Shown here in pieces: positions 1 to 64,000 of a stretch of DNA of 64,000 nucleotides. How positions within the stretch are numbered: the stretch's first letter is position 1; each line of letters opens with the position of its first letter. The DNA lies in the NCBI GenBank assembly GCA_013178005.1, contig JABLXL010000014.1, forward strand, positions 1 to 64,000. Reading direction: 5' to 3'. Made by a program: the position numbers and the translations under genes. Under the pieces are notes generated by a model. It searched no databases. It was not told where the DNA came from and worked only from the letters and a program-made list of their open reading frames with translations. Source of the stretch: Actinomycetota bacterium. Its GTDB lineage: Bacteria; Actinomycetota; Geothermincolia; Geothermincolales; RBG-13-55-18.

Positions 1-10
1 AAGGAGGCAT

Positions 11-475
11 TCAGCTCTGGACTACAAGAGCCCGGCGGAGTATGAAAGAATGCTTACGGAAACTGAAGAGGCAGCGGAGATGGCCGCTGCCACAATTTGA
101 GGTGTCAACAGAAACGGGGCAAGTCCAATCTTCTTCGTCTTCTTTAATGCCATCCTCCAATGAAGTCTTCTCTCTTTCCATCTCTTCCTGTTCATGCTGG
201 AGGTCAAATATTAAGTCCATTAGCTCCATTCTCTTTTGCTCGAGTTCTTCCAGTTGCTGTTGAATTGCATCAAGTTCATTCTCCGCGCTCTTCTTTTCAC
301 CCTTGATAGTGCGGGCCTGTTCCTTCTTTCTGGCAATCTCTGTATATATTTGTTTGCGCTCTTGGTCTTTTCCTTTTCTCTCCTGTTTTTTCCTTTTGAT
401 TGCCTCTTCAGTGGACTTCTTGGAACTATATATTTCCTGTGTTCTTTCTCTCAGAATATCACTCAATTTTGCCAT
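11..475 (-). CDS. Coiled-coil protein coupled to a RadA-like ATPase
   Basis: Unrecognised 154-residue protein. Residues about 15-115 are almost entirely charged heptad-like sequence rich in Lys, Glu, Arg and Gln, so a long coiled coil is very likely. The last 35 residues contain three Cys and do not look helical. No signal peptide or membrane segment is seen. The ATG lies one base after the TAG of the RadA-like gene, so the two are almost certainly co-transcribed and translationally coupled. Base composition is clearly more AT-rich than the rest of the window, matching its partner and suggesting joint transfer. A partner or scaffold role for the ATPase is inference from position only. Confidence 0.6.
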   Translation of the reverse strand: MAKLSDILRERTQEIYSSKKSTEEAIKRKKQERKGKDQERKQIYTEIARKKEQARTIKGEKKSAENELDAIQQQLEELEQKRMELMDLIFDLQHEQEEMEREKTSLEDGIKEDEEDWTCPVSVDTSNCGSGHLRCLFSFRKHSFILRRALVVQS

Positions 476-476
476 T

Positions 477-1781
477 CTACTCTGATTCCTCCCTCAAATC
501 CGGCCACGTTTTAAATACAGCATCGTCCAAAGTTGAACATTCTATCACCGTAGCCTCTACCCCAAGCTCTCTAAGCGCCTGTGCCGCCCTAGACGGGCAG
601 AATACTGCAACCGGTTTCTGTATGTTCCCCGCGTCTATATCTGCCGCCAAATCCATTATCAACTGCTCGGGCAGCTCTCTTACCTGGCGCAGTAAATCAA
701 TCTCGCCTAAATAGATATGATATTGAGGGATGGTTCTCTGAATGTATGACGCGATCAGGGACATAGCAAGTGGAAGCCCTAGTATGCTCCTATATATTCT
801 CTCTTCCGGTATCCTGCAATGGATGGAGTAGTCCAAATCATCAATATCCAACTCTGGAAGTTGGCTAATGCAGTTTATAAGCTGCTCGATTTCTTTCCTT
901 GGTAGGTTGGGGGCCGTGATTTTTCCTTTCCCCCCATAGGCAGGGAGGCTGACGATTGCCTGTGCTTCAGCGATGCCACCCGTTCTGCCAATGTAGGTTC
1001 TGGCAACTGCAGCAGTTGACTCCGTGTGCGGTGATTCTCGCAATTCCGTTGTATCCTTATCCATTAAGAGAGGAATTGGTTTGAAAACGGATGGCCCAAA
1101 TCTGTTCTTTGGTATGAACATAGGCCTGTAAACCATCGCTTTGCGCATCAGCATAACCGTATCCACATTATGTTCCATGCCTTTGGGACCAGCAATTTCA
1201 CCAGCCTTGGTAACATGGCTTATCAACAAGACGGTAATATTAGCGCTCTTACAGGCACGGCAAAAAGCGTAAAGCTCTTTGTATTTTGTCGTTGCAGAGC
1301 TCGACAAACCCTGCCCTTGGACAGAATCGAGAACAATGAGCCCTGCTCCATGGTATTTTCCATTCGGACTAAGTACTTTATGGGATAAGAATTCCGGAAG
1401 ATTCGAAATGTCATAGACAGCGTCTTCCGGCATGATCATTTTCCGCGCCGTATTTGCTATTTCTTTGGGCGATTTAGCCGAAAGCATTCTTGCCCTCTTA
1501 GATAGGTCTTCTTTTGATTGTTCATTGAGGATATATAGGGTCTTGATGCCCTGTGCTCCAACATCGAGGGCTATCTGTAATGCTAACGTGCTCTTGCCAA
1601 TACCCGGGTGACCGGCCAGCAAATATATTCCACCTTGAACAAATTTGTCGATTCTATGAACCAACCAGGTAAGCTTGTCCGTGAGCGGAATCGTCCTATA
1701 TTCCGGCTCGCCGATCTCATAAAGACTCTCTGCTTGTGCAACATCTGGCCTTGTATCTTCAGCATCTTCTTTTCTGGCCAT
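477..1781 (-). CDS. RadA/Sms-like RecA-fold ATPase without zinc finger
   Basis: A 434-residue RadA/Sms paralogue. Counting from an upstream in-frame TTG at 1793, a Walker A GHPGIGKST is at residues 61-69, a Walker B-like hydrophobic strand LIVLDS near 152-157, and the RadA signature KNRFG at 229-233. The C-terminal half keeps a Lon-protease-like (P) domain, with GEIDLLRQVRELP aligning to the family's GEVGLxGEVRxVP segment. The N-terminal CxxC zinc finger of housekeeping RadA is absent; about 35 residues of unrelated sequence replace it. The ATG at 1781 is preferred because GGAGG lies just upstream. RadA family members are DnaB-like helicases acting on recombination intermediates; this copy probably has a specialised role with the coiled-coil protein. 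It lies in AT-rich DNA next to tRNA-Tyr. Confidence 0.8.
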   Translation of the reverse strand: MARKEDAEDTRPDVAQAESLYEIGEPEYRTIPLTDKLTWLVHRIDKFVQGGIYLLAGHPGIGKSTLALQIALDVGAQGIKTLYILNEQSKEDLSKRARMLSAKSPKEIANTARKMIMPEDAVYDISNLPEFLSHKVLSPNGKYHGAGLIVLDSVQGQGLSSSATTKYKELYAFCRACKSANITVLLISHVTKAGEIAGPKGMEHNVDTVMLMRKAMVYRPMFIPKNRFGPSVFKPIPLLMDKDTTELRESPHTESTAAVARTYIGRTGGIAEAQAIVSLPAYGGKGKITAPNLPRKEIEQLINCISQLPELDIDDLDYSIHCRIPEERIYRSILGLPLAMSLIASYIQRTIPQYHIYLGEIDLLRQVRELPEQLIMDLAADIDAGNIQKPVAVFCPSRAAQALRELGVEATVIECSTLDDAVFKTWPDLREESE

Positions 1782-2087
1782 GTTGACCTCCAATCATACA
1801 GCTATGTACAACGAAAATGGTTTCAAACATTGCGGTTCTAACTACTAGCTCAAATACCCTATATACATTCTTAGATTATATTATAGCTTTATTCAGTGAC
1901 AACGCTGGCCATTCGAGAATTCAAACCACCAAACGCTCATACAACCCAATAGGCCTACGCTGCATTGCCTATGAGAAAACAAGCGTGTTGACTATTTGTT
2001 GACCGAGGCCAACTCACGGGACTCATATGGTTCGGGAAAACAACGAGCAGGTCCGAGAACACCACCTCTGACCTGCTTTTTTATCCC
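1782..2087. other. AT-rich junction between island and tRNA-Tyr
   Basis: No gene is supported here. The first 100 bases hold an AT-rich stretch (about 1850-1890) that probably contains the promoter of the leftward RadA-like gene. Composition changes sharply to GC-rich at the tRNA 3' end. Because the tRNA is on the minus strand, its 3' end faces this segment, the usual geometry for an element integrated at a tRNA gene. No integrase or second attachment site is in the window. Confidence 0.4.
2047..2082 (+). terminator. Hairpin plus T-run beside tRNA-Tyr
   Basis: The inverted repeat GCAGGTC (2047-2053) and GACCTGC (2070-2076) is followed by six T on the plus strand. It reads as an intrinsic terminator for rightward transcription towards the tRNA. 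On the minus strand the same stem lies just past the tRNA 3' end and is followed by a weaker T-rich stretch, so it may act in both directions. Confidence 0.5.
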
Positions 2088-2172
2088 TGGTGGGGGAGGG
2101 TGGATTCGAACCACCGAAGGCTGCGCCAACGGATTTACAGTCCGTCCCCTTTGGCCACTCGGGTACTCCCCC
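2088..2172 (-). tRNA. tRNA-Tyr (GTA)
   Basis: Read on the minus strand, the acceptor stem GGGGGAG pairs with CTCCCCC, followed by discriminator A and an encoded CCA (2088-2090). The anticodon loop CTGTAAA carries GTA. The D-arm is CCGAGTGG, the T-arm has GGTTCGAATCC, and the long variable arm marks a class II tRNA, as expected for bacterial tRNA-Tyr. All arms close without mismatch in the acceptor. The 3' end directly abuts the AT-rich segment. Confidence 0.95.
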
Positions 2173-2190
2173 GCGCTAAAGGGGCCCCGC

Positions 2191-2544
2191 TCAATCGTCG
2201 AGGCACCGTTGCAAATTATCGTAAATGGAGAAGACTTTGTCCAGACCAGTCACCGTGAACACTTTGAGTATGTTGCGCTTGTTGCAGATAAGCCTGATGG
2301 TGCCGCCCTCCATCCTGGTCTTCTTGAGCGCTGCCACCACAACCCCGAGTCCGGTGGAATCCATGAACTCCAGGCCGTTGAGGTCTATGATGATGTCTTT
2401 CTTGCCGGACTCAATGGTCTCGTACACCGCCTCCTTGAACTCGGCGGACGTGGAGAGGTCTATCTCTCCCTCCAGGGTTATCACGGATACGCCATCCAGA
2501 TCCTTGACCTCGGTGCGAAGAAATGCTCCCCCTGTCTCGTTCAA
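2191..2544 (-). CDS. STAS-domain anti-sigma factor antagonist
   Basis: A 117-residue SpoIIAA/RsbV-type STAS protein. It binds the cognate anti-sigma factor and is switched by phosphorylation of a conserved Ser. The family motif MDSTGLGVVVAA contains that Ser, preceded by the typical beta strand IIIDLNGLEF. A TTG at 2544 is chosen as start because AGGAG sits five bases upstream; a longer frame to 2622 has no ribosome binding site. It is divergent from the rsbW-like/sigma pair rather than in one operon with them, unlike the classical spoIIAA-spoIIAB-sigF order. Partnership with that pair is inferred from adjacency. Confidence 0.85.
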   Translation of the reverse strand: MNETGGAFLRTEVKDLDGVSVITLEGEIDLSTSAEFKEAVYETIESGKKDIIIDLNGLEFMDSTGLGVVVAALKKTRMEGGTIRLICNKRNILKVFTVTGLDKVFSIYDNLQRCLDD

Positions 2545-2720
2545 CTCATCTCCTTCCCTGTGGTATCCCCGGCACACCGCGTACGCATATAAGTTTATCA
2601 CGCCGGGTAGATCGTTTATCAACTTACCGACGAGTTTCCGCAGTACCCCTAATTAAAACGCAAGACACAGACCTCAAGTTACCACGCAGAACAAGACAAG
2701 TTGCTTATTCTCCTCGGACG

Positions 2721-2745
2721 GTTTTAGATTTTCCCGCAAGGGGAA
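2721..2745 (+). promoter_or_regulatory. SigB/SigF-type promoter
   Basis: GTTTTA (2721-2726), 13 bases, then GGGGAA (2740-2745). This is close to the general-stress SigB/SigF consensus GTTTAA-N12-14-GGGTAT. It lies about 125 bases upstream of the anti-sigma gene and points at it, suggesting that the sigma factor drives its own operon, as is common for this family. No TTGACA/TATAAT pair stands out in the same interval. Confidence 0.5.
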
Positions 2746-2869
2746 CATAATCTACGTCCGGGTCGGAAACGGAGCCGCCTGATACATCTTGATAGCCTGC
2801 GTAAGGCGGGCGGCGAGCGGTACGATCCCGCGAACAAACAAAAGGCCCGTGCATGGGGAGTGAGGTGCT

Positions 2870-3256
2870 TTGAAGGACAACGGGGAAGTGATCCGGCTCA
2901 GGGTGCCTGCGGAGCAGTTCTCACGGCAACTCATCAGGCTGGCGGTTTACCTCGTGGCAAGCCGCATGGACTTCAACCTGGCGCAACTCGAGGACCTGCG
3001 TATCGCCATCGACGAGGCCAGCAATTACGCGGTGGTGCATTCCGCCGAGCGCTCCAACCTGGAAGTTGAAATACAACCGGGCAAGGAGTACCTTGAAATC
3101 GTGGTGACTTCGCGGTTGGCCGAAAACGGCGAGGCGCGATCGGTGGTGCCGGAGTCCTTCAGCCGCATGATCATGGAGTCCGTGGTGGACGCCGTGGACC
3201 TGGAACGGGAGGAATCTACCTGTCGTATTTCCCTGCGTAAGAGACGCGACGAGTGA
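2870..3256 (+). CDS. RsbW/SpoIIAB-like anti-sigma factor, degenerate ATP site
   Basis: A 128-residue GHKL-fold protein of the RsbW/SpoIIAB type, expected to hold the following sigma factor inactive until the STAS antagonist releases it. The N-box helix is recognisable (EDLRIAIDEASNYAV, about residues 41-55). The G1 box, normally DxGxG, is not: the expected position reads VTSRLAENGEA. ATP binding and kinase activity are therefore doubtful, although the STAS partner keeps its Ser. Start is TTG at 2870 with GGGGAGTGAGG upstream. The stop overlaps the sigma gene start by four bases (GTGA), so the two are translationally coupled. Confidence 0.8.
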   Translation: MKDNGEVIRLRVPAEQFSRQLIRLAVYLVASRMDFNLAQLEDLRIAIDEASNYAVVHSAERSNLEVEIQPGKEYLEIVVTSRLAENGEARSVVPESFSRMIMESVVDAVDLEREESTCRISLRKRRDE

Positions 3257-4080
3257 ACGGCCCTACCGTAGCGCGCCACCTCAGGGGGGTTGCTTCCTTG
3301 CGGGAAGACGAGGAAAAGCGAAAGGAAAGAAGGCGCCGGGTAAGGGAGCTGTTCAAAGCCCTAAGGGAGACCGGCGATCCGTCCATCCGCGACGAACTCA
3401 TCGCCCTGAATATCCATCTCGTGGAGTACCTGGCGCGGAAGTTCTCGAACCGCGGTGAGCCCCTCGAGGACCTCTTGCAAGTCGGATATATCGGCCTCAT
3501 CAAGGCCATAGACCGTTACGACCTCGAGAGGGGCGTGGAATTCAGCACCTACGCGACCCCCACCATCGTGGGCGAGCTAAAGCGATACTTCCGCGACAAG
3601 GGCTGGGCCATCCGCATCCCCCGGCGCCTCCAGATGCGCGACCTGGAAGTTAACCAGGCCATAGATATCCTCACGCAGGAACTGCACCGCTCCCCTACCC
3701 TGCAGGAGATCGCCGACTACCTGGAATTAAGCCTCGAGGAAGTGGTGGAGATCCTGGAAAGCTCCTATGTGACCAACTACCTCAGCCTGGACAGCATCTA
3801 CGTCAACGGGTCCGAGGACCGCGGCTTCTGCCTCCTCGATTACCTGGGCGGAGATGACGACGAGTTCTCGCTCGCCGAGGACCGCGACACCCTGGAGAAG
3901 CTCATCTCCTGCCTATCGGAGAGGGAACAGAAGGTAATATTCATGCGCTTCTTCCGCGGCATGACCCAGATCGAGATCGCGAGGGAGCTGAACATCTCCC
4001 AGATGCACGTCTCTCGCCTTCTGCGCAAGATACTGGAAAAGCTGCGTGGCGAGCTGGAGCTGGAGGCGGAGGAGATGTAG
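3253..4080 (+). CDS. RNA polymerase sigma factor, SigB/SigF/SigG type
   Basis: A 275-residue sigma-70 group 3 factor. Region 2 is clear (LLQVGYIGLIKAIDRYD then EFSTYATPTIVGELKRYFRD, about residues 76-120). Region 3 follows (RIPRRLQMRDLEVNQAI), then region 4 with its helix-turn-helix (LSEREQKVIFMRFFRGMTQ and IARELNISQMHVSRLLR, about 215-262). Length and the IPRR/TYA motifs match the SigB/SigF family controlled by RsbW-like anti-sigma factors. GTG start overlaps the anti-sigma stop. The likely regulon is general stress or developmental; which of these cannot be told from the sequence. Confidence 0.92.
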   Translation: MNGPTVARHLRGVASLREDEEKRKERRRRVRELFKALRETGDPSIRDELIALNIHLVEYLARKFSNRGEPLEDLLQVGYIGLIKAIDRYDLERGVEFSTYATPTIVGELKRYFRDKGWAIRIPRRLQMRDLEVNQAIDILTQELHRSPTLQEIADYLELSLEEVVEILESSYVTNYLSLDSIYVNGSEDRGFCLLDYLGGDDDEFSLAEDRDTLEKLISCLSEREQKVIFMRFFRGMTQIEIARELNISQMHVSRLLRKILEKLRGELELEAEEM

Positions 4081-4338
4081 GAGTTTTACACATCCGGCGG
4101 AGACGAGCTGGAGAAGTAAGTGGCGGGCAAAGCCCTTTTCACGCCCTTGCACCGAAGGATATCAACGTCAAGTAGAGATTCAGGTTGGTGGAAAGAGCCC
4201 TTCTTTCAATACGCTCAATAATGATAGAAGGTGCGTTTTAAAACCCAAAGGAACCGGAGATAACGTAAATTAAGATGGGGGTCGGGCGCCGCGGCTCGCT
4301 ATGCTCCGGATAGGGCATCCACGGATATCCCTGCCCCA

Positions 4339-5169
4339 TCATTCATCCTCGAACAGCGTCTCCTGCCCGTCCCCCTTCCCCAGGGGGAACACGCGTTCTG
4401 CGGGAAGCATGCCGGAAAGCATCACCGCGTTGCGCGGCGCCTTGCCCCGGTAATGGTTGTTGAAGATGGCGTAAGTCTTTTCGGCCTTTTCGTCCAGCTC
4501 CAGCAAGCCGGGGACCCACTCGGCCAGCTCCTCCTCGCTGTAGAGATAATCGTACCTCTCCCATGATTCCCTCTTGCGGTCCCACCAGGTCTCGTAGTTG
4601 CGCCCGTGAAAGCGAACGTACCCTATGTTTCCGGTGAGAATCACGTGTGGTTTTACCAGACCTTTCAGGCGAGGCTCGTCCACGCAGCAGAACCCCAGGT
4701 TGAGTTCCCGCAGCAGGTCCAGGGTCTCGTCGGTTATCCAGCCCTCATTGCGGAACTCCACCACTATGTCCTGTGCGGGAAGGAGCTCGCGAAAGAAACG
4801 CAGGTAGTCCCTGTTGGCCTCGTTGTTCTTGAAGCCCCAGGGGAACTGGGCGAGCACGCACGCCAGTTTGCCGTTGTCCTCCATGGGCCTGAGCACTTCC
4901 CTGAAGCGCTCGAAGTCGCCGGCGTTGTCGGCGTAGGAATGGGTCAGGCCCTTGTAGGCCTTGACGATGAAGCGGAAATCCGGCGCGGTGCGCCTGGCCA
5001 TGGAAAGCATGCTGCGAGGCGAGGGAAGGGCGTGCCAGGTGCTGTTGACCTCCACCACCGGAAAGCGGGCGGAATAATATTCGAGCATGTACTTTCTATC
5101 CATATCCTCGGGATAGAAAGCACCTTTCCAGTCCTGGTAACTGAACCCCGCCGTCCCGATATAGATCAT
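4339..5169 (-). CDS. DUF72 (YecE-like) TIM-barrel protein
   Basis: A 276-residue DUF72 protein. Family hallmarks are the N-terminal IGTAGFSYQDWKGAFYPE, the segment VEVNSTWHALPS, and the C-terminal YAIFNNHYRGKAPRNA. DUF72 proteins adopt a TIM-barrel related to xylose isomerase-like folds; their activity is not established. The protein appears full length and soluble. The ATG at 5169 has only a weak GAGAG upstream. It is monocistronic, separated from veg by about 110 bases containing a GC-rich hairpin. Confidence 0.88.
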   Translation of the reverse strand: MIYIGTAGFSYQDWKGAFYPEDMDRKYMLEYYSARFPVVEVNSTWHALPSPRSMLSMARRTAPDFRFIVKAYKGLTHSYADNAGDFERFREVLRPMEDNGKLACVLAQFPWGFKNNEANRDYLRFFRELLPAQDIVVEFRNEGWITDETLDLLRELNLGFCCVDEPRLKGLVKPHVILTGNIGYVRFHGRNYETWWDRKRESWERYDYLYSEEELAEWVPGLLELDEKAEKTYAIFNNHYRGKAPRNAVMLSGMLPAERVFPLGKGDGQETLFEDE

Positions 5170-5231
5170 CTCTCAGCACATCCCGACTTTACCTCCGAGG
5201 CGGGAAAGCCTCCCTTCCCCGAAAAGCCAAG

Positions 5232-5258
5232 TCCCCGCCACCTGCGGGGCGGCGGGGA
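5232..5258 (-). terminator. GC-rich hairpin after veg
   Basis: An eight-base perfect stem, TCCCCGCC (5232-5239) with GGCGGGGA (5251-5258), lies 23 bases after the veg stop on the minus strand. Only a loose T-rich stretch follows, so it is a possible rather than a clear intrinsic terminator. Confidence 0.35.
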
Positions 5259-5280
5259 ACGAGTGGTCTTGTCAACGGAT

Positions 5281-5538
5281 CTAGTTTTCCAGGATCTTTA
5301 CGTCATCTATGGCCACGTCAACATAGCTGTACGCGACCCTTTCGTCCACGTTGCGGCGGTTCTTGAAACGGAAGAGGAAAACGGTAGGGTATACTCCCTC
5401 GACGATGCCCTCTTTTTCCTCCCAGTGCGTCTTGGGCTTAGACTCCTTCACGGAGATGCGCACGACCTTCCCCACCAGGCCCCTCATGGTCTCCATGATG
5501 TCCGTGATGTTGGTGGTTTCGATTCCCGTCGGCTTCAT
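5281..5538 (-). CDS. veg: Veg family protein
   Basis: A small (85-residue) Veg-family protein. The central motif EGIVEGVYPTVFLF and the C-terminal ERVAYSYVDV match Bacillus Veg (ILAETYPSVFVI, ERVSYSYADV). Veg is found in Firmicutes and some Actinobacteria; in Bacillus it is linked to biofilm matrix control and spore outgrowth, but its biochemistry is unclear. ATG at 5538 is preferred over an upstream in-frame GTG because the GTG is itself part of the ribosome binding site GAGGTG. No signal peptide. Confidence 0.85.
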   Translation of the reverse strand: MKPTGIETTNITDIMETMRGLVGKVVRISVKESKPKTHWEEKEGIVEGVYPTVFLFRFKNRRNVDERVAYSYVDVAIDDVKILEN

Positions 5539-6373
5539 ACTGACTATCACCTCGGCTTTTCCTAGATATACAGAAAAAACATTTTACCACCGTTTTCCCT
5601 GTACCGCCAGCATTTCATAGATTTGTGACGGAAAATACGGCGATTTGGTTCCGCCAATTTTCCTCAAACCCGTTCAATATTTCGTCGAGCCGTGCCCCGT
5701 TTCCTCCATCTTTCTCGAATCCACGAAAACGGAATCCATATGTGGTGCGGTCACCACGAAGGATCGATTCAAGAACCGTCGCCATGCAAGGCCAGGCGTC
5801 ATCCGCCCTCATCCGTTCGTTCGAGATTCCCTGGAAAAACGCCTCCGGGCCGGGTTTCAGCGCCGGTCCCGATATACGAGTCTTTCATTAAAATTAAACG
5901 CCAGGGGCATGTAAAGGTTACTCATGGGTTAGGTTAATATCGTCTTTCCCCCTGCCCCCAAATCGCCATACCTTTTTCGCGGGCTGGACGTTTATGCAGT
6001 TCAGCCTCGGATTCAGGCCTCTGCTGCAGTGTTCCGCAGTGATAACCATCTCTTTTATGCGTGATTTGGGAACGTAAGGAGCGATAACGATGGCCGAGCA
6101 ATACCGTCTTGCCCTATATAGATTAAATATCTGCTAGAGGGTTACTATTTTAATTTAACGGCGCTTGCCAAGCTGATCTTCCACCGCTGAACACGCGCTC
6201 TGATGCTCCATGCGCTTACGCGTGCTCGCCTTGGGCCACTTCCCGCCTTCTTGGCCTGTGGTTCGGCGGACCGGCAACATCGAGCCCTTCTTAGGAATGG
6301 CGAGGCATGGCTGACGTCCACCCTTTCATTGCGTGTGTGTGGATTGGTTCGAGGCTAAAGGGGCCCGGGAACG
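5539..6373. other. Long intergenic region, no supported gene
   Basis: About 830 bases without a convincing gene. Short open frames exist on both strands, for example a 65-codon minus frame at 5615-5812, but none has a good ribosome binding site together with recognisable protein character. The veg promoter must lie at the left end. The stretch 5920-6160 is less GC-rich than its surroundings. No tRNA, repeat array or strong terminator was recognised. Confidence 0.4.
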
Positions 6374-7558
6374 TCATCGCGCGGCCATTGAGCGCAGGTA
6401 ATCCACCGCCTCCTTGAGGGTGGACACGGCGTGGAGCTCCATGTCGGTGGACACCCCGGCCAGGTCCTCCTGGTTGTCCGCTGGGTAAAGGAAGACCTCC
6501 GCCCCCTCCCCCTCAGCGGCGAGTATTTTCATGGGTAGGCCGCCTATGGGTCCCACGTCTCCTTCCAGGGTGATCTCCCCCGTCCCCGCCACCTTCTCAC
6601 CCGCGGTGAGGTCCTCGGGAGTCAGGGCGTTTACCAGCGAAAGGGTCATCATCAACCCCGCCGAGGGCCCTTTCACCGTCTCCATGTCCCACGACACCTT
6701 CGGGGCGGTGGAATAGGTGAAGTAATCCCTTATGGATACGCCGATTACCCTGCGATCCAGGGCCGGCTCGTACACCGGGATCACCTCCACCTCGCGTTCC
6801 TCTTCCAGAAGAATCGAGGCGAGGTCCGGCCTGGTCGCGGCGCCATTTGATGACTCGTCCGCCGACTCCCTGAGCTTCTCGGCATCGAGCTTTCTCAAGG
6901 TCAGGATGACGCTTTCTCCCTCGGGGGCCGCGTTTATGAGGGCGTTCAGGCCCTCCCCGCCGGTGACCGGCTCGCCGTTGACGGCCACTATAACCTCTCC
7001 GGGATTGACCGCGCCCTGCGCGGGATATCCTCCGGCCACCGCCACCACCAACGCCCCCATCCCCTTCACCTCTACCGGGATGCCGGCTTCCCGCAGTCCG
7101 GCCACGGTGGCGGTATCCTGGCTGACGTAGGTTATGACGGTGTCCACGATGTCCTGCTCCTCCGAATCGAGCTCTTCTCCCAGGTAATCACGCACCTTGA
7201 TGAGGTCAAACCCATCGGAGAAAAGGGATAGGGCAGATGTGAGCAGGTTGGACTCCTGTATGGACACCGAGGTGAGCATGAACTCCCCCTGCGAGGAATA
7301 GGTCTGAGCGCCCTCCACCTCGAGATCGGCCTGCAAGTCGAACGCCGGGCCGGGGCTTTCCAGCAGAAAGCCGGTGGGGACTATCGTCACCATCAAGACC
7401 AGGGGCAGGAGAAGGGGAAGCGCCAGCCTGGCCAAAGCGCTTCCCAGGGTCAGGCGCTGGGCGGGAGGCGGCGTGACGGCGCTCGCTTCCGGGAGGCCTG
7501 CGCCTTTGCGAAACCTCCCGGGCCTTTTTTTCGCTGTTTGCCCTTCCGGTGTCAACAT
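6374..7558 (-). CDS. PDZ and Lon-type serine protease, YlbL-like
   Basis: A 394-residue membrane-anchored S16-family protease of the YlbL type. One transmembrane helix spans about residues 46-66, with a basic cytoplasmic N-terminus. A PDZ domain covers about 155-225, including AQGAVNPGEVIVAVNGEPV. The C-terminal Lon-like domain contains the catalytic Ser299 in KGPSAGLMM and Lys344 in GPIGGLPMKILAA, the expected Ser-Lys dyad. In Bacillus, YlbL takes part in removing a DNA-damage checkpoint inhibitor; here the substrate is unknown. ATG start at 7558. Length is normal for the family. Confidence 0.9.
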   Translation of the reverse strand: MLTPEGQTAKKRPGRFRKGAGLPEASAVTPPPAQRLTLGSALARLALPLLLPLVLMVTIVPTGFLLESPGPAFDLQADLEVEGAQTYSSQGEFMLTSVSIQESNLLTSALSLFSDGFDLIKVRDYLGEELDSEEQDIVDTVITYVSQDTATVAGLREAGIPVEVKGMGALVVAVAGGYPAQGAVNPGEVIVAVNGEPVTGGEGLNALINAAPEGESVILTLRKLDAEKLRESADESSNGAATRPDLASILLEEEREVEVIPVYEPALDRRVIGVSIRDYFTYSTAPKVSWDMETVKGPSAGLMMTLSLVNALTPEDLTAGEKVAGTGEITLEGDVGPIGGLPMKILAAEGEGAEVFLYPADNQEDLAGVSTDMELHAVSTLKEAVDYLRSMAAR

Positions 7559-7890
7559 GGCATGATCTTTCGCCTTCTACAACCCTTGCGCTCAAGCAAG
7601 AAAATCCTTGACGCAGTTCATCACGCTTCTAATCGGCGGCCTTTTACATCCTTTAACCCTTGCCTTCAGGCCCCGAAATCTAAAGGGGTGGAAAGGCGAC
7701 GTGCTCCCGCGATCGCCCCCGGGTCTTCTCTTGCATTCAAGGAAAGGCTCCTTTTCCCGCCCAGTGCGGTCGATGCTTCCCCTCGCGGTCCCGCTGGCGA
7801 ATTTGCCCGCTCCACGGTCTCGCGGCCTGCTTGGGACGCCTAGCGTTGAGCGCCCGATCCTGCTTCGCACGGTCGCTTCAGGGCCTCCCA
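7559..7890. other. Intergenic region, nothing recognised
   Basis: About 330 GC-rich bases between the radical SAM gene stop and the PDZ protease start, both genes leftward. The protease promoter should lie near the left end. Long frames through here are antisense or frame-shifted readings of neighbouring genes. No hairpin with a T-run, repeat or RNA gene was seen. Confidence 0.35.
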
Positions 7891-8877
7891 TCACAATACC
7901 AGGTCCGCTTCCCTGCCGCACCTGCCGCACTTGCCGTCCGCTATGCCCTCGATGGAAGCGCGGTAGCCCCGGCGGCTCACCAGGAGGTTGCCGCAGGAGG
8001 GACAATGGGTATCCGATCCGTCCCTTATCACCACGTTGCCCAGGTACACGTAATGGAGCTTTTTTCGGGCGATCTCCCTGGCCCGCAGCAACGCCTCCAG
8101 GGGGGTCGGCTCCACGGTCATCTTGTAGGAGGGAAAATAGGCGGAAAAATGCAAGGGTGTTTCGGGTCCCAGGGAAGCCACGAAATCCACCAGCTCGCGG
8201 AAAAGCTCGTCGGAGTCGTTCAGGGTGGGGATGACCAGGTTGGTTATCTCCACGTGAATTCCCGCCCTCTTCGCCGCCCTGCAGGTGGCGAGCACCGGCT
8301 CCAGCTTGGACTTGCATATCCTGCGGTAGAACTCGGGATCCATGGACTTCACGTCGATGTTCATGGCGTCGACGTAGGGGGCCAGCTCCGCGAAGGGGTC
8401 GGGGTTGATGGAGCCGTTGGTAACCAGGACGTTGACCAAGCCCCTTTCCCTGGCCAGGCGCGAGCACTCCAACACGAACTCGTACCAGATGGTGGGCTCG
8501 TTGTAGGTGTAGGCGATACCCACCGAGCCGTGGGTCAGGGCTTCCTCGACCGCTTGCTCCGAGGTGATCTCCGCCGTCCCGGCGTCGGGCTGGAGCATGT
8601 GCCAGTTCTGGCAGAAATCGCAGTGCTGGTTGCAGCCCCTCGTGCCCAGTGAATAGATGGGCGAGCCCGGGTGGAAATGGTAGAGGGGCTTCTTCTCTAT
8701 GGGATCCATGCTCCGGGCCATGGCGCGGTTGTAGACCTCCGAGTACAGCGTGCCGTCGATGTTCACCCGCACCTTGCAGAAGCCCTTCCTTCCCTCGGCT
8801 ATCACGCAATCCTGGGGACAAAGCAGGCAGTGCACCTTGCCCCCTTCCTGCTTCTCGTAATACATCGCCTCTTTCAT
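7891..8877 (-). CDS. amrS: AmrS-type radical SAM enzyme
   Basis: A 328-residue radical SAM protein of the AmmeMemoRadiSam (AmrS, PflA-like) family. The cluster motif is CNQHCDFC (C-x3-C-x2-C), with an additional N-terminal CLLCPQDC pair and a C-terminal zinc-ribbon-like CPSCG and CGRCG. The body contains GIAYTYNEPTIWYEF and the DVKSMDPEFYRR segment typical of the family. AmrS is usually encoded near AmmeMemoRadiSam A and B partners, which are not present here, and its substrate is unsettled. ATG at 8877 has AGGAGGGGG directly upstream; a longer frame to 8892 begins in front of that site and is less likely. Confidence 0.9.
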   Translation of the reverse strand: MKEAMYYEKQEGGKVHCLLCPQDCVIAEGRKGFCKVRVNIDGTLYSEVYNRAMARSMDPIEKKPLYHFHPGSPIYSLGTRGCNQHCDFCQNWHMLQPDAGTAEITSEQAVEEALTHGSVGIAYTYNEPTIWYEFVLECSRLARERGLVNVLVTNGSINPDPFAELAPYVDAMNIDVKSMDPEFYRRICKSKLEPVLATCRAAKRAGIHVEITNLVIPTLNDSDELFRELVDFVASLGPETPLHFSAYFPSYKMTVEPTPLEALLRAREIARKKLHYVYLGNVVIRDGSDTHCPSCGNLLVSRRGYRASIEGIADGKCGRCGREADLVL

Positions 8878-8926
8878 GCCCCCTCCTTTCACCTTTTATA
8901 TTCTACCCCGGCGCGATCTCATGCGT

Positions 8927-8991
8927 TCAGGAATCAAGGAGGGCGGGTTTCGCTTGCTCTTGGAAGATCGCGAGCGCCATGTGTGCAAGAA
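8927..8991 (-). pseudogene. Alternative feoB C-terminal tail (orphan copy)
   Basis: Together with the adjoining repeat copy at 8992-9046, this encodes a second in-frame end for FeoB. The duplicated block leads into LLLGVLAHMALAIF followed by QEQAKPALLDS and a TGA. The intact gene ends LLLGGLVHLALVVF and stop. The two tails are similar as protein but clearly different as DNA, so the orphan is a diverged homologue rather than a fresh duplicate. No start codon or ribosome binding site of its own is visible, so it is probably not translated independently. Confidence 0.7.
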
Positions 8992-9152
8992 CTCCAAGCA
9001 GGAGGGCCAGGATGACCGTGGACCCCGTGATGGCGAGGGTGGCCCTTCCTTGCAGTGGTCTCATCCTAGAAGACAACAAGCGCAAGGTGGACGAGGCCTC
9101 CAAGCAGGAGGGCCAGGATGACCGTGGACCCCGTGATGGCGAGGGTGGCCCT
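8992..9152. repeat. 55-bp direct repeat at feoB 3' end
   Basis: Positions 8992-9046 and 9098-9152 are identical over 55 bases, with a period of 106. The right copy lies inside feoB, 10 codons before its stop. The left copy lies downstream of the stop and runs into the alternative tail. Identity of the block contrasts with strong divergence of the two tails that follow it. Confidence 0.95.
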
Positions 9153-11090
9153 CGTTCCCACTTCCTTCCAGAGAACCGCGAAGGTGGCCACGCAGGGTAT
9201 GTAGACGGCGCAAACCAGGGCGAAGGTGAAGATCTGCCCCCTGGTCATGAACTCCAGCAGGGATGAGCTCTCGGTGATGCCCGGGATGGCTTGGGCGGCC
9301 AGCACCACCAGGAGCGCCAGGGCCAGCTCCTTGCGCAGGAAAGCGAAGATCAGCGCCAGGAGGGCCACGGCGGGTATTCCCAGCCACCCTTCCGCCAGCG
9401 GCTTCAAAGGGGTGGTCAGTCTTACGATCCACCCGCTCTCGTAGAGGAGGCCTAAAAGGAAGCTTCCCGCCACGATGAGCGGAGCCGCTATGTAAAAGAA
9501 ATCCTTCAAGCGCATCCAGGTCTTCTTCAGCACGTTGGCAAGCGAGGGACGCCGGAAGGGAAACATCTCCATTACCAGCCCCGTGGACTCCCCCGACATG
9601 ACCTTGTTGAGAAGGATACCGGCGGCCAGCACCACCGCGAAGAGCAGCGCGAAAAGCCCTAGGGCGGGGAGCACTCCCGCGTAGCGCGACACTCCTCCCA
9701 TGATCACTGCAACCCGGGCGCTGCAAGGGACGAGCACGATGAGCGTGCAGGCGATGATGCGCTCACGCCTCGTCGAGAGCACCCTGGTCCCCATGACCGC
9801 CGGGACGTTGCAGCCCAGGGCGGAGATGAGGGGTATTATCGCCCTCCCGTGCAGGCCCAGGTGGTGCATGACCCTGTCGGTGAGGAAAGCGATGGCGTTG
9901 AGGTAGCCGCTGTCCTCCAGCGCTCCCAGGATGAGGTAGAAGACCAACAGGTAGGGCAGGGCTATCTCCAGCACCGCGCCAAGGCCGTCCAGCGCCCATA
10001 TCAACGACCGCGCCCATACCCCCGTGCCGAGCAACGATTCCAGTCCCCTGCCCGCGGGGCCGCTTACCACGTTCTCCCAGAAACGGGCAAATAGAGAGGC
10101 AAGCTCCCCCCCGCCCCAGAACAAGGCCAGGAAGACCAGCCCCATCACCACCAGCGCCATGGGCAACCCGCTTCTGAAGGAGGTAGCGTATCCCCAGAGC
10201 CTCTCTCCCGCACTGGGGCGCGCATGCTCCCCGCGTTCCTGCACGTTCGCCGCTATGCTCCCGGCGATACCGTGCCGCTCCCTGGCCAGGATGAGGGCGG
10301 CCTTTTCGCCGTGTTCCCTCTCGATTTCGCCCGCTATACTACGGGCATAGGAGACGATCTCAGCGCCCGCCGGGTCCTCATCCAGCGCCCGCAGGAACTC
10401 CTCGTCCTCCTCCAGAAGCAGGATGGAAAGCGCGCGTGGCGAGAGCCCGTAGGGCAATTCTTCCATCTTTCTCTCTATCCGCCTTGCGAGCCTGCGAATT
10501 CGGGACTCGATGTCGGTGGCGTAAGAGAACGGGATGATGGGGTAGTCCTCGCGGCGCTCGGCCAACGCGAGGGCCTGGTGCATGAGCTCATCCAGGCCGT
10601 CCCCTCTTATGCCCACCGTCGGCACCACCGGCACCCCCAGGAACTCCGAGAGGAGCTCCACGTCGGTGTGGGTGCCCGAACGCTCCGCCTGGTCCACGAG
10701 GTTGAGGGCGGTTACCACTGGGCAGCCGAGGTCCAGGAACTGCAGGAGCAGGTACAGGTTGCGGGCAAGGTTGTTGGCGTCCAGGATTACGATGACCACA
10801 TCCGGCTTGCCCTGCAGCACTCCGCGTCTGGCCACCAGCTGGTCCTCGGACACCGCGCCCAGGGCATAGGTTCCGGGCAGGTCCACGATGCCGATGCGGC
10901 GCCCGTCCATCTCCGTCACCGCCAGGTTAAGCTCCACCGTCATGCCTGGATAATTGGCGGTCATCACCCCCATGCCGGTTATACGGTTGAAGATGGTGGA
11001 TTTTCCCACATTGGGGTTACCCGCCAGGGCGAAGACGAACTCCACCCTCTCGCGGATCCTCTCCAGCTGTTCCATGGGCTTTTCTTTCAT
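9066..11090 (-). CDS. feoB: Ferrous iron transporter FeoB
   Basis: A 674-residue Fe(II) transporter. The N-terminal G domain has G1 GNPNVGKST, G3 DLPGTY and G4 NLVD, followed by a helical regulatory domain. The C-terminal half carries two Gate-type membrane blocks with the conserved LGCNVPAVMGTR segment containing the pore Cys. Start ATG at 11090 is preferred: GAGGGAG precedes it and the initiation sequence GAGTGATG looks like an original stop-start overlap with dtxR. It is followed downstream by a duplicated 3' end. Length is normal for FeoB without a C-terminal FeoC-like extension. Iron control by the upstream DtxR-like regulator is likely. Confidence 0.95.
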   Translation of the reverse strand: MKEKPMEQLERIRERVEFVFALAGNPNVGKSTIFNRITGMGVMTANYPGMTVELNLAVTEMDGRRIGIVDLPGTYALGAVSEDQLVARRGVLQGKPDVVIVILDANNLARNLYLLLQFLDLGCPVVTALNLVDQAERSGTHTDVELLSEFLGVPVVPTVGIRGDGLDELMHQALALAERREDYPIIPFSYATDIESRIRRLARRIERKMEELPYGLSPRALSILLLEEDEEFLRALDEDPAGAEIVSYARSIAGEIEREHGEKAALILARERHGIAGSIAANVQERGEHARPSAGERLWGYATSFRSGLPMALVVMGLVFLALFWGGGELASLFARFWENVVSGPAGRGLESLLGTGVWARSLIWALDGLGAVLEIALPYLLVFYLILGALEDSGYLNAIAFLTDRVMHHLGLHGRAIIPLISALGCNVPAVMGTRVLSTRRERIIACTLIVLVPCSARVAVIMGGVSRYAGVLPALGLFALLFAVVLAAGILLNKVMSGESTGLVMEMFPFRRPSLANVLKKTWMRLKDFFYIAAPLIVAGSFLLGLLYESGWIVRLTTPLKPLAEGWLGIPAVALLALIFAFLRKELALALLVVLAAQAIPGITESSSLLEFMTRGQIFTFALVCAVYIPCVATFAVLWKEVGTRATLAITGSTVILALLLGGLVHLALVVF

Positions 11091-11206
11091 CACTCCCTCT
11101 TGCCGCCCTTCCACGAGCAACGCGCCTCGTGGTTCCATGCGTGCTTATTCAGGCTTTGTGCCTATATAGGCTTTTCTTTCATCACTCCCTCTTGCCGCCC
11201 TTCCAC
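11077..11206. repeat. 38-bp direct repeat at dtxR/feoB junction
   Basis: Positions 11077-11114 and 11169-11206 are identical over 38 bases, with a period of 92. Each copy contains the same minus-strand arrangement: the last dtxR codons (WKGGKRE, stop) overlapping an ATG that begins MKEKP. The right copy ends dtxR; the left copy starts feoB. The ancestral junction was probably a single stop-start overlap, now split by 54 bases of intervening DNA (11115-11168). Confidence 0.95.
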
Positions 11207-11985
11207 CCCTTGCCGCGCCGCCCTCGAGACGGCCCCTTCCTGGTCCATATCTTGGAGGCGACCTCCCTGCCCAGAGCGTACTGGGTGTCGCCCACCTTAA
11301 CCAGCAGGGGACCCCCGAAGGGGGCGATGTCCTTGACCTCAATGTCCGTCTCGGGCAGCAACCCCAGGGATGCCAGGTACTGCAGTAGCTGGGGTTCCTC
11401 CTCCTCCACGCGGTCTATGCACCCCTTCTCGTCCACGCAGAAATCGCAGAGGGGCTTTATCTCCTCTTCCTCGATGTGCCCGTTCTCGTCCGGTATGGGG
11501 TAGCCGTGCGGGCAGGTCTCGGGGTTGCCCAGCACCTCCGCCAGCTTCTCCTCCACCTCGGGGGAGAGGACGTGCTCCAGCTTGCAGGCCTCGCGATGGG
11601 CCGACTCCCAGTCCAGGCCCAGCACGTCGGTAAGGAAGCGCTCCGAGAGGCGGTGCCTCCTGACCAGGGTGCGCGCCGCCCTTTGCCCCTTAGCGGTAAG
11701 GGCTATCTCGCGCCTGGCGCGCCCGCGCCCCTTCTCGGGACCCCTGGAGGCGTCCTTCCCCAGCCCCCTCTCGCCGCCCTTTCCCTTGCCCTTGGCCTGG
11801 CCGCCGGCCACATCGGCATAGCGGATATACCCTTCCGCCTCCAGGCGGCGAAGCATGTCCAGCACCGTCGGGGGGGTTACTCCCAGGTGCTCCGCCAAGC
11901 GGGTCGGCGTGAGCGGCCCCGCCTCGCAGCTCAGTTTGAAGAGGGCTTCCAGGTACTCCTCCATCTTCTCGGTGATCATCTTCAT
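11182..11985 (-). CDS. DtxR/MntR-family metal-dependent regulator with FeoA domain
   Basis: A 267-residue metalloregulator. The N-terminal winged helix (EEYLEALFKL ... TRLAEHLGVTPPTVLDMLRRLEAEGYI) is followed by the dimerisation and metal-binding helices (HRLSERFLTDVLGLDWESAHREACKLEHVLSPEVEEKL). A C-terminal FeoA/SH3-like domain starts near GLLPETDIEVKDIAPFGG. An unusual Lys/Gly/Arg-rich insertion of about 30 residues sits where the wing should be, just after YIRYADV. CPHGYPIP is typical of the family. Starts at 11985 (ATG) or 11979 are possible. It heads an operon with feoB and is probably an iron-responsive repressor that also controls itself. Confidence 0.88.
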   Translation of the reverse strand: MKMITEKMEEYLEALFKLSCEAGPLTPTRLAEHLGVTPPTVLDMLRRLEAEGYIRYADVAGGQAKGKGKGGERGLGKDASRGPEKGRGRARREIALTAKGQRAARTLVRRHRLSERFLTDVLGLDWESAHREACKLEHVLSPEVEEKLAEVLGNPETCPHGYPIPDENGHIEEEEIKPLCDFCVDEKGCIDRVEEEEPQLLQYLASLGLLPETDIEVKDIAPFGGPLLVKVGDTQYALGREVASKIWTRKGPSRGRRGKGWKGGKRE

Positions 11986-12365
11986 CACTCCCCTGCTCCC
12001 GGCGCATTTCCTATTTATTAGGGTATTCTAATATTTTCACATTAACATATCTATAACATGGTTATTCATGTATTTACAAGGATTTATTTTATAATCACGC
12101 CCAGATGGTTTCGAGCAATAAACAGGATATGGTCTCCACAGCAATAGAACCCCCTGAGAAAAAAAGGAGCTCTGGTTGTCACCGAATTTGAAATTCAGTT
12201 GACGACAAACAAGGACTCCATTGTAAGCGATCGAGATCAGGGTTTGGCGATGGCGTCAAGGGAGTGTTCTATGGCTTGGGGGGTTTTGGCGCACGTCTAA
12301 TTATTGGAATAAAATAAGGCGGACCTCGTAATTATTTATCGCTTTTCGAACAAAGGAGCCGAAAG
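11986..12365. other. Divergent promoter region of dtxR-feoB and the SDR gene
   Basis: About 380 bases, AT-rich between 12010 and 12100. The left part carries the palindrome listed separately and should hold the dtxR promoter. The right part must hold the SDR promoter; an AT-rich TAAAAT-containing stretch lies near 12310, but no convincing -35 pairs with it. No gene is supported. Confidence 0.45.
12016..12033. promoter_or_regulatory. Candidate DtxR-family operator
   Basis: TATTAG (12016-12021), six bases, then CTAATA (12028-12033): a perfect six-base inverted repeat, resembling the TTAGG/CCTAA half-sites of DtxR/IdeR boxes. It lies about 30 bases upstream of the dtxR start, in the most AT-rich part of the intergenic region, where binding would block transcription of dtxR-feoB. 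Confidence 0.5.
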
Positions 12366-13130
12366 ATGGATTGCCCTTTCTCGCTTGACGGCAAGGTGGC
12401 GGCGGTGAGCGGCGCGGGACGCGGCATCGGCAAGGCCATCGCGCTGGCCCTGGCCCGGGCGGGGGCCGACGTGGCGGTGTTTTCCCGCACCGAGGCGCAG
12501 TTCTCAGCCACCGCGGCGGAGATCGAGGAGCTGGGCTGCGGGGCGCTGGGGATGTGCGTGGACGTGAGCAAGGCGGAGGACGTCGACGCCATGCTCTCCG
12601 CGGTCCTGGAAAAGTTCGGCCGCCTGGACATCATGGTCAACAACGCGGGCCTCAATCCCAGCTACGCCCGTGTTGAGAAAATCCGGGAAGAGGACTACGA
12701 CCTCATCATGGAGGTCAACGTCAAGGGGGTTTTCCTTTGCTCACAGCGGGTGATCCCGGTGATGAAGGAGCAGGGCAAGGGGTGCATCATCAACGTGGCC
12801 TCGGTGGCGGGGCTGAAGGCCCTCTACAAGTGCAGCGCCTACACCGCCAGCAAGGGCGCGGTGGTCCAGCTCACCCGGACCATGGCCCTGGAGCTTGCGC
12901 CCTTCAACATCCGGGTCAACGCCCTATGCCCGGGTTTCGTGACCACGGAGATGACCGAGGGCCTGCTGGGGCACCCCCGCGAGGGCGAACGGGTCCTCTC
13001 CCTCATCCCCATGGGACGGACGGGCGAGCTGGAGGAGATCGCGGCGGCGGCGGTCTTCCTCGCCTCGGACGCCGCCTCCTACGTCACCGGGGCGGTGCTC
13101 GCCGTGGACGGCGGCTGGTCCTGCTGGTAG
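12366..13130 (+). CDS. SDR-family oxidoreductase
   Basis: A 254-residue classical short-chain dehydrogenase. The cofactor motif is GAGRGIG near residues 17-23, NNAG is near residue 91, and the catalytic Ser-Tyr-Lys are in VASVAG and YTASKG, followed by PGFVTTEMTE. The C-terminal VTGAVLAVDGGWS is typical of FabG-like and related enzymes. The substrate cannot be assigned. AAAGGAG six bases before the ATG supports the start. The last 37 bases before the final three codons are repeated downstream. Confidence 0.92.
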   Translation: MDCPFSLDGKVAAVSGAGRGIGKAIALALARAGADVAVFSRTEAQFSATAAEIEELGCGALGMCVDVSKAEDVDAMLSAVLEKFGRLDIMVNNAGLNPSYARVEKIREEDYDLIMEVNVKGVFLCSQRVIPVMKEQGKGCIINVASVAGLKALYKCSAYTASKGAVVQLTRTMALELAPFNIRVNALCPGFVTTEMTEGLLGHPREGERVLSLIPMGRTGELEEIAAAAVFLASDAASYVTGAVLAVDGGWSCW

Positions 13131-13257
13131 GAACTTGTTTCTCGCTGCTTACTTGGTAGATGCTGGGAATGCAGAGGATGTGGCACCATCCGTCACAGGA
13201 GCCACGCCGATGACCGGGGCGGTGCTCGCCGTGGACGGCGGCTGGTCCTATTGGTAA
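13086..13257. repeat. 37-bp direct repeat at SDR gene 3' end
   Basis: Positions 13086-13122 and 13213-13249 are identical over 37 bases. The gene ends WSCW and TAG; the downstream copy ends WSYW and TAA, in the same relative frame and preceded by an in-frame ATG (13210). The orphan copy therefore encodes a variant end of the same protein. No ribosome binding site precedes it. Confidence 0.93.
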
Positions 13258-13265
13258 GGGTTGCT

Positions 13266-14345
13266 TCAGTCTATGGAAAACAGCTCGTAATCCCTGCTGC
13301 CCAGGCCCATCTCCTCCGCGTAGGCGAGCTGGTCACGCCACTTTACCTGGGGGAACATCTCCCCGAAGACGTCGCGGCCCGCCCGCTCGTTGACCAGGTC
13401 CATGCTCGCCTGGTCAATGGCCACGATGTCCCGGCTCGCCAGGATGCCGATGTCCTCCACCACGGGCGCGTCGCTGAAATCCCAGCAATCGCAGGCGGGA
13501 GTGATGCGCAACAAGAAGTTGAAGAAGACGCTCTTCTCCTCCTTGCCCTTGAGCGCGCCCATGGTGTATTCGACTATCTTGCGCTGCGCCACGTCGAGGT
13601 CGGTCACCAGGCGGGCCGCGATGGCGCCCTCGAAGCACATGACCGTGCATTCCCCGCAACCGATACACAGCTCGTGGTCGATGGACGCCTTCCTGCCCTC
13701 GCCCTCGCCCACCAGGGATATGGCCCCCGCTGGGCACCAGCGCATGCACTGGGCGCAGGCGGTGCACCTTTCGGCGTTCACCTCGGGCTTGATGTCCGAG
13801 TGCATCTGCTGTTTTCCGCCCCTGCTTCCCAGCCCCATGCCCACGTTCTTGATGGCGCATCCGAATCCGGTCAGCTCGTGCCCCGTCAGGTGGGAGACCA
13901 CCACCAGGGCATCCGCGTGCACGGCGGCGGAGGCGATCTTCACGCGCTGCAGGAGCCTGCCTTCCACCTCGATCTCCTCGAAGTCATGTCCCTTGAGGCC
14001 ATCGGCGATGATCACGGGGGCGCCCGCGGACTCCAGCGTGAAGCCATGGGCCGCGGCGGTGACCAGGTGGTTGACGGCGTTGGACCTGCTGCCCACGTAA
14101 AGGGTCCCCGCGTCGGTCACGAACGGCTTGCCGCCCGCTTCCTTCACCGCCTCCACGAGCCGGCGGACGTACATCACGGGCACGAAGGCGGTGCTCCCCG
14201 CCTCCCCGAAATGGGTCTTGATGGCGACGAGATCCCTGCGCTTCACCACCTCCCCCAAGCCGGCGCGGGAGGCGAGCTCCGCCAGTTTCGCCACCATGCC
14301 GCGATGGGGCCTGCAACGCGTGTTCGCGAAATATACCTCGGACAC
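13266..14345 (-). CDS. DUF362 protein with two 4Fe-4S clusters
   Basis: A 359-residue DUF362 protein. It starts SEVYFANTRCRPHRGM and has the domain segments KTHFGEAGSTAFVPV and NVGMGLGSRGGK. Two ferredoxin motifs follow, CTACAQCMRWCP and CIGCGECTVMC. DUF362 proteins are common in anaerobes and presumed to be redox or metal-handling; none is well characterised. GTG start at 14345 has GGAGG eight bases upstream. Soluble and full length. It stands alone between convergent and co-directional genes. Confidence 0.88.
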   Translation of the reverse strand: MSEVYFANTRCRPHRGMVAKLAELASRAGLGEVVKRRDLVAIKTHFGEAGSTAFVPVMYVRRLVEAVKEAGGKPFVTDAGTLYVGSRSNAVNHLVTAAAHGFTLESAGAPVIIADGLKGHDFEEIEVEGRLLQRVKIASAAVHADALVVVSHLTGHELTGFGCAIKNVGMGLGSRGGKQQMHSDIKPEVNAERCTACAQCMRWCPAGAISLVGEGEGRKASIDHELCIGCGECTVMCFEGAIAARLVTDLDVAQRKIVEYTMGALKGKEEKSVFFNFLLRITPACDCWDFSDAPVVEDIGILASRDIVAIDQASMDLVNERAGRDVFGEMFPQVKWRDQLAYAEEMGLGSRDYELFSID

Positions 14346-14533
14346 GACCGTTCCTCCTTTCGCCGCTCATCCGGGAACAGAGGGTTACGAATGTAAATGC
14401 CTGTTCGCTAACAATGATGTATTCCCTCGACGAAAATGGCAAATGGAATTGAGGGTTGATCGACAGACGCATCCGGGTATCGTCACGGGGGCTACCGCAC
14501 AGAAGCCAATTGGCCAGATAGGATAATAGGGGG

Positions 14534-16990
14534 TCAATCGACGTACCCGCGCCTGCGCATCTCCGCCAGAGCCTTGCGCGCCTCGTTGCGAACGATGGGG
14601 TCCGAGTCTTCCAGATGCGTTCGCAGCAGGTCCGCCACCTCGGCTCCCCCGATCTGGCCCAGGGCGTAGCAGGCGGCCGCCTTGACCCGGGGATGGACTG
14701 ACCTGCGCCGCAGGGCGAAGGTTTTCTTGCGCAACAGGTCGGACAGGGGCGCGACCGCTTTCTCGGGACCCAGGCGGGCCAGGGCCAGGCAGGCGGCCTC
14801 CTCGACCCGCGGGTGCTCCTCCGCCCCGCCGGGGGGCTTTCCCTGCACGATGGAAAGCAGGACCTCCACGGAACGTGGATCGTCGACGGTTCCCAGTCCG
14901 CGCACTGCCTCCCGCCTCACCTCGGGCTCGGCGTCCTCCAGGCACTGCAGGAAATGGGGGAGCAGGCTGGGATCGCCGGGGGAGATCTTGGCCATGGCGC
15001 GCAGCGCATGGGCCTTGACGCTCGGGATAGGATTGCCCAGAACCGACCTCGCCAGGGCGAGGGAGGCGTTCCCTCCCATGAGCTCAAGCAGGCGGAGGAT
15101 CCTCTGGTAGACCTCTTCCCTCACGTTGCTCTCCAGAAGCTCCGCCAGCTCCCCGTACATTTCCTCTCCCATGGAGCGGCATACCTCGGCAAGCTGGGGG
15201 GTGAGGGAGATCTCCTCCTCGCCCTTGATCCTCTCCGTTAACTCCTTGGTGATCAGCGACTTCTCCATGTGGCGCAGCACGCGCGCCGCCAGGACCGCCT
15301 GTGCTTCGTCCTGCCCGAACAGCGAATCCACCAGGGGCCTGCCGACGTCCCAGGGGTTCAAGGCCGATAAGGCCCTCCCAGCCGCTGCCCTTGATCGATC
15401 GTCAACGCCCTCATCCCCGGCCATCGCATCAATCAGGTCGATCGCACGGGCGAAATCCTCCAGGCGCCCCTCGGTGAAGAGATCGTTGGCGATATATCCC
15501 AGGAGCTCGATCAACCTCACCTTCACCTCTGGGTCGCTTTCCCTGACCGCCAGTTCCTGGATCTTCTCCGCCCGCGCCGGGATCTCCGCGCGGTGCCCGC
15601 GTTCCCGGAGATGGAGGTGGAGCTGCTGCAGGAAACCGCAAGCCCGGACGCGGAAATCGCTCCTCTCGCTTTCCAGGTTGCGCGAGATCACGTCGATGAT
15701 CTTGCGGGTAAGGTCCCCTTCGCCAAGGTCCAGCAGCTTCGCCGCCACCCCGATGACCTCTTCGTCCGAGAGCCCTTCGAGGGCGCGCAGTGATCCGGAG
15801 TTCCTGATGTCGCTGACCACCGTGTAAACGCGCATCTCCTTGCCCGCCACGGGGTGGCTCCTGGTCAGCTCAGCGATGAGCCCCGATTCCCGCAGCCGCC
15901 TGGTTATCTCGGGGTGGTAAGAGGGGTCCGCCTCTGTATAGAGGTCGCTGATGATGGCGTTGAGGACGGAGGATATATCCTCGTAATCGGCTGGCTCCAT
16001 GCTCTCGCGCTCGGCCAGCAACCTGCGGTATTTCTCCACCACCTGGTCCGTCAGCTTGAGCACGTTATCCCCCTCGATGGAGGAGACTATCTCCTTGCGC
16101 AAGTCGGGGTCCTTGACCAGCTGAGGGGTCGATTCCGAGAGCACCTCGACCAGTGTCTCGGCTTCAAGGGCCGCGAGGATGTTGACAATCTCCTCGCTCA
16201 GGGTCTGCTTGAGCCCCTCGTCGGAGAGCGTTTCCACCAGCCCGTACATGCGATCGACGGTGTCCCTGATGAGGCGCGCCTTGTCGGGGCCCACATTGCC
16301 TCCCGAGCTTTCGAACCCCATCATGACCGATGCGAAGGCAGCGTTGATCCGCTCCGGATCGGACATGAGCCTGGAGACCTCCTCCGGCGGCACCTCCACG
16401 TCAGGGGCCTTTCCCACCAGGAAACGGACGAAGACCTCGTCCCTGAGCAGGTCCACGGCATCGCCGCCCCGGCTCCCCGGCGTTGCGGGAGCGAGCTCCT
16501 GGTCCTTGCTCAGAGAGACGTAGATCTTCTCGTCCACCTTGATGTGCTCGATGCCCCTCTCGTCGAGCATGGAGGAGAGGCTCCCCTCGAGGGTACGGTC
16601 GGCGCGTTTGCTGCTGAAGACCTCGAGGAAACGGCGCAGCTCCTCCTCCTCGAGGCCCTGCTCAAAGGTGATGCTGCGCGCCTCCCAGAGCGCCAGGTCC
16701 TTGAGGAAGGCCACGGTGTTGGGACGGGACTGGTCCCTCTCATCAAGGGGGTTCTCGTTGATGAGCAGCTTGCCCTCCAGCTCGCAGAAGGTGATGCCTC
16801 CCCAGGCGGACAGCGCGCCCTTGAGGTCATCCAGGGCCCTGGCGACGGACTCCTGCACTATCTCGGAGGTGGGAGGATAGAGATGGAAATTGACCATGGC
16901 GGCGTGAAGTGAGCCCAGGATGGACATCGACTGGGCTGCCAGATCCTGGCCTCCCGCCTGGTTATCGTTTCCATTCATGCCGCCTGGCAT
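14534..16990 (-). CDS. HEAT-repeat protein
   Basis: An 818-residue, mostly helical protein. Residues about 20-150 (LHAAMVNFHLYPPTSEIV ... ELEGKLLINENPL) resemble an N-terminal module often seen before HEAT repeats or HD-GYP domains. From about residue 380 the sequence is HEAT-like, clearest at the end: PEVRREAVRGLGTV, PRVEEAACLALARLG, PRVKAAACYALGQIG, PIVRNEARKALAEM. No catalytic domain, signal peptide or membrane segment. Such proteins are scaffolds; the partner is unknown. ATG at 16990 with GGGGGAGAG six bases upstream. Confidence 0.82.
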   Translation of the reverse strand: MPGGMNGNDNQAGGQDLAAQSMSILGSLHAAMVNFHLYPPTSEIVQESVARALDDLKGALSAWGGITFCELEGKLLINENPLDERDQSRPNTVAFLKDLALWEARSITFEQGLEEEELRRFLEVFSSKRADRTLEGSLSSMLDERGIEHIKVDEKIYVSLSKDQELAPATPGSRGGDAVDLLRDEVFVRFLVGKAPDVEVPPEEVSRLMSDPERINAAFASVMMGFESSGGNVGPDKARLIRDTVDRMYGLVETLSDEGLKQTLSEEIVNILAALEAETLVEVLSESTPQLVKDPDLRKEIVSSIEGDNVLKLTDQVVEKYRRLLAERESMEPADYEDISSVLNAIISDLYTEADPSYHPEITRRLRESGLIAELTRSHPVAGKEMRVYTVVSDIRNSGSLRALEGLSDEEVIGVAAKLLDLGEGDLTRKIIDVISRNLESERSDFRVRACGFLQQLHLHLRERGHRAEIPARAEKIQELAVRESDPEVKVRLIELLGYIANDLFTEGRLEDFARAIDLIDAMAGDEGVDDRSRAAAGRALSALNPWDVGRPLVDSLFGQDEAQAVLAARVLRHMEKSLITKELTERIKGEEEISLTPQLAEVCRSMGEEMYGELAELLESNVREEVYQRILRLLELMGGNASLALARSVLGNPIPSVKAHALRAMAKISPGDPSLLPHFLQCLEDAEPEVRREAVRGLGTVDDPRSVEVLLSIVQGKPPGGAEEHPRVEEAACLALARLGPEKAVAPLSDLLRKKTFALRRRSVHPRVKAAACYALGQIGGAEVADLLRTHLEDSDPIVRNEARKALAEMRRRGYVD

Positions 16991-17095
16991 GGCATCTCTC
17001 CCCCATCTCGATGGCTCATCCCAGATTTCTACACTGTCTATCGGTATCCCTTGCCCGCCGATTTAACCCTCCTCCCGGAGTTAATGGCGGCGGAA

Positions 17096-18316
17096 TCACG
17101 TCGAGACCGGTTTAAGAGCCGTTGCCATCACCGCCATGGCGGCGACCGCCAGTCCGGCGCCAATGAGAAAGGCGGGACGCGACCCTACCGCGCTCCACAG
17201 AAACCCCATGAGCAGGCTCGCCGGCAGCACGGTCACGCTGACGGCGAAATTGTAGATACCGTAGGCACGTCCACGGAGCTCCTCCGGTACCAGGTCGGCC
17301 ACCAAGGCCTTCTGCACTCCCTCGGTCATATAGAAGAACCCGTAGAACACGAAGAGCGTCCATATCCAGGCCGGGCTGTTCAGGAAAGCGAATCCTATAT
17401 AGGCAAGAGCATATATGGCCCAGCCGAAGAGGATGACCTTTTTTCTCCCCAGGCGGTCGGAGAGCATTCCTCCCCTAATGGACACCGCCGCCTTGGTCAC
17501 GTGCAACACCCCCCAGAGAGCCGGGAGCATGGCCAGGTCGAAATTTCCCGCTTGGCGCGCCTTCAAGAGGAGAAACGCATCGCTCGAATTGCCCAGGGTG
17601 AAGAGAAAGACCGCCAGGAGAAGCACCTTGAAACGCCTGTCGAATGGTTCAAGGCTAAGCCGGAGGGGCTCGCTTTCCGACTTGCCCGCTTCGCAAGCCC
17701 CGGCTTCTCCCTCCCTCACCAGGGCTAGTAGGATGGTTATTCCCACCGCTATGGGGAGAAACGCCAGCGTGAAGATCTGCCTGTAACTAAGACTGAAGGC
17801 CGCCATCAGCAGCGATGCCGACGCGGCTCCCAACAGAGCGCCCGTATGGTCCATGGAGCGGTGATATCCGAACGCGCGTCCTCGTTCCCCGGGATGGCAG
17901 GAGTCGGCGATGAGGGCATCTCGGGGCGAGGTCCTGATCCCCTTTCCCACGCGATTGATGAACCACCCCGTGAGCGCCTGCCAGGGCGCGTTTACCAGTG
18001 CCAGCGAGCCACGCGCGAGCGCGGAGACGGAATATCCTCCCGCCACCAGCGCCTTCCTGCGCTTCAAGCGGTCGGACAACCAGCCGGAAAAGAGGTTGAG
18101 AAGGCTGGCAACGGAATCGGCGAGTCCCTCCACCAAGCCCAGGAACCAGGCGCCGGCGCCCAGGAACTCGGTTAGAAAGGTGGGGAACAGCGGGTACACC
18201 ATCTCGCTGGACAGGTCGTTGAAAAAGCTAACCACGCCGAGGGCGAACACGTTGCGGGAAAGCCCGAAGGGGCTCCCTTGATTCGGCCTCGTCAGGCGCG
18301 AGCTTCGTTTGTCCAA
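17096..18316 (-). CDS. MFS transporter
   Basis: A 406-residue major facilitator with about 12 hydrophobic segments. The early loop GWLSDRLKRRKALVAGGY is the conserved MFS motif A (G-x-L-x-D-R-x-G-R-K/R-K-type), with a second-half equivalent GGMLSDRLGRKKVILFG. It resembles the group of drug or sugar-like exporters that includes tetracycline and fosmidomycin-type porters; the substrate is unknown. A TTG at 18316 with GGAGG four bases upstream is preferred; the frame extends to 18349. Confidence 0.85.
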   Translation of the reverse strand: MDKRSSRLTRPNQGSPFGLSRNVFALGVVSFFNDLSSEMVYPLFPTFLTEFLGAGAWFLGLVEGLADSVASLLNLFSGWLSDRLKRRKALVAGGYSVSALARGSLALVNAPWQALTGWFINRVGKGIRTSPRDALIADSCHPGERGRAFGYHRSMDHTGALLGAASASLLMAAFSLSYRQIFTLAFLPIAVGITILLALVREGEAGACEAGKSESEPLRLSLEPFDRRFKVLLLAVFLFTLGNSSDAFLLLKARQAGNFDLAMLPALWGVLHVTKAAVSIRGGMLSDRLGRKKVILFGWAIYALAYIGFAFLNSPAWIWTLFVFYGFFYMTEGVQKALVADLVPEELRGRAYGIYNFAVSVTVLPASLLMGFLWSAVGSRPAFLIGAGLAVAAMAVMATALKPVST

Positions 18317-18426
18317 CTTTCCTCCGCATCCTGGCTCACCGGTTCCCACGACCTTTCGATCGGGTACGGATATCGTATTATGGTGTCTGGGAATCCGCCA
18401 GCGAGGATTTTCGGGAAGGAAACATC

Positions 18427-19248
18427 GTGGAGGAGATAAACGTAGGCGGGACCAGGATAGCGTACGAGGCGCGGGGGAAGGGCGACCCGGTGATTCTCCT
18501 GCATGGCTGGAACGCCACCAGCAAGCAGTGGCTGCTCAACCTCAAGGCCCTCGCCCAGGGACGTCGCGTCATCGCCCCGGATCTTCCAGGCCACGGGGAC
18601 TCCCAGGAAGGCGGTTTCGCCTTCGACCTGGATGGGATGGCGGAGTTCCTGGATTCGTTCAGGAAGGCCTTGAGACTCTCAAACTTCGACCTTGTCGGCC
18701 ACTCCCTTGGGGGATGCATATCGTTGCGTTACGCCGCCAGGCGCCCCTCCGCGGTCCGGCGGCTGGTGCTCGTGTCCACCCCCACGCACAGCGCGGGAAT
18801 CGGGATCAGGGCTTACCTACCCGGCCTGCCAAGACTCGTCTCCGCCGGCTACCGTTTTCGCAGCGAGGCCGTCCTGAAATGGATGTTCTACCGCGGGCTA
18901 TACAGACCCGAGCGCCAGGACCTCGACTTCGTCCGCGCCAACGCGAAAGCCTCCATGAAGACGACCCTCGCCGCCCTCGCCGCCACGGCGGGGATAGTGA
19001 GAAAGCTCGACCTTTCGCAAGATCTGCGTGCCGTCGAAGTCCCCACCCTCATCGTCTTCGGTGACAAAGACAGGAGCGTTAACCCCAAGGAGGCCCTGCG
19101 GCAGAAGGAGGCGCTTCCCAATCCCTACCTGGCCATGATAACCGGAAGCGGACACTGTCCGCACTGCGAGCGACCCGAGCTCTTCAACGCCATAGTTACG
19201 GAGTTCCTGGAGCAAGGGGCGCCGCAGGATGCCGCGACGAGAAGGTGA
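18427..19248 (+). CDS. Alpha/beta hydrolase
   Basis: A 273-residue alpha/beta-fold hydrolase with a complete catalytic triad: Ser93 in LVGHSLGGC, Asp in VFGDKDRSVN, and His in GSGHCPHCERPE. The oxyanion HGWNA motif is near residue 26. The family includes esterases, lipases and haloperoxidase-like enzymes; the substrate cannot be told. GTG start at 18427 has GGAAGGA seven bases upstream. It is divergent from the MFS gene, with a short promoter interval containing TATTAT near 18375. Confidence 0.88.
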   Translation: MEEINVGGTRIAYEARGKGDPVILLHGWNATSKQWLLNLKALAQGRRVIAPDLPGHGDSQEGGFAFDLDGMAEFLDSFRKALRLSNFDLVGHSLGGCISLRYAARRPSAVRRLVLVSTPTHSAGIGIRAYLPGLPRLVSAGYRFRSEAVLKWMFYRGLYRPERQDLDFVRANAKASMKTTLAALAATAGIVRKLDLSQDLRAVEVPTLIVFGDKDRSVNPKEALRQKEALPNPYLAMITGSGHCPHCERPELFNAIVTEFLEQGAPQDAATRR

Positions 19249-19406
19249 GGTGGTCAAGTCTTCGATCACCCGAGGCAATCAGATGCGGAGGCAGCATGTG
19301 TTATCGTTCGCCCTCCGCCTATCGATCCCCACGCGCTCACGCCAGATGGAGCTCAGCGCATGAGCCAACTGGCAATAAAAGGCAGGGTGCCTTTCAAGAT
19401 CACTTC

Positions 19407-20624
19407 TCAGGCTTTGCTTTCCTCCATGGGATGGAAGGGGTTGAGAAAATCGGTGAACACGGACTCGCAGGGGTGGCCGTAGGTCACCAGCATGCGTTTC
19501 CTGGCCGGCAGCATGATAATGGAACAGGTGGTGGTGAAATAGGGACCGTGTCGGCAGATGGTGTTGTTGTCTCCCCGACCGCTCTCTCCGTGATCGCAGA
19601 ACACGTCGAGGAGCTCCCGCATGCTCACCGTCTCCTTGGTCCCGAGCAATTGCTCAGCCCTCTCGTAGCGCAGCTCGCTCGACTCGTGAACGCGTATGCC
19701 TCGCATCGCCCGCACGTTCCTGCTGGTGTAATAGGCGTTGCGCGGGATATCGTATGAGGCCATGTCGCGGCACAGGTAGTGGTTGGCGTTGATGAGCAAT
19801 CCGTTATCCGGCTCTCTCACCCCGCTGAAATTGGAGGAAAGCTCCACGGTAGCCATGTCTCCCGTGGCGTCCGCCACCATGAGGATCGCCCCCCCGGAGC
19901 GCTTTCCTTCGCAGAGGAAATCCACCGCCTCCCGGGTAGAGGAGCACCTCTCCAACGCTTCCTGTACCAAAAGGGATACGGGCACGTTGACCTTCGGCAA
20001 ATCGGTGCCGTGCCCGTAGTTGTAGCTGATGCACAGGCCGTGCTCGTTCATGCCGTCGTGGCAGCCCGCCAAAGGGGCCACGGTCACGCACAGCGTCGAG
20101 GCGACCGAGGGTGAAGAGCACAGACGCGTTACATAATAGGGTCGGAAGAACTCCGGGTAATCGAAGTTCTTTATCAGCATCGGCTCGCCCAGGGCACTTC
20201 GCTCCGGATCCACCCCCGCCGCGGTACAGGCGCCGAGACGGTAGTTTATCCTCGCCATGGCCAGTTCCGCCGCAAGAGCAAGGAAAAGGTAGGAGATGTC
20301 CGCGTCCGCTCCCCTTGCGATGCCCTCCATGCGGTCTTTCTGGTTGGGATAGTTCTCCGAGAGGTCATCGAGCATCTCGTTCATCGCCCGCTTCGCCGCC
20401 AGGTTTATGTAAGCTTTCATTGGAACCAGGGGAGGTTTCTCCACCTGCAGCGCCTCGATCCCGGAAAGGCTGGAGATGAGGTGCCTGATCGCCTCGCTCA
20501 TCTGCAGGCCCTGCTGGTATCCCAGTTCGTAATGATCGCCCTGGAGATCGAAGAGGCGCACCTGCCTTTTTCCGAAGTCGGCGTCATCGCCTATGGTGGT
20601 GCCGAATTCCAGCGGTTCAAGCAT
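19407..20624 (-). CDS. C45-family Ntn hydrolase
   Basis: A 405-residue protein of the acyl-coenzyme A:6-aminopenicillanate acyltransferase-like (C45) family. The likely N-terminal nucleophile after autoprocessing is Cys133 in GACTAAGVD. It is followed by the family segments MLIKNFDYPEFF, DGMNEHGLCISYNYG and LINANHYLC. Members hydrolyse or transfer amide-bound acyl groups; substrates vary widely. ATG at 20624 is strongly supported by GGAGGAGG upstream; the frame runs further, but that part overlaps the divergent ADP-ribosylglycohydrolase gene. Confidence 0.85.
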   Translation of the reverse strand: MLEPLEFGTTIGDDADFGKRQVRLFDLQGDHYELGYQQGLQMSEAIRHLISSLSGIEALQVEKPPLVPMKAYINLAAKRAMNEMLDDLSENYPNQKDRMEGIARGADADISYLFLALAAELAMARINYRLGACTAAGVDPERSALGEPMLIKNFDYPEFFRPYYVTRLCSSPSVASTLCVTVAPLAGCHDGMNEHGLCISYNYGHGTDLPKVNVPVSLLVQEALERCSSTREAVDFLCEGKRSGGAILMVADATGDMATVELSSNFSGVREPDNGLLINANHYLCRDMASYDIPRNAYYTSRNVRAMRGIRVHESSELRYERAEQLLGTKETVSMRELLDVFCDHGESGRGDNNTICRHGPYFTTTCSIIMLPARKRMLVTYGHPCESVFTDFLNPFHPMEESKA

Positions 20625-20716
20625 CACGGACCTCCTCCGCCCGTCTTGCCGTAACCCCCGAATATAATAACCTAATAACCAGGTAACAGCGAGAGGCGGG
20701 GAACAGGTGGGGAGTG

Positions 20717-21670
20717 ATGGAGATGCCGGAAAAGAAAGGTCCGGTCCTGGAGAGGTTCCAGGGATGTATGCTCGGCCTTGCGGTGGGCGACGCCCTGGGC
20801 ATGCCCCTGGAGGGGATGCGCGCCTCGGAGATAAGGAAGCGCTTCGGGCGGGTGAGGGATTTCCTCGATGCCCCCTGGAGGATGCTGGCGGCCGGGCAGT
20901 GGACGGACGACACCAAAATGGCTCTCTGCCAGGCACGCAGCATCGCGGCCAGGGGTATATTCGACCCCGAGGACACGGCGCGAGAGTTCCTGGCCTGGTA
21001 TGAATCACGGGACTGGAGGGGCATCGGCGGAGCCACCTACGAATCCATGCGGCGACTGCAGGAGGGCGCCCTCGCGTCGGAAAGCGGCATGAGGGGAGAG
21101 ATGGCGGCAGGCAACGGCGCGGCCATGCGCATAGCTCCCCTGGGCCTCCTGGACTGCCTGGACCTGGAGAGGTTGCGCGCCGACGTCGAGGCCTCAGCCC
21201 GCATCACCCACGACAACAACGAGGCGGTGGCGGGAAGCCTTGCTGTCGCGTACGCGGTGGCCAGGGCGGCGCGCGGCGACCTCGAACCGTCAACCCTTAT
21301 CGCCGACGCCATCTCTTTCATCGGGCCATCGAAGGTGGCGGAGCGGCTGGAAATGGGACAGCGGTTCCTCGATCAGGATATGGATGCTGGGGAAGCCCTG
21401 GCGCGCCTCGGCACCGGGGGCTACGTGGTGGAGACCGTCGCAAGCGCCCTCTACTCTTTCCTGCGCACGCCCCGGGACTTCGAGGAAACCCTCACCCTGG
21501 CGGTAGGGGGAGGCCTGGACGCGGACACCACCGGGGCCATCGCGGGTGCGATCAGCGGCGCTTACAACGGGCTTTACTACATCCCGGAGAGGTGGCGCGA
21601 AGGCGTCGAGGCCGCCGGTGAGATCCTGGAACTTGCCGAGCGCGTCTTCGCGCTGGTAAAGGCGAGGTAG
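20717..21670 (+). CDS. ADP-ribosylglycohydrolase family protein
   Basis: A 317-residue protein of the DraG/ARH family, which removes ADP-ribose from protein side chains or related substrates using two Mg2+ ions. Metal-binding motifs are present: GDALGMPLEG near the N-terminus, WTDDTKMAL near residue 60, and DADTTGAIAGAISGAYNG near residue 275. No ADP-ribosyltransferase lies nearby, so the target is unknown. GTG (20714) and ATG (20717) starts are both possible behind GGTGGGGAG. Divergent from the C45 gene. Confidence 0.88.
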   Translation: MEMPEKKGPVLERFQGCMLGLAVGDALGMPLEGMRASEIRKRFGRVRDFLDAPWRMLAAGQWTDDTKMALCQARSIAARGIFDPEDTAREFLAWYESRDWRGIGGATYESMRRLQEGALASESGMRGEMAAGNGAAMRIAPLGLLDCLDLERLRADVEASARITHDNNEAVAGSLAVAYAVARAARGDLEPSTLIADAISFIGPSKVAERLEMGQRFLDQDMDAGEALARLGTGGYVVETVASALYSFLRTPRDFEETLTLAVGGGLDADTTGAIAGAISGAYNGLYYIPERWREGVEAAGEILELAERVFALVKAR

Positions 21671-21750
21671 GGTTCTCCGCGGGCAAGAACGGGGGCCGAT
21701 GGGGTCATTACTTTATAACCGATGTTAGGATCTCCACGGGCGAGAAAGGG
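21667..21750. repeat. Imperfect repeat after the ADP-ribosylglycohydrolase gene
   Basis: Positions 21667-21693 and 21724-21750 match at 21 of 27 bases (shared core TCTCC.CGGGC.AGAA.GGG). The first copy begins at the stop codon of the gene. It looks like an older, decayed example of the gene-end duplications seen elsewhere in the window. Confidence 0.45.
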
Positions 21751-21869
21751 ACGGGACAGCGGGAAAAGGCGGGCGCGCCGGCGAATCCGGAACCTGTTTC
21801 GAGGCTTCCTTTCAGGGAAAAAATATATATGAAGGATCAATACGAGGATGAGTGGAAAAGGGGGACATC

Positions 21870-22010
21870 ATGGAGACGCCCGAGATCGAGTTCATGCTCT
21901 ACTTGCTCACACGCTACATCAAGACCAACGGCATCGACGCCCAGAAGGTGACGGTGGCGGAGTTGATGGAGAACATCAACGTGAACCTCACGCCCATCGG
22001 CGGAGGATGA
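21870..22010 (+). CDS. 46-residue small protein ending in GGG
   Basis: Unrecognised small acidic protein. It starts METPEIEFMLYLLTRYIKTN, has a helical middle, and ends NLTPIGGG and TGA. GGGGG lies six bases before the ATG, a good ribosome binding site. Codon usage matches neighbouring genes. Just downstream the last nine codons are repeated and extended to NLTPIGGGWHGG. The glycine-rich end invites comparison with processed or conjugated peptides, but there is no neighbouring maturase, and that idea is speculation. It lies between the ADP-ribosylglycohydrolase gene and the CoA-transferase gene. Confidence 0.6.
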   Translation: METPEIEFMLYLLTRYIKTNGIDAQKVTVAELMENINVNLTPIGGG

Positions 22011-22083
22011 TGCCCAGGCCCAATGAAAGACCCCGGCAATGCGGCGTACCCATGCTGAACCTCACGCCCATCGGCGGAGGATG
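21982..22083. repeat. 28-bp direct repeat at the 46-residue gene end
   Basis: Positions 21982-22009 and 22056-22083 are identical over 28 bases. The first copy runs into TGA, the second into codons for WHGG and a TAA at 22094-22096. Confidence 0.93.
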
Positions 22084-22096
22084 GCACGGAGGCTAA
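22052..22096 (+). pseudogene. Duplicate tail of the 46-residue protein with extension
   Basis: A 14-codon frame, MLNLTPIGGGWHGG. Nine codons repeat the end of the gene at 21870-22010, followed by four new codons and TAA. No ribosome binding site is seen before its ATG. It is a gene-end copy rather than an independent gene. Confidence 0.5.
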
Positions 22097-22199
22097 CCGG
22101 GGCTTTTCTCTTTCGGCTTAAGAAAGCGAGGATTTTTCCCCACCCGACTTAATCGATGATACGGCGAGCGGCCGGCGTTTTCCTCTTTCAGCCCGCCCG

Positions 22200-23978
22200 T
22201 CACCCCTCCTCGAGGAAATACCGGCGGGGGTCGAATATCCTCACGTCGTAGAGTTCGTCCAGGGTGGGTTCATCGACCACGCGCAGCTCGCGCGCCACCT
22301 CAAGCTCCCAGCCGCAAGCGGAGCGTATGGCCTCCACCGCCTCGCGACTACTGGGCGCGACTTTGGGGAAATACGCCGTGAGCTGGAAGCGGTCTCCCCC
22401 GGCGGGCTTCTCGAAGACCCCCATGGTGGTGACCAGGGTGCGCACCCTTTCTCCCGGGGCGGTCACGTAGGAGACGCGTTCCGGCGTGCGCAGCGTGTCC
22501 TGGCTCACCGTCACCAGCACCTCCCTCGCTCCCAGGGCCACGTCGCAGGCTCCGCCGGAACCAACGAGAAAGAGGCCGTACTCCGGCACCTTGGTGGAAT
22601 TGAGGTTCCCGTAAGGATCGACCTGTCCCGCGCCCAGAGCGCCGATGGCGCAGCTGCTTTTCGCCCCCACCATGGAGCCGAGCACGGTGATGATGTCCGT
22701 CAGCATGGTGCAGGTGGGTATGTTGCGGAAGTTGAAGATGAAGGGGTCGCCCGGGCGCGGCGCGTAGCCGAAGAAACCCACCTCCGCCATTAGGTCCACG
22801 TCATAGCCCTCGCGGCGAAGGTCGTACCACGCCTTCCAGGCCGCCAGGTTGGAGGCCCCGATGCCCGCCAGGATGGCGCGGTAACCCTCCTTCCTGATCT
22901 TGTCTCTCAGCAGGCGCGCCGCCTCCACGACCATGAGCTCGGCCGCGGTGTACGAGGGTGAGGCGTTCATGTGGGGCGTCCGGGAGGCCAGCTCCGACTT
23001 CCAGGAATCCGAGGCCGCCCTCCCCTTCAGGTGCCAGATCCTCTCGTATCCGAGTTTTCTCAGGTACTCATCGTGGTCTTCGACGCCCAGGACCCACTCC
23101 CTCACCCACTCCTCCAATTTTTCTTCGTCTCCGCATGCCTCCCTGAGCTCGAGCATGAATTCCTCGTCCTCGGCATAGGCCTCGAAATCCTTGATCCCCT
23201 GGTTGGAGGCGCCCGAGGGATGCACTCCCATGGGCGCACGGCACACCGCCTTCACCAGGTATCCGGGTATCTTGACGAAATGCGAGTGGCGGCGCAGGAA
23301 CGAGGTGGGCACGACCTCCTCCACGGTGACCAGAACCCCCTCCCTCGCCGCGAAGGCCGCGTACACGTTCTCGGCGTAGGGGGGCGTGAGGAGGACGTTC
23401 CCGGCCGCGTCCGCCGCCCAGGCGTGAAACAGGGTGAGGTCGGGACGCAGCGCCCTCACCATCCCCACCGCTCCCCCGGGCATATCAACCAGCCTGAAGT
23501 CCTCGGCGTTCTCCTCCTGCATGGTGCTCCCTTTCAGGGAATGGGTGGGCATCCACTCCACTCCCATGGCCCCCGCCAGGAGGCGCTGGGGCAAGGTGAG
23601 CACGGTCCAGTTCTCTATCTCCACCCGTCCCCTCCGGAAGGCCTCCTGGTATACGCGATTAGGGCCCGGAAAGGGGTAGGAATCGCCGCAGAAGGTGGTG
23701 ATAAGCTTGCGCGCCAGGCCGCCCTGCACGAACAAAACCATGTTGGCAATAAATCCCAGGGAAGACACGGTGAAGCGCGGATCCTTTCCCCAGAACTGGC
23801 GGCAGATCTCGTAGACCGCGGCGTTGGGACGCATGTAGGCGTGGCCGATATGCAGGTGCATTCCGGGACGGATCAGGGAGGATACGGCCTCCTTGAGGCC
23901 CATGACCTTGTTACCGGAAGGCTCCTTCGCGGCCAGCTCTACCTTGTCCGCCACCCGCTCCTCGAATGAGCTGAACAT
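22200..23978 (-). CDS. Fused-subunit CoA-transferase (family I)
   Basis: A 592-residue protein that joins the two halves of a family I CoA-transferase (3-oxoacid/glutaconate type), normally separate A and B subunits. It transfers CoA between carboxylic acids. The first half contains GMHLHIGHAYMRPNA, the second GASNLAAWKAWYDLRREGYDVDLMAEVGFFGYAP, where the Glu of AEVGF occupies the usual position of the catalytic glutamate. SSCAIGALGAGQVDPYGNLNSTK is typical of the second domain. ATG at 23978 behind GAGGTGG. The divergent OYE/FadH-type gene suggests a shared role in acyl-CoA or fatty acid metabolism. Confidence 0.85.
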   Translation of the reverse strand: MFSSFEERVADKVELAAKEPSGNKVMGLKEAVSSLIRPGMHLHIGHAYMRPNAAVYEICRQFWGKDPRFTVSSLGFIANMVLFVQGGLARKLITTFCGDSYPFPGPNRVYQEAFRRGRVEIENWTVLTLPQRLLAGAMGVEWMPTHSLKGSTMQEENAEDFRLVDMPGGAVGMVRALRPDLTLFHAWAADAAGNVLLTPPYAENVYAAFAAREGVLVTVEEVVPTSFLRRHSHFVKIPGYLVKAVCRAPMGVHPSGASNQGIKDFEAYAEDEEFMLELREACGDEEKLEEWVREWVLGVEDHDEYLRKLGYERIWHLKGRAASDSWKSELASRTPHMNASPSYTAAELMVVEAARLLRDKIRKEGYRAILAGIGASNLAAWKAWYDLRREGYDVDLMAEVGFFGYAPRPGDPFIFNFRNIPTCTMLTDIITVLGSMVGAKSSCAIGALGAGQVDPYGNLNSTKVPEYGLFLVGSGGACDVALGAREVLVTVSQDTLRTPERVSYVTAPGERVRTLVTTMGVFEKPAGGDRFQLTAYFPKVAPSSREAVEAIRSACGWELEVARELRVVDEPTLDELYDVRIFDPRRYFLEEG

Positions 23979-24027
23979 GGGTAACCACCTCGTGTTTTAG
24001 CTGCGCCGGGGACGCCGGAATTTCTGC

Positions 24028-24033
24028 TATACT
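24028..24033 (+). promoter_or_regulatory. Possible -10 of the OYE/FadH-type gene
   Basis: TATACT lies about 52 bases upstream of the coding region on the correct strand. No strong -35 is visible, so this is tentative. Confidence 0.3.
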
Positions 24034-24084
24034 ATATCACATTGCGCGCCCCGGATATGCCGGAAACAACCGGCGAAAGTAGAC

Positions 24085-26106
24085 GTGGAGGAGATGAGGT
24101 CGTTGCTTAAGAAACTGCTCACGCCGCTCAAGGTGCACAACCTGGAACTGAGGAACCGTATCGTGATGACCGCCATGCACCTCAACTTCACCCCCGATGG
24201 AAAGGTGAACGACCGTATCGTCGCCTTCTACGAGGAAAGGGCTCGGGGGGGCACTGGTCTCATCATCGTGGGCGGAAGCATCATCGACGATTACGCCGGC
24301 GCCTACTGGCTGCTGGACATGCGCGACGACTCGTGCATAGAGGGACACTCCATCCTGGCAGACGCCATCAAGCGGCATGGCGCGGCGGCGGCCTGCCAGC
24401 TGTACCATGCTGGTAGATATTCTCATTCTATGACCATGGAAGGAAAACAGGCGGTGGCGCCGTCTCCGGTGCGCTCGCGCTTCACCAACGAGGAGCCGCG
24501 CGAGATGACCCTGGAGGACATCAAGCGCACCATCCAGGCCTACGCGGACGCGGCGTTGAGGGTAAAGAAAGCCGGGTACGACATGGTGGAGGTGCTGGCC
24601 TGCACGGGCTACCTCATCTGCCAGTTCCTGTCGCCGGTCACCAACCTGCGCACGGACGAGTACGGGGGGTCCTGGGAAAACCGCATGCGCTTCGGCCTTG
24701 AGGTGGCGGACGCGGTGCGCGAGGCGGTGGGGCCGGACTTCACCGTGGGATTCCGCATCGCAGGCCACGATTACATCGAGGGGGGCAACACCAACCGGGA
24801 ATGGGCTCTCTTCGCAGCCGAGCTCGAGAAGCACGGCGTCGACCTCATAAACGTCACCGGCGGATGGCACGAGACCAGGGTGCCGCAGTTGCCGATGTCC
24901 GTGCCCCGCGCCGGGCTGGCCTATCTCGCGGCGGGCGTGAAGCAGAGCGTGGGCATTCCTGTCATCGCCTCCAACCGCATCAACGACGTCTTCGTGGCCG
25001 ACGAGATCCTGCGCATGGGAATGGCGGACCTGGTGGCCATGGCGCGCGGGCTCATCGCCGACCCCGAGATAGCCGTCAAAGCGGCGGAGGGAAGGTACGA
25101 GGAGATAACCCATTGCATAGGGTGCAACCAGGGCTGCTTCGACCACGTCTTCTACCTGCAGCCGGTGACCTGCATGCTGAACCCCCGGGCGGGGCGCGAG
25201 CTGGAATACAAGGTGGAACGGGCAAAAACCCAAAAACGCGTGGCGGTGGTGGGGGGAGGTCCTGCCGGCATGAAGGCCGCCCTCACGGCGGCACAGCGAG
25301 GCCACGACGTCACCCTGTTCGAGAAGAGCGACGTGCTGGGTGGCCAGCTCAACCTCGCGGCCGTGCCGCCGGGACGCGAGGAGTTCTGGACCGCGGTGGA
25401 AGACCTGGACGTCCAGCTCGACAACGCGGGGGTCGAGCTCCGGCTGGAGACTGAGGCCACGGCGGAGATGCTCAAGCGGGAGGGTTTCGACGCGGTGGTG
25501 GTTGCCACCGGGGCGCGCCAGGCCGTACCCCCCATCCCGGGCATCGACGGTCCCAACGTGGTCATGGCCTGGGACGTGCTGGAGGGCAAGGAGGACCCCG
25601 AGGGAAAGAACATCGTAATCATCGGGGGCGGGGCAGTGGGGTCGGAGACCGCCATGTACGTGGCCAGCATCGGCACCATCTCCGGGGACACCCTGTTCTA
25701 CCTCTTCATGAACAACGGCGAGGATATCGAGACGTTGCGCGAGCTTTGCAGCCGCGGCATCAAGAAGGTCACGGTCATAGAGATGCTGGACAAGGTATGC
25801 CGCGACGTGGGGATCTCCACACGCTGGACCATCCTGCAGGACATGCGCAACCTGGGGATCGAGATCCGCAGGAAGGCGGTGGCCAAACGCATAGAGGCAG
25901 GAAAGGTCGTCGTGGACGTGGACGGCCGCGAGGAGGAGATCCCGGCGGACACGGTGATCATAGCCGCCGGCTCCTGTCCCGCGGGCGAGCTCTACGAGGA
26001 GCTCAAGGACTCCGGCATGGAGGTCTACCTGGTGGGCGACGCCAGGGAGGCGCGCAAGGCCATCGAGGCCATCCAGGACGGCTACGAGATCGCCTTGAAG
26101 ATCTAG
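24085..26106 (+). CDS. FMN/FAD/4Fe-4S oxidoreductase, 2,4-dienoyl-CoA reductase-like
   Basis: A 673-residue Old Yellow Enzyme-type fusion of the FadH/trimethylamine dehydrogenase architecture. Residues 1-340 form the FMN TIM barrel (LKVHNLELRNRIVMTAMHLN at the start). The cluster motif CIGCNQGC with a fourth Cys in VTCMLNP starts near residue 344. A FAD/NAD(P)H domain follows, with VAVVGGGPAGMKAALTAA and a second dinucleotide motif IVIIGGGAVGSE. Such enzymes reduce activated C=C bonds, often of enoyl-CoAs. GTG 24085 and ATG 24094 are both possible starts. Its 3' end is included in the duplicated junction at 26081-26303. Confidence 0.9.
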   Translation: MEEMRSLLKKLLTPLKVHNLELRNRIVMTAMHLNFTPDGKVNDRIVAFYEERARGGTGLIIVGGSIIDDYAGAYWLLDMRDDSCIEGHSILADAIKRHGAAAACQLYHAGRYSHSMTMEGKQAVAPSPVRSRFTNEEPREMTLEDIKRTIQAYADAALRVKKAGYDMVEVLACTGYLICQFLSPVTNLRTDEYGGSWENRMRFGLEVADAVREAVGPDFTVGFRIAGHDYIEGGNTNREWALFAAELEKHGVDLINVTGGWHETRVPQLPMSVPRAGLAYLAAGVKQSVGIPVIASNRINDVFVADEILRMGMADLVAMARGLIADPEIAVKAAEGRYEEITHCIGCNQGCFDHVFYLQPVTCMLNPRAGRELEYKVERAKTQKRVAVVGGGPAGMKAALTAAQRGHDVTLFEKSDVLGGQLNLAAVPPGREEFWTAVEDLDVQLDNAGVELRLETEATAEMLKREGFDAVVVATGARQAVPPIPGIDGPNVVMAWDVLEGKEDPEGKNIVIIGGGAVGSETAMYVASIGTISGDTLFYLFMNNGEDIETLRELCSRGIKKVTVIEMLDKVCRDVGISTRWTILQDMRNLGIEIRRKAVAKRIEAGKVVVDVDGREEEIPADTVIIAAGSCPAGELYEELKDSGMEVYLVGDAREARKAIEAIQDGYEIALKI

Positions 26107-26326
26107 CCCGGGTATTTGCCGAGGGTCTCTCGCGCGCGGCGCATGCAATTGGAAACAATACCGCTTTCCTACGTGGATGGCTTCTGCATAAAAGCCTCGC
26201 GGGCGCGGCGCACGAGATCGGAGATGATGGCGTCCGTCCTGCTACGAGTCCGCCTTCGAGGTCTAGCCCGGGTATTTGTCGAGGGTCTCGCGGGCGCGGC
26301 GCACGAGATCGGAGATGATGGCGTCC
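26081..26326. repeat. Duplicated convergent gene junction
   Basis: Positions 26081-26143 and 26241-26303 match at 55 of 63 bases. Both contain the end of the rightward reductase gene (GYEIALKI stop versus CYESAFEV stop) and the end of the leftward REC-HisKA gene (RRARETLGKYPG versus RRARETLDKYPG). A second block, 26196-26235, is identical over 40 bases to 26287-26326 inside the REC-HisKA gene and leads into another tail. The intact REC-HisKA gene uses the right-hand copies; the intact reductase uses the left-hand copy. Confidence 0.9.
26170..26235 (-). pseudogene. Alternative tail of the REC-HisKA gene (orphan copy)
   Basis: On the minus strand the 40-base block encodes DAIISDLVRRARE exactly as in the intact gene, then continues AFMQKPST and TAG instead of TLDKYPG and TAG. 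It keeps the reading frame and its own stop. No start site is visible. Confidence 0.7.
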
Positions 26327-27012
26327 ATCTTGAAGCCGTGCTCCACCACCGTTTCGAGCATGGCCTTCTGCTGCTCGTTTAGAGGGCCAGCCTTCTCCTT
26401 TGCCACCGTGCCGGCATAGGAGATGATCACCGTGAGCGGCGTGCGCAGGTCGTGGGACATGACGGATCGGATTCCCTCGAGGGTCGTCAGCGCTTCTTCA
26501 AGGTCGGCCTTGGTCTCCGGTAGGGAGGGTTTTTCTTCGTCCGTCCTGGAATCCCCGTCCTTCTCCGGCGTCTCCAGCCGCTCCCCGGCACCGCCATAGG
26601 CGATGAACTCCCGCACCTGTAAAGGGAACGCATCGGGGTCCACCGGCTTCTTGACAAACCCGTCGAAAAGCGCCAGTACCTCGGACCTTTCCTCCTCCCT
26701 GATGGAGGCGCTGAGTGCCACCACGGGCACACCCTGGAGGCCAGACACCTTTCGGAGGTCCTCCACCACCATACTCCCCGCCCTGCCGGGCATGTGCAGG
26801 TCGAGGAGGATGAGGTCGGGAAGACGCTTGCGGGCAATCTCCGCCGCGGCGTCCGCGTTTCCCGTGGTTATGACCTCAAACCCCTCGGCTTCCAGCAAGC
26901 CGCGCACTATCTCGCGCTCCACGCCGCTGTCGTCGATATAGAGTACGAGTCCGTTCTCCATGCCATCCATGATATCACCGTAAATATCATCGGGCTCGCC
27001 GTCTTCAAGCAT
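26263..27012 (-). CDS. REC-HisKA two-domain protein lacking an ATPase domain
   Basis: A 249-residue signalling protein. A receiver domain covers about residues 20-140, with acidic DD near residue 26, phospho-acceptor Asp in LILLDLHMPG, Thr/Ser in VALSAS and Lys in FVKKPVD. An acidic linker leads to a histidine phosphotransfer (DHp/HisKA) helix pair with the H-box MSHDLRTPLTVIISYAG. The protein then stops: the HATPase_c domain expected of a kinase is missing. It could be a phosphotransfer protein or a truncated hybrid kinase. The start is uncertain; an ATG at 26970 has a better upstream site (GGTGAT) than the one at 27012. Its 3' end has two variant copies downstream. Confidence 0.82.
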   Translation of the reverse strand: MLEDGEPDDIYGDIMDGMENGLVLYIDDSGVEREIVRGLLEAEGFEVITTGNADAAAEIARKRLPDLILLDLHMPGRAGSMVVEDLRKVSGLQGVPVVALSASIREEERSEVLALFDGFVKKPVDPDAFPLQVREFIAYGGAGERLETPEKDGDSRTDEEKPSLPETKADLEEALTTLEGIRSVMSHDLRTPLTVIISYAGTVAKEKAGPLNEQQKAMLETVVEHGFKMDAIISDLVRRARETLDKYPG

Positions 27013-27650
27013 AAGGGATAAGATCGATAAACGTTTAGTGTTTTGCCCCGCTAAGAGACCCTGGTCGTGTCTTAATTTTTTTGTTCCGTGGAGAAGGTGC
27101 GCGTCCGGCTGGCGATGAGGTGAATAAGAATGAAGGCACGAACTTCATCCCGGTTCCGCTGGTATCCAGCTGAGCAAAAGGACTAATCGGTGGGCGATGA
27201 CCCCCGTTTTCGGAGAGTCGATGTGGGGCAAGGTTGCAGGCGGGGCATCGCGGATGATGACCGGGTTCCTTTCGCGCGCCGGAGCGGTTGCATTATAATT
27301 CACCCCGGAAGCGGCTCTGCGGGATAATCCTCGGAAGGAGCCGAGGGGAGCGGAGGAGGCCGATTCTAGAGCGGGCTTCCGCCGGGATGAGGATATGCGG
27401 TATCACCCGGATTTCTACCATGAGGCGGAAAGGGCCGATCCGAGAACGGGCCTTCGCCCCCATGGCGTGGACGGAAACCGCGCCGGCGTAACGTGCGGCC
27501 TGGAGGAGACCATCGACCCCACGTCGTGACTTAAGCCCAAGCGAGAAACGGCGGGAGATGCGGAAAAGGGATCGGTATTAAAACGGGATGTCGTGACCAG
27601 GGAGAGGCCGGACCCTGGCGCCGGCGGTAAACGACCTGGGTGAGGGAGAG
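27013..27650. other. Intergenic region with a decayed repeat, no supported gene
   Basis: About 640 bases between the divergent REC-HisKA and MBL genes. Short frames are present, but none has protein character. A degenerate repeat lies near 27358-27390 and 27433-27466 (shared GGCCGAT..GAG..CGGG..TTCGCC elements). Promoters for both flanking genes must be here, but none is clear. Confidence 0.4.
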
Positions 27651-28289
27651 GTGTCTGGATTGGATGTAGTTACCTTCAGCGATTACGGGTTCGGCAGCAA
27701 CACCTACCTGGTGGTCAACGAGGACAGCAAGGAAGCGGTGTTGGTTGACGCCGGCGTCGAGGCATCCCAGGTGCTCGGTTACCTGGATGAGCATGGCCTG
27801 GAGCTCAAGGCCATACTGCTCACCCACGGACACCCCGACCACCTGTTGAGCCTTAAGGAGATCGCGGACGCCACCGGCGCTCCCTCCTACATGCACGAAG
27901 AAGACGCGAGGCTGCTGGCACATATCCCGCCCATGCTCCTGCGCATGCTGGGCCTGGAGAAGCTCGAGCTCCCTGAGGAGTTCCTTCCCCTGGAAGACGG
28001 CCAGGAGCTGGAGCTGGCCGGTATCAGGTTCAAGGTGCTTCTCACCCCCGGCCATTCCGGGGGCAGCGTATGCTTCCTGACCGACGGCGTCCTCTTCGCC
28101 GGGGACCTCATCTTCCGCGGCTCCATAGGAAGGACGGACTTCCCGGGCGGCTCCATGCAGACCCTGCTGCGCTCGGTGAAGGAGAAGGTGTTCTCATTGC
28201 CCAGCGATACGCGCATACTCCCGGGGCACATGGACGCCACCGTGGTCGGCTGGGAGAAGAGGACCAACCCCTTCCTCATGGGCATCTGA
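27651..28289 (+). CDS. Metallo-beta-lactamase-fold hydrolase, glyoxalase II-like
   Basis: A 212-residue MBL-fold protein. The dinuclear metal motif is LTHGHPDH near residue 62. Further ligands are the His in TPGHSGGS, the Asp in LFAGDLIF, and the His in ILPGHM. N-terminal FGSNTYLVVNEDSKEAVLVDAG is typical of the glyoxalase II-like branch. Substrates in this branch include thioesters and persulfides; none can be assigned. GTG start at 27651. It precedes the potassium channel gene by about 100 bases and may be co-transcribed. Confidence 0.87.
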   Translation: MSGLDVVTFSDYGFGSNTYLVVNEDSKEAVLVDAGVEASQVLGYLDEHGLELKAILLTHGHPDHLLSLKEIADATGAPSYMHEEDARLLAHIPPMLLRMLGLEKLELPEEFLPLEDGQELELAGIRFKVLLTPGHSGGSVCFLTDGVLFAGDLIFRGSIGRTDFPGGSMQTLLRSVKEKVFSLPSDTRILPGHMDATVVGWEKRTNPFLMGI

Positions 28290-28387
28290 AGCGCCTTCCC
28301 TGAAGGGAAACCTGGCCTCGCCGTTTAAGTTATGTAGGTGAGGAAAGCGGCGTTAAGCCGGCCACAGACCTGAAGCGAGGGCGAAAG

Positions 28388-29404
28388 TTGCTGATCGCGG
28401 TAAAAGGCCAGGAGCGACGTATCCTGATCTCGCTCACCCTCATCATCGCCCTGCTCGCCCTCGCCCCCATCGGCTATATGCTCATCGAGGATATGAGCTA
28501 TACCGAGGCCCTTTACATGACCGTAATCACCGTTTCCACCGTCGGTTTCAAGGAGGTCAAGCCCCTCTCCACGGCGGGGATGTTCTTCACTATCGTGGTC
28601 ATCCTGGTGGGCGTGATCAACCTCTTTTTCCTCATCTCGAGCCTTATCACCTATACCTTCAAGGAGGCCTTGTGGGAGACCCTGGGGAGGAGAAGAATGG
28701 ACCTTAGGATAAGGAAGCTGGAGGGGCATTATATCGTTTGCGGATTCGGGCGCGTGGGCGAGGTGGTATGCGATACCCTGGCCGAATACGGAGCCGATTT
28801 CGTGGTCATTGAGAGAGATCCCGGCCGTCTCTCCGAGGCCGACGAAAAAGGGTATCTCTTCCTCGAGGGCGACGCCACGGAGACGGAGACCCTTTTGCAG
28901 GCAGGGGTATTGAAAGCCAAGGGGCTGGTCTGCGCCCTGGAGGGCGACGCGGACAATCTCTTCACCACCCTCTCGGCGCGCTCCCTGAACAAGGAGATCG
29001 TCATCGTGACCCGTTGCATAAGCGCCGACTCCGTGGAAAAACTGCAATACGCGGGCGCGGACCGGGTGATCTCGCCGTACGCCATCAGCGGCAGGCGCAT
29101 GGCAAGTTACCTGCTGAGGCCGGGCGTCTTCGACTACCTGGACCTGGTCTCGCATGGGGTATCGCTGGACTATCGCCTCGAGGAGCTCCAGGTGCAATCC
29201 GGTTCGCGGCTGGACGGAAAGACCATCGGCGAGATGGACGTCAAGGCTCGCACCGGCGCCATGATCATCGCGGTGCGCAAGGAAACCGAAGGCCGCTTCG
29301 ACACCAACCCCGACAAGGACACCCGCCTCGATTCCGGAGACCTGCTCATAGCCCTGGGAACGGAAAAAGACCTCGCCGGACTGGAGGAACTCGCCATCTC
29401 CTAG
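28388..29404 (+). CDS. RCK-type potassium channel
   Basis: A 338-residue two-helix ion channel fused to regulatory domains. TM1 spans about residues 12-33, the pore filter is TVSTVGF near 48-54, and TM2 is near 62-85. A TrkA-N (RCK) Rossmann domain starts at YIVCGFGRVGEVV near residue 116, and a TrkA-C domain occupies the last 80 residues. The filter ends GF rather than the canonical GYG, so selectivity could differ. TTG start at 28388 with GCGAGGGCG upstream. Confidence 0.88.
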   Translation: MLIAVKGQERRILISLTLIIALLALAPIGYMLIEDMSYTEALYMTVITVSTVGFKEVKPLSTAGMFFTIVVILVGVINLFFLISSLITYTFKEALWETLGRRRMDLRIRKLEGHYIVCGFGRVGEVVCDTLAEYGADFVVIERDPGRLSEADEKGYLFLEGDATETETLLQAGVLKAKGLVCALEGDADNLFTTLSARSLNKEIVIVTRCISADSVEKLQYAGADRVISPYAISGRRMASYLLRPGVFDYLDLVSHGVSLDYRLEELQVQSGSRLDGKTIGEMDVKARTGAMIIAVRKETEGRFDTNPDKDTRLDSGDLLIALGTEKDLAGLEELAIS

Positions 29405-29669
29405 GGAACACCTGTGCGTACCTGCCGCCGCATACTCAACGCGACCATTGGCATTGGGATATAGCGGTTATATAGGGGCTTGTCACGATGGCGTCGCATC
29501 AGCGATAAAGCCACCCTTAAAAGGAAAGGGCGGGGGATCGGCAAAACATGTAACCCTGAAACCCTTGCCATCGGTATCGCGTCGAGGGTACCTTTCAGGT
29601 ATGCCCTCCATATAACTGGATTCTATAAACGGAGGGGGCGGGATCACCTATTTCAGAGGAGGTAAGCGG
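29405..29669. other. apgM leader region
   Basis: Intergenic. An imperfect inverted repeat GAGGGTA/TGCCCTC (29584 to about 29608) lies about 60 bases before apgM. AGGAGG precedes the apgM TTG. No gene is seen. Confidence 0.3.
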
Positions 29670-30881
29670 TTGAGCGACATTCATTTCCTCTCCGATCTGG
29701 CGGGCAAGGCCTCATCCCGGATGGTCCTTTTGGTCATGGACGGCCTGGGCGGGCTGCCCCACCCGGAAACGGGCATGACGGAACTCGAGACGGCGAGGAC
29801 CCCCAACCTTGACGCGCTGGCGGCCGAGTCAGCCTGCGGCCTGATACACGCCATCGGCCCCGGCATCACCCCGGGAAGCGGGCCCGCGCACATGGCCTTG
29901 TTCGGATACCACCCGGTGCGCTTCGAGGTCGGAAGGGGCGTCCTCTCCGCGCTGGGAGTGGGGATGGACCTGGGCCCCGACGACCTGGCGGCTCGAGTCA
30001 ACTTCTGCACCGTGGAGGACGGGGTGATAACCGACCGCCGCGCGGGCAGGATATCCACGGAGACCAACGCGCGCCTTTGCGACAAGCTGGCGTCCATCGA
30101 TATCGAGGGAATCAAAGCCGAGATAAGGCCCGAGAAAGAACACCGCGCCGCCCTGGTCTTCAACGCCCCGGGACTCTCGGACCGGGTCACGGACACCGAC
30201 CCCCAGAAAACCGGGCTCGCGCCCCTGCGCTGCGAGCCGCTGCCCGACGGAGGGGAGGCCGCTGAACGCACCGCTGCCCTGGTAAACGCCTACCTTGACC
30301 GGGCCGCCGAGGTCCTGGCGGACGAGCATCCCGCCAACATGATCCTGACGCGAGGTTTCGCGAAGCTCCCCCACATCCCCAAGATGACCGAGCTGTACGG
30401 CTTGCGGGCGGGGGCCATCGCCACCTACCCCATGTACCAGGCCGTCGCCAAGCTGGTTGGCATGGAGGTGCTGGAGACCGGGCCCTCTTTTAAGGACCAG
30501 GTGGATGCCCTGGAGCGAAACTGGGGGGATTTCGATTATTTCTTCATCCACTACAAGTACACGGACAGCCGCGGTGAGGACGGCGATTTCGCGGCCAAGG
30601 TCTCCTGCATCGAGGAAGTGGACGCGGAGCTGCCACGGATACTTGAGCTCGACCCGGACGTGCTGGTCGTAACCGGGGACCATTCCACGCCCGCCATGCT
30701 CAAGGGCCACAGCTGGCATCCCTCTCCCCTGCTGCTGCGCTCGCGCCGGGAGAGGCGCGACGGGGTTAGGTCCTTCGGCGAGACCTCCTGCCTCTCGGGG
30801 TGCCTGGGCATCTTCTCCGCCGTGGACCTTCTCCCTCTCATGCTCGCCAACGCGGGACGCCTGGAAAAGTTCGGCGCCTGA
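29670..30881 (+). CDS. apgM: 2,3-bisphosphoglycerate-independent phosphoglycerate mutase, archaeal type
   Basis: A 403-residue ApgM-family enzyme, converting 3- to 2-phosphoglycerate in glycolysis and gluconeogenesis with two metal ions. The N-terminal metal site is VMDGLGGLPHPETG and the phospho-enzyme Ser lies in TPGSGPAHMALFGY. TGDHSTPAMLKGHSWHP supplies the C-terminal metal ligands. This branch is widespread in archaea and occurs in some deep-branching bacteria. TTG start at 29670 behind AGGAGG with seven-base spacing. It converges with the formate dehydrogenase operon. Confidence 0.93.
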   Translation: MSDIHFLSDLAGKASSRMVLLVMDGLGGLPHPETGMTELETARTPNLDALAAESACGLIHAIGPGITPGSGPAHMALFGYHPVRFEVGRGVLSALGVGMDLGPDDLAARVNFCTVEDGVITDRRAGRISTETNARLCDKLASIDIEGIKAEIRPEKEHRAALVFNAPGLSDRVTDTDPQKTGLAPLRCEPLPDGGEAAERTAALVNAYLDRAAEVLADEHPANMILTRGFAKLPHIPKMTELYGLRAGAIATYPMYQAVAKLVGMEVLETGPSFKDQVDALERNWGDFDYFFIHYKYTDSRGEDGDFAAKVSCIEEVDAELPRILELDPDVLVVTGDHSTPAMLKGHSWHPSPLLLRSRRERRDGVRSFGETSCLSGCLGIFSAVDLLPLMLANAGRLEKFGA

Positions 30882-30885
30882 CCCA

Positions 30886-32943
30886 CTATTTTTCTATTCT
30901 GGCGGCGCAGACCTTGAGCTCGGGGATCTTGGACACCGGGTCGAAGGCCGAGTTGGTGAGGAGGTTGGCCGCCGCCTCCGCGAAGTGGAAGGGCATGAAG
31001 ATGACCCCTTTCCCCACTTTGTCCGTTACCTTCGCGTCCACCTCCACGACGCCGCGCCGCGAGGACACCTTAACGCGGTCGCCGTCTCTTATGCCCAGTT
31101 CTGCCGCGTCGGCGGGGTTCACCTCCACGAAGGCGCGGTCGATCTCCCGCACCAGCGAGGGGGAACGCCTGGTCATGGTCCCGGTGTGGTAGTGGAAGAG
31201 CAGGCGGCCGGTGGTGAGCGTCAGCGGGTACTCCTCGTCCGGCAACTCGGCCGGCTCGCGGAACTCGCAGGGCGTGAACCTCCCCTTCCCGATGGGGAAG
31301 CTCTCGGCGTGCAGTATGGGCGTCCCGGGGTGGTCCTCCGCGGGGCACGGCCACTGCAATCCCCGCGTGCCCAGGCGCGCGTAGGTGATGCCCGCATACG
31401 ACGGGGTGACCTTGCGGATCTCCTCGAAGACCTCCTCGGGGGAGAGGAAATTGAACCCCGAAGCGCCCATCTTCCGGGCGACGGCGCACACGATCTCCCA
31501 GTCGGGCTTGGCCTCCCCCACCGGCTCAATGGCCTTGCGGACGCGTTGCACCCGGCGCTCGGTATTGGTTATGGTGCCGTCCTTCTCCGCGAAGGAGGCC
31601 GCGGGGAGTGCCACGTGGGCGTAGCGCAGCGTCTCGTTGTCCATGATGTCCGCCACCGCCAGGAAGTCCAGCTTCTCCAGGGCCTGGCGCACGTGGTTGA
31701 TGTCCGGGTCGGAGACCATGGGGTTCTCCCCCATGATGAAGAGGGCGCGCAGCTCTCCCTCCGCCGCCTTCTCCGTCATCTCGGTTATGGTAAGTCCCAC
31801 CTTCCTGGAAAGGCCTTCCACACCCCATGCGGCCTCGAACTTGGCCGCCGCCTCCTCCGAGTCCACGCGCTGGTAGCCGGTGAACACGTTGGGCAGGCCG
31901 CCCATGTCGCAGGCCCCCTGCACGTTGTTCTGGCCGCGCAAGGGGTTCACGCCGGTGCCGGGCCTGCCGACGTTGCCGGTGAGCATGGCCAGGTTGGCCA
32001 GGGCGAGGACGTTGTCGGTGCCGGTGGTATGCTGGGTTATGCCCATGCAGTAGACGATGGAGGCGCGATCGGCCCCGGCGTAGAGGCGGGCCGCCGCCAC
32101 CAGGTCCTGGGCGGGAATGCCGGAGATCTCCTCGACCTTTGCCGGCGTGTATTCCGCCACCGCCTTCTTGAGCTCTTCGAACCCCTCGGTGCGGGAGGCG
32201 ATGAAGTCCCTGTCCTCAAGGCCCTCTGAGATGATCACGTTGGCGAGGCCGTTGAGGTAGGCCACCTCGCTCCCCGGGCGCGGGCGCAGGAAGACCTCGG
32301 CGAAGCTCGAGAGGTGTATGGTGCGGGGATCGATGACGATGAGCTTCGCCCCCTTGCGCACGGCCGCCAGGATCCTCTCCCCGATGATGGGGTGCTGCTC
32401 GGTGGTGTTGGAGCCCACCACCAGGATGACCTCGGCGTCCTCCAGCTCGCCGATGGAGTTGGTCATGGCCCCGCTGCCGAAAGCTGTCGCCAGACCGGCG
32501 ACGGTGGGGCTGTGTCATAAACGGGCGCAGTGGTCGACGTTGTTGGTGCCGACCACCGCGCGGGCCAGCTTCTGCAGCAGGTAGTTCTCCTCGTTGGTGC
32601 ATCGGGCGGAGGCGAAAAAGCCCACGGCGTCCGGCCCGTGCTCCTTCGCCACCCTGGAAAGGCCTTCCGCCACCGCCGCCAGGGCGGTGTCCCAGTCCGT
32701 CTCCTTGAGCTCGCCGCCGGAGCGCACCAAGGGCGCGGTCAAGCGGCGCTCGCTGTGCACGAACTCGTGCACTGCCCACCCCTTGACGCAAAGCGCGCCC
32801 CACGAGACCGGGTGGTCTTTCTGGGGCAGGGTGCCGGTCACGCGTCCGTCCATCACCTCGAGGAGGACGCCGCACCCCGTACCGCAGTACACGCAGGTCG
32901 AGGGGACGAGCCGGTAGCTGAGTTCTTTTCCGTTATCGACCAT
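30886..32943 (-). CDS. fdhA: Selenocysteine formate dehydrogenase catalytic subunit FdhA
   Basis: A 685-residue molybdopterin oxidoreductase interrupted only by TGA at 32515-32517, codon 143, in the context HCARL-TGA-HSPTVAG. That is exactly the position of the Mo/W-ligating Cys or Sec of formate dehydrogenases, and a SECIS-like hairpin follows, so TGA is read as Sec. The N-terminal cluster is CVYCGTGC plus later Cys. MGITQHTTGTDNV, GRPGTGVNPLRGQNNVQGACDMG and the C-terminal dinucleotide-binding domain are typical. It oxidises formate (or reduces CO2) within the Hdr-like complex. ATG at 32943 lies one base after the upstream gene stop. No Sec-insertion genes are in the window. Confidence 0.93.
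32486..32517 (-). promoter_or_regulatory. SECIS-like element in fdhA
   Basis: Twelve bases after the UGA, the mRNA can form stem GUCGCC/GGCGAC around the loop GGUCU (32486-32502 in genome coordinates). The Escherichia coli fdhF SECIS has the same apical GGUCU and similar spacing from UGA. This supports co-translational selenocysteine insertion by SelB. Confidence 0.85.
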
Positions 32944-32944
32944 G

Positions 32945-33754
32945 TCACTGCTCCCGTTCCAGCTTCTCGATATCCTGTTCGCTGCCCAGGAAACTCAGGG
33001 GGCTCTTCTCGTCCGGGCTCTCGCCGGCCCGGTACCCCAGTTTCTCCTCCATGATCTCCTGCATCTTGCGGTAGAGGCTGCGCAGGGGGATGTCAGCCGG
33101 GCAGGCCTCCTCGCACAGGCCACAGTCGACACACCGCCCGGTCATGTCCAGGGCACGGATGACGTGGAAGGAGGGGAACTCCGGAGGGATGACCCCCGGC
33201 TCCACCAGGTGCGGGTTCTCCAGGGCGCAGTCCTTGCAGAAGCACATGGGGCATACGTTGCGGCAGCCATAGCATTTTATGCAGCGCGAGAACTGCTCCT
33301 TCCACCACCGCAGACGCTCCGCCTCGGACAAGGCCTCCACTTCTTCAATGGTCTCCCGCCCCGGCGCCGCCTCCGCTTTCTCGCCCAGGGCGATCTCGCT
33401 CGGGTAGGGGCGGGTGCAGCCGCACGCCCGGGCTTCCTCGGCGGTGCAGGCCAGGCCCACCATGACCAGGCGGTCGAGGTCCACCTGCTCCAGCTTGGAT
33501 AGCTCGACCAGCGCCCTCTCGTCGCAGCCGCGAACCAGCACCGCGAACCTCTTGCCGGGATACTCCCGCAGCAGGTCGATGAGGATCTTCCCCATGGGGT
33601 ATCGAGCGCCGCCCGCCTCCACCAGCTCCAGCTCGGGGGAATCGGCGTCGGTTATGAGCGCCGGTAGCAGCGTCCCCTCCTCGTCCTTGAGGCAGAGGAA
33701 GGCGTCCACACCGTCCTTGAGCTTTTCCCTCACCAGGTCCTTGAGGTCGCTCAT
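32945..33754 (-). CDS. Fe-S electron-transfer subunit, FrhB/FdhB-like N-domain
   Basis: A 269-residue subunit between MvhD and FdhA. The N-terminal half (VLVRGCDERALVELSKLEQVDLDRLVMVGLACTAEEARACGC) resembles the start of F420-hydrogenase/formate dehydrogenase beta subunits. The C-terminal half has two Fe-S motifs, CIKCYGCRNVCP plus CFCKDC, and CVDCGLCEEACP. It presumably passes electrons between FdhA and the HdrA flavins. ATG at 33754 has GGAGGTGGG upstream and overlaps the mvhD stop by four bases (ATGA). Confidence 0.85.
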   Translation of the reverse strand: MSDLKDLVREKLKDGVDAFLCLKDEEGTLLPALITDADSPELELVEAGGARYPMGKILIDLLREYPGKRFAVLVRGCDERALVELSKLEQVDLDRLVMVGLACTAEEARACGCTRPYPSEIALGEKAEAAPGRETIEEVEALSEAERLRWWKEQFSRCIKCYGCRNVCPMCFCKDCALENPHLVEPGVIPPEFPSFHVIRALDMTGRCVDCGLCEEACPADIPLRSLYRKMQEIMEEKLGYRAGESPDEKSPLSFLGSEQDIEKLEREQ

Positions 33755-34203
33755 GCTCCCACCTCCGCCCTCTTGCGGCGCAACGGGGACGGGCCCAGCT
33801 TCTCGATCTCCTCGGTGAAGGAGCGGATGACCTCCGCGTACTTCTCGCCCTCCGCCGCCGAGACCCACTCCAGGCGCAGCCTTCCCTCCTCGATGCCCAG
33901 GAACTTGAGGGCCTCGCGCAGCACCTGGAAACGCTTCGCGGTCATGTAGTTGCCCTTGAGGTAGTGGCAGTCGCCGATGTGGCAGCCAGCTATGAGCACC
34001 CCGTCCATCCCCTCCTGGAAGGCCTTGATCACGAAGTAGGGGGAGATGGTTCCCGTGCACATCACCCTCACGTCCAGCACCTTGGCCGGATACTGCAGGC
34101 GCGACACCCCCGCCAGGTCCGCCCCGGCGTAGGAGCACCAGTTGCAAAGGAAGGCCAGTATGCGGATGTCGTCTTCGTTCCTGGTCGCGCTTTCCTCGGC
34201 CAT
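33751..34203 (-). CDS. mvhD: MvhD-like 2Fe-2S subunit
   Basis: A 150-residue MvhD-family protein. Conserved Cys occur in AFLCNWCSYAGADL, RVMCTGTI and LIAGCHIGDCHY, ligating a [2Fe-2S] cluster. In methanogens MvhD links the hydrogenase, or the replacing formate dehydrogenase, to HdrA. Position directly between hdrA and the FdhB-like gene gives the same role here. ATG at 34203 behind GGGGAGGCG. Confidence 0.92.
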   Translation of the reverse strand: MAEESATRNEDDIRILAFLCNWCSYAGADLAGVSRLQYPAKVLDVRVMCTGTISPYFVIKAFQEGMDGVLIAGCHIGDCHYLKGNYMTAKRFQVLREALKFLGIEEGRLRLEWVSAAEGEKYAEVIRSFTEEIEKLGPSPLRRKRAEVGA

Positions 34204-34221
34204 TTTTTACGCCTCCCCGCC

Positions 34222-37200
34222 TCAATCCCACCAGGCGGACGCCGCCGCCTCGATCTGCTCGAATATCTGGTCGGAGCGGAAGCCCTGCAGGCGGCTTGCG
34301 CCTGCCGTGCAGGCGGCGGTGCAGGTGCCGCACCCCTTGCACAGGGACGGGTTCACCACCGCCACCCTCCGGTCCGCGTCGTAGGTTATGGCCTCGAAGG
34401 GGCAGAGCTCGACGCAGATACGGCACCCGGAGCACCTCTCCGCGTCCACCACCGCCACTACCCCCTCGGTCACGATCCTGTCCTTGCAAAGCACCGACTC
34501 CGCCCGCGCAGCCGCGGCCGCCGCCTGGGCTACCGACTCCTCGATTGACTTGGGGGCGTGCGCCAGGCCGCACACGAACACCCCGTCGGTGGCGAAATCC
34601 ACCGGCCGCAGTTTCATGTGCGCCTCGAGGAAGAAGCCCTCGGCGTTGCGGGGGACCTTGAGCATGGGGGCAAGCTCGGCGTTGTCCGGGTTGGCGGTGA
34701 CCCCCACGGAGAGCACCACCAGGTCCGCATTTAGCACCACCGTCTCGTTCCCCAGGTTTGCGTCGGGCACCCGCACCTGCAGGGCCCCCGCCACCTCGCG
34801 CACCTCGGGCCGCGCGTCGTCATCAAAGCGCACGAAGACCACGCCCGCCTCGCGTGCTTCGCGGTAGAGGTCCTCGCGGAAACCGTAGGTGCGGATGTCG
34901 CGGTAGAGGACGAAGACCTCCGTGGAGGGGCTCAGCTCCTTCAACGCCAGGGCGTTCTTCACCGCCTCGGTGCAGCAAACCTTGGAGCAATAGGGCCGCT
35001 CCTCCTCCCGGGAGCCCACGCACTGGATCATGACCACCCGTTTCGCCTCTTTGAGCGACCCGTCCTTCTCCGCTATCCTCTCCTCCAGCTCCCACTGGGT
35101 GAGGACGTGGCCATCCTCTCCGTAGCGGTATTCCGCCGGTTGGTACTGGCCTCCCCCGGTGGCCACGATCACCGCTCCGTGCTCAAGCAGCGTCTCCCTG
35201 CCCTCGCCGTCACGCACCAGGGTTTTGAACTGCCCCACGAAGCCGCTCACGTCGACCACGCGGTGGCCCTTGAACACCGTGATGAGCTCCTCGCGCTCCA
35301 CCGCCTCCACCAGACCACGCAGGTATTCCTGCACATCCGCGCCGTCGCGGTTGAAGCGGATGTTGCGCGCCAGCCCTCCCAGCTCGCCCTCCTTCTCCAC
35401 CAGGTAGACCTGGAAGCCGGAGCGGGCCAGGTTGAGGGCGGCGTTCATGCCCGCCACCCCGCCGCCTATGACCAGGCCGCGCGGGATGACTTCGCTCTCG
35501 CCCTCGGCCAGGGGCTCCAGGCGGCGCGCCTTCTCCACCGCCATCTTCACCAGGTACTGGGCCTTGCGGGTGGCGTTCTCCGGCTCCTTCATGTGCACCC
35601 ATGAGCAGTGCTCGCGGATGTTGGCCATCTCGAAGAGGTACTTGTTCACCCCGGCGGACTGCAGCGTCTCGCGGAATAGGGGCTGGTGGGTGCGGGGGGT
35701 GCAGGAGGCCACCACCAGGCGGTTGAGCTTGTGTTCGTCCACCACCTGCCTGATCCATTCCTGGGCGTCCTGGGAACAGGCGTATAGGCGCTCCTCCGCG
35801 AAAACCACCCCGGGCAGTCCCCTGGCGTATTCCACCACCGCCGGAACGTCCACGAAGCCGCCGATGTTGGAGCCGCAGCGGCAGATGATCGCGCCCACCC
35901 GGGGCTCTTCTCCGCTCACGTCCCTCTCCGGCGGGTGCTCGCGGCGCGTGAGCAGGGTGTTCCGGGCGCCGTGCAGAGCCTGGGAGGCCATGCCCGCGGC
36001 CGCTGTGGCCTGGGTCACGGTGTCCGGTATGTCCTTGGGCTCCTGGGCCGCCCCGCAGACCAGGACCCCTGGCTTTGAGGAGAGCACGGGGAGGAAGGAA
36101 TCCGCCTCCGCGAAGCCGTACCCGTTGACCTCGACGCCCAGTCCCTCCTTGAGGCCGCAGGGCGCCTCCAGGCCTATGGAGAGCACCACGAGGTCGAACT
36201 CCTCCTCGCGCGTGCAGCCGTCCTCGTCCGCGTAGCGCAACAGGAGGTTCTTGGTGCGCTGCCTCTCGCGTATTCCCGAGACCAGTCCGCGCACGTAGCG
36301 CACCCCGAACTTGGCCTCGGCGTTGACGTAATACTTCTCGAAGTCCTTGCCGTAAGCCCGCATGTCGATGAAGAAAATGGTGGGTTCGATGGAGGAGAGG
36401 TGCTCCTTGGCGATCAAGGCCTGCTTGGTGGCGTACATACAGCAAACACTTGAGCAGTAGCCGTTGCCCACGGTGACGTCGCGCGATCCCACGCACTGCA
36501 CGAAGGCGAGCTTTTTAACTTCCCGTCCGTCCGAGGGGCGCACCACGTGTCCCTGGGTAGGGCCGTTGGCCCCCAGGATGCGCTCGAACTCCAGGGAGGT
36601 GACCACGTTATCGTAGACGCCGTAGCCGTACTCGGTCTTGCGCGAGGCGTCGAAGGGCTTGTAGCCCGGGCTCGCGATGACCATGCCCACGCTGTAAATT
36701 TCTTCCTTTTCCTTCTGCTCGAAGTCGATGGCCCCCGCTTGGCAGACCTTGACGCAGTTGCCGCATTTTCCCTTGTTGATATAGCGGCAGACCTCGCCCT
36801 CGATGACCGCCGCCCCCGGCACCGCCTGGGGGAAGGGGACGCGTATGCACCTGGTCATGTCGAGGCCGGCGTTATAGGGGTCGGGTATCTTCACGGGGCA
36901 CTTGGCGGTGCAGTCGCCGCAGCCGGTGCACTTGTCTATGTCCACGTAACGGGGACGGATGCGCAGCCTCACCCGCATGTCCCCTGGCTCCCCCTCCACC
37001 GAGAGCACGTCCGCCAGGGTGATGACCTCGATGTTGATGTTCGAGGCCACCTCCACCATCTTGGGGGAGAGGATGCACATGGAGCACTCGTTGGTGGGGA
37101 AGGTCTTGTCCAGCATGCCCATTACCCCGCCGATGGAGGGGGAGGAGTCCACGAGGTAAACCTTGTAACCCAGGTTCGCAAGCTCCAGGGAGGCCTGGAT

Positions 37201-37347
37201 GCCACCCACGCCTCCGCCTACCACCATCACCGCGCCCACCGGGGCGCCGCCCGTGGATTCCGGCTTACCAGCCTTTACCTTATCCTTCTCCTCCACGCGC
37301 TTGGCGCGCGCCTTGCCCTTGGCCGTGGTTTTCTTTTCCTCCGCCAT
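34222..37347 (-). CDS. hdrA: HdrA-like flavin-bifurcating subunit, long form
   Basis: A 1041-residue HdrA. After a Lys-rich N-terminal stretch, the first FAD domain begins VMVVGGGVGGIQASLELANLG, with the HdrA motif TNECSMCILSPKMVEV. Ferredoxin-like clusters follow (CTGCGDCTAKCP and CGNCVKVC). A second FAD domain starts GLVIGGGVAGMNAALNLARSG, and two C-terminal 4Fe-4S motifs are CSGCRICVELCP and CKGCGTCTAAC. This duplicated, fused form of about 1000 residues is known from bacterial and some archaeal Hdr-like complexes. Its FAD is the expected bifurcation site. ATG at 37347 behind GGAGGCCGGAG. Confidence 0.93.
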   Translation of the reverse strand: MAEEKKTTAKGKARAKRVEEKDKVKAGKPESTGGAPVGAVMVVGGGVGGIQASLELANLGYKVYLVDSSPSIGGVMGMLDKTFPTNECSMCILSPKMVEVASNINIEVITLADVLSVEGEPGDMRVRLRIRPRYVDIDKCTGCGDCTAKCPVKIPDPYNAGLDMTRCIRVPFPQAVPGAAVIEGEVCRYINKGKCGNCVKVCQAGAIDFEQKEKEEIYSVGMVIASPGYKPFDASRKTEYGYGVYDNVVTSLEFERILGANGPTQGHVVRPSDGREVKKLAFVQCVGSRDVTVGNGYCSSVCCMYATKQALIAKEHLSSIEPTIFFIDMRAYGKDFEKYYVNAEAKFGVRYVRGLVSGIRERQRTKNLLLRYADEDGCTREEEFDLVVLSIGLEAPCGLKEGLGVEVNGYGFAEADSFLPVLSSKPGVLVCGAAQEPKDIPDTVTQATAAAGMASQALHGARNTLLTRREHPPERDVSGEEPRVGAIICRCGSNIGGFVDVPAVVEYARGLPGVVFAEERLYACSQDAQEWIRQVVDEHKLNRLVVASCTPRTHQPLFRETLQSAGVNKYLFEMANIREHCSWVHMKEPENATRKAQYLVKMAVEKARRLEPLAEGESEVIPRGLVIGGGVAGMNAALNLARSGFQVYLVEKEGELGGLARNIRFNRDGADVQEYLRGLVEAVEREELITVFKGHRVVDVSGFVGQFKTLVRDGEGRETLLEHGAVIVATGGGQYQPAEYRYGEDGHVLTQWELEERIAEKDGSLKEAKRVVMIQCVGSREEERPYCSKVCCTEAVKNALALKELSPSTEVFVLYRDIRTYGFREDLYREAREAGVVFVRFDDDARPEVREVAGALQVRVPDANLGNETVVLNADLVVLSVGVTANPDNAELAPMLKVPRNAEGFFLEAHMKLRPVDFATDGVFVCGLAHAPKSIEESVAQAAAAAARAESVLCKDRIVTEGVVAVVDAERCSGCRICVELCPFEAITYDADRRVAVVNPSLCKGCGTCTAACTAGASRLQGFRSDQIFEQIEAAASAWWD

Positions 37348-37357
37348 CTCCGGCCTC

Positions 37358-38230
37358 CTATGCCAGACCCTTCGCGTACAACAACGGTCGCGGGTCCACC
37401 AGGTGCTTGGCGAACCATTCCTCGGGGCCCTCCATGCCCAGCGCGAGGGCCATCAGCTCGGTGAAGAAGAACACCGGCAGGTCGTGTTCGAGCCGGAAGG
37501 CAAGCCTGCCCTCGCTCTGGCGCATCTCCAGGTTGGCCAGGCACATGGGGCAGGCCACCACGATGCAGTTGGCGTCCGCCTCCTCCGCCGCCTCGAAGAT
37601 ACGGTTCACCAGCTTGACCACCACGTCGGTGCGCGTGAGCGAGAGGCTGCCGCCGCAGCAGTCGGTCTTGTAGGACCACTTTTTCACCTCGGCTCCCATG
37701 GCCGAAAGCAGGTCGTCCATGAGGCGGGGGTTGTCGGGATCGTCGTTTTCGATCATCCCGCGAGGGCGCACCATGAGGCAGCCGTAATAGGACACGGGCT
37801 TGAGCCCCTCCAGGGGGCGTACAACTTTCTCCTTCAGCGCTTCGAGGCCCACTTCCTCGGCGACCACGTCCAGGAGGTGGACGATCCTGCCCTCAAAGCG
37901 GGGGTCGGCGCCCACGATGCGCTCGACCCGCGCCGCCACTGACGGGTCCTCCAGTATCTCGGCCTGGGCTTTCTTCAGGTTGTGGTAGCAAGCCGCGCAC
38001 ACCACCACCAGGTCGCCGCCCCTTTCCCTTGCCTTCGCCAAGTCGCGTCCCGGAAGCGAGAGGGCCAGCAGGTGGTTGGTCATATGCGCCGAGGAGGCGC
38101 CGCAGCAATTCCAATCGGGAAGGGTTTCGAGCCTGAAGCCCAGCTTCTCGGAGACCCTGAGGGCTGACTCTCCGTACTCCTCCGCAGAGGAGAGCTGGGA
38201 ACATCCGGGGTAGTAACTATATGTCTTCAT
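37358..38230 (-). CDS. hdrB: HdrB-like CCG-domain subunit
   Basis: A 290-residue HdrB-like protein with two CCG domains holding noncubane 4Fe-4S clusters. They are seen as PDWNCCGASSAH near residue 39, CAACYHNL near 80, SYYGCLMVRP near 147, and TDCCGGSL plus CPMCLANLEMR further on. In Hdr complexes this subunit reduces the disulfide; in bacteria the substrate is unknown. It starts MKTYSYYPGCS, normal for the family. Its ATG overlaps the stop of a preceding 24-codon frame (ATGA), one of two small frames that resemble its own beginning. Confidence 0.93.
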   Translation of the reverse strand: MKTYSYYPGCSQLSSAEEYGESALRVSEKLGFRLETLPDWNCCGASSAHMTNHLLALSLPGRDLAKARERGGDLVVVCAACYHNLKKAQAEILEDPSVAARVERIVGADPRFEGRIVHLLDVVAEEVGLEALKEKVVRPLEGLKPVSYYGCLMVRPRGMIENDDPDNPRLMDDLLSAMGAEVKKWSYKTDCCGGSLSLTRTDVVVKLVNRIFEAAEEADANCIVVACPMCLANLEMRQSEGRLAFRLEHDLPVFFFTELMALALGMEGPEEWFAKHLVDPRPLLYAKGLA

Positions 38231-38301
38231 GTCTTTCTCCCTCCCGCAAGGAGCTCAAGAAGATCGTCATTCTCGAGGAGGCAATAACCGTGGGCTTTCA
38301 T
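38227..38301 (-). CDS. 24-residue leader ORF coupled to hdrB
   Basis: Reads MKAHGYCLLENDDLLELLAG, then GRKT and TGA. GCGAGGGGGAG precedes the ATG and the stop overlaps the hdrB ATG (ATGA). Its first codons resemble those of hdrB and of the next frame upstream. It may be a translated coupling peptide or a relic of 5' duplication. Confidence 0.45.
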   Translation of the reverse strand: MKAHGYCLLENDDLLELLAGGRKT

Positions 38302-38375
38302 TTCTCGCTCCCCCTCGCAAGAAAATTAAAACGTAAATCTCCCTTCTCGAGGAGGCAGTAACTGTGGGTCCTCAT
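38298..38375 (-). CDS. 25-residue leader ORF coupled to the next leader
   Basis: Reads MRTHSYCLLEKGDLRFNFLA, then RGSEK and TGA. GAGGGAGG precedes the ATG and the stop overlaps the ATG of the 24-codon frame. It shares a YCLLE core and start context with that frame. The chain leads to hdrB. Confidence 0.45.
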   Translation of the reverse strand: MRTHSYCLLEKGDLRFNFLARGSEK

Positions 38376-38455
38376 GTTATCCTCCCTCTTGCCCTTATCC
38401 GGGAGACCAGGCGCCGGGAAATCTCCGGACGACTTTCCTTGAAGGCCTCCCGTTT

Positions 38456-38992
38456 TCATTCCTTCGCCTCCCTGAAGATGCGCCGGACCTCCCGGCTGCC
38501 TCTGACCACGCTGGGGATGAGCTTGATCTTGCCCTTCTTCAACATCCGCACCGCCAAGCCGATATCGCTGAAGAGGTCACCGGAGAGGGTCTTGTAAGCC
38601 CCCATGAGGACGGGCTCGCTGATCCGCCCCGTGGCCTGGATGTTTCCCAGGAAGCAGCGGTGAAAGATGGGGATGTTCCTTTCCGCGGGCGCAACACCCC
38701 CCTCCAGCGCCATAGCCCTCAGGGTGTCCATCACCCGCGCCACGTCGATGTCGTTGGGGCAACGGGCGGTACAGGTCTCGCAGGAGGCGCAGATCCATAT
38801 GGTGTGGGAGCCGAGCAGCCTTTCCCTCTGGCCGTACTGGACGAGCTTCATCACCTGGTGAGGCAGAATATCCATGGCGAAGTTGAAGAGGCAACCCGTG
38901 CTGCATTTACCGCACTGGTAACACAGGCGCGGTTTCTCCCCGCTGCGCTCCTCCACCTCCTTCTCCAGGGCCGTGCTCAAGGCGTTTATCAT
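38456..38992 (-). CDS. hdrC: HdrC-like 4Fe-4S subunit
   Basis: A 178-residue HdrC. Two 4Fe-4S motifs, CYQCGKCSTGC near residue 24 and CASCETCTARC near 68, are followed by the family's DIDVARVMDTLRAMALEGG and HRCFLGNI segments. HdrC carries electrons from HdrA to HdrB. It is the first main gene of the operon. Its ATG overlaps the stop of a preceding 38-codon frame (ATGA). Confidence 0.92.
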   Translation of the reverse strand: MINALSTALEKEVEERSGEKPRLCYQCGKCSTGCLFNFAMDILPHQVMKLVQYGQRERLLGSHTIWICASCETCTARCPNDIDVARVMDTLRAMALEGGVAPAERNIPIFHRCFLGNIQATGRISEPVLMGAYKTLSGDLFSDIGLAVRMLKKGKIKLIPSVVRGSREVRRIFREAKE

Positions 38993-39105
38993 GCCGACTC
39001 CTCCCTTCGATCCCTTGATCCCATAAAGAAGCTTTCATAAAAAACTTTGCAGCCAAAGTACGCGCCGCATGTTTTGTAGAGCGTTGTGGCGTTGACGTCG
39101 CTCAT
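38989..39105 (-). CDS. 38-residue ORF coupled to hdrC
   Basis: Begins MSDVNATTLYKTCGAYFGCK and ends with TGA overlapping the hdrC ATG (ATGA). ACGAGGA lies eight bases before its ATG. No homology recognised; two Cys. It could be a leader peptide or a small extra subunit. Confidence 0.4.
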   Translation of the reverse strand: MSDVNATTLYKTCGAYFGCKVFYESFFMGSRDRREESA

Positions 39106-39373
39106 GGGCCCGTCCTCGTAACGCAGCCTTTTTTCGTCTTAATCCATGCCGGTAACGACAGGCTTATCTTAAGGCCGCAGTCATCCAGCATCCATAATCT
39201 ATATCATCTCGGAGCGTCCATTCTTGCACTTCAAATACCCATATGGGTAAAGATAATCGAGACCTTGACTATTAACTAATATCATCTTTGACTCTTAGGT
39301 TCTAGTTAATGCTCGTTAACCACGGACAGACTTATTGTAACCTTTTTTCACCCCGCTATCCAGAGGTCTTCTC
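39106..39373. promoter_or_regulatory. Promoter region of the hdr-fdh operon, with palindromes
   Basis: An AT-rich interval upstream of the operon. It contains the perfect 14-base palindrome TACCCATATGGGTA (39236-39249). ATTAACTA (39271-39278) and TAGTTAAT (39303-39310) form a perfect eight-base inverted repeat with a 24-base spacer. These are good candidates for regulator binding, but no regulator gene is adjacent. Confidence 0.45.
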
Positions 39374-40141
39374 CTACTCCACCATCCAGAGGAGATTTCG
39401 CGTCTCCTCCTCGGCACCGGCGGCCTTGAAGAGATGGGCGGCCAGCTGGGTGACGAGGATCTTGAGGTCGTCGGTGTTGAGATAATCGGAGCAGCAGCGG
39501 TCGAAGAGCACGCGGCTCGAAGGCGGAAACTCCTCGTCTCCCCGGTATAGGACCAGGAGCAGCGGCACGCGCGGAAAGGCGCGGAAGACGAATGATTCAT
39601 CGCCGTAAGCCGCCCTTTCACCGGCCAGCGCGGCGGCCGCTTCCGTCAACGCTCCCTCGCGGTAGCCGAACACCCTGGCCAGGGGCTGCTCCACCGTGGG
39701 TACGAGGGTGGTGGCGTAGAACCTCCCCCCGGGGAGATCGCGGTAAGCGATCCACTCTCCCGTGACCTCCATCCCGCTGGAGAGCTTTATATACCGCAGG
39801 GCAAGCACCCTCAACGAAAAGCTGTCAATCTCCTCCGGAACCTCCATGCTCCCATCCGGCATTACGATCTCTATGCGACGCCCGAAGGACGGTATGGTCA
39901 ATTTGAGGCCTTCATCCTCCAACGTCTCACAATCGAAGAGACCCTTCCGCGCCTGGTCGCGGAGGTCAAGCCCCCTTATCTCCTCGAGCGCTCTCTGCAG
40001 GGTCGCCCTGTCGCGTTCGCTTGTATCGGCCACCATGCTGGTCTCGTCCTTCTCCGGTATCCAACCCTCCGGGGGTAGGCCCGCCACGAGTCGGGCAGGC
40101 GTCTTCCCTGATCGTAAACCGAGCTTATCCAATTCCGCCAT
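39374..40141 (-). CDS. DUF3786 protein
   Basis: A 255-residue protein resembling DUF3786. Characteristic parts are FGRRIEIVMPDG, ALRYIKLSSG, WIAYRDLPGGRFYATTLVP and the C-terminal FDRCCSDYLNTDDL. DUF3786 proteins occur mainly in anaerobes, often near corrinoid or redox enzymes; their function is unknown. The paired Cys near the end could bind metal. The ATG at 40141 lacks a clear ribosome binding site. It lies just upstream of the hdr-fdh promoter region, on the same strand. Confidence 0.72.
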   Translation of the reverse strand: MAELDKLGLRSGKTPARLVAGLPPEGWIPEKDETSMVADTSERDRATLQRALEEIRGLDLRDQARKGLFDCETLEDEGLKLTIPSFGRRIEIVMPDGSMEVPEEIDSFSLRVLALRYIKLSSGMEVTGEWIAYRDLPGGRFYATTLVPTVEQPLARVFGYREGALTEAAAALAGERAAYGDESFVFRAFPRVPLLLVLYRGDEEFPPSSRVLFDRCCSDYLNTDDLKILVTQLAAHLFKAAGAEEETRNLLWMVE

Positions 40142-40201
40142 GAAAGGGAATGCGCGAAAGGCGTCGCCCCGAGCCGCCCGCCGCGAAAGCTGAACTTAAA
40201 T

Positions 40202-40444
40202 CAGGAATCCGGCAGCTCTGCCCTGAGGATGCGGATGGCCACCTCCGCCATCTTCAACCAAGCGCGAGCAAGCACCTCGACCTGGAGGAATTCAAGCCAG
40301 GCCCTGGGGTTTATCGGTCTCCAGCCGATCTGCTCCCGGCGGCCTGTAGGGGAGGTCGTCTTTCGTCTTGCGGCAGATCGCCTGCTTGGAGTACCTGCCC
40401 TTGCCCTTCCAGAAATCGGGCACCAGCATACGGGAGTCCTTCAT
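40202..40444 (-). pseudogene. Possible frameshifted small gene
   Basis: An ATG at 40444 with GAGGTGATCG upstream opens a 50-codon frame (MKDSRMLVPDFWKGKGRYSK ..., stop at 40292-40294). A second frame continues from the same region as LAWLEFLQVEVLARAWLK and ends ILRAELPDS at 40202. Joined by one frameshift they would make a soluble protein of about 80 residues. The family is not recognised, and it may simply be chance frames. Confidence 0.3.
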
Positions 40445-40936
40445 CGATCACCTCGCTCCTCACGCCCATCTTCTTGAACATCTTGCTAATGTAATTTACT
40501 CATCTTTACAATACTATATTATTCTTAAACATTTCAACATAAGTTTCACCACCTGCGCGGCGGCGTCTTCCACCGGATCGAACTCGGCGGGTCCCGATCC
40601 GGCGCGTTTTCCTCATCGTCCACCTTGTCAGTGGCGAAAATATCGACCTCTCGAGGAAGGCTATCCGCTTAGCAGCCATCGTCTCGCCGCTTTCCGAATA
40701 CTTCCAGGATCGGCGGGACCGGCGCATTACATTCAAGGAAACCAGCCCTCATGCCGTTCTTATGGGGTAGCCGGGATTCGGAGTGCCGAGGGTGCAAACC
40801 GGCGCGAGGCGGGCCCGGGTAAAGGCGTGGGGATTTGTGCCCGACATCTCCCTCGCGCAGTTGATTTGGAATGGGCGGGGAGCCAAGGCTCCAGGATGCA
40901 AACCGGCGCGAAGCTGAACTGGAGGTATTGCCGGGG
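40445..40936. other. Intergenic region with a short repeat
   Basis: About 490 bases, AT-rich around 40480-40545. A 21-base repeat with two mismatches (ATGCAAACCGGCGCGA core) occurs at 40790-40810 and 40894-40914, the second copy ending 22 bases before the prepilin peptidase start. No gene is seen. Confidence 0.45.
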
Positions 40937-41716
40937 ATGTTCGGAAAGATATATTACACCGTCGTTGTCTTCCTCTTCGGCCTGGTGGTGGGAAGCTTCG
41001 ACAACGTGGCCATCTATCGCATCCCCGAGAAGAAGTCCCTTTGGGCGCCGCGCTCGTTCTGTCCCGCCTGCGGCGTCACCATCGCCTGGTACGACAACAT
41101 ACCCATCTTGAGTTTCTTCATCCTGGGCCGCAGGTGCCGGCATTGCGGCGCTCCCATCTCCTGGCGCTATCCCCTGGTGGAAGCGTTGAGCGGGATCCTT
41201 TTCGCCGCCGTTTTCGCCAGGGTGGGGTTCCAGTGGACAGCCATGCTCCTACCCTACCTGTTCATGGTAACCGTCCTCATCATAGTCTCCGCCATCGACC
41301 TGAAGCTCCAGATCATCCCCAACAAGGTCATGTACCCCGCGATTCCCGCGGCGCTCGCCGCCATGGGCGCGGTATCGCTGGCGAGGGGAGACCACCGAGT
41401 CATCGTCGACAGCCTGGTGGGAGCGGCGGCGGTATCCGTGCCCTGGGGACTCGCGGCCCTCATCTACCCCAGGGGATTCGGGATGGGGGACGCCAAGCTG
41501 GCCGCCTTCACGGGCGCCATCCTGGGCTGGCGCGCCGAGGTGGTGGGTTTCTTCATCGGGGTCGCCTTGGGCGCCTTGGTGGGCATAGCGCTGATGCTGG
41601 CGGGAAAGAAAGGACGGAAGTCGCGCATCCCCTTCGGCCCCTTCCTCGCCGCCGGGGCGTTGATCGCCCTGTTCTGGGGTCAGGCTATATGGGATTTTTA
41701 CGTCGGCTTGATGTGA
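40937..41716 (+). CDS. Prepilin peptidase (A24 family)
   Basis: A 259-residue PilD/ComC-type enzyme that cleaves the prepilin leader and N-methylates the new end. The N-terminal domain has GLVVGSFDNVAIYRIP and two Cys pairs, CPACG and CRHCG, that bind zinc. The catalytic aspartates lie in SAIDLKLQIIPN and GMGDAKLAAF. About seven to eight membrane helices are predicted by eye. ATG at 40937 with GGAGG eleven bases upstream is chosen over an upstream in-frame ATG at 40871. A type IV pilin lies 6 kb away. Confidence 0.93.
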   Translation: MFGKIYYTVVVFLFGLVVGSFDNVAIYRIPEKKSLWAPRSFCPACGVTIAWYDNIPILSFFILGRRCRHCGAPISWRYPLVEALSGILFAAVFARVGFQWTAMLLPYLFMVTVLIIVSAIDLKLQIIPNKVMYPAIPAALAAMGAVSLARGDHRVIVDSLVGAAAVSVPWGLAALIYPRGFGMGDAKLAAFTGAILGWRAEVVGFFIGVALGALVGIALMLAGKKGRKSRIPFGPFLAAGALIALFWGQAIWDFYVGLM

Positions 41717-41737
41717 GGGAATAAAGGTGATGCCGGC

Positions 41738-42016
41738 ATGGAAGATTGGCAGTTCGCGAGGGAGATCACGCTGAAGACGAGGCCGGGCGAGGAGGGGTTG
41801 ATCGCATTCGACTTGCCATAAGGAAGCAGGAGTGTAAACGGCATGGAAGATTGGCAGTTCGCGAGGGAGATCACGCTGAAGACGAGGCCGGGCGAGGAGG
41901 GGTTGACCGCATTCGACTTGCCATAAGGAAGCAGGAGTGTAAACGGCATGGAAGATTGGCAGTTCGCGAGGGAGATCACGCTGAAGACGAGGCCGGGCGA
42001 GGAGGGGTTGATCCTC
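41738..42016. repeat. Tandem triplication of the DUF2889 gene 5' end
   Basis: Units start at 41738, 41843 and 41948, with a period of exactly 105 bases. Units 1 and 2 differ at one base. Each encodes MEDWQFAREITLKTRPGEE, then GL(I/T)AFDLP and TAA. The third matches the first 70 bases and then continues into the full gene. The repeat includes an upstream AGCAGGAG, so each copy carries its own initiation region. The near identity suggests a recent event. Confidence 0.95.
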
Positions 42017-42448
42017 ATCTCCGCCTCGCTCAGGGACCACAGGCTGGGTGCGCCCATCCACTATATCGACGTGGAGGCCGAGGTGGGAATAGCGGACGGG
42101 AAGATCCACGCCATTCGCGGCGAGATGCCCCACATCCCCCACGATGATTGCCGGCTGGCGCTGGCGCGCCTCGACCTCCTGGTGGGAGAGCGCATCGTAC
42201 CGGGCTTTTCCGACCTGGTGCGCGGCGTGGTGGGCTCGGGTGAGGGATGCACTCACCTCTCGGTGCTGGTCATGAACCTGGGCAACGTGAGCGTGCAGGG
42301 CAGGGCCGCCTACGCGCATTGCCTGCTTGGAGAGTCGGAGGCCCGCCGCATGATAGCGAAGCAGGCCGAAGAGCTCGGCCTCCCCGGCAGCTGTATCACC
42401 TGGCGCCTGGACGGCCCTATAATGCGGAGGATGCGGCAAGACCGCTAG
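41948..42448 (+). CDS. DUF2889 protein
   Basis: A 166-residue protein resembling DUF2889. Features are an early beta-rich part (LTLKTRP-like start, YIDVEAEVGIADGKIHAIRGEMPHIPH) and the segment GCTHLSVLVMNLGN, with a conserved-looking Cys-His pair. Function is unknown. Two truncated copies of its first 20-odd codons lie directly upstream. Translation from the third unit gives the full protein; the first two units stop after 27 codons. Confidence 0.75.
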   Translation: MEDWQFAREITLKTRPGEEGLILISASLRDHRLGAPIHYIDVEAEVGIADGKIHAIRGEMPHIPHDDCRLALARLDLLVGERIVPGFSDLVRGVVGSGEGCTHLSVLVMNLGNVSVQGRAAYAHCLLGESEARRMIAKQAEELGLPGSCITWRLDGPIMRRMRQDR

Positions 42449-42643
42449 GCACGTGCAACTTCTTCGTGCAACAGATGACGGGCGGCGCAAGATCAAGGGC
42501 TGTGCTTCAGATAAAATACCTTGGTGTCGATATATGATCTTAATTTTATATTCGCGGCAATTATGAGCCTTGGCTTTCACGGATTCGCTTTACAGCCTAC
42601 CAGGAAGCATATTTGCTGCAAGTGCTTTTCTGAGCAAGTATGG

Positions 42644-44761
42644 ATGAGTATGGAAAAGGCATCATTACGGATCTCGCTTAGCAAAGCCACAGCGGGCATG
42701 TCGGCGAGGCTAAGGCGATATTTTAAGGGACTCTACACGTCGGCTCAGCCATATCACCTGGCAAGAGGCGACAAGCTCCTGGCCCTGGCTATATCGCTTT
42801 TATTTCTCTTCATTTATGCCCTTACGGTCAGTCACCATGTCAACGTGGCTGGTGATTCGCCGGAGATCCTGGGCACAGGTTACTCACTCGGCATTATGCA
42901 TCCTCCTGGTTATCCGACCTATACCATGCTCTGCTATATCGTCTCGCATGCTCCAGTAGGAAGCATCGCTTTCCGCCTCAACTTTTTTTCCTCGATTCTG
43001 CATGTCCTAACCCTTTATGTGCTGTTCGTCGTGCTCATAAAGATAACCAGACACCGTGCCGCCTCTGCCGTTACCACCGCCGTTATAGGCATCTCGCCCC
43101 TTTTCTGGTTCTACTCACTGGTCGCGGAGGTGTTTCCCTTAAATGACCTGTTTGCAGTATTGCTCGTGCTGGTCGCTTTGATGGCGCGCGAGGCATGGCT
43201 CGAAAACCGTTCCAAGGCATGCCGGCGCCTGATTTTTCTACTGCTGTTCTTGTGCGGGCTCAGCCTGACACATCACCAGACCATAGTGCTCGTTTTCCCA
43301 GCGCTTCTGTTTCTGGCCGCACCCGCTTTTCTGGACTCCCTTGGCAACATAAGAAGGGCCGCCGCCGGAGTGGCGTTATTCATCTCGGGCTTGCTTCCTT
43401 ACGCCTATATCCCGCTCAGGGCGGCACAGAAACCTTATGCCAATTTCGGCGACCCTTCCAGCCTTTCTTCTTTCCTGGCATTTATATCCAGAAGGTATTA
43501 CGGGTCATCGCGCCTGTGGATCGGCCCCCAGGCATCCCATCGTGTGGACATGGTCTTCGATTACTTGAAAACCCTTGACAAGCAAATCTACATGCTGGGG
43601 ATTCTCTTGGTCCTGCTGGGCATGTACGCCATGGCCCGGAAGAGACGTGCCGACTTTCTTGCCTTTTTCACCGTATTCTTGCTTGCGGGTGTGGTCTTTC
43701 CCCTCATCGCCAACGTGGCACTCAGCAACCCCTTCTACGTATCCACCATAGAGCGCTTTTATCTCATGCCCACCATCATGCTTTCCCCGTTTGCCGCTTT
43801 CGGCCTGGCGGAAACCATTGAATTCTTGAAAGATGCCGCGAAAAGAATGAGAGCGCGAAAAATCATCCAGGGAACTCTTGCTGTCAGCCTGGTCCTTCTC
43901 CTGTGCCTTCCCTTCTATCTGCCGATCAAGAGAACATACGAGAAGGTCAACTTAAGAAACGACCTTATCGGCGAAGGCTACCTCGAAGACCTCATACGCC
44001 CTATCGCGGATAATTCCGTGCTCTTCCTGAGCGGCGATGTGCCCATACAACTGGTGGACTATTACTATCAATCCTGTGTCAAGGAAAAGAAGGATATAAC
44101 CACCATCATATGGAGTTTCTGGGGGCAACCTTGGTACATGCAACATTTGAGAAAATGGTACCCGGAGCTCAACCTTCCCAGCGAGGAGACTCCGGTCGAC
44201 CTGCAGGTGGAGAACGCATCCTACTACAGGATATGGCTGCTTGAGCATGTCATCGAAAACAACCCGCAGATCAGCGCTTATTACTGCATCGACAATAAGA
44301 TATTGCTATCGGATGATTACCGCTTTGTCCCAGGGGGACTCGTGTATCGCATCCTGCCCTCGAGTGAAAGCGTGGACGACGACACCCTCTTCCAATCCCT
44401 GGTTGATTTCTTCGGAGAACTGGACCCGGGCATCTACGATTATTCCGCCTACGGCGAGAATCGGAGAGAGCTCATGCTGGTCCAGTACGTTTCCACGATA
44501 ATCAATCAATGCGCGTCCTACTTCCGCGATAGGGGACAGTTGGAAAAAGCGATAACCTTCAACGCCATGGCGTACACACTTTACCCTTTCCAAGAATATG
44601 AGTTCCAGACCGCGGAGATGTATGCGCAAATCGGTAACTGGGCTGAAGCTTCGGCGCTCTTCGAAGATTACGTCGAAAAGGGATCCTACCTGGATTCAAA
44701 GACATGGGAAGCCCTCATAAAGAGGGAGGAGATAAACCTCGAGGAAGGATTGCGACGATGA
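42644..44761 (+). CDS. DUF2723 membrane glycosyltransferase-like protein
   Basis: A protein of about 705 residues with many membrane segments in its first 430 residues. The family motif GDSPEILGTGYSLGIMHPPGYPTY matches the DUF2723/O-mannosyltransferase-like catalytic loop, with an acidic residue after the first helix. A soluble C-terminal region of about 250 residues follows, ending in a TPR-like part. It probably transfers a sugar from a lipid-linked donor outside the membrane. The start is uncertain: ATG at 42644 or 42650; the open frame extends to 42521. Its stop overlaps the next gene (ATGA). Somewhat lower GC than its neighbours. Confidence 0.82.
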   Translation: MSMEKASLRISLSKATAGMSARLRRYFKGLYTSAQPYHLARGDKLLALAISLLFLFIYALTVSHHVNVAGDSPEILGTGYSLGIMHPPGYPTYTMLCYIVSHAPVGSIAFRLNFFSSILHVLTLYVLFVVLIKITRHRAASAVTTAVIGISPLFWFYSLVAEVFPLNDLFAVLLVLVALMAREAWLENRSKACRRLIFLLLFLCGLSLTHHQTIVLVFPALLFLAAPAFLDSLGNIRRAAAGVALFISGLLPYAYIPLRAAQKPYANFGDPSSLSSFLAFISRRYYGSSRLWIGPQASHRVDMVFDYLKTLDKQIYMLGILLVLLGMYAMARKRRADFLAFFTVFLLAGVVFPLIANVALSNPFYVSTIERFYLMPTIMLSPFAAFGLAETIEFLKDAAKRMRARKIIQGTLAVSLVLLLCLPFYLPIKRTYEKVNLRNDLIGEGYLEDLIRPIADNSVLFLSGDVPIQLVDYYYQSCVKEKKDITTIIWSFWGQPWYMQHLRKWYPELNLPSEETPVDLQVENASYYRIWLLEHVIENNPQISAYYCIDNKILLSDDYRFVPGGLVYRILPSSESVDDDTLFQSLVDFFGELDPGIYDYSAYGENRRELMLVQYVSTIINQCASYFRDRGQLEKAITFNAMAYTLYPFQEYEFQTAEMYAQIGNWAEASALFEDYVEKGSYLDSKTWEALIKREEINLEEGLRR

Positions 44762-47013
44762 AGTGGCGGATTCCTGCCTTCGTTTATATACCACTTCTCA
44801 TGCTCGCGGTGCTCGTCTTGTTCACCTTCCCCTTTCTGAGTTCCCATCACCTGCTTTTTATGGGCGACATCACGACCAGCGATATAACCGAATTGAATTT
44901 TCCATCCAGGAACCTTCTCTCCACCAGCCTCAAGGAAGGTGGTTTGCCGCTCTGGGACCCTGACATCGGATGCGGCTTCCCTCTCCATGCCGAAGGGCAA
45001 TCGGGTATACTCTATCCTCTTAACCTTCTCATGTTCCGGTTCCTTTCCCCCGTGCTGGCCTTCAACCTCTCCGTAGTGGTCAGCCTATTCCTTGCGCTGC
45101 TTTTTACGTACATACTCTCTCGCTTCTATGGGCTTACCCGCCCATCCTCGCTCTTCGCAGCCATCGCCTTCACTTTCTCGGGATTTGTGGTCGCCAAGCT
45201 CAAGTTTACCTACATGGTCAACTCAATTGCCTGGCTCCCGCTGGCGGTATACGGGTTGGAAAAAGCATTGAGGAGCCGGAAATTGAAGTTCCTTGCCCTT
45301 ACGACTTCCGCCCTTGCCCTGCAGTTGCTTGCCGGCGGTCCTCAGATATTTTTCATTACCTTGCTCCTGCTGACCTGCATATTCGCATGGAGGTTGGTTT
45401 TTCTGCTGAGGGAGGCGGGGTCTGGCACAGCGGGGTCACGCCTGAGATCGGCGATTCGTCTTTCCCTGTGCTTCATCATCGCCGCGCTTCTGGCCATATC
45501 CCTAGCGGCGCCTCAATTCCTGCCTCAGGTGGTCGGCTACCCGTATTTCAACAGGTCAAGCGGGATGGACTTCAACGCCGCTCTGTGCATGCCCATGCAA
45601 CCGAAGAGCCTTTCTTTGTTCTTCTCACCCTATCAGCATGGAAACCCCGCACGCGGCAGCTTCAACCTCCAACGCCATCTATTCTGGGAGGACATCGCGT
45701 ATCCTGGACTCCTGACGCTTGTTTTATCATTGATCGCGCTTATCTTCCTCTCCAGGAAAGACCGTGACGTCACCCTGTGGTTTCTGCTCGGCCTCATCTC
45801 GCTCCTCATCGCCCTGGGAGACAACACTCCACTGGCCGAGTTCTTATGGAAATACATTCCAGGATTCAACATGTTCCGGTTTTACCAGAGATTTATGCTC
45901 GTCACCGTGCTGGGCATGTCCCTGCTGGCAGGCAAGGGGCTGGATTACGTTCTCCGCACACACGCCGGTTCCCGCGTTTTCCGAATGGGGATTGCCTTCC
46001 TGGCCTTGGCGGTCCTGGTGGCGGACCTGGGGCTCTTCGCACACGCCCAGATATCCAGCATCGACGCCGATAAGATGCTCGCACCGAGTGAGACCACGCA
46101 ACTGTTGAAGGATAACCTTGGCGATGACGGTGATTACCGCTACGCCAGCCTGGGCGAGGACCTCGCCTGGAAAAAGGCATACGAACAGGCTGAAGGCTGG
46201 ATGAACGATAAGGAACCCTACTATTCCTATTACACGTTCCTGCCCCCCAACTTCAACGACAATTTCTCGCTTCCCAACACCCAACAGTACGGGGCGTACG
46301 GGCTCACGTCCGTCAAAGCGTTATGGGGTTTGACTTATTACGGCAGGTCGACGGAAGAGGGAGGCGCATCCCGATTGCCGCAATGCGTCTCCGCGGCACT
46401 GGCCATACAGGGGGCGAAATATGTCGTGAGTCCGCTGAGCCTGACCGGGAATGGCTTGCGGGAGATCGAAACCGACGACACGGGAGTGATCGGTCTGACC
46501 AGGCATATCTACGAACTGGAGGATGCCGTGCCCCGCGCCGCTGTCTACACTTCTTATGAAGTTGTGGAAAACGCCGATTTCCTCACCCTCAACCAGCTCG
46601 ACGATCTTCTGTCACCGGCTGCGCGGGTCAAGGAAAGGGTGATCCTCGAGGATGAGCCTCCCCCGCTTTTCGAGCCCGCGGAGGAGAACACAGGCTCAGC
46701 CAGGATCATACACTCGAGCGCGAACAAGGTGGTGGTGGAGGCCGACGTACCTCAGGGTGGCGTTCTCGTGCTCAGCGACGCTTATTTCCCGGAGTGGCAT
46801 GCCTATGTCGACGGCGAGGAGAGAGAGATCATGAAGGCCAACATCGCATTCCGCGGCGTGGCATTGGAGCCGGGCGTCCATACCGTGGAATTCGTTTTCC
46901 GGCCTTCATCGCTCTATTACGGGTTTTTCATCGGGGCTACGAGCCTGGTCCTCCTTTTCCTGGTGCTGCTTTACGGCAATAAGACCCGGTGGCTTGCGTT
47001 TCCCTTACCTTGA
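44758..47013 (+). CDS. YfhO-like membrane protein
   Basis: A 751-residue YfhO-family protein. It has an N-terminal helix, an early extracellular loop (MGDITTSDITELNFPSRN, then EGGLPLWDPDIGCGFPLHAEGQ) typical of the family, and about a dozen membrane helices. A C-terminal extracellular domain (GGVLVLSDAYFPEWHAYVDG) precedes a last helix. YfhO proteins are GT-C-like enzymes needed for glycosylation of teichoic acids in Firmicutes. The ATG overlaps the DUF2723 stop, so the pair is translationally coupled and probably works in the same envelope-glycan pathway. Confidence 0.87.
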   Translation: MKWRIPAFVYIPLLMLAVLVLFTFPFLSSHHLLFMGDITTSDITELNFPSRNLLSTSLKEGGLPLWDPDIGCGFPLHAEGQSGILYPLNLLMFRFLSPVLAFNLSVVVSLFLALLFTYILSRFYGLTRPSSLFAAIAFTFSGFVVAKLKFTYMVNSIAWLPLAVYGLEKALRSRKLKFLALTTSALALQLLAGGPQIFFITLLLLTCIFAWRLVFLLREAGSGTAGSRLRSAIRLSLCFIIAALLAISLAAPQFLPQVVGYPYFNRSSGMDFNAALCMPMQPKSLSLFFSPYQHGNPARGSFNLQRHLFWEDIAYPGLLTLVLSLIALIFLSRKDRDVTLWFLLGLISLLIALGDNTPLAEFLWKYIPGFNMFRFYQRFMLVTVLGMSLLAGKGLDYVLRTHAGSRVFRMGIAFLALAVLVADLGLFAHAQISSIDADKMLAPSETTQLLKDNLGDDGDYRYASLGEDLAWKKAYEQAEGWMNDKEPYYSYYTFLPPNFNDNFSLPNTQQYGAYGLTSVKALWGLTYYGRSTEEGGASRLPQCVSAALAIQGAKYVVSPLSLTGNGLREIETDDTGVIGLTRHIYELEDAVPRAAVYTSYEVVENADFLTLNQLDDLLSPAARVKERVILEDEPPPLFEPAEENTGSARIIHSSANKVVVEADVPQGGVLVLSDAYFPEWHAYVDGEEREIMKANIAFRGVALEPGVHTVEFVFRPSSLYYGFFIGATSLVLLFLVLLYGNKTRWLAFPLP

Positions 47014-47323
47014 TCCCTGAGAACCCGATAACCTCTCCTGGTTCCTTCCATACTTTATGGTTGATTTAATTGGTTTCCACGCTGGAATGCCAAGGGGACC
47101 TCGCGCATGAGACAAGAAGGATGGCTTGATCGGCATGCCATTCACTGACCACGTTGGAATTCTCCATGTGCCGGGTAAAAGAAAACCGCAAAGGTTCCTT
47201 GCTGGCGAAAAACGGCAGATAATATAAACCCTCCCGTGTTACCGGCGAAATCAAACGCTTCCTCAACGCCACCACAAGGAAAAGGCGGGAAGCCTAAGCT
47301 CCCCGCCATTCCATGAACCGCGA
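47014..47323. other. Intergenic region, nothing recognised
   Basis: About 310 bases between the convergent YfhO and pilin genes. A terminator is expected, but no hairpin followed by a T-run was found. Short frames have no protein character. Confidence 0.35.
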
Positions 47324-47653
47324 TTACATCGTGCCGTGTCCGTTGGGGCAAGACACCGTCGGCGGTGCGATCGTCGTGCCCGTGAAGCCATAAGCGGTAC
47401 TTCCAGCGGGGCACGTGGGCTCCTTCTCGATGAAGCTCGGGATCAACGCCGCCAAGCTGGTCGGATACAGCTCATGGGTAGAGGCATAAACGTTCGCCGC
47501 CGATTTGATGGTCCTCATGTTTGACTCACAGGTCCGTCTCTGTGCGCTGGAACGAGCGCTGAGGAAAACAGGGACCGCGATACCTACGAGGATACCGATG
47601 ATAAGGATAACGATCATCAACTCGATTAGGGTGAAGCCTTCCTGCCTATGCAT
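47324..47653 (-). CDS. Type IV pilin-like protein
   Basis: A 109-residue prepilin. A short leader ends in Gly before FTLIELMIVILIIGILVGIA, the class III signal with Glu at mature position 5. The small globular domain (AQRRTCESNMRTIKSAANVYASTHELYP) has three Cys and resembles ComGC/GspG-type minor or major pilins. It is processed by the prepilin peptidase. AAAGGAGGTGAAAGT precedes the ATG. No other pilus assembly genes are in the window. Confidence 0.93.
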   Translation of the reverse strand: MHRQEGFTLIELMIVILIIGILVGIAVPVFLSARSSAQRRTCESNMRTIKSAANVYASTHELYPTSLAALIPSFIEKEPTCPAGSTAYGFTGTTIAPPTVSCPNGHGTM

Positions 47654-47927
47654 ACTTTCACCTCCTTTCCTCGGGTATTAATATTCCCCCATTTTCGCCA
47701 TCTCGCCTCTTCGCTCCCACCTCCCTCCTGTTGCAGCCGAAACTTGAGTTCTTAACATGATATTCGGCATTTTTTTCAGCCGGCTTTACCATCTTCCCCC
47801 GTTTTTCCAAGGATAATTTTATCCGAATTTCTTTATAATCTGAATCGATACCCTGATCGGGACGATAAAGCGATTTCCAGCCTACGGTGGTTTTCACCGG
47901 CAGAAGGAAAAAAAGGGGGGGTCAACG
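47654..47927. promoter_or_regulatory. Divergent promoter region with a structured leader candidate
   Basis: AT-rich interval between the pilin and DUF1786 genes. On the plus strand a TATAAT lies at about 47832-47837. The RNA starting just after it contains CCC-TGATC-GGG, then GACGATAAAGCG, GCCTACGG, TGGTTTTCA and CCGGCAG. These resemble parts of the c-di-GMP-I (GEMM) riboswitch, but the conserved 5' half is missing or altered, so the assignment is weak. Confidence 0.28.
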
Positions 47928-49031
47928 GTGACCGGCACGGGAAGGATACTGGCCCTGGATATCGGGGCGGGAACTCAGGACATCCTCCTTTACGACACCG
48001 GGAAAAAGCTCGAGAACTGCGTCAAGCTGGTGCTTCCCAGTCCCGGCGCGCTCATGGCGGAGACGTTACGGAGCCTGGGCGCCGAGAAAACCGCCCAAGG
48101 CCTCTTCGTGGGCGGATACACGGTGGGAGGCGGCGCTTTCTCCCGCGCCATAAAGGAGCATCTTGCCGCCGGAACCAGGGTGTGGATGTCGCGCGAGGCC
48201 GCCTTCTCCCTGCGCAACAACCTCGCCGACGTCAAGGCTATGGGGGTAACGATCCTTGAGGACCCTCCTCCGGGATTCGAGGGCGTATTGGTCCTGTGCG
48301 ACGAGCTGGACCTCGGGCCCCTGCGCGACCTCTTCGCCTCCGTGGGAGAATCCCTGGATGACCTGGATGCCGCCGCCGTGGCGGTGCAGGACCACGGGAT
48401 TTACGAGACCGGGGAGAGCAACCGCAAGACACGGCTCGCCCACATGAGACGACGCCTGGAAGAAGACCCGGACCCCCTTTCCCTTTCCTACCTCGAAGGG
48501 GAGATACCCGCTACCTTTCCACGCATGTTCTCGGCCGCCAGGCGCCTGCGCGATCAGCTCTCATGCGAGAAGATCCTGGTCATGGACACCGCCCCAGCGG
48601 CGGTGGCGGGATGCCTCGCGGACCGTCACGTGGCGGAGCGCGCCGGCGGGAACCTGCTCCTGATCAACGCGGGAAACGGGCATACCCTGGCCTGCGTGAC
48701 CTCAGGCGGCGAAGCGGTGGCGGTGCTTGAACACCACACCAAGAAGCTCGAGCCGCGCTCTTTCGCTGAATACCTCAAGGCCTTCTGCGCCGGCGAGGCC
48801 AGGGACGAAGACGATTTCATGGCCTCAGGGCACGGGCTTTTCTACCTCCAGGACCCGCCCGGCATGGGGGGAATCGACTTGGTCGCGGTGACAGGCCCTA
48901 ATCGCGATTTGCTCGAGGGCACGGACCTCGAGGTGTATTATCCCTCCCCGGGCGGGGACATGATGATGACCGGCCCCCTTGGCCTGGTCAGGGCCGTCCA
49001 GCGCCGCTTCGAGGGCCACATGAACGTCTGA
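47928..49031 (+). CDS. DUF1786 protein
   Basis: A 367-residue protein resembling DUF1786. It begins with an ASKHA-like phosphate-binding strand, ILALDIGAGTQDILLYD, and has a second nucleotide-binding-like segment NLLLINAGNGHTLACV, suggesting an actin/hexokinase-like ATPase fold. DUF1786 proteins are sometimes annotated as pyruvate formate-lyase activating-like, with little support. Soluble. GTG start at 47928 behind GGGGGGG. Confidence 0.75.
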   Translation: MTGTGRILALDIGAGTQDILLYDTGKKLENCVKLVLPSPGALMAETLRSLGAEKTAQGLFVGGYTVGGGAFSRAIKEHLAAGTRVWMSREAAFSLRNNLADVKAMGVTILEDPPPGFEGVLVLCDELDLGPLRDLFASVGESLDDLDAAAVAVQDHGIYETGESNRKTRLAHMRRRLEEDPDPLSLSYLEGEIPATFPRMFSAARRLRDQLSCEKILVMDTAPAAVAGCLADRHVAERAGGNLLLINAGNGHTLACVTSGGEAVAVLEHHTKKLEPRSFAEYLKAFCAGEARDEDDFMASGHGLFYLQDPPGMGGIDLVAVTGPNRDLLEGTDLEVYYPSPGGDMMMTGPLGLVRAVQRRFEGHMNV

Positions 49032-49276
49032 CAGGTGACGCATTCGTGGCTGGTGCCGGCTTCCGTCGGGATGAAACTGCTCAGTCTTAAGACCGCGGAC
49101 ATGTCAGCGGAGCAAGCGAATGATTCGTGTTCCCAGCCCTTCCCTCGCAGCGTCCAAAAGAAAAGCGCGGCTCGCCATCCATGACGGCCGGAGCGGATAA
49201 AGGGACTCCCGGGGAGCGGCCAAGACTGCTCTACTTGAATATATTCCTCGCGCCCAGCGCCGTCTCACGAGGCCGC

Positions 49277-50191
49277 TCAGCCCCGCCGACATCCAGCCCT
49301 GCTTCCCCTCTCCTCCCATCCCACCGCCATAAGGCCCGCCAGGATCATGGCCGTCCCCAGAAGCAGGGCCGCGTTCACCCTTTCGCCCAGGAGCGCCCAT
49401 CCCCAGAAGAGGGCGATAGGAGCGACGAGGTAGATGTAGAAGGCGGCCTGGGAGGCCCCCAGTCCCTCCAGGCCTTTTGAGTAGAGCAGGTAACCCAGAA
49501 GCGTGCATCCCAGGCTAAGGAAGAGCAGCCAGCCCCAGCCCGAGGCGGACAGCGAGGCGATCCCCGACGGAAGGTCACGTGCAAAGGGCCCCAGGGGCAG
49601 AAGAGCAAGGGTACCCGCGAAGATGGCATAGGAGGTGACGAAAAAGGCTCCGTGGGCGTCGGTGAGGGGCTTTAACAACACGGTATATAGCGCCCATGCG
49701 AAGGCCGAGAGCAGCACGAAGAGGATGCCCTGCACCCTGCCCATCCCCAGCTCCTCTCCCGCCCCGAGCACCGTCACCACCGCGACTCCCCCCAGGGCCA
49801 TGACCGTGCCCGCGGCCTTCCAGGGACCCAGGCTCTCATGGAGCATGAACCGAGAGAGCAAGGCCGCGAAAACGGGCGTTACGTTCGCGATCAAGCCGGC
49901 CGTTCCGGCCGGCACCATGGTCTCCCCGTAGGTCACGGCCAGGTGATAGCCGTAGACCGCCGCTATCCCCGCCGCGATGACCAGGATCCATTCCCCGGGG
50001 CTCAACGAAGGCCGCTTTTTCCCTGCTACGAGCACTGCCGGGGCCAGGAAAAGAACGGTGAGGAGGAAACGCGCTATATTCAGGGACAGGAATCCGAGCT
50101 CGTCCAGCAGAACCTTCATGGCGATGAACGCCAGACCCCAGATCCAACACACCAAGAAAAGGTAAAGATGGTAGCGCAGCCTGCCGGACAC
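49277..50191 (-). CDS. EamA/DMT-family transporter
   Basis: About 304 residues with ten hydrophobic helices and two EamA repeats. The first begins YLFLVCWIWGLAFIAMKVLLDELGFL, the second GILFVLLSAFAWALYTVLLKPL. Members export or import metabolites; the substrate is unknown. A GTG at 50191, ten bases after the preceding gene's stop with TGAGG upstream, is the likely start; the frame extends further but would overlap that gene. Confidence 0.85.
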   Translation of the reverse strand: MSGRLRYHLYLFLVCWIWGLAFIAMKVLLDELGFLSLNIARFLLTVLFLAPAVLVAGKKRPSLSPGEWILVIAAGIAAVYGYHLAVTYGETMVPAGTAGLIANVTPVFAALLSRFMLHESLGPWKAAGTVMALGGVAVVTVLGAGEELGMGRVQGILFVLLSAFAWALYTVLLKPLTDAHGAFFVTSYAIFAGTLALLPLGPFARDLPSGIASLSASGWGWLLFLSLGCTLLGYLLYSKGLEGLGASQAAFYIYLVAPIALFWGWALLGERVNAALLLGTAMILAGLMAVGWEERGSRAGCRRG

Positions 50192-50201
50192 CGGCTTGGC
50201 C

Positions 50202-50600
50202 TCAGGACTCGGATCTATCGCGCTCTCCCGCCTTGCCGCGCTCCGCCAGCTTGTAACCGAGCTTGAGCGCCAGGGGATAGGTGGCGAAAACGGCCGCGCA
50301 CAGGGCATGCCCCTTGGGGCTCACGTTTTCGTGGTCGAAATGGAACACCCCCGAGTTGATCATCCAGTCGCGGCCCGATTCGGCCTTGCACATCTCCCAG
50401 ATCCAGCGAGTCCACTCCAGGTTGAAGTAGAGGCTTATGCTGGTGATGTAGAAGACACCGATGGTGGCCGCGTTCAGGAACCTCCTGGCCTTCGCCCTCT
50501 TCTCCGCATCCCTCACCAGCTTTTCGGTTGCCCTGGCGTAGAGGTAACCCAGGGAGACCAGCCACGGCGGGTCGATCAGAAAGCTGTCATAGGGCAACAT
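50202..50600 (-). CDS. Conserved-looking small membrane-associated protein
   Basis: A 132-residue protein starting MLPYDSFLIDPPWLVSLGYL. One probable membrane helix (FLNAATIGVFYITSISLYFN) is followed by a Trp-rich part and the segment SGVFHFDHENVSPKGHALCA. No family recognised. AAGGAGGACGAG before the ATG at 50600 is an excellent ribosome binding site; the frame upstream of it is not needed. It is probably co-transcribed with the downstream EamA transporter. Confidence 0.72.
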   Translation of the reverse strand: MLPYDSFLIDPPWLVSLGYLYARATEKLVRDAEKRAKARRFLNAATIGVFYITSISLYFNLEWTRWIWEMCKAESGRDWMINSGVFHFDHENVSPKGHALCAAVFATYPLALKLGYKLAERGKAGERDRSES

Positions 50601-50913
50601 CTCGTCCTCCTTGCGCTTGGCCTGCCTTACTCCACGGGAGCCTTTTCCCCTCGCCCGAACCGCGAAGGAAAGGGCGCTTGAGCTCCGAATCGCCTGAAAA
50701 CGCTTGCACCGAGCGCGCGACCATACGCAACCATTATCACGCAAGCAAGGCATTTAGTCGACTACGCCGGCGACTATTCGCCATGAAACGCAGTATGAGA
50801 CTCCCTCATCTGGCAGAGTGCAGGAAACGATCTGCTCCTTGTGTTTGCATCGGCCACTGCCCTTGCCCGCGCGTCAAGGGAGGGATTGATGTAGACTATT
50901 ACCAGGTGATGAT

Positions 50914-51324
50914 ATGGATGCGCATCTTCTGCTATGCGACGCGGCCGAGGTGGTGGGCAACCGGGTTTTCGTCCTGGGAGGAGGATGGACCGGGTGCAGC
51001 GCCCGCATACCGGGCATGGCCGTGGTGGTGCTCCTGGACGTGCCCTGGGACCAGGCAAACCGCCGCCATGATATGGACCTGGCCTTGCTGGACGAGGACG
51101 GCAACCCCGTGAGCGCCGGAAACCCTCCTCGCGAGGTGCGCGTCCAGGGCAGCTTCGAGGTGGGGAGGCCGGCGGGCCATCCGGCGGGTATGCCTCTCCG
51201 CTTCATGCAGGCCGTGAACTTTCACCGCCTCCCCCTGGAGCCCGCCCGGCGCTACGGCTGGGAGCTGCGCTTGAACGGCGAGCCCACGGCCAGGGCGTCG
51301 TTCTTCACCCTACGGGACAAATGA
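50914..51324 (+). CDS. DUF6941-like protein
   Basis: A 136-residue beta-rich protein (LLLCDAAEVVGNRVFVLGGG at the start, MDLALLDEDGNPV in the middle, RYGWELRLNGEP near the end). The pattern resembles DUF6941 proteins, small soluble proteins of unknown function; this match is from memory of the motif and moderate in confidence. AGGTGAT six bases before the ATG. Its last codons and the sequence just after the stop are repeated about 74 bases downstream. Confidence 0.6.
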   Translation: MDAHLLLCDAAEVVGNRVFVLGGGWTGCSARIPGMAVVVLLDVPWDQANRRHDMDLALLDEDGNPVSAGNPPREVRVQGSFEVGRPAGHPAGMPLRFMQAVNFHRLPLEPARRYGWELRLNGEPTARASFFTLRDK

Positions 51325-51421
51325 GGCCGCGTGATCCGGCTGGGAACGCCCCGAAAATATCACGGACTACCCGGCGTTCCCAGTCGAGGGACAAATAAGG
51401 CCGCGTGATCCGGCTGGGAAC
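51314..51421. repeat. 34-bp direct repeat at the DUF6941-like gene end
   Basis: Positions 51314-51347 and 51388-51421 match at 33 of 34 bases. The one difference turns the stop TGA into TAA, so both copies end RDK and stop. Between them GGGAACGCC and GGCGTTCCC form a nine-base perfect hairpin stem without a T-run. Confidence 0.92.
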
Positions 51422-51535
51422 TTCCGGCCTCATGGTATATACACTCCTCATGGTACATAATGTTCGTTATAGAGTATCCGGGCAATCCTGGAGTCGAGGC
51501 CGGGCTCAGCCCTTGTAGAAACAGGCGGTGACGGG

Positions 51536-53902
51536 ATGAAGCTGCTGCGCAAGAAGTTGATCCGCGAGATCATGCAGTCGAAGTTCCGCTTCTTCGCGGT
51601 GGCTTCGGTGGTGGCCATAGGCATCATACTCTACACCGCCTCCTACATGTCTTACCTGAACCTATCGAAATCGTACGATTACACCTACGAAAGGCTGAAC
51701 TTCGAGGACCTCCTGGTGCGCGTGGAGAGGGCGCCCGAACGAGCGGCGGAGCGCCTGCGCGAACTGCCCAACGTGGACCTGGTGACGCCCCGGGTGAGCG
51801 ACCCTATGGGCATGGAGTTGGCGGATGGGACGAGAATAACAGGGCAGATCATCGGCATCCCCACCCAGGGCGCCTACGTCAACACCCTCCACCTGCGCAG
51901 CGGCCACGAGTTGACGGGGCAGGAACAGGAGTTGACCTGCCTGGTAGAGAACCACTTCGCCGACTTCAACGACCTCGGAGAGGGCGACGTGATCTACGCG
52001 GTGAAGAACGGTGAGAGGCTGCAGGTGCGCGTGGCAGGGGTGGTCTCCAGCCCCGAGTACATGGTGGTTTTCCGCAACCGACAGTTTCCCATGACCTCCG
52101 CCACCGTTTACGGGGTATTTTACTTCGACATGGAGCAAGCACGGCTCCTCACCGGATACTCCTCCAACTCCTACAACGAGTTCGCCATGACCTTGAAGGA
52201 CTACGCCCTCCTGGAGACCACCGAGAACCAGGCAAAGGAGGTCCTGAAACCCTACGGCATCAAGGAGGTGACCACTCGGGACAACCAGATATCGAAGATG
52301 CTCCTGGAGATGGACGTGCGCCAGTTCCATGATTTCGCCATCTTCTTCCCCATCCTTTTCTTCACCATCGCCGCCTTCAGCATCTACATGATCCTCTCGC
52401 GCATGGTGCGCACCCAGCGGCCCACTATCGGGTTGATGCGCGCCCTGGGGTATCCAGCCCGCACCGTGCTCCTGCACTACATGTCCTTCGCGGTCATCGT
52501 GGGGCTGGTGGGGGTGGCGCTGGGGAGCGTGCTGGGCTGGGCGGCGACGGGCATCGTCTCCAAGGTGTACTCCACCACCATGAAGATACCCTTCGTGAAG
52601 TTCGGCACCTATCCGCTGGTCTTCCTGTACGGCTTCATCCTCGCCATGATCTTCTGCGTCCTGGCGGGTCTGGTGCCGGCGAGGCGCTCCGCGGCCGTCC
52701 AGCCTACCGAGGCCTTGAGGGGGGCCATCGACGTGGCCAGTTACGGCAAGGTCTCCTGGGTGGAGCGGCTGCTACCCCGCCTCTCTCGCCTGCGCATATT
52801 CTGGAGGCTGCCCCTGCGTAACATCTTCCGCAACCGCAGGCGCACCGCCTTCACGGTCATAGGCATCGTGTTCTCCATCGTTCTCATCATGCTCAACCTC
52901 GGGCTCAACGACACCGTTAACGCAAATATGGACCGCGCCTTCAACCACCTCTTCACCTTCGACATCGCCGTGCTCTTCCTGGAACCGCAGACGCGCGTGA
53001 CCCAGAGTAAGATCGAAAACATCAAGGGGGTGACCACGGTGGAGCCAACGGTTGGATACCCCTGCAGCATAAGCTCCGGCAACGGCGACGTGGAGAGCAT
53101 CCTCATGGGCGCGCTGGCGGACACGGTGATGCGCGGTTTCCTGGACGAGAGAAATCGGAACGTCATTCTCAGCCCCAACCACTGCCTGTTGAGCAGGAAC
53201 TACCGCGAGGATCTGGGGGTTGCGGTGGGAGACATGGTCGAGGTCACCACGGCCGGGCGCTCGCGCTCCTTCGTCATCTCCGATTTCATCATGGAACCCA
53301 TGGGCTCCTTCGTCTACGTCCCCCTCGAGGAAGCCCGGGAGTTGCTGGGTTACGGCACCAGGTCGTCCGCCTTCTATATCAAGGTGGACCCGGGGTACTA
53401 CCAGGAGGTGCGGGACAGCCTCTACGCCATGCCCGAGGTGTTGACCATGGTGGACCTGTCCCAGATAAAGAAGGAGATCGACTCGTATATGGCTTTGCTC
53501 TATATCGTCATCGCCGTCATGCTCGTCTTCGGCCTCATCATGGCATCATCGCTGGTGTTCAACACCTCGACCATCAACATCATGGAGAGGGAACAGGAAG
53601 TGGCCACCATGCTCACCCTCGGGGTGCCCCAGTGGAAGGCGTCGCTTTCCCTTACCGTGGAGAACGTGATCATGGGCCTGATGGGCCTGGTCCCAGGTTA
53701 CATCGCCGCCCGTATCGTCATGGCCCAGGCCATGAAGCTCTACGAAAGCGACCTCTTCGCCTTCACCCCCGCTATCTCCGTCTGGACACTGATCATCACC
53801 GGGGTGCTGGTTATCGGCCTGATGGTGCTCTCGGAGTTCCCCTCCCTGCGTCACATACGCAACTTGGACCTGGCGCAATCCACCAAGCGACGCTCGATAT
53901 AA
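51536..53902 (+). CDS. FtsX-type ABC transporter permease
   Basis: A 788-residue permease with two FtsX domains. A first membrane helix near residues 18-42 precedes a large extracytoplasmic domain. Three helices around residues 270-385 follow, including MVRTQRPTIGLMRALGYPARTVLLHY. The pattern then repeats, with a helix near 440 (NRRRTAFTVIGIVFSIVLIML), a second outer domain, and helices near 655-780. This is the layout of LolE/MacB-like export or mechanotransmission permeases. No ATPase gene is adjacent, so its partner is elsewhere. Confidence 0.87.
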   Translation: MKLLRKKLIREIMQSKFRFFAVASVVAIGIILYTASYMSYLNLSKSYDYTYERLNFEDLLVRVERAPERAAERLRELPNVDLVTPRVSDPMGMELADGTRITGQIIGIPTQGAYVNTLHLRSGHELTGQEQELTCLVENHFADFNDLGEGDVIYAVKNGERLQVRVAGVVSSPEYMVVFRNRQFPMTSATVYGVFYFDMEQARLLTGYSSNSYNEFAMTLKDYALLETTENQAKEVLKPYGIKEVTTRDNQISKMLLEMDVRQFHDFAIFFPILFFTIAAFSIYMILSRMVRTQRPTIGLMRALGYPARTVLLHYMSFAVIVGLVGVALGSVLGWAATGIVSKVYSTTMKIPFVKFGTYPLVFLYGFILAMIFCVLAGLVPARRSAAVQPTEALRGAIDVASYGKVSWVERLLPRLSRLRIFWRLPLRNIFRNRRRTAFTVIGIVFSIVLIMLNLGLNDTVNANMDRAFNHLFTFDIAVLFLEPQTRVTQSKIENIKGVTTVEPTVGYPCSISSGNGDVESILMGALADTVMRGFLDERNRNVILSPNHCLLSRNYREDLGVAVGDMVEVTTAGRSRSFVISDFIMEPMGSFVYVPLEEARELLGYGTRSSAFYIKVDPGYYQEVRDSLYAMPEVLTMVDLSQIKKEIDSYMALLYIVIAVMLVFGLIMASSLVFNTSTINIMEREQEVATMLTLGVPQWKASLSLTVENVIMGLMGLVPGYIAARIVMAQAMKLYESDLFAFTPAISVWTLIITGVLVIGLMVLSEFPSLRHIRNLDLAQSTKRRSI

Positions 53903-53906
53903 GAAA

Positions 53907-54296
53907 CTACGCCTCTTCCCCGGCTTGCTCCACGCGGTAGCATTCAGCGCAGTAAACGAACCCGCCGTGCAGGCCTTCGACAACGCCCACGAAAAGCCAC
54001 TCGTCGACCTCGAAATAGTGTCCGCACACGGTGCATAGCGAGCCCGCCTTGACCTCGAACCCCAGGCGACGCTCGTCCAGCCCCGGCTCCTCCACCGCCT
54101 GGGCGGGCTCCAGGCTGAGCACACCCTTGGGGAGGTCCTTCTCGTCCGGACGGCAACTCTGGCAGTAGAGGTATTCCCTGATCTCGTCGATCTCCACGGC
54201 TAGGGCATACACCCTCTCGCCCCCCTTCAGGCGCTTGCCGCAACCCTCACAGACGCCGCCGCCGCTGACCAGCCTTCCGCTTACGAATTCCCTCAA
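53907..54296 (-). CDS. Double zinc-ribbon small protein
   Basis: A 129-residue protein with four Cys pairs forming two zinc ribbons: CEGCG with CQSC, and CTVCG with CAEC. The two halves look like an internal duplication separated by an acidic linker. Function is unknown. TTG start at 54296 with GGGAGG upstream. It converges with the FtsX-type permease, four bases between stops. Confidence 0.72.
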   Translation of the reverse strand: MREFVSGRLVSGGGVCEGCGKRLKGGERVYALAVEIDEIREYLYCQSCRPDEKDLPKGVLSLEPAQAVEEPGLDERRLGFEVKAGSLCTVCGHYFEVDEWLFVGVVEGLHGGFVYCAECYRVEQAGEEA

Positions 54297-54687
54297 CCCG
54301 GCCTCCCGTCACGAGTAGGCATTATCCGTAACATAATTCTACCCCTTGCAGGCAACCGTGATGCCGCTACGCTCCGGAGGGGTCGAAAGCCACAGGGTTA
54401 CACATCCCTATTGCAAGCCGGAAGGCCTTTTCCCGCATGTCCCTACTCATATCCGTTGCGTCTGGCGATCGCCACCCTTTTAAGGCGTCGCCGGGAATAA
54501 AAGGTTGGAGATCCTCGATGCGGAAACCGTTTCCCTCATGGAAGATATGGTTTTAAGGCGTCGCCGGAAACACAAAGGTTGGAGGCGGCAGGGCGGAAAA
54601 GCCAGGTGCCGCTTCCCCTTTTCCCCGGCGCATATTGTATAATGGTTGAGAATTGCTCCAGCAAAGCGAGCCAAGAGGTGATGATAG
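54297..54687. other. Intergenic region with repeat and bS22 promoter
   Basis: No gene is supported. A degenerate direct repeat lies at 54478-54510 and 54551-54584. TTGTATAAT at about 54635-54643 is a probable -10 for the bS22 gene, 45 bases before its start. Confidence 0.45.
54478..54584. repeat. Imperfect 33-bp repeat upstream of bS22
   Basis: TTTTAAGGCGTCGCCGG followed by a short variable part and AAAGGTTGGAG occurs at 54478-54510 and 54551-54584. On the minus strand both copies read towards a shared FPATP and TAA end with different preceding residues, like the gene-end pairs elsewhere, but no parent gene is visible. Confidence 0.75.
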
Positions 54688-54783
54688 TTGAGTTCGGTGG
54701 TCAAGAAGCGCCGCAAGAAGATGCGCAAGAAGAAGCACAAGAAGCTCCTCAAGCGCACCCGTTGGCAGAGAAGGAACAAGTAA
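54688..54783 (+). CDS. Small ribosomal protein bS22 (AURKAIP1/COX24 domain)
   Basis: A 31-residue, extremely basic peptide reading SSVVKKRRKKMRKKKHKK after the start and ending KRTRWQRRNK. It matches the actinobacterial bS22 pattern (SVIKKRRKRMAKKKHRKLL ... RVQRR). bS22 binds 16S rRNA in the small subunit. TTG start at 54688 with AGAGGTGAT upstream. This is a good marker for an actinobacterial origin of the DNA. Confidence 0.9.
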   Translation: MSSVVKKRRKKMRKKKHKKLLKRTRWQRRNK

Positions 54784-55127
54784 GGAAACACCGTTAAAGC
54801 GTTGCTCCAAGGAGAGCATTGCAACCCTTCACTGCGTCATTACCCGTCCCTGTGGACAGCAGGAAACAACGAATCCCACGGATAGTGGTAGAGATGCTCG
54901 CGCAATGCCGAGCACGAAGCACCTGGCCTTGGGTTCCATCATCACCGCTTACCCTGAGGAGCCGCGTATTGAGCTCTTTTGCCATTCAAGCCTCCAGATA
55001 CTATGAACCGATTAGATTATTGCGTTCAAAGTTTCAACGTATCCTTTGAAATGACCCGAACCCAGCATGAAAGCCGGGCCAGAAGGAAAGCAAAACCGCA
55101 TGCCTGTGAGCTAGAGGAGTGCCAGGA
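54784..55127. other. Intergenic region, nothing recognised
   Basis: About 340 bases between bS22 and the GT87 gene, less GC-rich than average. No terminator, repeat or RNA gene is apparent. GAGGAGTGCCAGGA at its right end is the GT87 ribosome binding site. Confidence 0.35.
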
Positions 55128-56504
55128 ATGAAAAAAGAAACCGGAGTAAAAGGATATTCTCTCCTGAACGTGGTCCTGGTGTTCACGATAATCATAGCCA
55201 TAAGGGGGTTCCTCATCGATTTCAGCAACACATACACATACGGAGGCGTTGATCTCAGGAACAGGGTGGTAGGGGCGCGCTTGATGCTAGAGGGATTAGA
55301 CCCCTACCGTTTTAAGTGGAGCGAAGGATATCCCGATACATTGCTTGATCCAATCGATAATCCCTTGACGCCGGTGAATCGGGTTTCGGTGCCACCTACA
55401 GTCCTCATGCTGCATGTCCCTCTGGCGGGGATAAAGTACTCCATACAACGTTTCTTATGGCTGTTCGCGCAATGGTTACTCCTTCTCACGAGCCTGTTCT
55501 TCCTGGCCTCAAGCAGTGGGGACAAGGAGAAAAAGAAAGCTATATGGGCAACAGGGCTTTTCATATCCGCCCTGCCGATATGGCGTTTCCACGTGGAAAG
55601 AGGCCAGATATACATCCTGTATGTTTTTCTTGTCTCTTTCTCCTACTGGCTGAGCAAGCGCGATTGGAAGCATGGACTGCTGGCGGGAGGTTTGGTTCTC
55701 GGGTTTACCATGGCTCTACGGCCGACGATAGCGGTATTTTCTTTGCCCCTTATTTTCCAGAGAAAATGGAAGTTCCTGGCGGGAGCAGCTACCGGCTTGT
55801 TGGTGTGTTTGCTCTTGAGCGTTATGCTCTTCGGGGCGTCGGTCTGGTCGAGCTACCTCGATGCAATGCCTTACCACGCGAAGGCAAACCTGGGCGAGAT
55901 CAACCTGGACGCTTACAACCCCGGGTACCCGCCGGTAGTGGATGGGATGAACAACCTGACCAGCGCCATGGGCATACCGTACAACAACTCCTCTCTTCAA
56001 TTCGTCGTTTCCTACTTCATCAAGATCAATCTTTCCTCAAATGCCATGATCTCTCTTGCCCTAATAGTGCTGATGCTTGCCTGCCTATATTTCTATTCCA
56101 ACCGCCATAGAAGGTTTTCTTTGAGTGCCATTTTCCTGTCGGGATCGGTGTTGTTGCTCCTCGTAGAATATTTCGTTCCGGCCATTAAGAGTTTCTACAT
56201 GGAAATAGTATGGATACTGCCGGCCTCCATGGCTATTATCCAGAAGGAAAGGCTTGGGGAGGTGGATTCGCGCAGGATCAAACCCGCTTTCCTCCTCCTC
56301 TTCTTGGGACTGTTTTACAATACGGTCATCTACAGCAACCTTCACAGCTTGCTTATAAGCGATTATCTCATCTTCCTCTTCTTCGCTATCGTCTCCTATT
56401 GCGTGAACACGGCCCAGCCACTCGAGCGCGACAGTTTTTCTCAAGCTCAAGCGGTGTCGCACAGCACGCTCGGAAACATCGTTGATGGATCGGAACAGGG
56501 TTAA
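55128..56504 (+). CDS. GT87-like (DUF2029) membrane glycosyltransferase
   Basis: A 458-residue polytopic protein of the GT-C type. The first helix is followed by an outer loop with acidic residues (LIDFSNTYTYGGVDLRNRVVG) and GLDPYRFKW, typical of GT87 mannosyltransferases that use polyprenyl-phosphate sugars. About ten membrane helices follow. Likely role is in envelope lipoglycan or glycan synthesis. ATG at 55128 has GAGGAG eight bases upstream. Lower GC than its neighbours. Confidence 0.82.
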   Translation: MKKETGVKGYSLLNVVLVFTIIIAIRGFLIDFSNTYTYGGVDLRNRVVGARLMLEGLDPYRFKWSEGYPDTLLDPIDNPLTPVNRVSVPPTVLMLHVPLAGIKYSIQRFLWLFAQWLLLLTSLFFLASSSGDKEKKKAIWATGLFISALPIWRFHVERGQIYILYVFLVSFSYWLSKRDWKHGLLAGGLVLGFTMALRPTIAVFSLPLIFQRKWKFLAGAATGLLVCLLLSVMLFGASVWSSYLDAMPYHAKANLGEINLDAYNPGYPPVVDGMNNLTSAMGIPYNNSSLQFVVSYFIKINLSSNAMISLALIVLMLACLYFYSNRHRRFSLSAIFLSGSVLLLLVEYFVPAIKSFYMEIVWILPASMAIIQKERLGEVDSRRIKPAFLLLFLGLFYNTVIYSNLHSLLISDYLIFLFFAIVSYCVNTAQPLERDSFSQAQAVSHSTLGNIVDGSEQG

Positions 56505-56678
56505 CCGCTTCCCGGCAAGGCCGTCCAGGACAACCAATTAGCATCCCGATTATGGTCAACATGCCAATCCACTGCTCCGAAGCTGGCCTCTTCGGGTTGG
56601 AGGCGGATTAAATCCTCTCGGAGGCCTCTAGCTTCATAATAATCAAGCCATCTGCCATAATGATGCCTGGTGTTGAAC

Positions 56679-58304
56679 ATGAAAAAACTAATATTATTGA
56701 CAACCATAACGATTCTCGCGGCTATTTCCTTCAACCTTGGCGTCAAAACGCATTCCGCCGAGAAGCCACGAGAGTTGAGCTACCGCCTGGAAATCTCAGC
56801 TCCGGAATCGGAGGAAATCTCTATCGCTTTGAGCCTCGATTCGCCGTCGAGCCCCCTGGAACTCGAACTGCCCGGCGAGCATGGCGGTGAATCCACCGCA
56901 GGCCTGACCTCATACATAACGGACGAAAAGGCATACGACGCTTCGGGCAACGAGGTCGCCGTCAGGCGTGAAGGCGACACCTGGTACGTGGACCACGCGG
57001 GTCCGCTTACCTTCTCCTATGCCCTTCACCTCGGCGACGATGACGCGGGGGCATCATCCCCGGACAGCCCGAGCGGCGAAAAGAGCGACTGGGCTTATTT
57101 ACCCCACCTGGACGGGGAAACGGCATACCTTCCCGGCTTCGCCGTGTTCGTAAGGCCCCGCGATGCGAGCGGGCTTCAACCCACGCTGGAGCTGATCCTG
57201 CCCGAAGGCTGGCGCGCCGTCACGCCCTGGGAGGATCAACCGGAGAGTATGGAGGACCTGCTGGAAAACCCCGTTTACGCAGGCGACATCACCTTGATCG
57301 AGAGGGAATCCCTGCTCGTCGCCTCACCCTCCGGCGCCCCGGCGTCGGGAGTGGAGGGCCTGGAGGAATACGCCGACAGGGCGAGCTCGCTCCTGGGGCG
57401 TGCCGAGGCGTCCCTTTGGGGCCTGGGTCTCCCCGCAGGCCGCAGGCTGCTGATCGTCATGGCCTTCGGGGGCGGAACGGGAGGGGAGGAGGAGGACGGC
57501 GCCATCCCGGTTTCCGCCCTTTCCGGCGGAGCGCCTTTTTCCGGGGCGATAACGCTCACCCCGTCCCGCGACGCGAACCCCCTTTCCGAGGCTACGCTGG
57601 AAGCCACAGCCCATGGCGTGGCTTCGCTCCTCCTGTCACGCGGGCTCCTCGTGGAAGAGGAGGCCGAGTGGTTGCGCGCGGGGGGCGCATCTTACCTGCG
57701 CTACCTCTTGCCTTACGATGCGGGCATCTGGGGGGCCGCCCTTTTCTGGGACCGCTTCGACCGGCGATACGAGGCCTACCTCGCGGCCCGGTCGGAGGAA
57801 AACGGGAACTTGACCCTGGCTGGGGCGGCGGCTTCCGCGCGGGACTCCGCGTCCGCCGCCGCTCTCCTTGAAAGCGGCGGTGCAGTCGCCTGCGCGGCGC
57901 TCGACGCCGGGCTCAGGTCCTTCAGCCAGCCTTACGCCCTGGACTTTGCCGCCCTGCTGCGGAACCTGAGGGAAATGGGGAGCGCTTCCGAGCCGCTTAC
58001 CAACGACAGGATACGCTCTGCCCTGGAGAGCCTGACCGGGAGGGACTGGTCCTCTTTCTTCCGCGAATACATCGCGGGCTCCGCCCCCATCCCCGCCTCG
58101 GCTTTCTCGGCTCTTAACGTCACCAGCCCCTCGAGCCAGCCGAACGACCAGGCCACCCCGGAGGGCAACACCTCGGTCTCGGGCTGGGTGCTGCTGGCGG
58201 TGGCCATCTTCCTGGTCTTCCTCATCCCTTTCCTGCTCGAGCCCTATACCATGCGACCTCGCAAACCTGGATTCCTGGAAAGGGAGCTGAGCAAGGAAGA
58301 ATGA
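56679..58304 (+). CDS. Secreted, membrane-anchored, peptidase-like protein without HExxH
   Basis: A 541-residue exported protein: signal peptide (MKKLILLTTITILAAISFNL), a large outer region, and a C-terminal helix (VLLAVAIFLVFLIPFLLEPY) with a short cytoplasmic tail. The middle resembles an M1/M61-type gluzincin: EATAHGVASLLLSRGLLVEEEAEWLRAGGASYLRYL is spaced like HExxH plus the downstream WLxEGxAxY. The catalytic residues are absent (AHGVA instead of HExxH). It is therefore probably a non-catalytic binding protein of that fold. The start was chosen at the ATG before the signal peptide. Confidence 0.7.
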   Translation: MKKLILLTTITILAAISFNLGVKTHSAEKPRELSYRLEISAPESEEISIALSLDSPSSPLELELPGEHGGESTAGLTSYITDEKAYDASGNEVAVRREGDTWYVDHAGPLTFSYALHLGDDDAGASSPDSPSGEKSDWAYLPHLDGETAYLPGFAVFVRPRDASGLQPTLELILPEGWRAVTPWEDQPESMEDLLENPVYAGDITLIERESLLVASPSGAPASGVEGLEEYADRASSLLGRAEASLWGLGLPAGRRLLIVMAFGGGTGGEEEDGAIPVSALSGGAPFSGAITLTPSRDANPLSEATLEATAHGVASLLLSRGLLVEEEAEWLRAGGASYLRYLLPYDAGIWGAALFWDRFDRRYEAYLAARSEENGNLTLAGAAASARDSASAAALLESGGAVACAALDAGLRSFSQPYALDFAALLRNLREMGSASEPLTNDRIRSALESLTGRDWSSFFREYIAGSAPIPASAFSALNVTSPSSQPNDQATPEGNTSVSGWVLLAVAIFLVFLIPFLLEPYTMRPRKPGFLERELSKEE

Positions 58305-58585
58305 GGAGGGCGCCCCTTCCAGACCGGGGCGCAACGGCCTTCGTCGTATCGTCGTGCAGTGTAGCATCACGTGTTTCACCGGCCTTGGCGCTCGCCGGGT
58401 CCGGACGAACCCTCTGTCAACGGGGAACGAGGAGAAAACACTTTACCGACCGGGGAAAAACGTCCTTCATAGAGTCGCAGCGCCATGTGGTATCCCGCAT
58501 TATTGCGGCGAAAACACGTGTCGGGTCCAGATTGCCTCCCTCCGGATTTGCGGGAAACGGCGATGAGCCGGGATTGATTCCGTTC

Positions 58586-60175
58586 TTACGGCACCACGGC
58601 CTTCACCGCGTTGCTGTAAACGAGGATGGAGCCGCCCTTGTATATGCCCACGCGGTAATAATAGGTATGGCCGGGGCTCACGGAAGTGTCCGCGTATGAC
58701 CTGGAGCCCGCATCCACGAAGGTGCAGGTGTCGCCCGGATAGCTGGGGTTGGTATTGGTCTCGGACCGGCAGACCTTGAATCCATCATAGGAGCCCGCAC
58801 CGCTCACGCTCCAGGAAAGCCTCACCTTCCCCGCCTCCACCGTCGCGGTCAAGGAGATGGAGAGCTCCTGGCTCTGCCCCGGCACCGTAACCTTCACGGC
58901 GTTGCTATAGCCGAGAACCTCTCCCTGATTATAGACCGCAAGGCGGTAATAATAGGTGTGTCCTCCCTCCACGGAGGTATCGGTGGCGGAGCGCGTATCC
59001 GCCCCGTCGATGTACTTCCACCAGTCCCCTGGATAGGCGGGCGCGGGATTATTTTCGGACCTGCACAGCTTGAAGCCCTGGAAGCCGCTGTAGCCGCTCA
59101 GTGTCCAGGTGAAGTCGACGGCACCCTCGCGGGCGGAGGCGGAGAGCGCGAGGCTTTTCTGCGCGGGCGGCTGCGGCGCCGGCTGCGGGGTGGGCTGGGG
59201 CGCCGGCTGCGGGGTGGGCGGCGGTTCCGGGGCGGGCGGCTGGGGCGCGGTCTCCTGGGCAGGCGGTTCTTCCTCCGCCTCCCTATCCGCCTCATCAAGG
59301 ATACGGAGTATTCCCACCGGCAGCCCCAGTTCCTCGTCCAGGGACTTGTTCCACCTGAACCATTCGTCATCGAGGTGCTCCCGGGTGAGATCGTAGATCA
59401 GCCCGTCGGCCCCTTCGCCGAAGGCGAGCGCATCCCCTTCCTCAAGGCGTGATACGTCCTCCCCCGCCTCAACCTCCACCGATGAGTGGATGGAGAGCAC
59501 CCTGGCCTTTCCATCCTCCACTTCCAGGGCGAAGGCCGTACCCAGCGCGGTCACGGAGATGTCCGCGTATCGCGCCGTGTAGGGCACCCCCTCCGCGACG
59601 CGGTGGTAAGTCCTGCCTTCGCGCACTTCCACCACCACGCCATCGTCTCCCTCCACCACCGCGACCTCTCCCTCTCCCAGCAGGCGCATGAAGCTTCCCG
59701 ACTCGAACTTTATCCAACCCCTGGCCTCCTTAGCCGCGAGCACGGTTTCCCCCTCCGCGAGGGTTTCGCCGTTCTGGGCGATTCGCTCGACTCCCTCCGC
59801 ATCCCTGATCACCATCTCTCCCCTATCCACGCGCAGGGTCGCCACCTCCACCCGCTCGCGCACCGACAACCCCCCGCCGTGCAGGTAAAGGGCGGTGAAC
59901 ACCGCCGCCAGGGCGACAAGGCACGCCGCGGCGACCCATGCCACGCGCCGCAGGTAAAGGGCGCGGGCCTTGCCGTGGGGTTCGGCTTCGTGTGCCGCGG
60001 AAACGGCGCTCTCCCATATCCTTCTCCGGGCTCCCTCGTCCAGTTTCGGAACCGCCGGCACGGCTCGGGTCACCCTTTCGCCGATGCTTACCAGCGCTTC
60101 CAACTCGCGGTCGAGGGGAACCGCCTCGCCATCCAGGGCGCGCATGAGGTACTGGGAGTAGTATTTGCCCCTCAT
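58586..60175 (-). CDS. FecR-domain protein with two Fn3-like repeats
   Basis: A 529-residue membrane protein. A short cytoplasmic part with an anti-sigma-like helix bundle is followed by one membrane helix (VAWVAAACLVALAAVFTALYL) and a FecR domain (VATLRVDRGEMVIRDAEGVERI onward). A Pro/Gln-rich linker (QPAPQPTPQP type) leads to two Fn3-like domains, each starting SLALSASAREGAVDFTW or LSISLTATVEAGKVRLSW and ending YSNAVK. It is the presumed regulator of the ECF sigma factor encoded just upstream; the ATG overlaps that gene's stop (ATGA). The Fn3 tail suggests binding of a polymer outside the cell. Confidence 0.83.
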   Translation of the reverse strand: MRGKYYSQYLMRALDGEAVPLDRELEALVSIGERVTRAVPAVPKLDEGARRRIWESAVSAAHEAEPHGKARALYLRRVAWVAAACLVALAAVFTALYLHGGGLSVRERVEVATLRVDRGEMVIRDAEGVERIAQNGETLAEGETVLAAKEARGWIKFESGSFMRLLGEGEVAVVEGDDGVVVEVREGRTYHRVAEGVPYTARYADISVTALGTAFALEVEDGKARVLSIHSSVEVEAGEDVSRLEEGDALAFGEGADGLIYDLTREHLDDEWFRWNKSLDEELGLPVGILRILDEADREAEEEPPAQETAPQPPAPEPPPTPQPAPQPTPQPAPQPPAQKSLALSASAREGAVDFTWTLSGYSGFQGFKLCRSENNPAPAYPGDWWKYIDGADTRSATDTSVEGGHTYYYRLAVYNQGEVLGYSNAVKVTVPGQSQELSISLTATVEAGKVRLSWSVSGAGSYDGFKVCRSETNTNPSYPGDTCTFVDAGSRSYADTSVSPGHTYYYRVGIYKGGSILVYSNAVKAVVP

Positions 60176-60747
60176 GCCCTCTCCCCTTCCTCGAGCCTTT
60201 CCACCTCTCGCCGCAACGCCTTGAGCGCGCGGTGGAGCCGGACCGCCAGGTTTCCCCGGCTGCATCCGAGCATTCCCGCCATGGTCTCCGTGTCCAGCTC
60301 GTCCATGAACTTCAACTCCAGCAGGGCGCGCTGACGCTCCGGAAGCCTGCGCATGGCTTCCAGGATGAGCTTCCGTTCCTCCAGCCTCTCGATACCCTCG
60401 GTGGGGTCATCCGTTCCCTCCAGGACGGGGAGCACCTCCTCGATGTTCACCCGCTTCGCCCTTCCCTCGCGACGGTAGTGGTCCACCACCGTGTTCGTCG
60501 CTATGCGCGCCAGCCAGGAGAAGAAGGAGGCTCCCTTCCATTCAAAATCCCCGATGCCGCGTAGCGCTTTCTCGAATACGCGCGCGGTGATGTCCTCGGC
60601 CACGCTCGCATCCCCCACCCTCCTGAGGACGAACCCGTAGACGTCATCGACGTATCGCTCGTACAGCTCAGCGAAGGCGTCCATGGAGGTGCGGGCCGCC
60701 AGCGCAAGCTCTTTCTCCCTTTCCCGGTCCAAAGGCGCCAGGGACAT
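60172..60747 (-). CDS. ECF-type RNA polymerase sigma factor
   Basis: A 191-residue ECF sigma factor. Region 2 runs AFAELYERYVDDVYGFVLRRVGD to GASFFSWLARIATNTVVDHYRR, and region 4 is RLPERQRALLELKFMDELDTETMAGMLGCSRGNLAVRLHRALKALR. No region 3, as expected. Encoded with a FecR-type membrane protein that probably holds it at the membrane. The ATG at 60747 has TAGGAGTGTAA upstream. Confidence 0.92.
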   Translation of the reverse strand: MSLAPLDREREKELALAARTSMDAFAELYERYVDDVYGFVLRRVGDASVAEDITARVFEKALRGIGDFEWKGASFFSWLARIATNTVVDHYRREGRAKRVNIEEVLPVLEGTDDPTEGIERLEERKLILEAMRRLPERQRALLELKFMDELDTETMAGMLGCSRGNLAVRLHRALKALRREVERLEEGERA

Positions 60748-60979
60748 TTACACTCCTACCCTAGAAACGGTCTCGAGAGGCTCTCCTTACAGTGCCGCGC
60801 CTCGTAAGCGCCCCGAGAGCCGTAAACGTGCTTTCCGATCCCGCCGATAATACACATTGACGTTATGGAATATTTCGGAGCGACGCGCCCGGGTCTTGAA
60901 GCGGGCGCGGGAAAAGGACGGCGCCCTCACCCGTTACCGGGGCTGCGCCGGTGCGAGTTTCAAGGGAGGGGGACACGGG

Positions 60980-61915
60980 ATGCCCATCACCTGTCCGGAA
61001 TGCGGGGCCTTATGCCCGGATGGTTCCCGCAATTGCAGGGAATGCTACCACCCCTTCGGGCTCGATGCCGCCCTCGCCAACCAGGAGGCCTCCGCGGGCG
61101 GAGTTCCCTGCGGCGCGGCACCGACGTATCCCCCGACGGCACGCGCGCATCAACCGCCCGCGAGTGTTTTCCGCCCCCCGCAACCCGAAAAACGGAAGGC
61201 CTTGCTCGCTCTGGGTATAACAACCGCGGCGCTCGCGGTGCTGCTTATCTTCCTCGCGGCCTGGTTCTTAACCCAATCCGGCAGGGGTCCATCCAGGAAG
61301 TTCAGGAACGCCTGCGATCATATGCTGGAACTCCAGGGGTGGAAGGCCGAGGTACGTGTAGACTCCGAAGATTTCCCCATGGATGAACCGTCCTTCTACC
61401 TGGGACAAAGCTGGTCGGGGGTACTCGTCTACCAGGGGCCCGACCGCTCCTCCCTGCTCGCACGGTCCCTCGTGAACGAGCTCTCGCTCGAGACGCGCAT
61501 TATCGAGGATACCTTATACGAATGGGACAGCATGACGCGGGTATGGAGAAACCTGGGGGAAGCGGAAGCATCCCAGAAAGGCATGAATCCCATCTGGAAC
61601 GAGATCTTCACCAGGAAGCTTTCCATGTCCGACGAAGGGACCGAAACCGTGAACGACAGGCCTTGCGCCGTGCTCGGATTCGACCAGGACCTGGAGCTCA
61701 AGGAGGGGTTTTTCGGAGAGGAATACGAAGTTGCATGCCACTACTCCGGCAAGATATTCGTGGACGAGCTCAACGAGCTGGTCATGGCCATGGATTACGT
61801 GGTGGAGATTCCCGGAATGGGGCGGTCTCATTACCGATACGACTTCGGTTCTTTCGACTCCAGCACCACGGTGGAAGTGCCTCCCGGAGCGGCGGCGCCC
61901 ACCGGGGGCGGGTGA
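60980..61915 (+). CDS. Zinc-ribbon, membrane-anchored LolA-like protein
   Basis: A 311-residue protein. An N-terminal zinc ribbon (CPECG and CRECY) is followed by a Pro-rich linker, one membrane helix (LLALGITTAALAVLLIFLAAWFL), and an outer domain that resembles LolA/LppX/LprG-like lipoprotein carriers (KIFVDELNELVMAMDYVVEIPGMG). Function is unknown. ATG at 60980 with GGGAGGGGG upstream is preferred to an earlier in-frame start at 60857. It is divergent from the ECF operon. Confidence 0.7.
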   Translation: MPITCPECGALCPDGSRNCRECYHPFGLDAALANQEASAGGVPCGAAPTYPPTARAHQPPASVFRPPQPEKRKALLALGITTAALAVLLIFLAAWFLTQSGRGPSRKFRNACDHMLELQGWKAEVRVDSEDFPMDEPSFYLGQSWSGVLVYQGPDRSSLLARSLVNELSLETRIIEDTLYEWDSMTRVWRNLGEAEASQKGMNPIWNEIFTRKLSMSDEGTETVNDRPCAVLGFDQDLELKEGFFGEEYEVACHYSGKIFVDELNELVMAMDYVVEIPGMGRSHYRYDFGSFDSSTTVEVPPGAAAPTGGG

Positions 61916-62374
61916 GGATGAGCCAATGCCCGGTCCGGGCGCAGGCAGGGGTCTCCTGGGCACTGACCCTCCCGTCAAGGATGCGTGACTCCACGAGAGG
62001 GCCACGCTGATTTTTTACGTCCGCTCCCAGGATCGTTCTCGATATCCCTGGCAACCGGCATGCGGTCTTCCTGATCGCCCGCGGCTATACCGGGACTCGC
62101 CGCCATGGCACGATGAATCGAAGCGAGAACTCGTGCCGGCTTTCCGTTCGCTCACGCCGCCCTCCGGCATACATCGCCGCGAATCGCCAACCCTGGCCGG
62201 CCCTGATAGGAGCCTGTCTTCCTGTCCCGCTCCTTTTGGGGGGCCAAGGAGAGGCTTTATCATGCTCCTCTCACGGCGACATTAAGGCCCAGCCCTGGAG
62301 CATGGGCGAAAAAGATATGCGCCGGCTTTCCCGGGTCGGCGATGGACCAACCGCAAGGGGAAAGATGCCCTCGC
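61916..62374. other. Intergenic region, nothing recognised
   Basis: About 460 bases between convergent genes. No protein-like frame, terminator with a T-run, or repeat was found. Confidence 0.35.
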
Positions 62375-63946
62375 CTATTTTTCCCCTTCCATCTCCTGGT
62401 AGAGGGCGTACTTGTGCACCTTGCCCAGCGGCGTAAGGGGCAGCTCGTTGCGGAAGACCACCTGGTCGGGGACCTTGTAGCTAGCAAGGTGCTCGCGGCA
62501 GAAGGCCTTGATCTCCTCCTCCGTCACCTCCGCCCCCGGCTGAGGCACGATGTACGCCCTGCCCTTCTCCCCCATTACCGGGTCGGGGTACCCTAGCACG
62601 GCGGCAAAGAGCACCTTGGGGTGCTTGAGGAGCACCTCCTCCACCTCGGGAGGATAGACGTTCTCCCCTCCGCGTATGTACATCTCCTTCTTGCGGCCCA
62701 GGATGTGCACGAACCCATCCTCGTCGATGAAGCCCATGTCCCCGGTATAGAAGAAACCGTCGTCGTCGAAGGCGGCCGCCGTGGCCTCGGGCTGGTTATA
62801 GTACCCCTTCATCACCGCCGCGCCGCGCACGGTGATCTCGCCCGCCTCCCCCCGCGGTACCTCCTCGCGCTCCGGGCTCATGATGCGCACCTCGATGCCC
62901 TCGTTGGGGACGCCGATGGTGGTGGAGATCTTCTCCCGCGGGTGCTCCTTGCGGGTGAAGGTGATGGCTCCGCTGGTCTCCGTGAGCCCGTAACCTATAT
63001 AGGGGACCACGCCCATCTTCTCCTCGATCTGGTCAACCAGCTCCGGCTGCACCGGCGCCCCGGAGACGACGGCGTGCCTCACCGAGGAAAGGTCATAGGA
63101 ATCGAAGTCCGGTTGCATGAAGAGGAGGATGTACTGGGCCGGCACCTGTCCCATGATGGTGATGCGCTCGTCCTGCACCGTCTGGAGCACCTGCTGGGGG
63201 ATGAAGGCATCCAGCATCACCAGGGTGGTTCCGTTCACGAGCATGCTGGCTATGGCCATCACCCCGCCCCCGACGTGGTTGTTGGGGATGTCCATGAGCA
63301 GGCGCTCGTCGTCGCCCAGCCCGGAGGAACTGATCTGCCCCCGCACGTATTCGGTTATGTTGCGGTGGGTTAGCATAGGCGCCTTGGGCTGACCCGTGGT
63401 CCCCGAGGTGAAGAGGAGGAAGGCGGTGTCGTCCTCCTGGACCTCCCTCTTCCTCTCCTCGAGCTCGGCCTCCCGGCCCTCTCCGGCCGCCAGGAACTCC
63501 TCGTAGGTAAGCGCGCCCTCCACCCTGGCCGCGTCCTCTTTCCCGCCTATCACCACCACCTGCCGCAGGGCGGGGAGCTCGCCCCGCACGGCGTTCAGCT
63601 TTGCCAGGAAATCGGAGTCCATGAAGGATGTCTCGGTGATCACCACCGAGGAATCGGAGTGCCCGAGAATGTATTTAACCTCCGCCGGCGCGAAGCGCCA
63701 GGAAACGGGCACCGCCGCCGCGCCCACCTTGGAGCAGGCCAGGTAACCGAAGATGAACTCGGGGTGGTTGGGTATGTACAGGCCCACCTTGTCCCCGCGC
63801 CTCACCCCCAGGGCCAGCAGGCCGCAGGCCACGCGGTTGACCTCGCGGTCGTAGTCGGCATAGGTGATGCGACGGTCACCGTAAACGATGGCCTCGCGGT
63901 CCGGCCTCTCCTTCGCCCACCTCTCCAACGGCTCGAAAAGAAGCAT
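62375..63946 (-). CDS. Acyl-CoA synthetase (AMP-forming)
   Basis: A 523-residue ANL-superfamily acid-CoA ligase. The P-loop is LLFTSGTTGQPKAPMLTH, A5 is YIGYGLTETSG, A7/A8 is FYTGDMGFIDEDGFVHILGRKKEMYIRGGENVYPPEVE, and the catalytic Lys lies near the end in LTPLGKVHKYAL. It activates a carboxylic acid to the adenylate and then the CoA thioester; probably a medium- or long-chain fatty acid. ATG at 63946 has GGGAGGTG upstream. Complete within the window. Confidence 0.93.
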   Translation of the reverse strand: MLLFEPLERWAKERPDREAIVYGDRRITYADYDREVNRVACGLLALGVRRGDKVGLYIPNHPEFIFGYLACSKVGAAAVPVSWRFAPAEVKYILGHSDSSVVITETSFMDSDFLAKLNAVRGELPALRQVVVIGGKEDAARVEGALTYEEFLAAGEGREAELEERKREVQEDDTAFLLFTSGTTGQPKAPMLTHRNITEYVRGQISSSGLGDDERLLMDIPNNHVGGGVMAIASMLVNGTTLVMLDAFIPQQVLQTVQDERITIMGQVPAQYILLFMQPDFDSYDLSSVRHAVVSGAPVQPELVDQIEEKMGVVPYIGYGLTETSGAITFTRKEHPREKISTTIGVPNEGIEVRIMSPEREEVPRGEAGEITVRGAAVMKGYYNQPEATAAAFDDDGFFYTGDMGFIDEDGFVHILGRKKEMYIRGGENVYPPEVEEVLLKHPKVLFAAVLGYPDPVMGEKGRAYIVPQPGAEVTEEEIKAFCREHLASYKVPDQVVFRNELPLTPLGKVHKYALYQEMEGEK

Positions 63947-64000
63947 CTCGCACCTCCCTGCTCGATCAAGGCCCATAATCCCCTACCTGTACCTGTCGTC

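Follow-up and report, generated by a model that had tools for sequence, protein, structure and literature searches.

Local direct repeats with CRISPR repeat-spacer-repeat geometry in an Actinomycetota genome: probable off-target spacer integrations

Off-target spacer integration is already known, mainly from overexpression experiments. Integration outside arrays occurs when Cas1-Cas2 is overexpressed in Escherichia coli, according to passages in two papers that cite Nivala, Shipman and Church 2018 (PMC11788318, PMC9456107). In vitro, the type I-G Cas4/1-Cas2 complex integrates unprocessed prespacers and gives signs of integration at nonspecific locations (PMC10274657). The defining trait of an off-target event is a target duplication that has the length of the CRISPR repeat. 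The 2018 paper of Nivala, Shipman and Church in Nat. Microbiol. is also said to report a handful of putative cases from nature, found in Yersinia pestis and in Sulfolobus islandicus.

How do the duplicated gene ends of the present genome compare with these systems? The window, a stretch of 64,000 nucleotides, is taken from contig C6 of G000, a MAG of 3.61 Mb in 98 contigs that is 97% complete. Of the named relatives in the collection, Candidatus Solincola daggyaiensis (G001; JACVJD01) is nearest to G000; a third species of the same genus is represented by G002. We take the genus, and with it G000, to live in hot springs. A sequence-only reading of the window had named seven short repeats at gene ends and an older-looking version at hdrB. 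All of them are present at about the positions it gave. That reading missed two features: the spacing between copies is non-random, and the DNA inserted between them is unrelated to the repeat.

Genes were predicted by a simple codon model, after which we listed the local direct repeats in 2.0 Mb of the 3.6 Mb of G000, taken in stretches. As a control, 850 kb of the GC-matched replicon pSymB (62% GC) was put through the identical scan. G000 yields 118 two-copy non-coding pairs, whereas in the pSymB control no such pair was found within 400 nt; coding repeats are detected there. The duplications thus reflect a recurrent, non-random, genome-wide process, as the earlier reading had supposed.

The spacing of these pairs is sharply peaked. 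Forty-seven of the 118 are spaced 68-83 nt (the peak class), whereas, going by the flanking spacings, ~3.8 would be expected (Poisson p ~1e-34); this interval was picked post hoc from the histogram, and a peak of such size survives any binning. There are no pairs at spacings of 64-67 nt and none at 84-87. The peak is sharpest at 72-79 nt, with its mode at 74-76. About 40 pairs are spaced 84-165 nt; some of these are tandem duplications, plain or multiple, and several of the wider-spaced pairs are members of multi-copy tandem sets. The peak geometry recurs in 0.8 Mb of G002 (four pairs spaced 71-76) and in 19.5 kb of S. daggyaiensis (one 74-nt pair and one three-copy site spaced 74 and 68); with G000, three genomes of the genus, each assembled separately, show it. 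Contigs C5 and C7 of G000 start inside a repeat of this kind.

What is the anatomy of a peak-class unit? With the two copies offset by their own spacing, the alignment of most pairs has ~36 matching nt with abrupt edges, beyond which similarity is gone: copy 1 (~36 nt) is followed by an unrelated insert (~38-39 nt) and then by copy 2. Because the repeat and the DNA enclosed by its copies are unrelated, most pairs are best read as insertions with target duplication. Simple tandem duplication fails for this class, as the inserts do not recur behind copy 2. In the 26 pairs that are 90% identical or more, spacing averages 75.0 and the commonest repeat length is 36 nt. Most repeats measure 33-38 nt, but sharp pairs with copies of 28 or 34 nt, instead of 36, also occur. 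The copies of a pair are between about 80 and 100% identical, and this gradation means that the events built up over a long time. The geometry is that of a CRISPR repeat-spacer-repeat, with a different 'repeat' at each site. So ruler-like an arrangement points to CRISPR-type integration, a candidate absent from those the sequence-only reading had offered.

G000 carries a type I-C locus, whose 33-nt repeats are spaced 65-69. It also has a locus with a cas4-cas1 fusion, where the repeats measure 36 nt and are spaced 70-73. In G002, one Cas1 lies in an open frame as large as such a fusion, next to a 36-nt array whose spacing is 72-75; a second Cas1 is present too, and G000 likewise has two. We call the fusion loci type I-G-like, a label that refers to the Cas4-Cas1 fusion and the repeat length, not to a full subtype classification. 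Elsewhere in the family, arrays with 37-nt repeats have a spacing of 72-79. Type I-C can be set aside as the agent, since its array spacing is below the peak. The duplicated targets have the length of a CRISPR repeat (mode 36 nt, against 36-37 in the arrays of the family). Spacing minus 36 averages ~39, and array spacers measure 34-37 nt in the I-G-like array of G000, 36-39 in G002 and 37-42 in a further genome, G013.

The units resemble the canonical I-G-like arrays of the genus in repeat (~36 nt), in spacing (~72-76) and, roughly, in spacer length (~36-39 nt), but the 'repeat' of each unit in G000 is a different local sequence, and there is nearly always one insert. With non-canonical Cas1-Cas2 integration they share a short insert in the chromosome outside an array and a repeat-length target duplication. 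The E. coli case, however, was seen on overexpression, whereas G000 is a natural genome with ~47 sites in 2.0 Mb, of graded age, and its targets showed no obvious likeness to an array leader or repeat on non-systematic inspection.

We consider the dominant class, the 47 pairs spaced 68-83, most likely to be off-target spacer integrations. Integration is supported by a single-copy orthologous site at some loci and by the adaptation modules of two species, G000 and G002. The agent would be a Cas1-Cas2-type integrase, probably the type I-G-like Cas4/1-Cas2 with its 36-37-nt repeat ruler; this agent, the module that supplies it and the cause of its lax targeting we infer. The integrase would capture a DNA fragment of roughly 36-42 nt and, away from the CRISPR array, attack the chromosome at points staggered by ~36 nt. 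Gap filling would then duplicate the target, giving target-insert-target. Insertions within genes would be purged; those between genes or at gene 3' ends would spare the gene, persist and decay slowly. The pairs spaced 84-165 probably have mixed sources: stacked integrations, short tandem duplications of the ordinary kind, and local gene conversion.

Could the integrase be something other than Cas1-Cas2? An unrecognised non-CRISPR activity, integrase- or transposase-like, might insert ~38-nt fragments with a ~36-nt target duplication. It would account for the sites in S. daggyaiensis, where no Cas1 match was detected, and for a mean peak spacing (75) that lies ~3 nt above that of the G000 I-G-like array (70-73); these two points are also the real weak spots of the Cas1-Cas2 reading. 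Its ruler, however, would have to coincide with that of the family's CRISPR arrays. We know of no transposase family with target duplications so long and cargo so short and ever-different; we favour such an activity less, and hold it to be unlikely. Capture of fragments at staggered breaks by non-homologous end joining was rejected, as the genus lacks Ku: none was found in G000, S. daggyaiensis or G002, and it is present in four other family members.

In the window, four pairs have a peak-class spacing of 73-74 (those at 21982, 38263, 51314 and 54478). All the loci are listed here under the gene names of the sequence-only reading, of which only feoB has been confirmed, by homologues.

8958-9152, minus strand: feoB 3' end; gene copy 9064-9152, orphan copy 8958-9046; spacing 106.
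11074-11206, minus strand: dtxR-feoB junction, outside the main peak; copies 11074-11114 and 11166-11206, 98% identical, 38 nt exact; insert 11115-11165; spacing 92.
13086-13256, plus strand: SDR gene 3' end; copies 13086-13129 and 13213-13256, 42 of 44 nt identical; insert 83 nt; spacing 127.
21982-22083, plus strand: end of the 46-codon gene, peak class; copies 21982-22009 and 22056-22083, 28 nt identical; insert 22010-22055; spacing 74.
26081-26332, no strand assigned: REC and DUF2889 ends; copies 26081-26153 and 26241-26313 (84%, spacing 160), plus 26196-26241 and 26287-26332 (96%, spacing 91).
38263-38392, minus strand: hdrB start, peak class, degenerate; copies 38263-38318 and 38337-38392, 73% identical, 23 of 25 nt in a core from 38270; spacing 74.
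51314-51421, plus strand: DUF6941-like gene, across its stop (gene ends at 51324), peak class; copies 51314-51347 and 51388-51421, 33 of 34 nt identical; insert 51348-51387; spacing 74.
54478-54575, no strand assigned: intergenic pair, peak class; copies 54478-54502 and 54551-54575, 88% identical; insert ~48 nt; spacing 73.

The pair at 54478, in which similarity runs on with a one-base shift, is the eighth in the window and had not been named before. The hdrB pair lies upstream of the gene at 37358-38230, and a matching second copy is absent from the G002 intergenic region. At the 46-codon gene, the end is single-copy in G002, and in G000 it is the stretch behind copy 1 (TGATG) that looks like the G002 continuation; which flank is native there is uncertain. 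The dtxR-feoB junction is a single uninterrupted copy in G002, 92 nt shorter than in the window, and the same stretch forms the three-copy site of S. daggyaiensis, which is array-like. Multiple copies in both G000 and S. daggyaiensis mean either that two species were hit or that an ancestral event was later homogenised.

Where do the inserts come from? The 36-nt insert at G002 C1:4411 matches G002:C9:109476 at 95%, which makes it a fragment of another gene placed between target copies. Related stretches occur in G000 and other genomes, and the G000 match sits in a short ORF that reads like an RCKP-rubredoxin-like protein. For the other inserts no source was found in searches of relatives, in which only part of the candidates was scored, and three inserts had zero exact matches in IMG/VR. 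Insert ends show a weak inverted T...A preference (30 vs 12, p = 0.008), a symmetry expected from two-ended integration. Thirteen of 36 inserts begin with TT or end with AA, against 2-9 at other offsets (in a further count, 14 vs 5 for the reverse, p = 0.06), and no extra length was seen in inserts with such ends; as a sign of PAM retention this pattern is suggestive only. The hairpin potential of targets is average (z = 0.04), on which ground stem-loop-targeted integration was rejected; nor do hairpins explain the gene-3'-end bias described below.

These inserts also bear on template switching in replication or repair, by which ~36 nt would be copied to a site 38 nt off and the DNA between copies would be native. 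The sequence after copy 1 at the 22-kb locus of the 46-codon gene would fit such an event, as would an insert GC (55%) near that of intergenic DNA (58%). But the insert at C1:4411, a piece of another gene, contradicts native intergenic inserts at that locus, even if the 22-kb locus is still compatible with them. Template switching also gives no obvious reason for the sharp spacing, and the dtxR-feoB site is uninterrupted in G002. We judge it improbable.

The position of the pairs relative to genes is less simple than a rule of gene boundaries. Of 49 peak pairs, 25 are wholly intergenic, which argues against a process that swaps or targets gene ends, one of the causes put forward by the sequence-only reading. 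That reading had also proposed a self-comparison for repeats near gene ends; run on the 2.0 Mb, it gave, besides the spacing peak, an excess at 3' ends. Of the peak pairs not within genes, 45% overlap the 3' end of a gene where placement alone predicts 12% (p ~4e-8), and one overlaps a 5' end alone against 4.8 expected. Repeat-rich genes excepted, no peak pair lies inside a gene. An insertion across a stop codon keeps the gene whole, and the coding copy drifts more slowly than the non-coding one, so that 3'-end pairs stay recognisable for longer. Survival and this slower drift, rather than gene-end swapping, probably produce most of the excess; a residual integration preference for gene 3' ends is possible.

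Tandem duplication, homology-facilitated illegitimate recombination or gene conversion, tolerated at gene ends alone, had also been proposed. Such processes likewise leave short direct duplications near gene ends, and copies do survive mainly where genes are unbroken. A minority of loci fit, best feoB, REC/DUF2889 and part of the 84-165 band with its multi-copy tandem sets. But DNA between the copies is not repeated, and these processes predict neither a fixed spacing nor an unrelated insert between sharp repeats; for the peak class we find them very hard to accept. The feoB copies share 50 identical nt and then ~39 nt that are homologous but diverged, in frame. The tail of the gene copy has the length found in both sister species, and feoB ends once in G002. 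Alignment to the sisters, as the earlier reading had advised, shows the orphan tail to be homologous but close to neither. The orphan may be an old copy with a converted front half, or a fragment of a foreign allele; recombination with diverged relatives is thus possible for a few loci such as feoB, but not for the rest. The assertion that copies keep the frame and end at their own stop with a different tail is clearly borne out, as to a truly diverged tail, only at feoB; frame and stop are automatic for a near-exact copy of a gene's end and add no evidence of their own. The REC/DUF2889 locus, at the ends of convergent genes (24094-26106, plus strand; 26263-27012, minus strand), is composite, with at least two events. 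The feoB, dtxR-feoB, SDR and REC/DUF2889 loci are probably of mixed origins.

A mixed-strain assembly artefact, which the MAG source of the data and the two contigs beginning in such a repeat might suggest, is scarcely credible, given units of ~110 nt, below typical short-read length, the graded identity of copies, the avoidance of gene interiors outside repeat-rich genes and the same geometry in three separate genomes.

If off-target integration is the cause, 'duplicated gene ends' in such genomes need not imply gene swapping. In our evenly balanced judgement, it would be a chronic, genome-wide mutational process; scaled up from the 47 units of 2.0 Mb to the full 3.6 Mb, each genome would hold ~85 neo-CRISPR units. 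Some of them would have two inserts, like the dtxR-feoB site of S. daggyaiensis, and Cas1-Cas2 would be both a natural mutator and a seed of new arrays. Adaptation enzymes would then reshape chromosomes in nature, at dozens of sites of graded age. The rate of stray spacers, their choice of target and their fate would be measurable from sequence alone, and the units would offer a testable route to the birth of new CRISPR arrays.

The unit at 51314-51421 of the window contains an 11-bp perfect inverted repeat (51337-51397), CTGGGAACGCC...GGCGTTCCCAG, formed by the end of target copy 1 together with the insert. Elsewhere in the window, a 105-nt unit stands three times head-to-tail at 41703-42017, with 82-85% identity between copies, between a gene that ends at 41716 and one that starts at 41948.

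The sequence GGGGTCGTATCTTGAATTTTTCCTCGC and its complement occur in a repeat family dispersed through G000, the genome containing the window, at C38:3638, C38:6651, C1:333, C9:12580 and further sites (contig:position); this family is excluded from the repeat counts.

The long type I-C array of G000 (C34:85884-90204) has a spacing of 65-69 and is adjoined by cas4, cas1 and cas2. A minor group of non-coding repeats, 23-32 nt long and partly palindromic, has a spacing of 60-62, with three copies at some sites, in G000 and in its sister species G002:

G000: C13:47305, C21:3087, C4:3471, C34:132923
G002: C5:34651, C5:25066, C8:34301

Their geometry is similar to that of type I-E CRISPR; a type I-E module was not identified. 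Finally, tandem units of about 118 nt occupy two contig ends of G000, C11:61019-61337 and C13:56958-57110, which probably adjoin each other in the genome.

Follow-up and report, generated by a model that had tools for sequence, protein, structure and literature searches.

A drifted second copy of the feoB end beyond the feoB stop, one of many short local duplications in an actinobacterial genome

Just beyond the stop codon of feoB lies a second copy of the end of this gene, of which the first 55 bp are identical to the gene and the remainder has drifted extensively. This arrangement is probably the relic of an old 106-bp tandem duplication of the feoB end that has decayed, with a later recopying from the gene restoring its first 55 bp. 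Taken singly, the feoB case looks like ordinary mutational debris; it is the density of such duplications in this genome that is unusual. The features of the locus, within the window (the whole 64-kb stretch of DNA that was analysed), are as follows.

9066 to 11138, minus strand: feoB (NCBIfam TIGR00437 feoB match, 431 bits)
End of feoB, minus strand: feoB C-terminus, the gene's own ending, ...LLLGGLVHLALVVF*
9098 to 9152, minus strand: 55-bp block, copy within feoB (exact repeat)
9066 to 9097, minus strand: tail A, feoB's own tail, stop codon TAG (relatives' FeoB ends match at 21-22 of 30 bases)
9047 to 9065, minus strand: 19-base spacer from the feoB stop to the second block, with an ATG at 9064-9062 (read from the sequence)
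8992 to 9046, minus strand: 55-bp block, second copy past the stop (exact repeat)
8927 to 8991, minus strand: orphan tail B, GVLAHMALAIF followed by QEQAKPALLDS, stop codon TGA (19 of 32 bases in register with tail A)
8927 to 9064, minus strand: orphan open frame of 45 codons, without a family match
7891 to 8892, minus strand: next gene, AmmeMemoRadiSam system radical SAM enzyme (TIGR04337), whose position beside feoB is conserved in most of the relatives that were examined

The blocks at 8992-9046 and 9098-9152 form an exact 55-bp direct repeat with a start-to-start spacing of 106, the two copies lying 51 bp apart. The terminal residues of feoB (9066-11138, minus strand) are LGGLVHLALVVF, while the drifted tail after the second block encodes LGVLAHMALAIFQEQAKPALLDS; both the second C-terminus past the stop and the 11-residue extension on the orphan tail are present as the original prediction had described them. 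Similarity between the copies falls from 100% over 55 bases to approximately 60% over the next 33 and approximately 40% over the rest, giving a unit identity of 0.77. As had been argued, more than uniform drift is needed to place 55 identical bases next to approximately 40% divergence, although the accompanying premise, that a plain tandem duplication gives similar tails, is valid only where the duplication is young and has undergone no subsequent recopying. With two locus-specific copies lying head to tail, the feoB-end repeat has the layout of a minisatellite-like local tandem duplication, and no other copy of the 55-bp repeat, second feoB end or orphan tail was found elsewhere in the same genome.

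The orphan frame opens with an ATG one base past the feoB stop and is offset from the feoB frame by one base, so the second copy does not provide a read-through extension of feoB. The feoB open reading frame itself extends further upstream than the start codon that is probably used, at 11090 (MKEKPMEQ...), and the encoded protein is 86-89% identical to the FeoB of two congeners, the sister species Ca. Solincola daggyaiensis (G001), the nearest relative found that bears a name, and G002. The TIGR00437 match stops at residue 659 of 690, which makes the tail a variable part of the protein. The stability of the secondary structure of the region is not above that of shuffled sequences (z 0.77).

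Following the block, tails A and B are equal at 19 of 32 bases in register (P = 2 × 10-4, relative to random 32-mers from the genome). A register-free alignment gives only P = 0.03-0.04, hence the case for homologous tails is built on the register, together with the likeness of the orphan tail to the FeoB ends of relatives. In this comparison, which spans approximately 30 bases, tail A matches the FeoB ends of G001 and G002 at 22/30 and 21/30 bases respectively, orphan tail B matches them at 20/30 and 19/30 (P approximately 10-4 each), and the two tails match each other at 19/30. At two positions tail B and both congeners have alanine where tail A has valine; conversely, a glycine and a leucine kept in tail A are missing from tail B. 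As each tail matches the relatives' ends while keeping different residues, both are FeoB ends that have drifted separately, and orphan tail B is, judged from its sequence, a true FeoB end. The possibility that the orphan tail would resemble no FeoB end at all, named beforehand as the observation that would overturn the original interpretation, was tested; with matches of 19-20 of 30 bases between the orphan tail and the relatives' ends, that interpretation was not refuted on this ground.

Both congeners have a single feoB end, LGGLAHLVLALF or LGGLAHLVIALF, followed by the AmmeMemoRadiSam radical SAM gene, and the feoB-end stretch is present in a single copy in each of them; the source species is represented by one genome. 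Relatives share one main feoB end, of which tail A has the length and form. Amongst the 30 other genomes of the class (31 in total), no FeoB with the orphan ending or its extension was found.

The sequence of events envisaged begins with the duplication in tandem, within the lineage, of a segment of approximately 106 bp comprising the last feoB codons, the stop and a few bases beyond. The complete gene end would have been kept from the first copy, leaving the second, lying past the stop, free to drift. The first 55 bp of this second copy would later have been overwritten from the gene, through either gene conversion or a local template switch, leaving an exact block beside a tail that had already drifted by approximately 40%. 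The event would be one among many duplications of similar size that are tolerated between genes or at 3' ends. Some considerations count against a decayed duplication: tails A and B have diverged from one another as far as each has from a sister species, a considerable age for a piece of debris that the congeners do not have, and the edge of the recopied tract is not datable from a single strain.

The level of local duplication across the same genome (G000, a draft of 98 contigs) was studied by scanning 1.264 Mb for exact cores of at least 20 bp with periods of 40-400. The scan identified 108 clusters, 92 outside genes and 16 inside, with 41 of the clusters covering a gene 3' end; these counts are approximate, genes having been called with a simple codon-usage caller made for the analysis. 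Periods are mostly 75-150 bp. The density outside genes is 73 Mb-1, twice that of the congener G002 (35), compared also with 47 in the relative G006, and with 0, 14 and 8 in small samples (120-140 kb) of the distant actinobacteria G041, G045 and G052. At 3' ends the density is 32 Mb-1, as against 5.0 and 5.6 in G002 and G006 (Fisher P = 1.6 × 10-5, G000 versus both together), and 33 duplications of this class are observed where 10.4 are expected. Inside genes, by contrast, 16 are observed and approximately 66 expected; the period is a multiple of 3 in every one of these 16, whereas the others divide as 33, 30 and 29 over the three remainders. Since a duplication that truncates a gene might be mistaken for one at its natural end, gene ends were also compared with those of orthologues: 12 of the 14 testable genes stop at the same residue (plus or minus three), the remaining two having partial matches to more distant homologues only. 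Random errors of assembly would be expected to strike mostly within genes and disrupt them. The depletion and multiples of 3 within genes, along with the retention of orthologue ends, make the duplications look real and unlike errors of assembly. Their survival between genes and across 3' ends would reflect their being harmless there.

Identity between copies grades without a break from 100% to strong decay. Of 19 loci with a unit identity of 0.85-0.95, 11 have a longest exact run of a length that mismatches placed at random would rarely leave (P < 0.01); the 20-bp exact-core requirement biases low-identity cases towards such patchiness. At gapped loci, identity over the ten bases that flank the exact block on each side is 53%, compared with a null of 27%, implying that exact blocks sit within drifted copies. 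At several gapped loci other than feoB the interval is similar to neither flank, so that some events may be displaced copies with filler, each produced in a single step, and not decayed tandems. The recurrence of an exact block with drifted flanks at dozens of loci points to a general local process of duplication and recopying. It is unlikely that this amounts to an unusually active process at the level of the species, whereby stretches of approximately 100 bp are copied a short way downstream and parts of them later recopied. Were such copying active, orphan gene ends would be left behind in dozens, open to being fused back in frame by recombination, and the C-termini of proteins would continually be offered for replacement.

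Within the window there are six loci of gene-end duplication, that of feoB included, and one 105-bp array. The loci other than feoB are:

11077-11206 (11077/11169): 38-bp duplicate, at a spacing of 92, of the dtxR-feoA 3' end together with the feoB start
13086-13256 (13086/13213): second copy of a short-chain dehydrogenase end; ...VDGGWSYW* after ...VDGGWSCW*
21982/22056: end of a small gene
26196/26287: end of a response regulator
51324/51398: end of a DUF6941 gene

The clearest display of a history of duplication, drift and partial recopying is found at the response-regulator locus, where the 3' end of a response-regulator/HisKA gene (26263-27012) is present in three tandem copies (26100-26332). 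The alignment of units 1 and 3 spans 83 bp; it continues past the stop and enters the end of the convergent neighbour (24084-26106), which unit 3 overlaps. Unit 2, lying between them, consists of a fresh 40-bp block and another tail (AFMQKPST versus TLDKYPG). Applied to feoB, a history of this kind accounts for every feature observed. With the exception of this third copy beside 26263-27012, no source beyond chance for the intervals of the six loci could be found in 464 kb of the genome. The duplicate of the dtxR-feoA end lengthens the apparent N-terminus of feoB, and in G001 the dtxR-feoA end has likewise been duplicated, separately, with a spacing of approximately 67 bp, versus 92 in the window. 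The 105-bp array (41734-42013) comprises 2.6 nearly perfect copies over the start of a gene; every copy begins the peptide MEDWQFAREITLKTRPGEEGL, and the first ones end in a stop.

It had been proposed that the feoB end was replaced by DNA from a relative, with the old end left behind. Such a horizontal replacement, which would involve an illegitimate join downstream and tail B as the recipient's old end, is rather unlikely; it would account for both tails being FeoB-like, for a divergence between them (19/30) of the size seen between species (22/30 for tail A and 20/30 for tail B against G001), and for the alanines that tail B shares with the congeners where tail A has valine. However, a donor diverged in the tail should differ within the 55 bp too, as G001 does at approximately 9 of 55 aligned bases, so recopying would be needed even if a replacement had occurred. 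The tail that would be the imported one agrees in length and form with the ends seen in relatives, the ending supposedly displaced was found in no FeoB of the 30 other genomes of the class, and no lasting step marking an imported stretch was found in the identity along feoB to both congeners, which varies between 0.72 and 0.95. Furthermore, since many unrelated loci show this pattern, many transfers would be demanded. A template switch, in which the polymerase jumped back, copied 55 bp of feoB a second time beside a pre-existing tail B and jumped forward again, with the likeness of the latter to FeoB ends owing to chance or to an older duplicate, seems less probable still: the genome does contain exact copies of 57-126 bp around unrelated gaps of 7-131 bp, but the match of tail B to FeoB ends in register (P approximately 10-4) is hard to ascribe to chance, even once the many loci are taken into account.

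That the repeat arose through metagenome assembly, from two strain haplotypes or contig ends being joined with their overlap unmerged, is very unlikely. The assembly is a fragmented draft, the named relatives are metagenome-assembled and 55 is a common k-mer size; yet the other repeats of the genome vary widely in length, and random artefacts would break genes, in which duplications are instead depleted and of periods that are all multiples of 3, with orthologue ends kept. Also very unlikely is a working switch, in which the 55-bp copies recombine with loss of 106 bp and FeoB gains an alternative C-terminus as a form of variation. The resulting fusion would be in frame (...LLLGVLAHMALAIFQEQAKPALLDS), making the previously suggested role of the orphan tail as a reservoir for switching mechanically possible, but any duplication of this kind would share that property, and no evidence of use was found. 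Moreover, the deletion is one-way, the orphan open frame is not conserved, the tail lies beyond the TIGR00437 match in a variable part of the protein, and the same debris is found at unrelated housekeeping genes.

Several known systems were considered as sources of the arrangement and rejected. The 13 differences between the tails involve mixed bases, 8 of them being transitions, and are not confined to template adenines as for a diversity-generating retroelement. Elements that integrate into gene 3' ends provide a likeness, in that one copy restores the gene end while the displaced end remains, with a block of identity common to both, but the interval of 51 bp between the end copies contains no gene and is too short for an element. 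Off-target integration by Cas1-Cas2, yielding a repeat, spacer and repeat, was prompted by five intervals of 46-54 bp in the window, and was dropped when the wider sample was seen to have blocks of 24 to 126 and intervals of 7 to above 100.

The copy number of minisatellites, or VNTR, shifts by slippage or recombination, and the MIRUs of Mycobacterium tuberculosis are one family of related elements of roughly 50-100 bp. The duplications described here resemble VNTR and MIRU loci in being short tandem repeats found mostly between genes, as is typical of bacterial minisatellites (PMC3635867), but differ in that their units are locus-specific, are mostly paired and have often decayed. An outbreak of M. 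tuberculosis is reported to have shown gene conversion among repeats, there between PE/PPE genes (PMC12046097). The likeness lies in a stretch of one copy being overwritten by another, leaving a patch of identity in diverged copies; here, rather than between PE/PPE genes, such conversion would have acted between a gene end and a short duplicate approximately 100 bp away. A literature search found no paper on the genus Solincola, the matches to the name being other organisms, and none on duplicated gene ends like that of feoB.

What looks like a second C-terminus beyond a stop codon does not necessarily imply exchange with a relative. The feoB case alone is ordinary, and it is the genomic setting, with approximately 73 local duplications per Mb outside genes, that merits attention. 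Duplications at 3' ends are about sevenfold fewer in the sampled relatives (32 versus about 5 Mb-1), which would make this lineage a good place in which to study the origin, decay and recopying of short duplications. Short duplications over the feoB stop also occur independently in two other relatives: in G004 (L014) a feoB-end stretch is found again downstream of feoB, at a spacing of 137 and with two mismatches in approximately 30 bases, and in G009 a 16-bp repeat spans the feoB stop.
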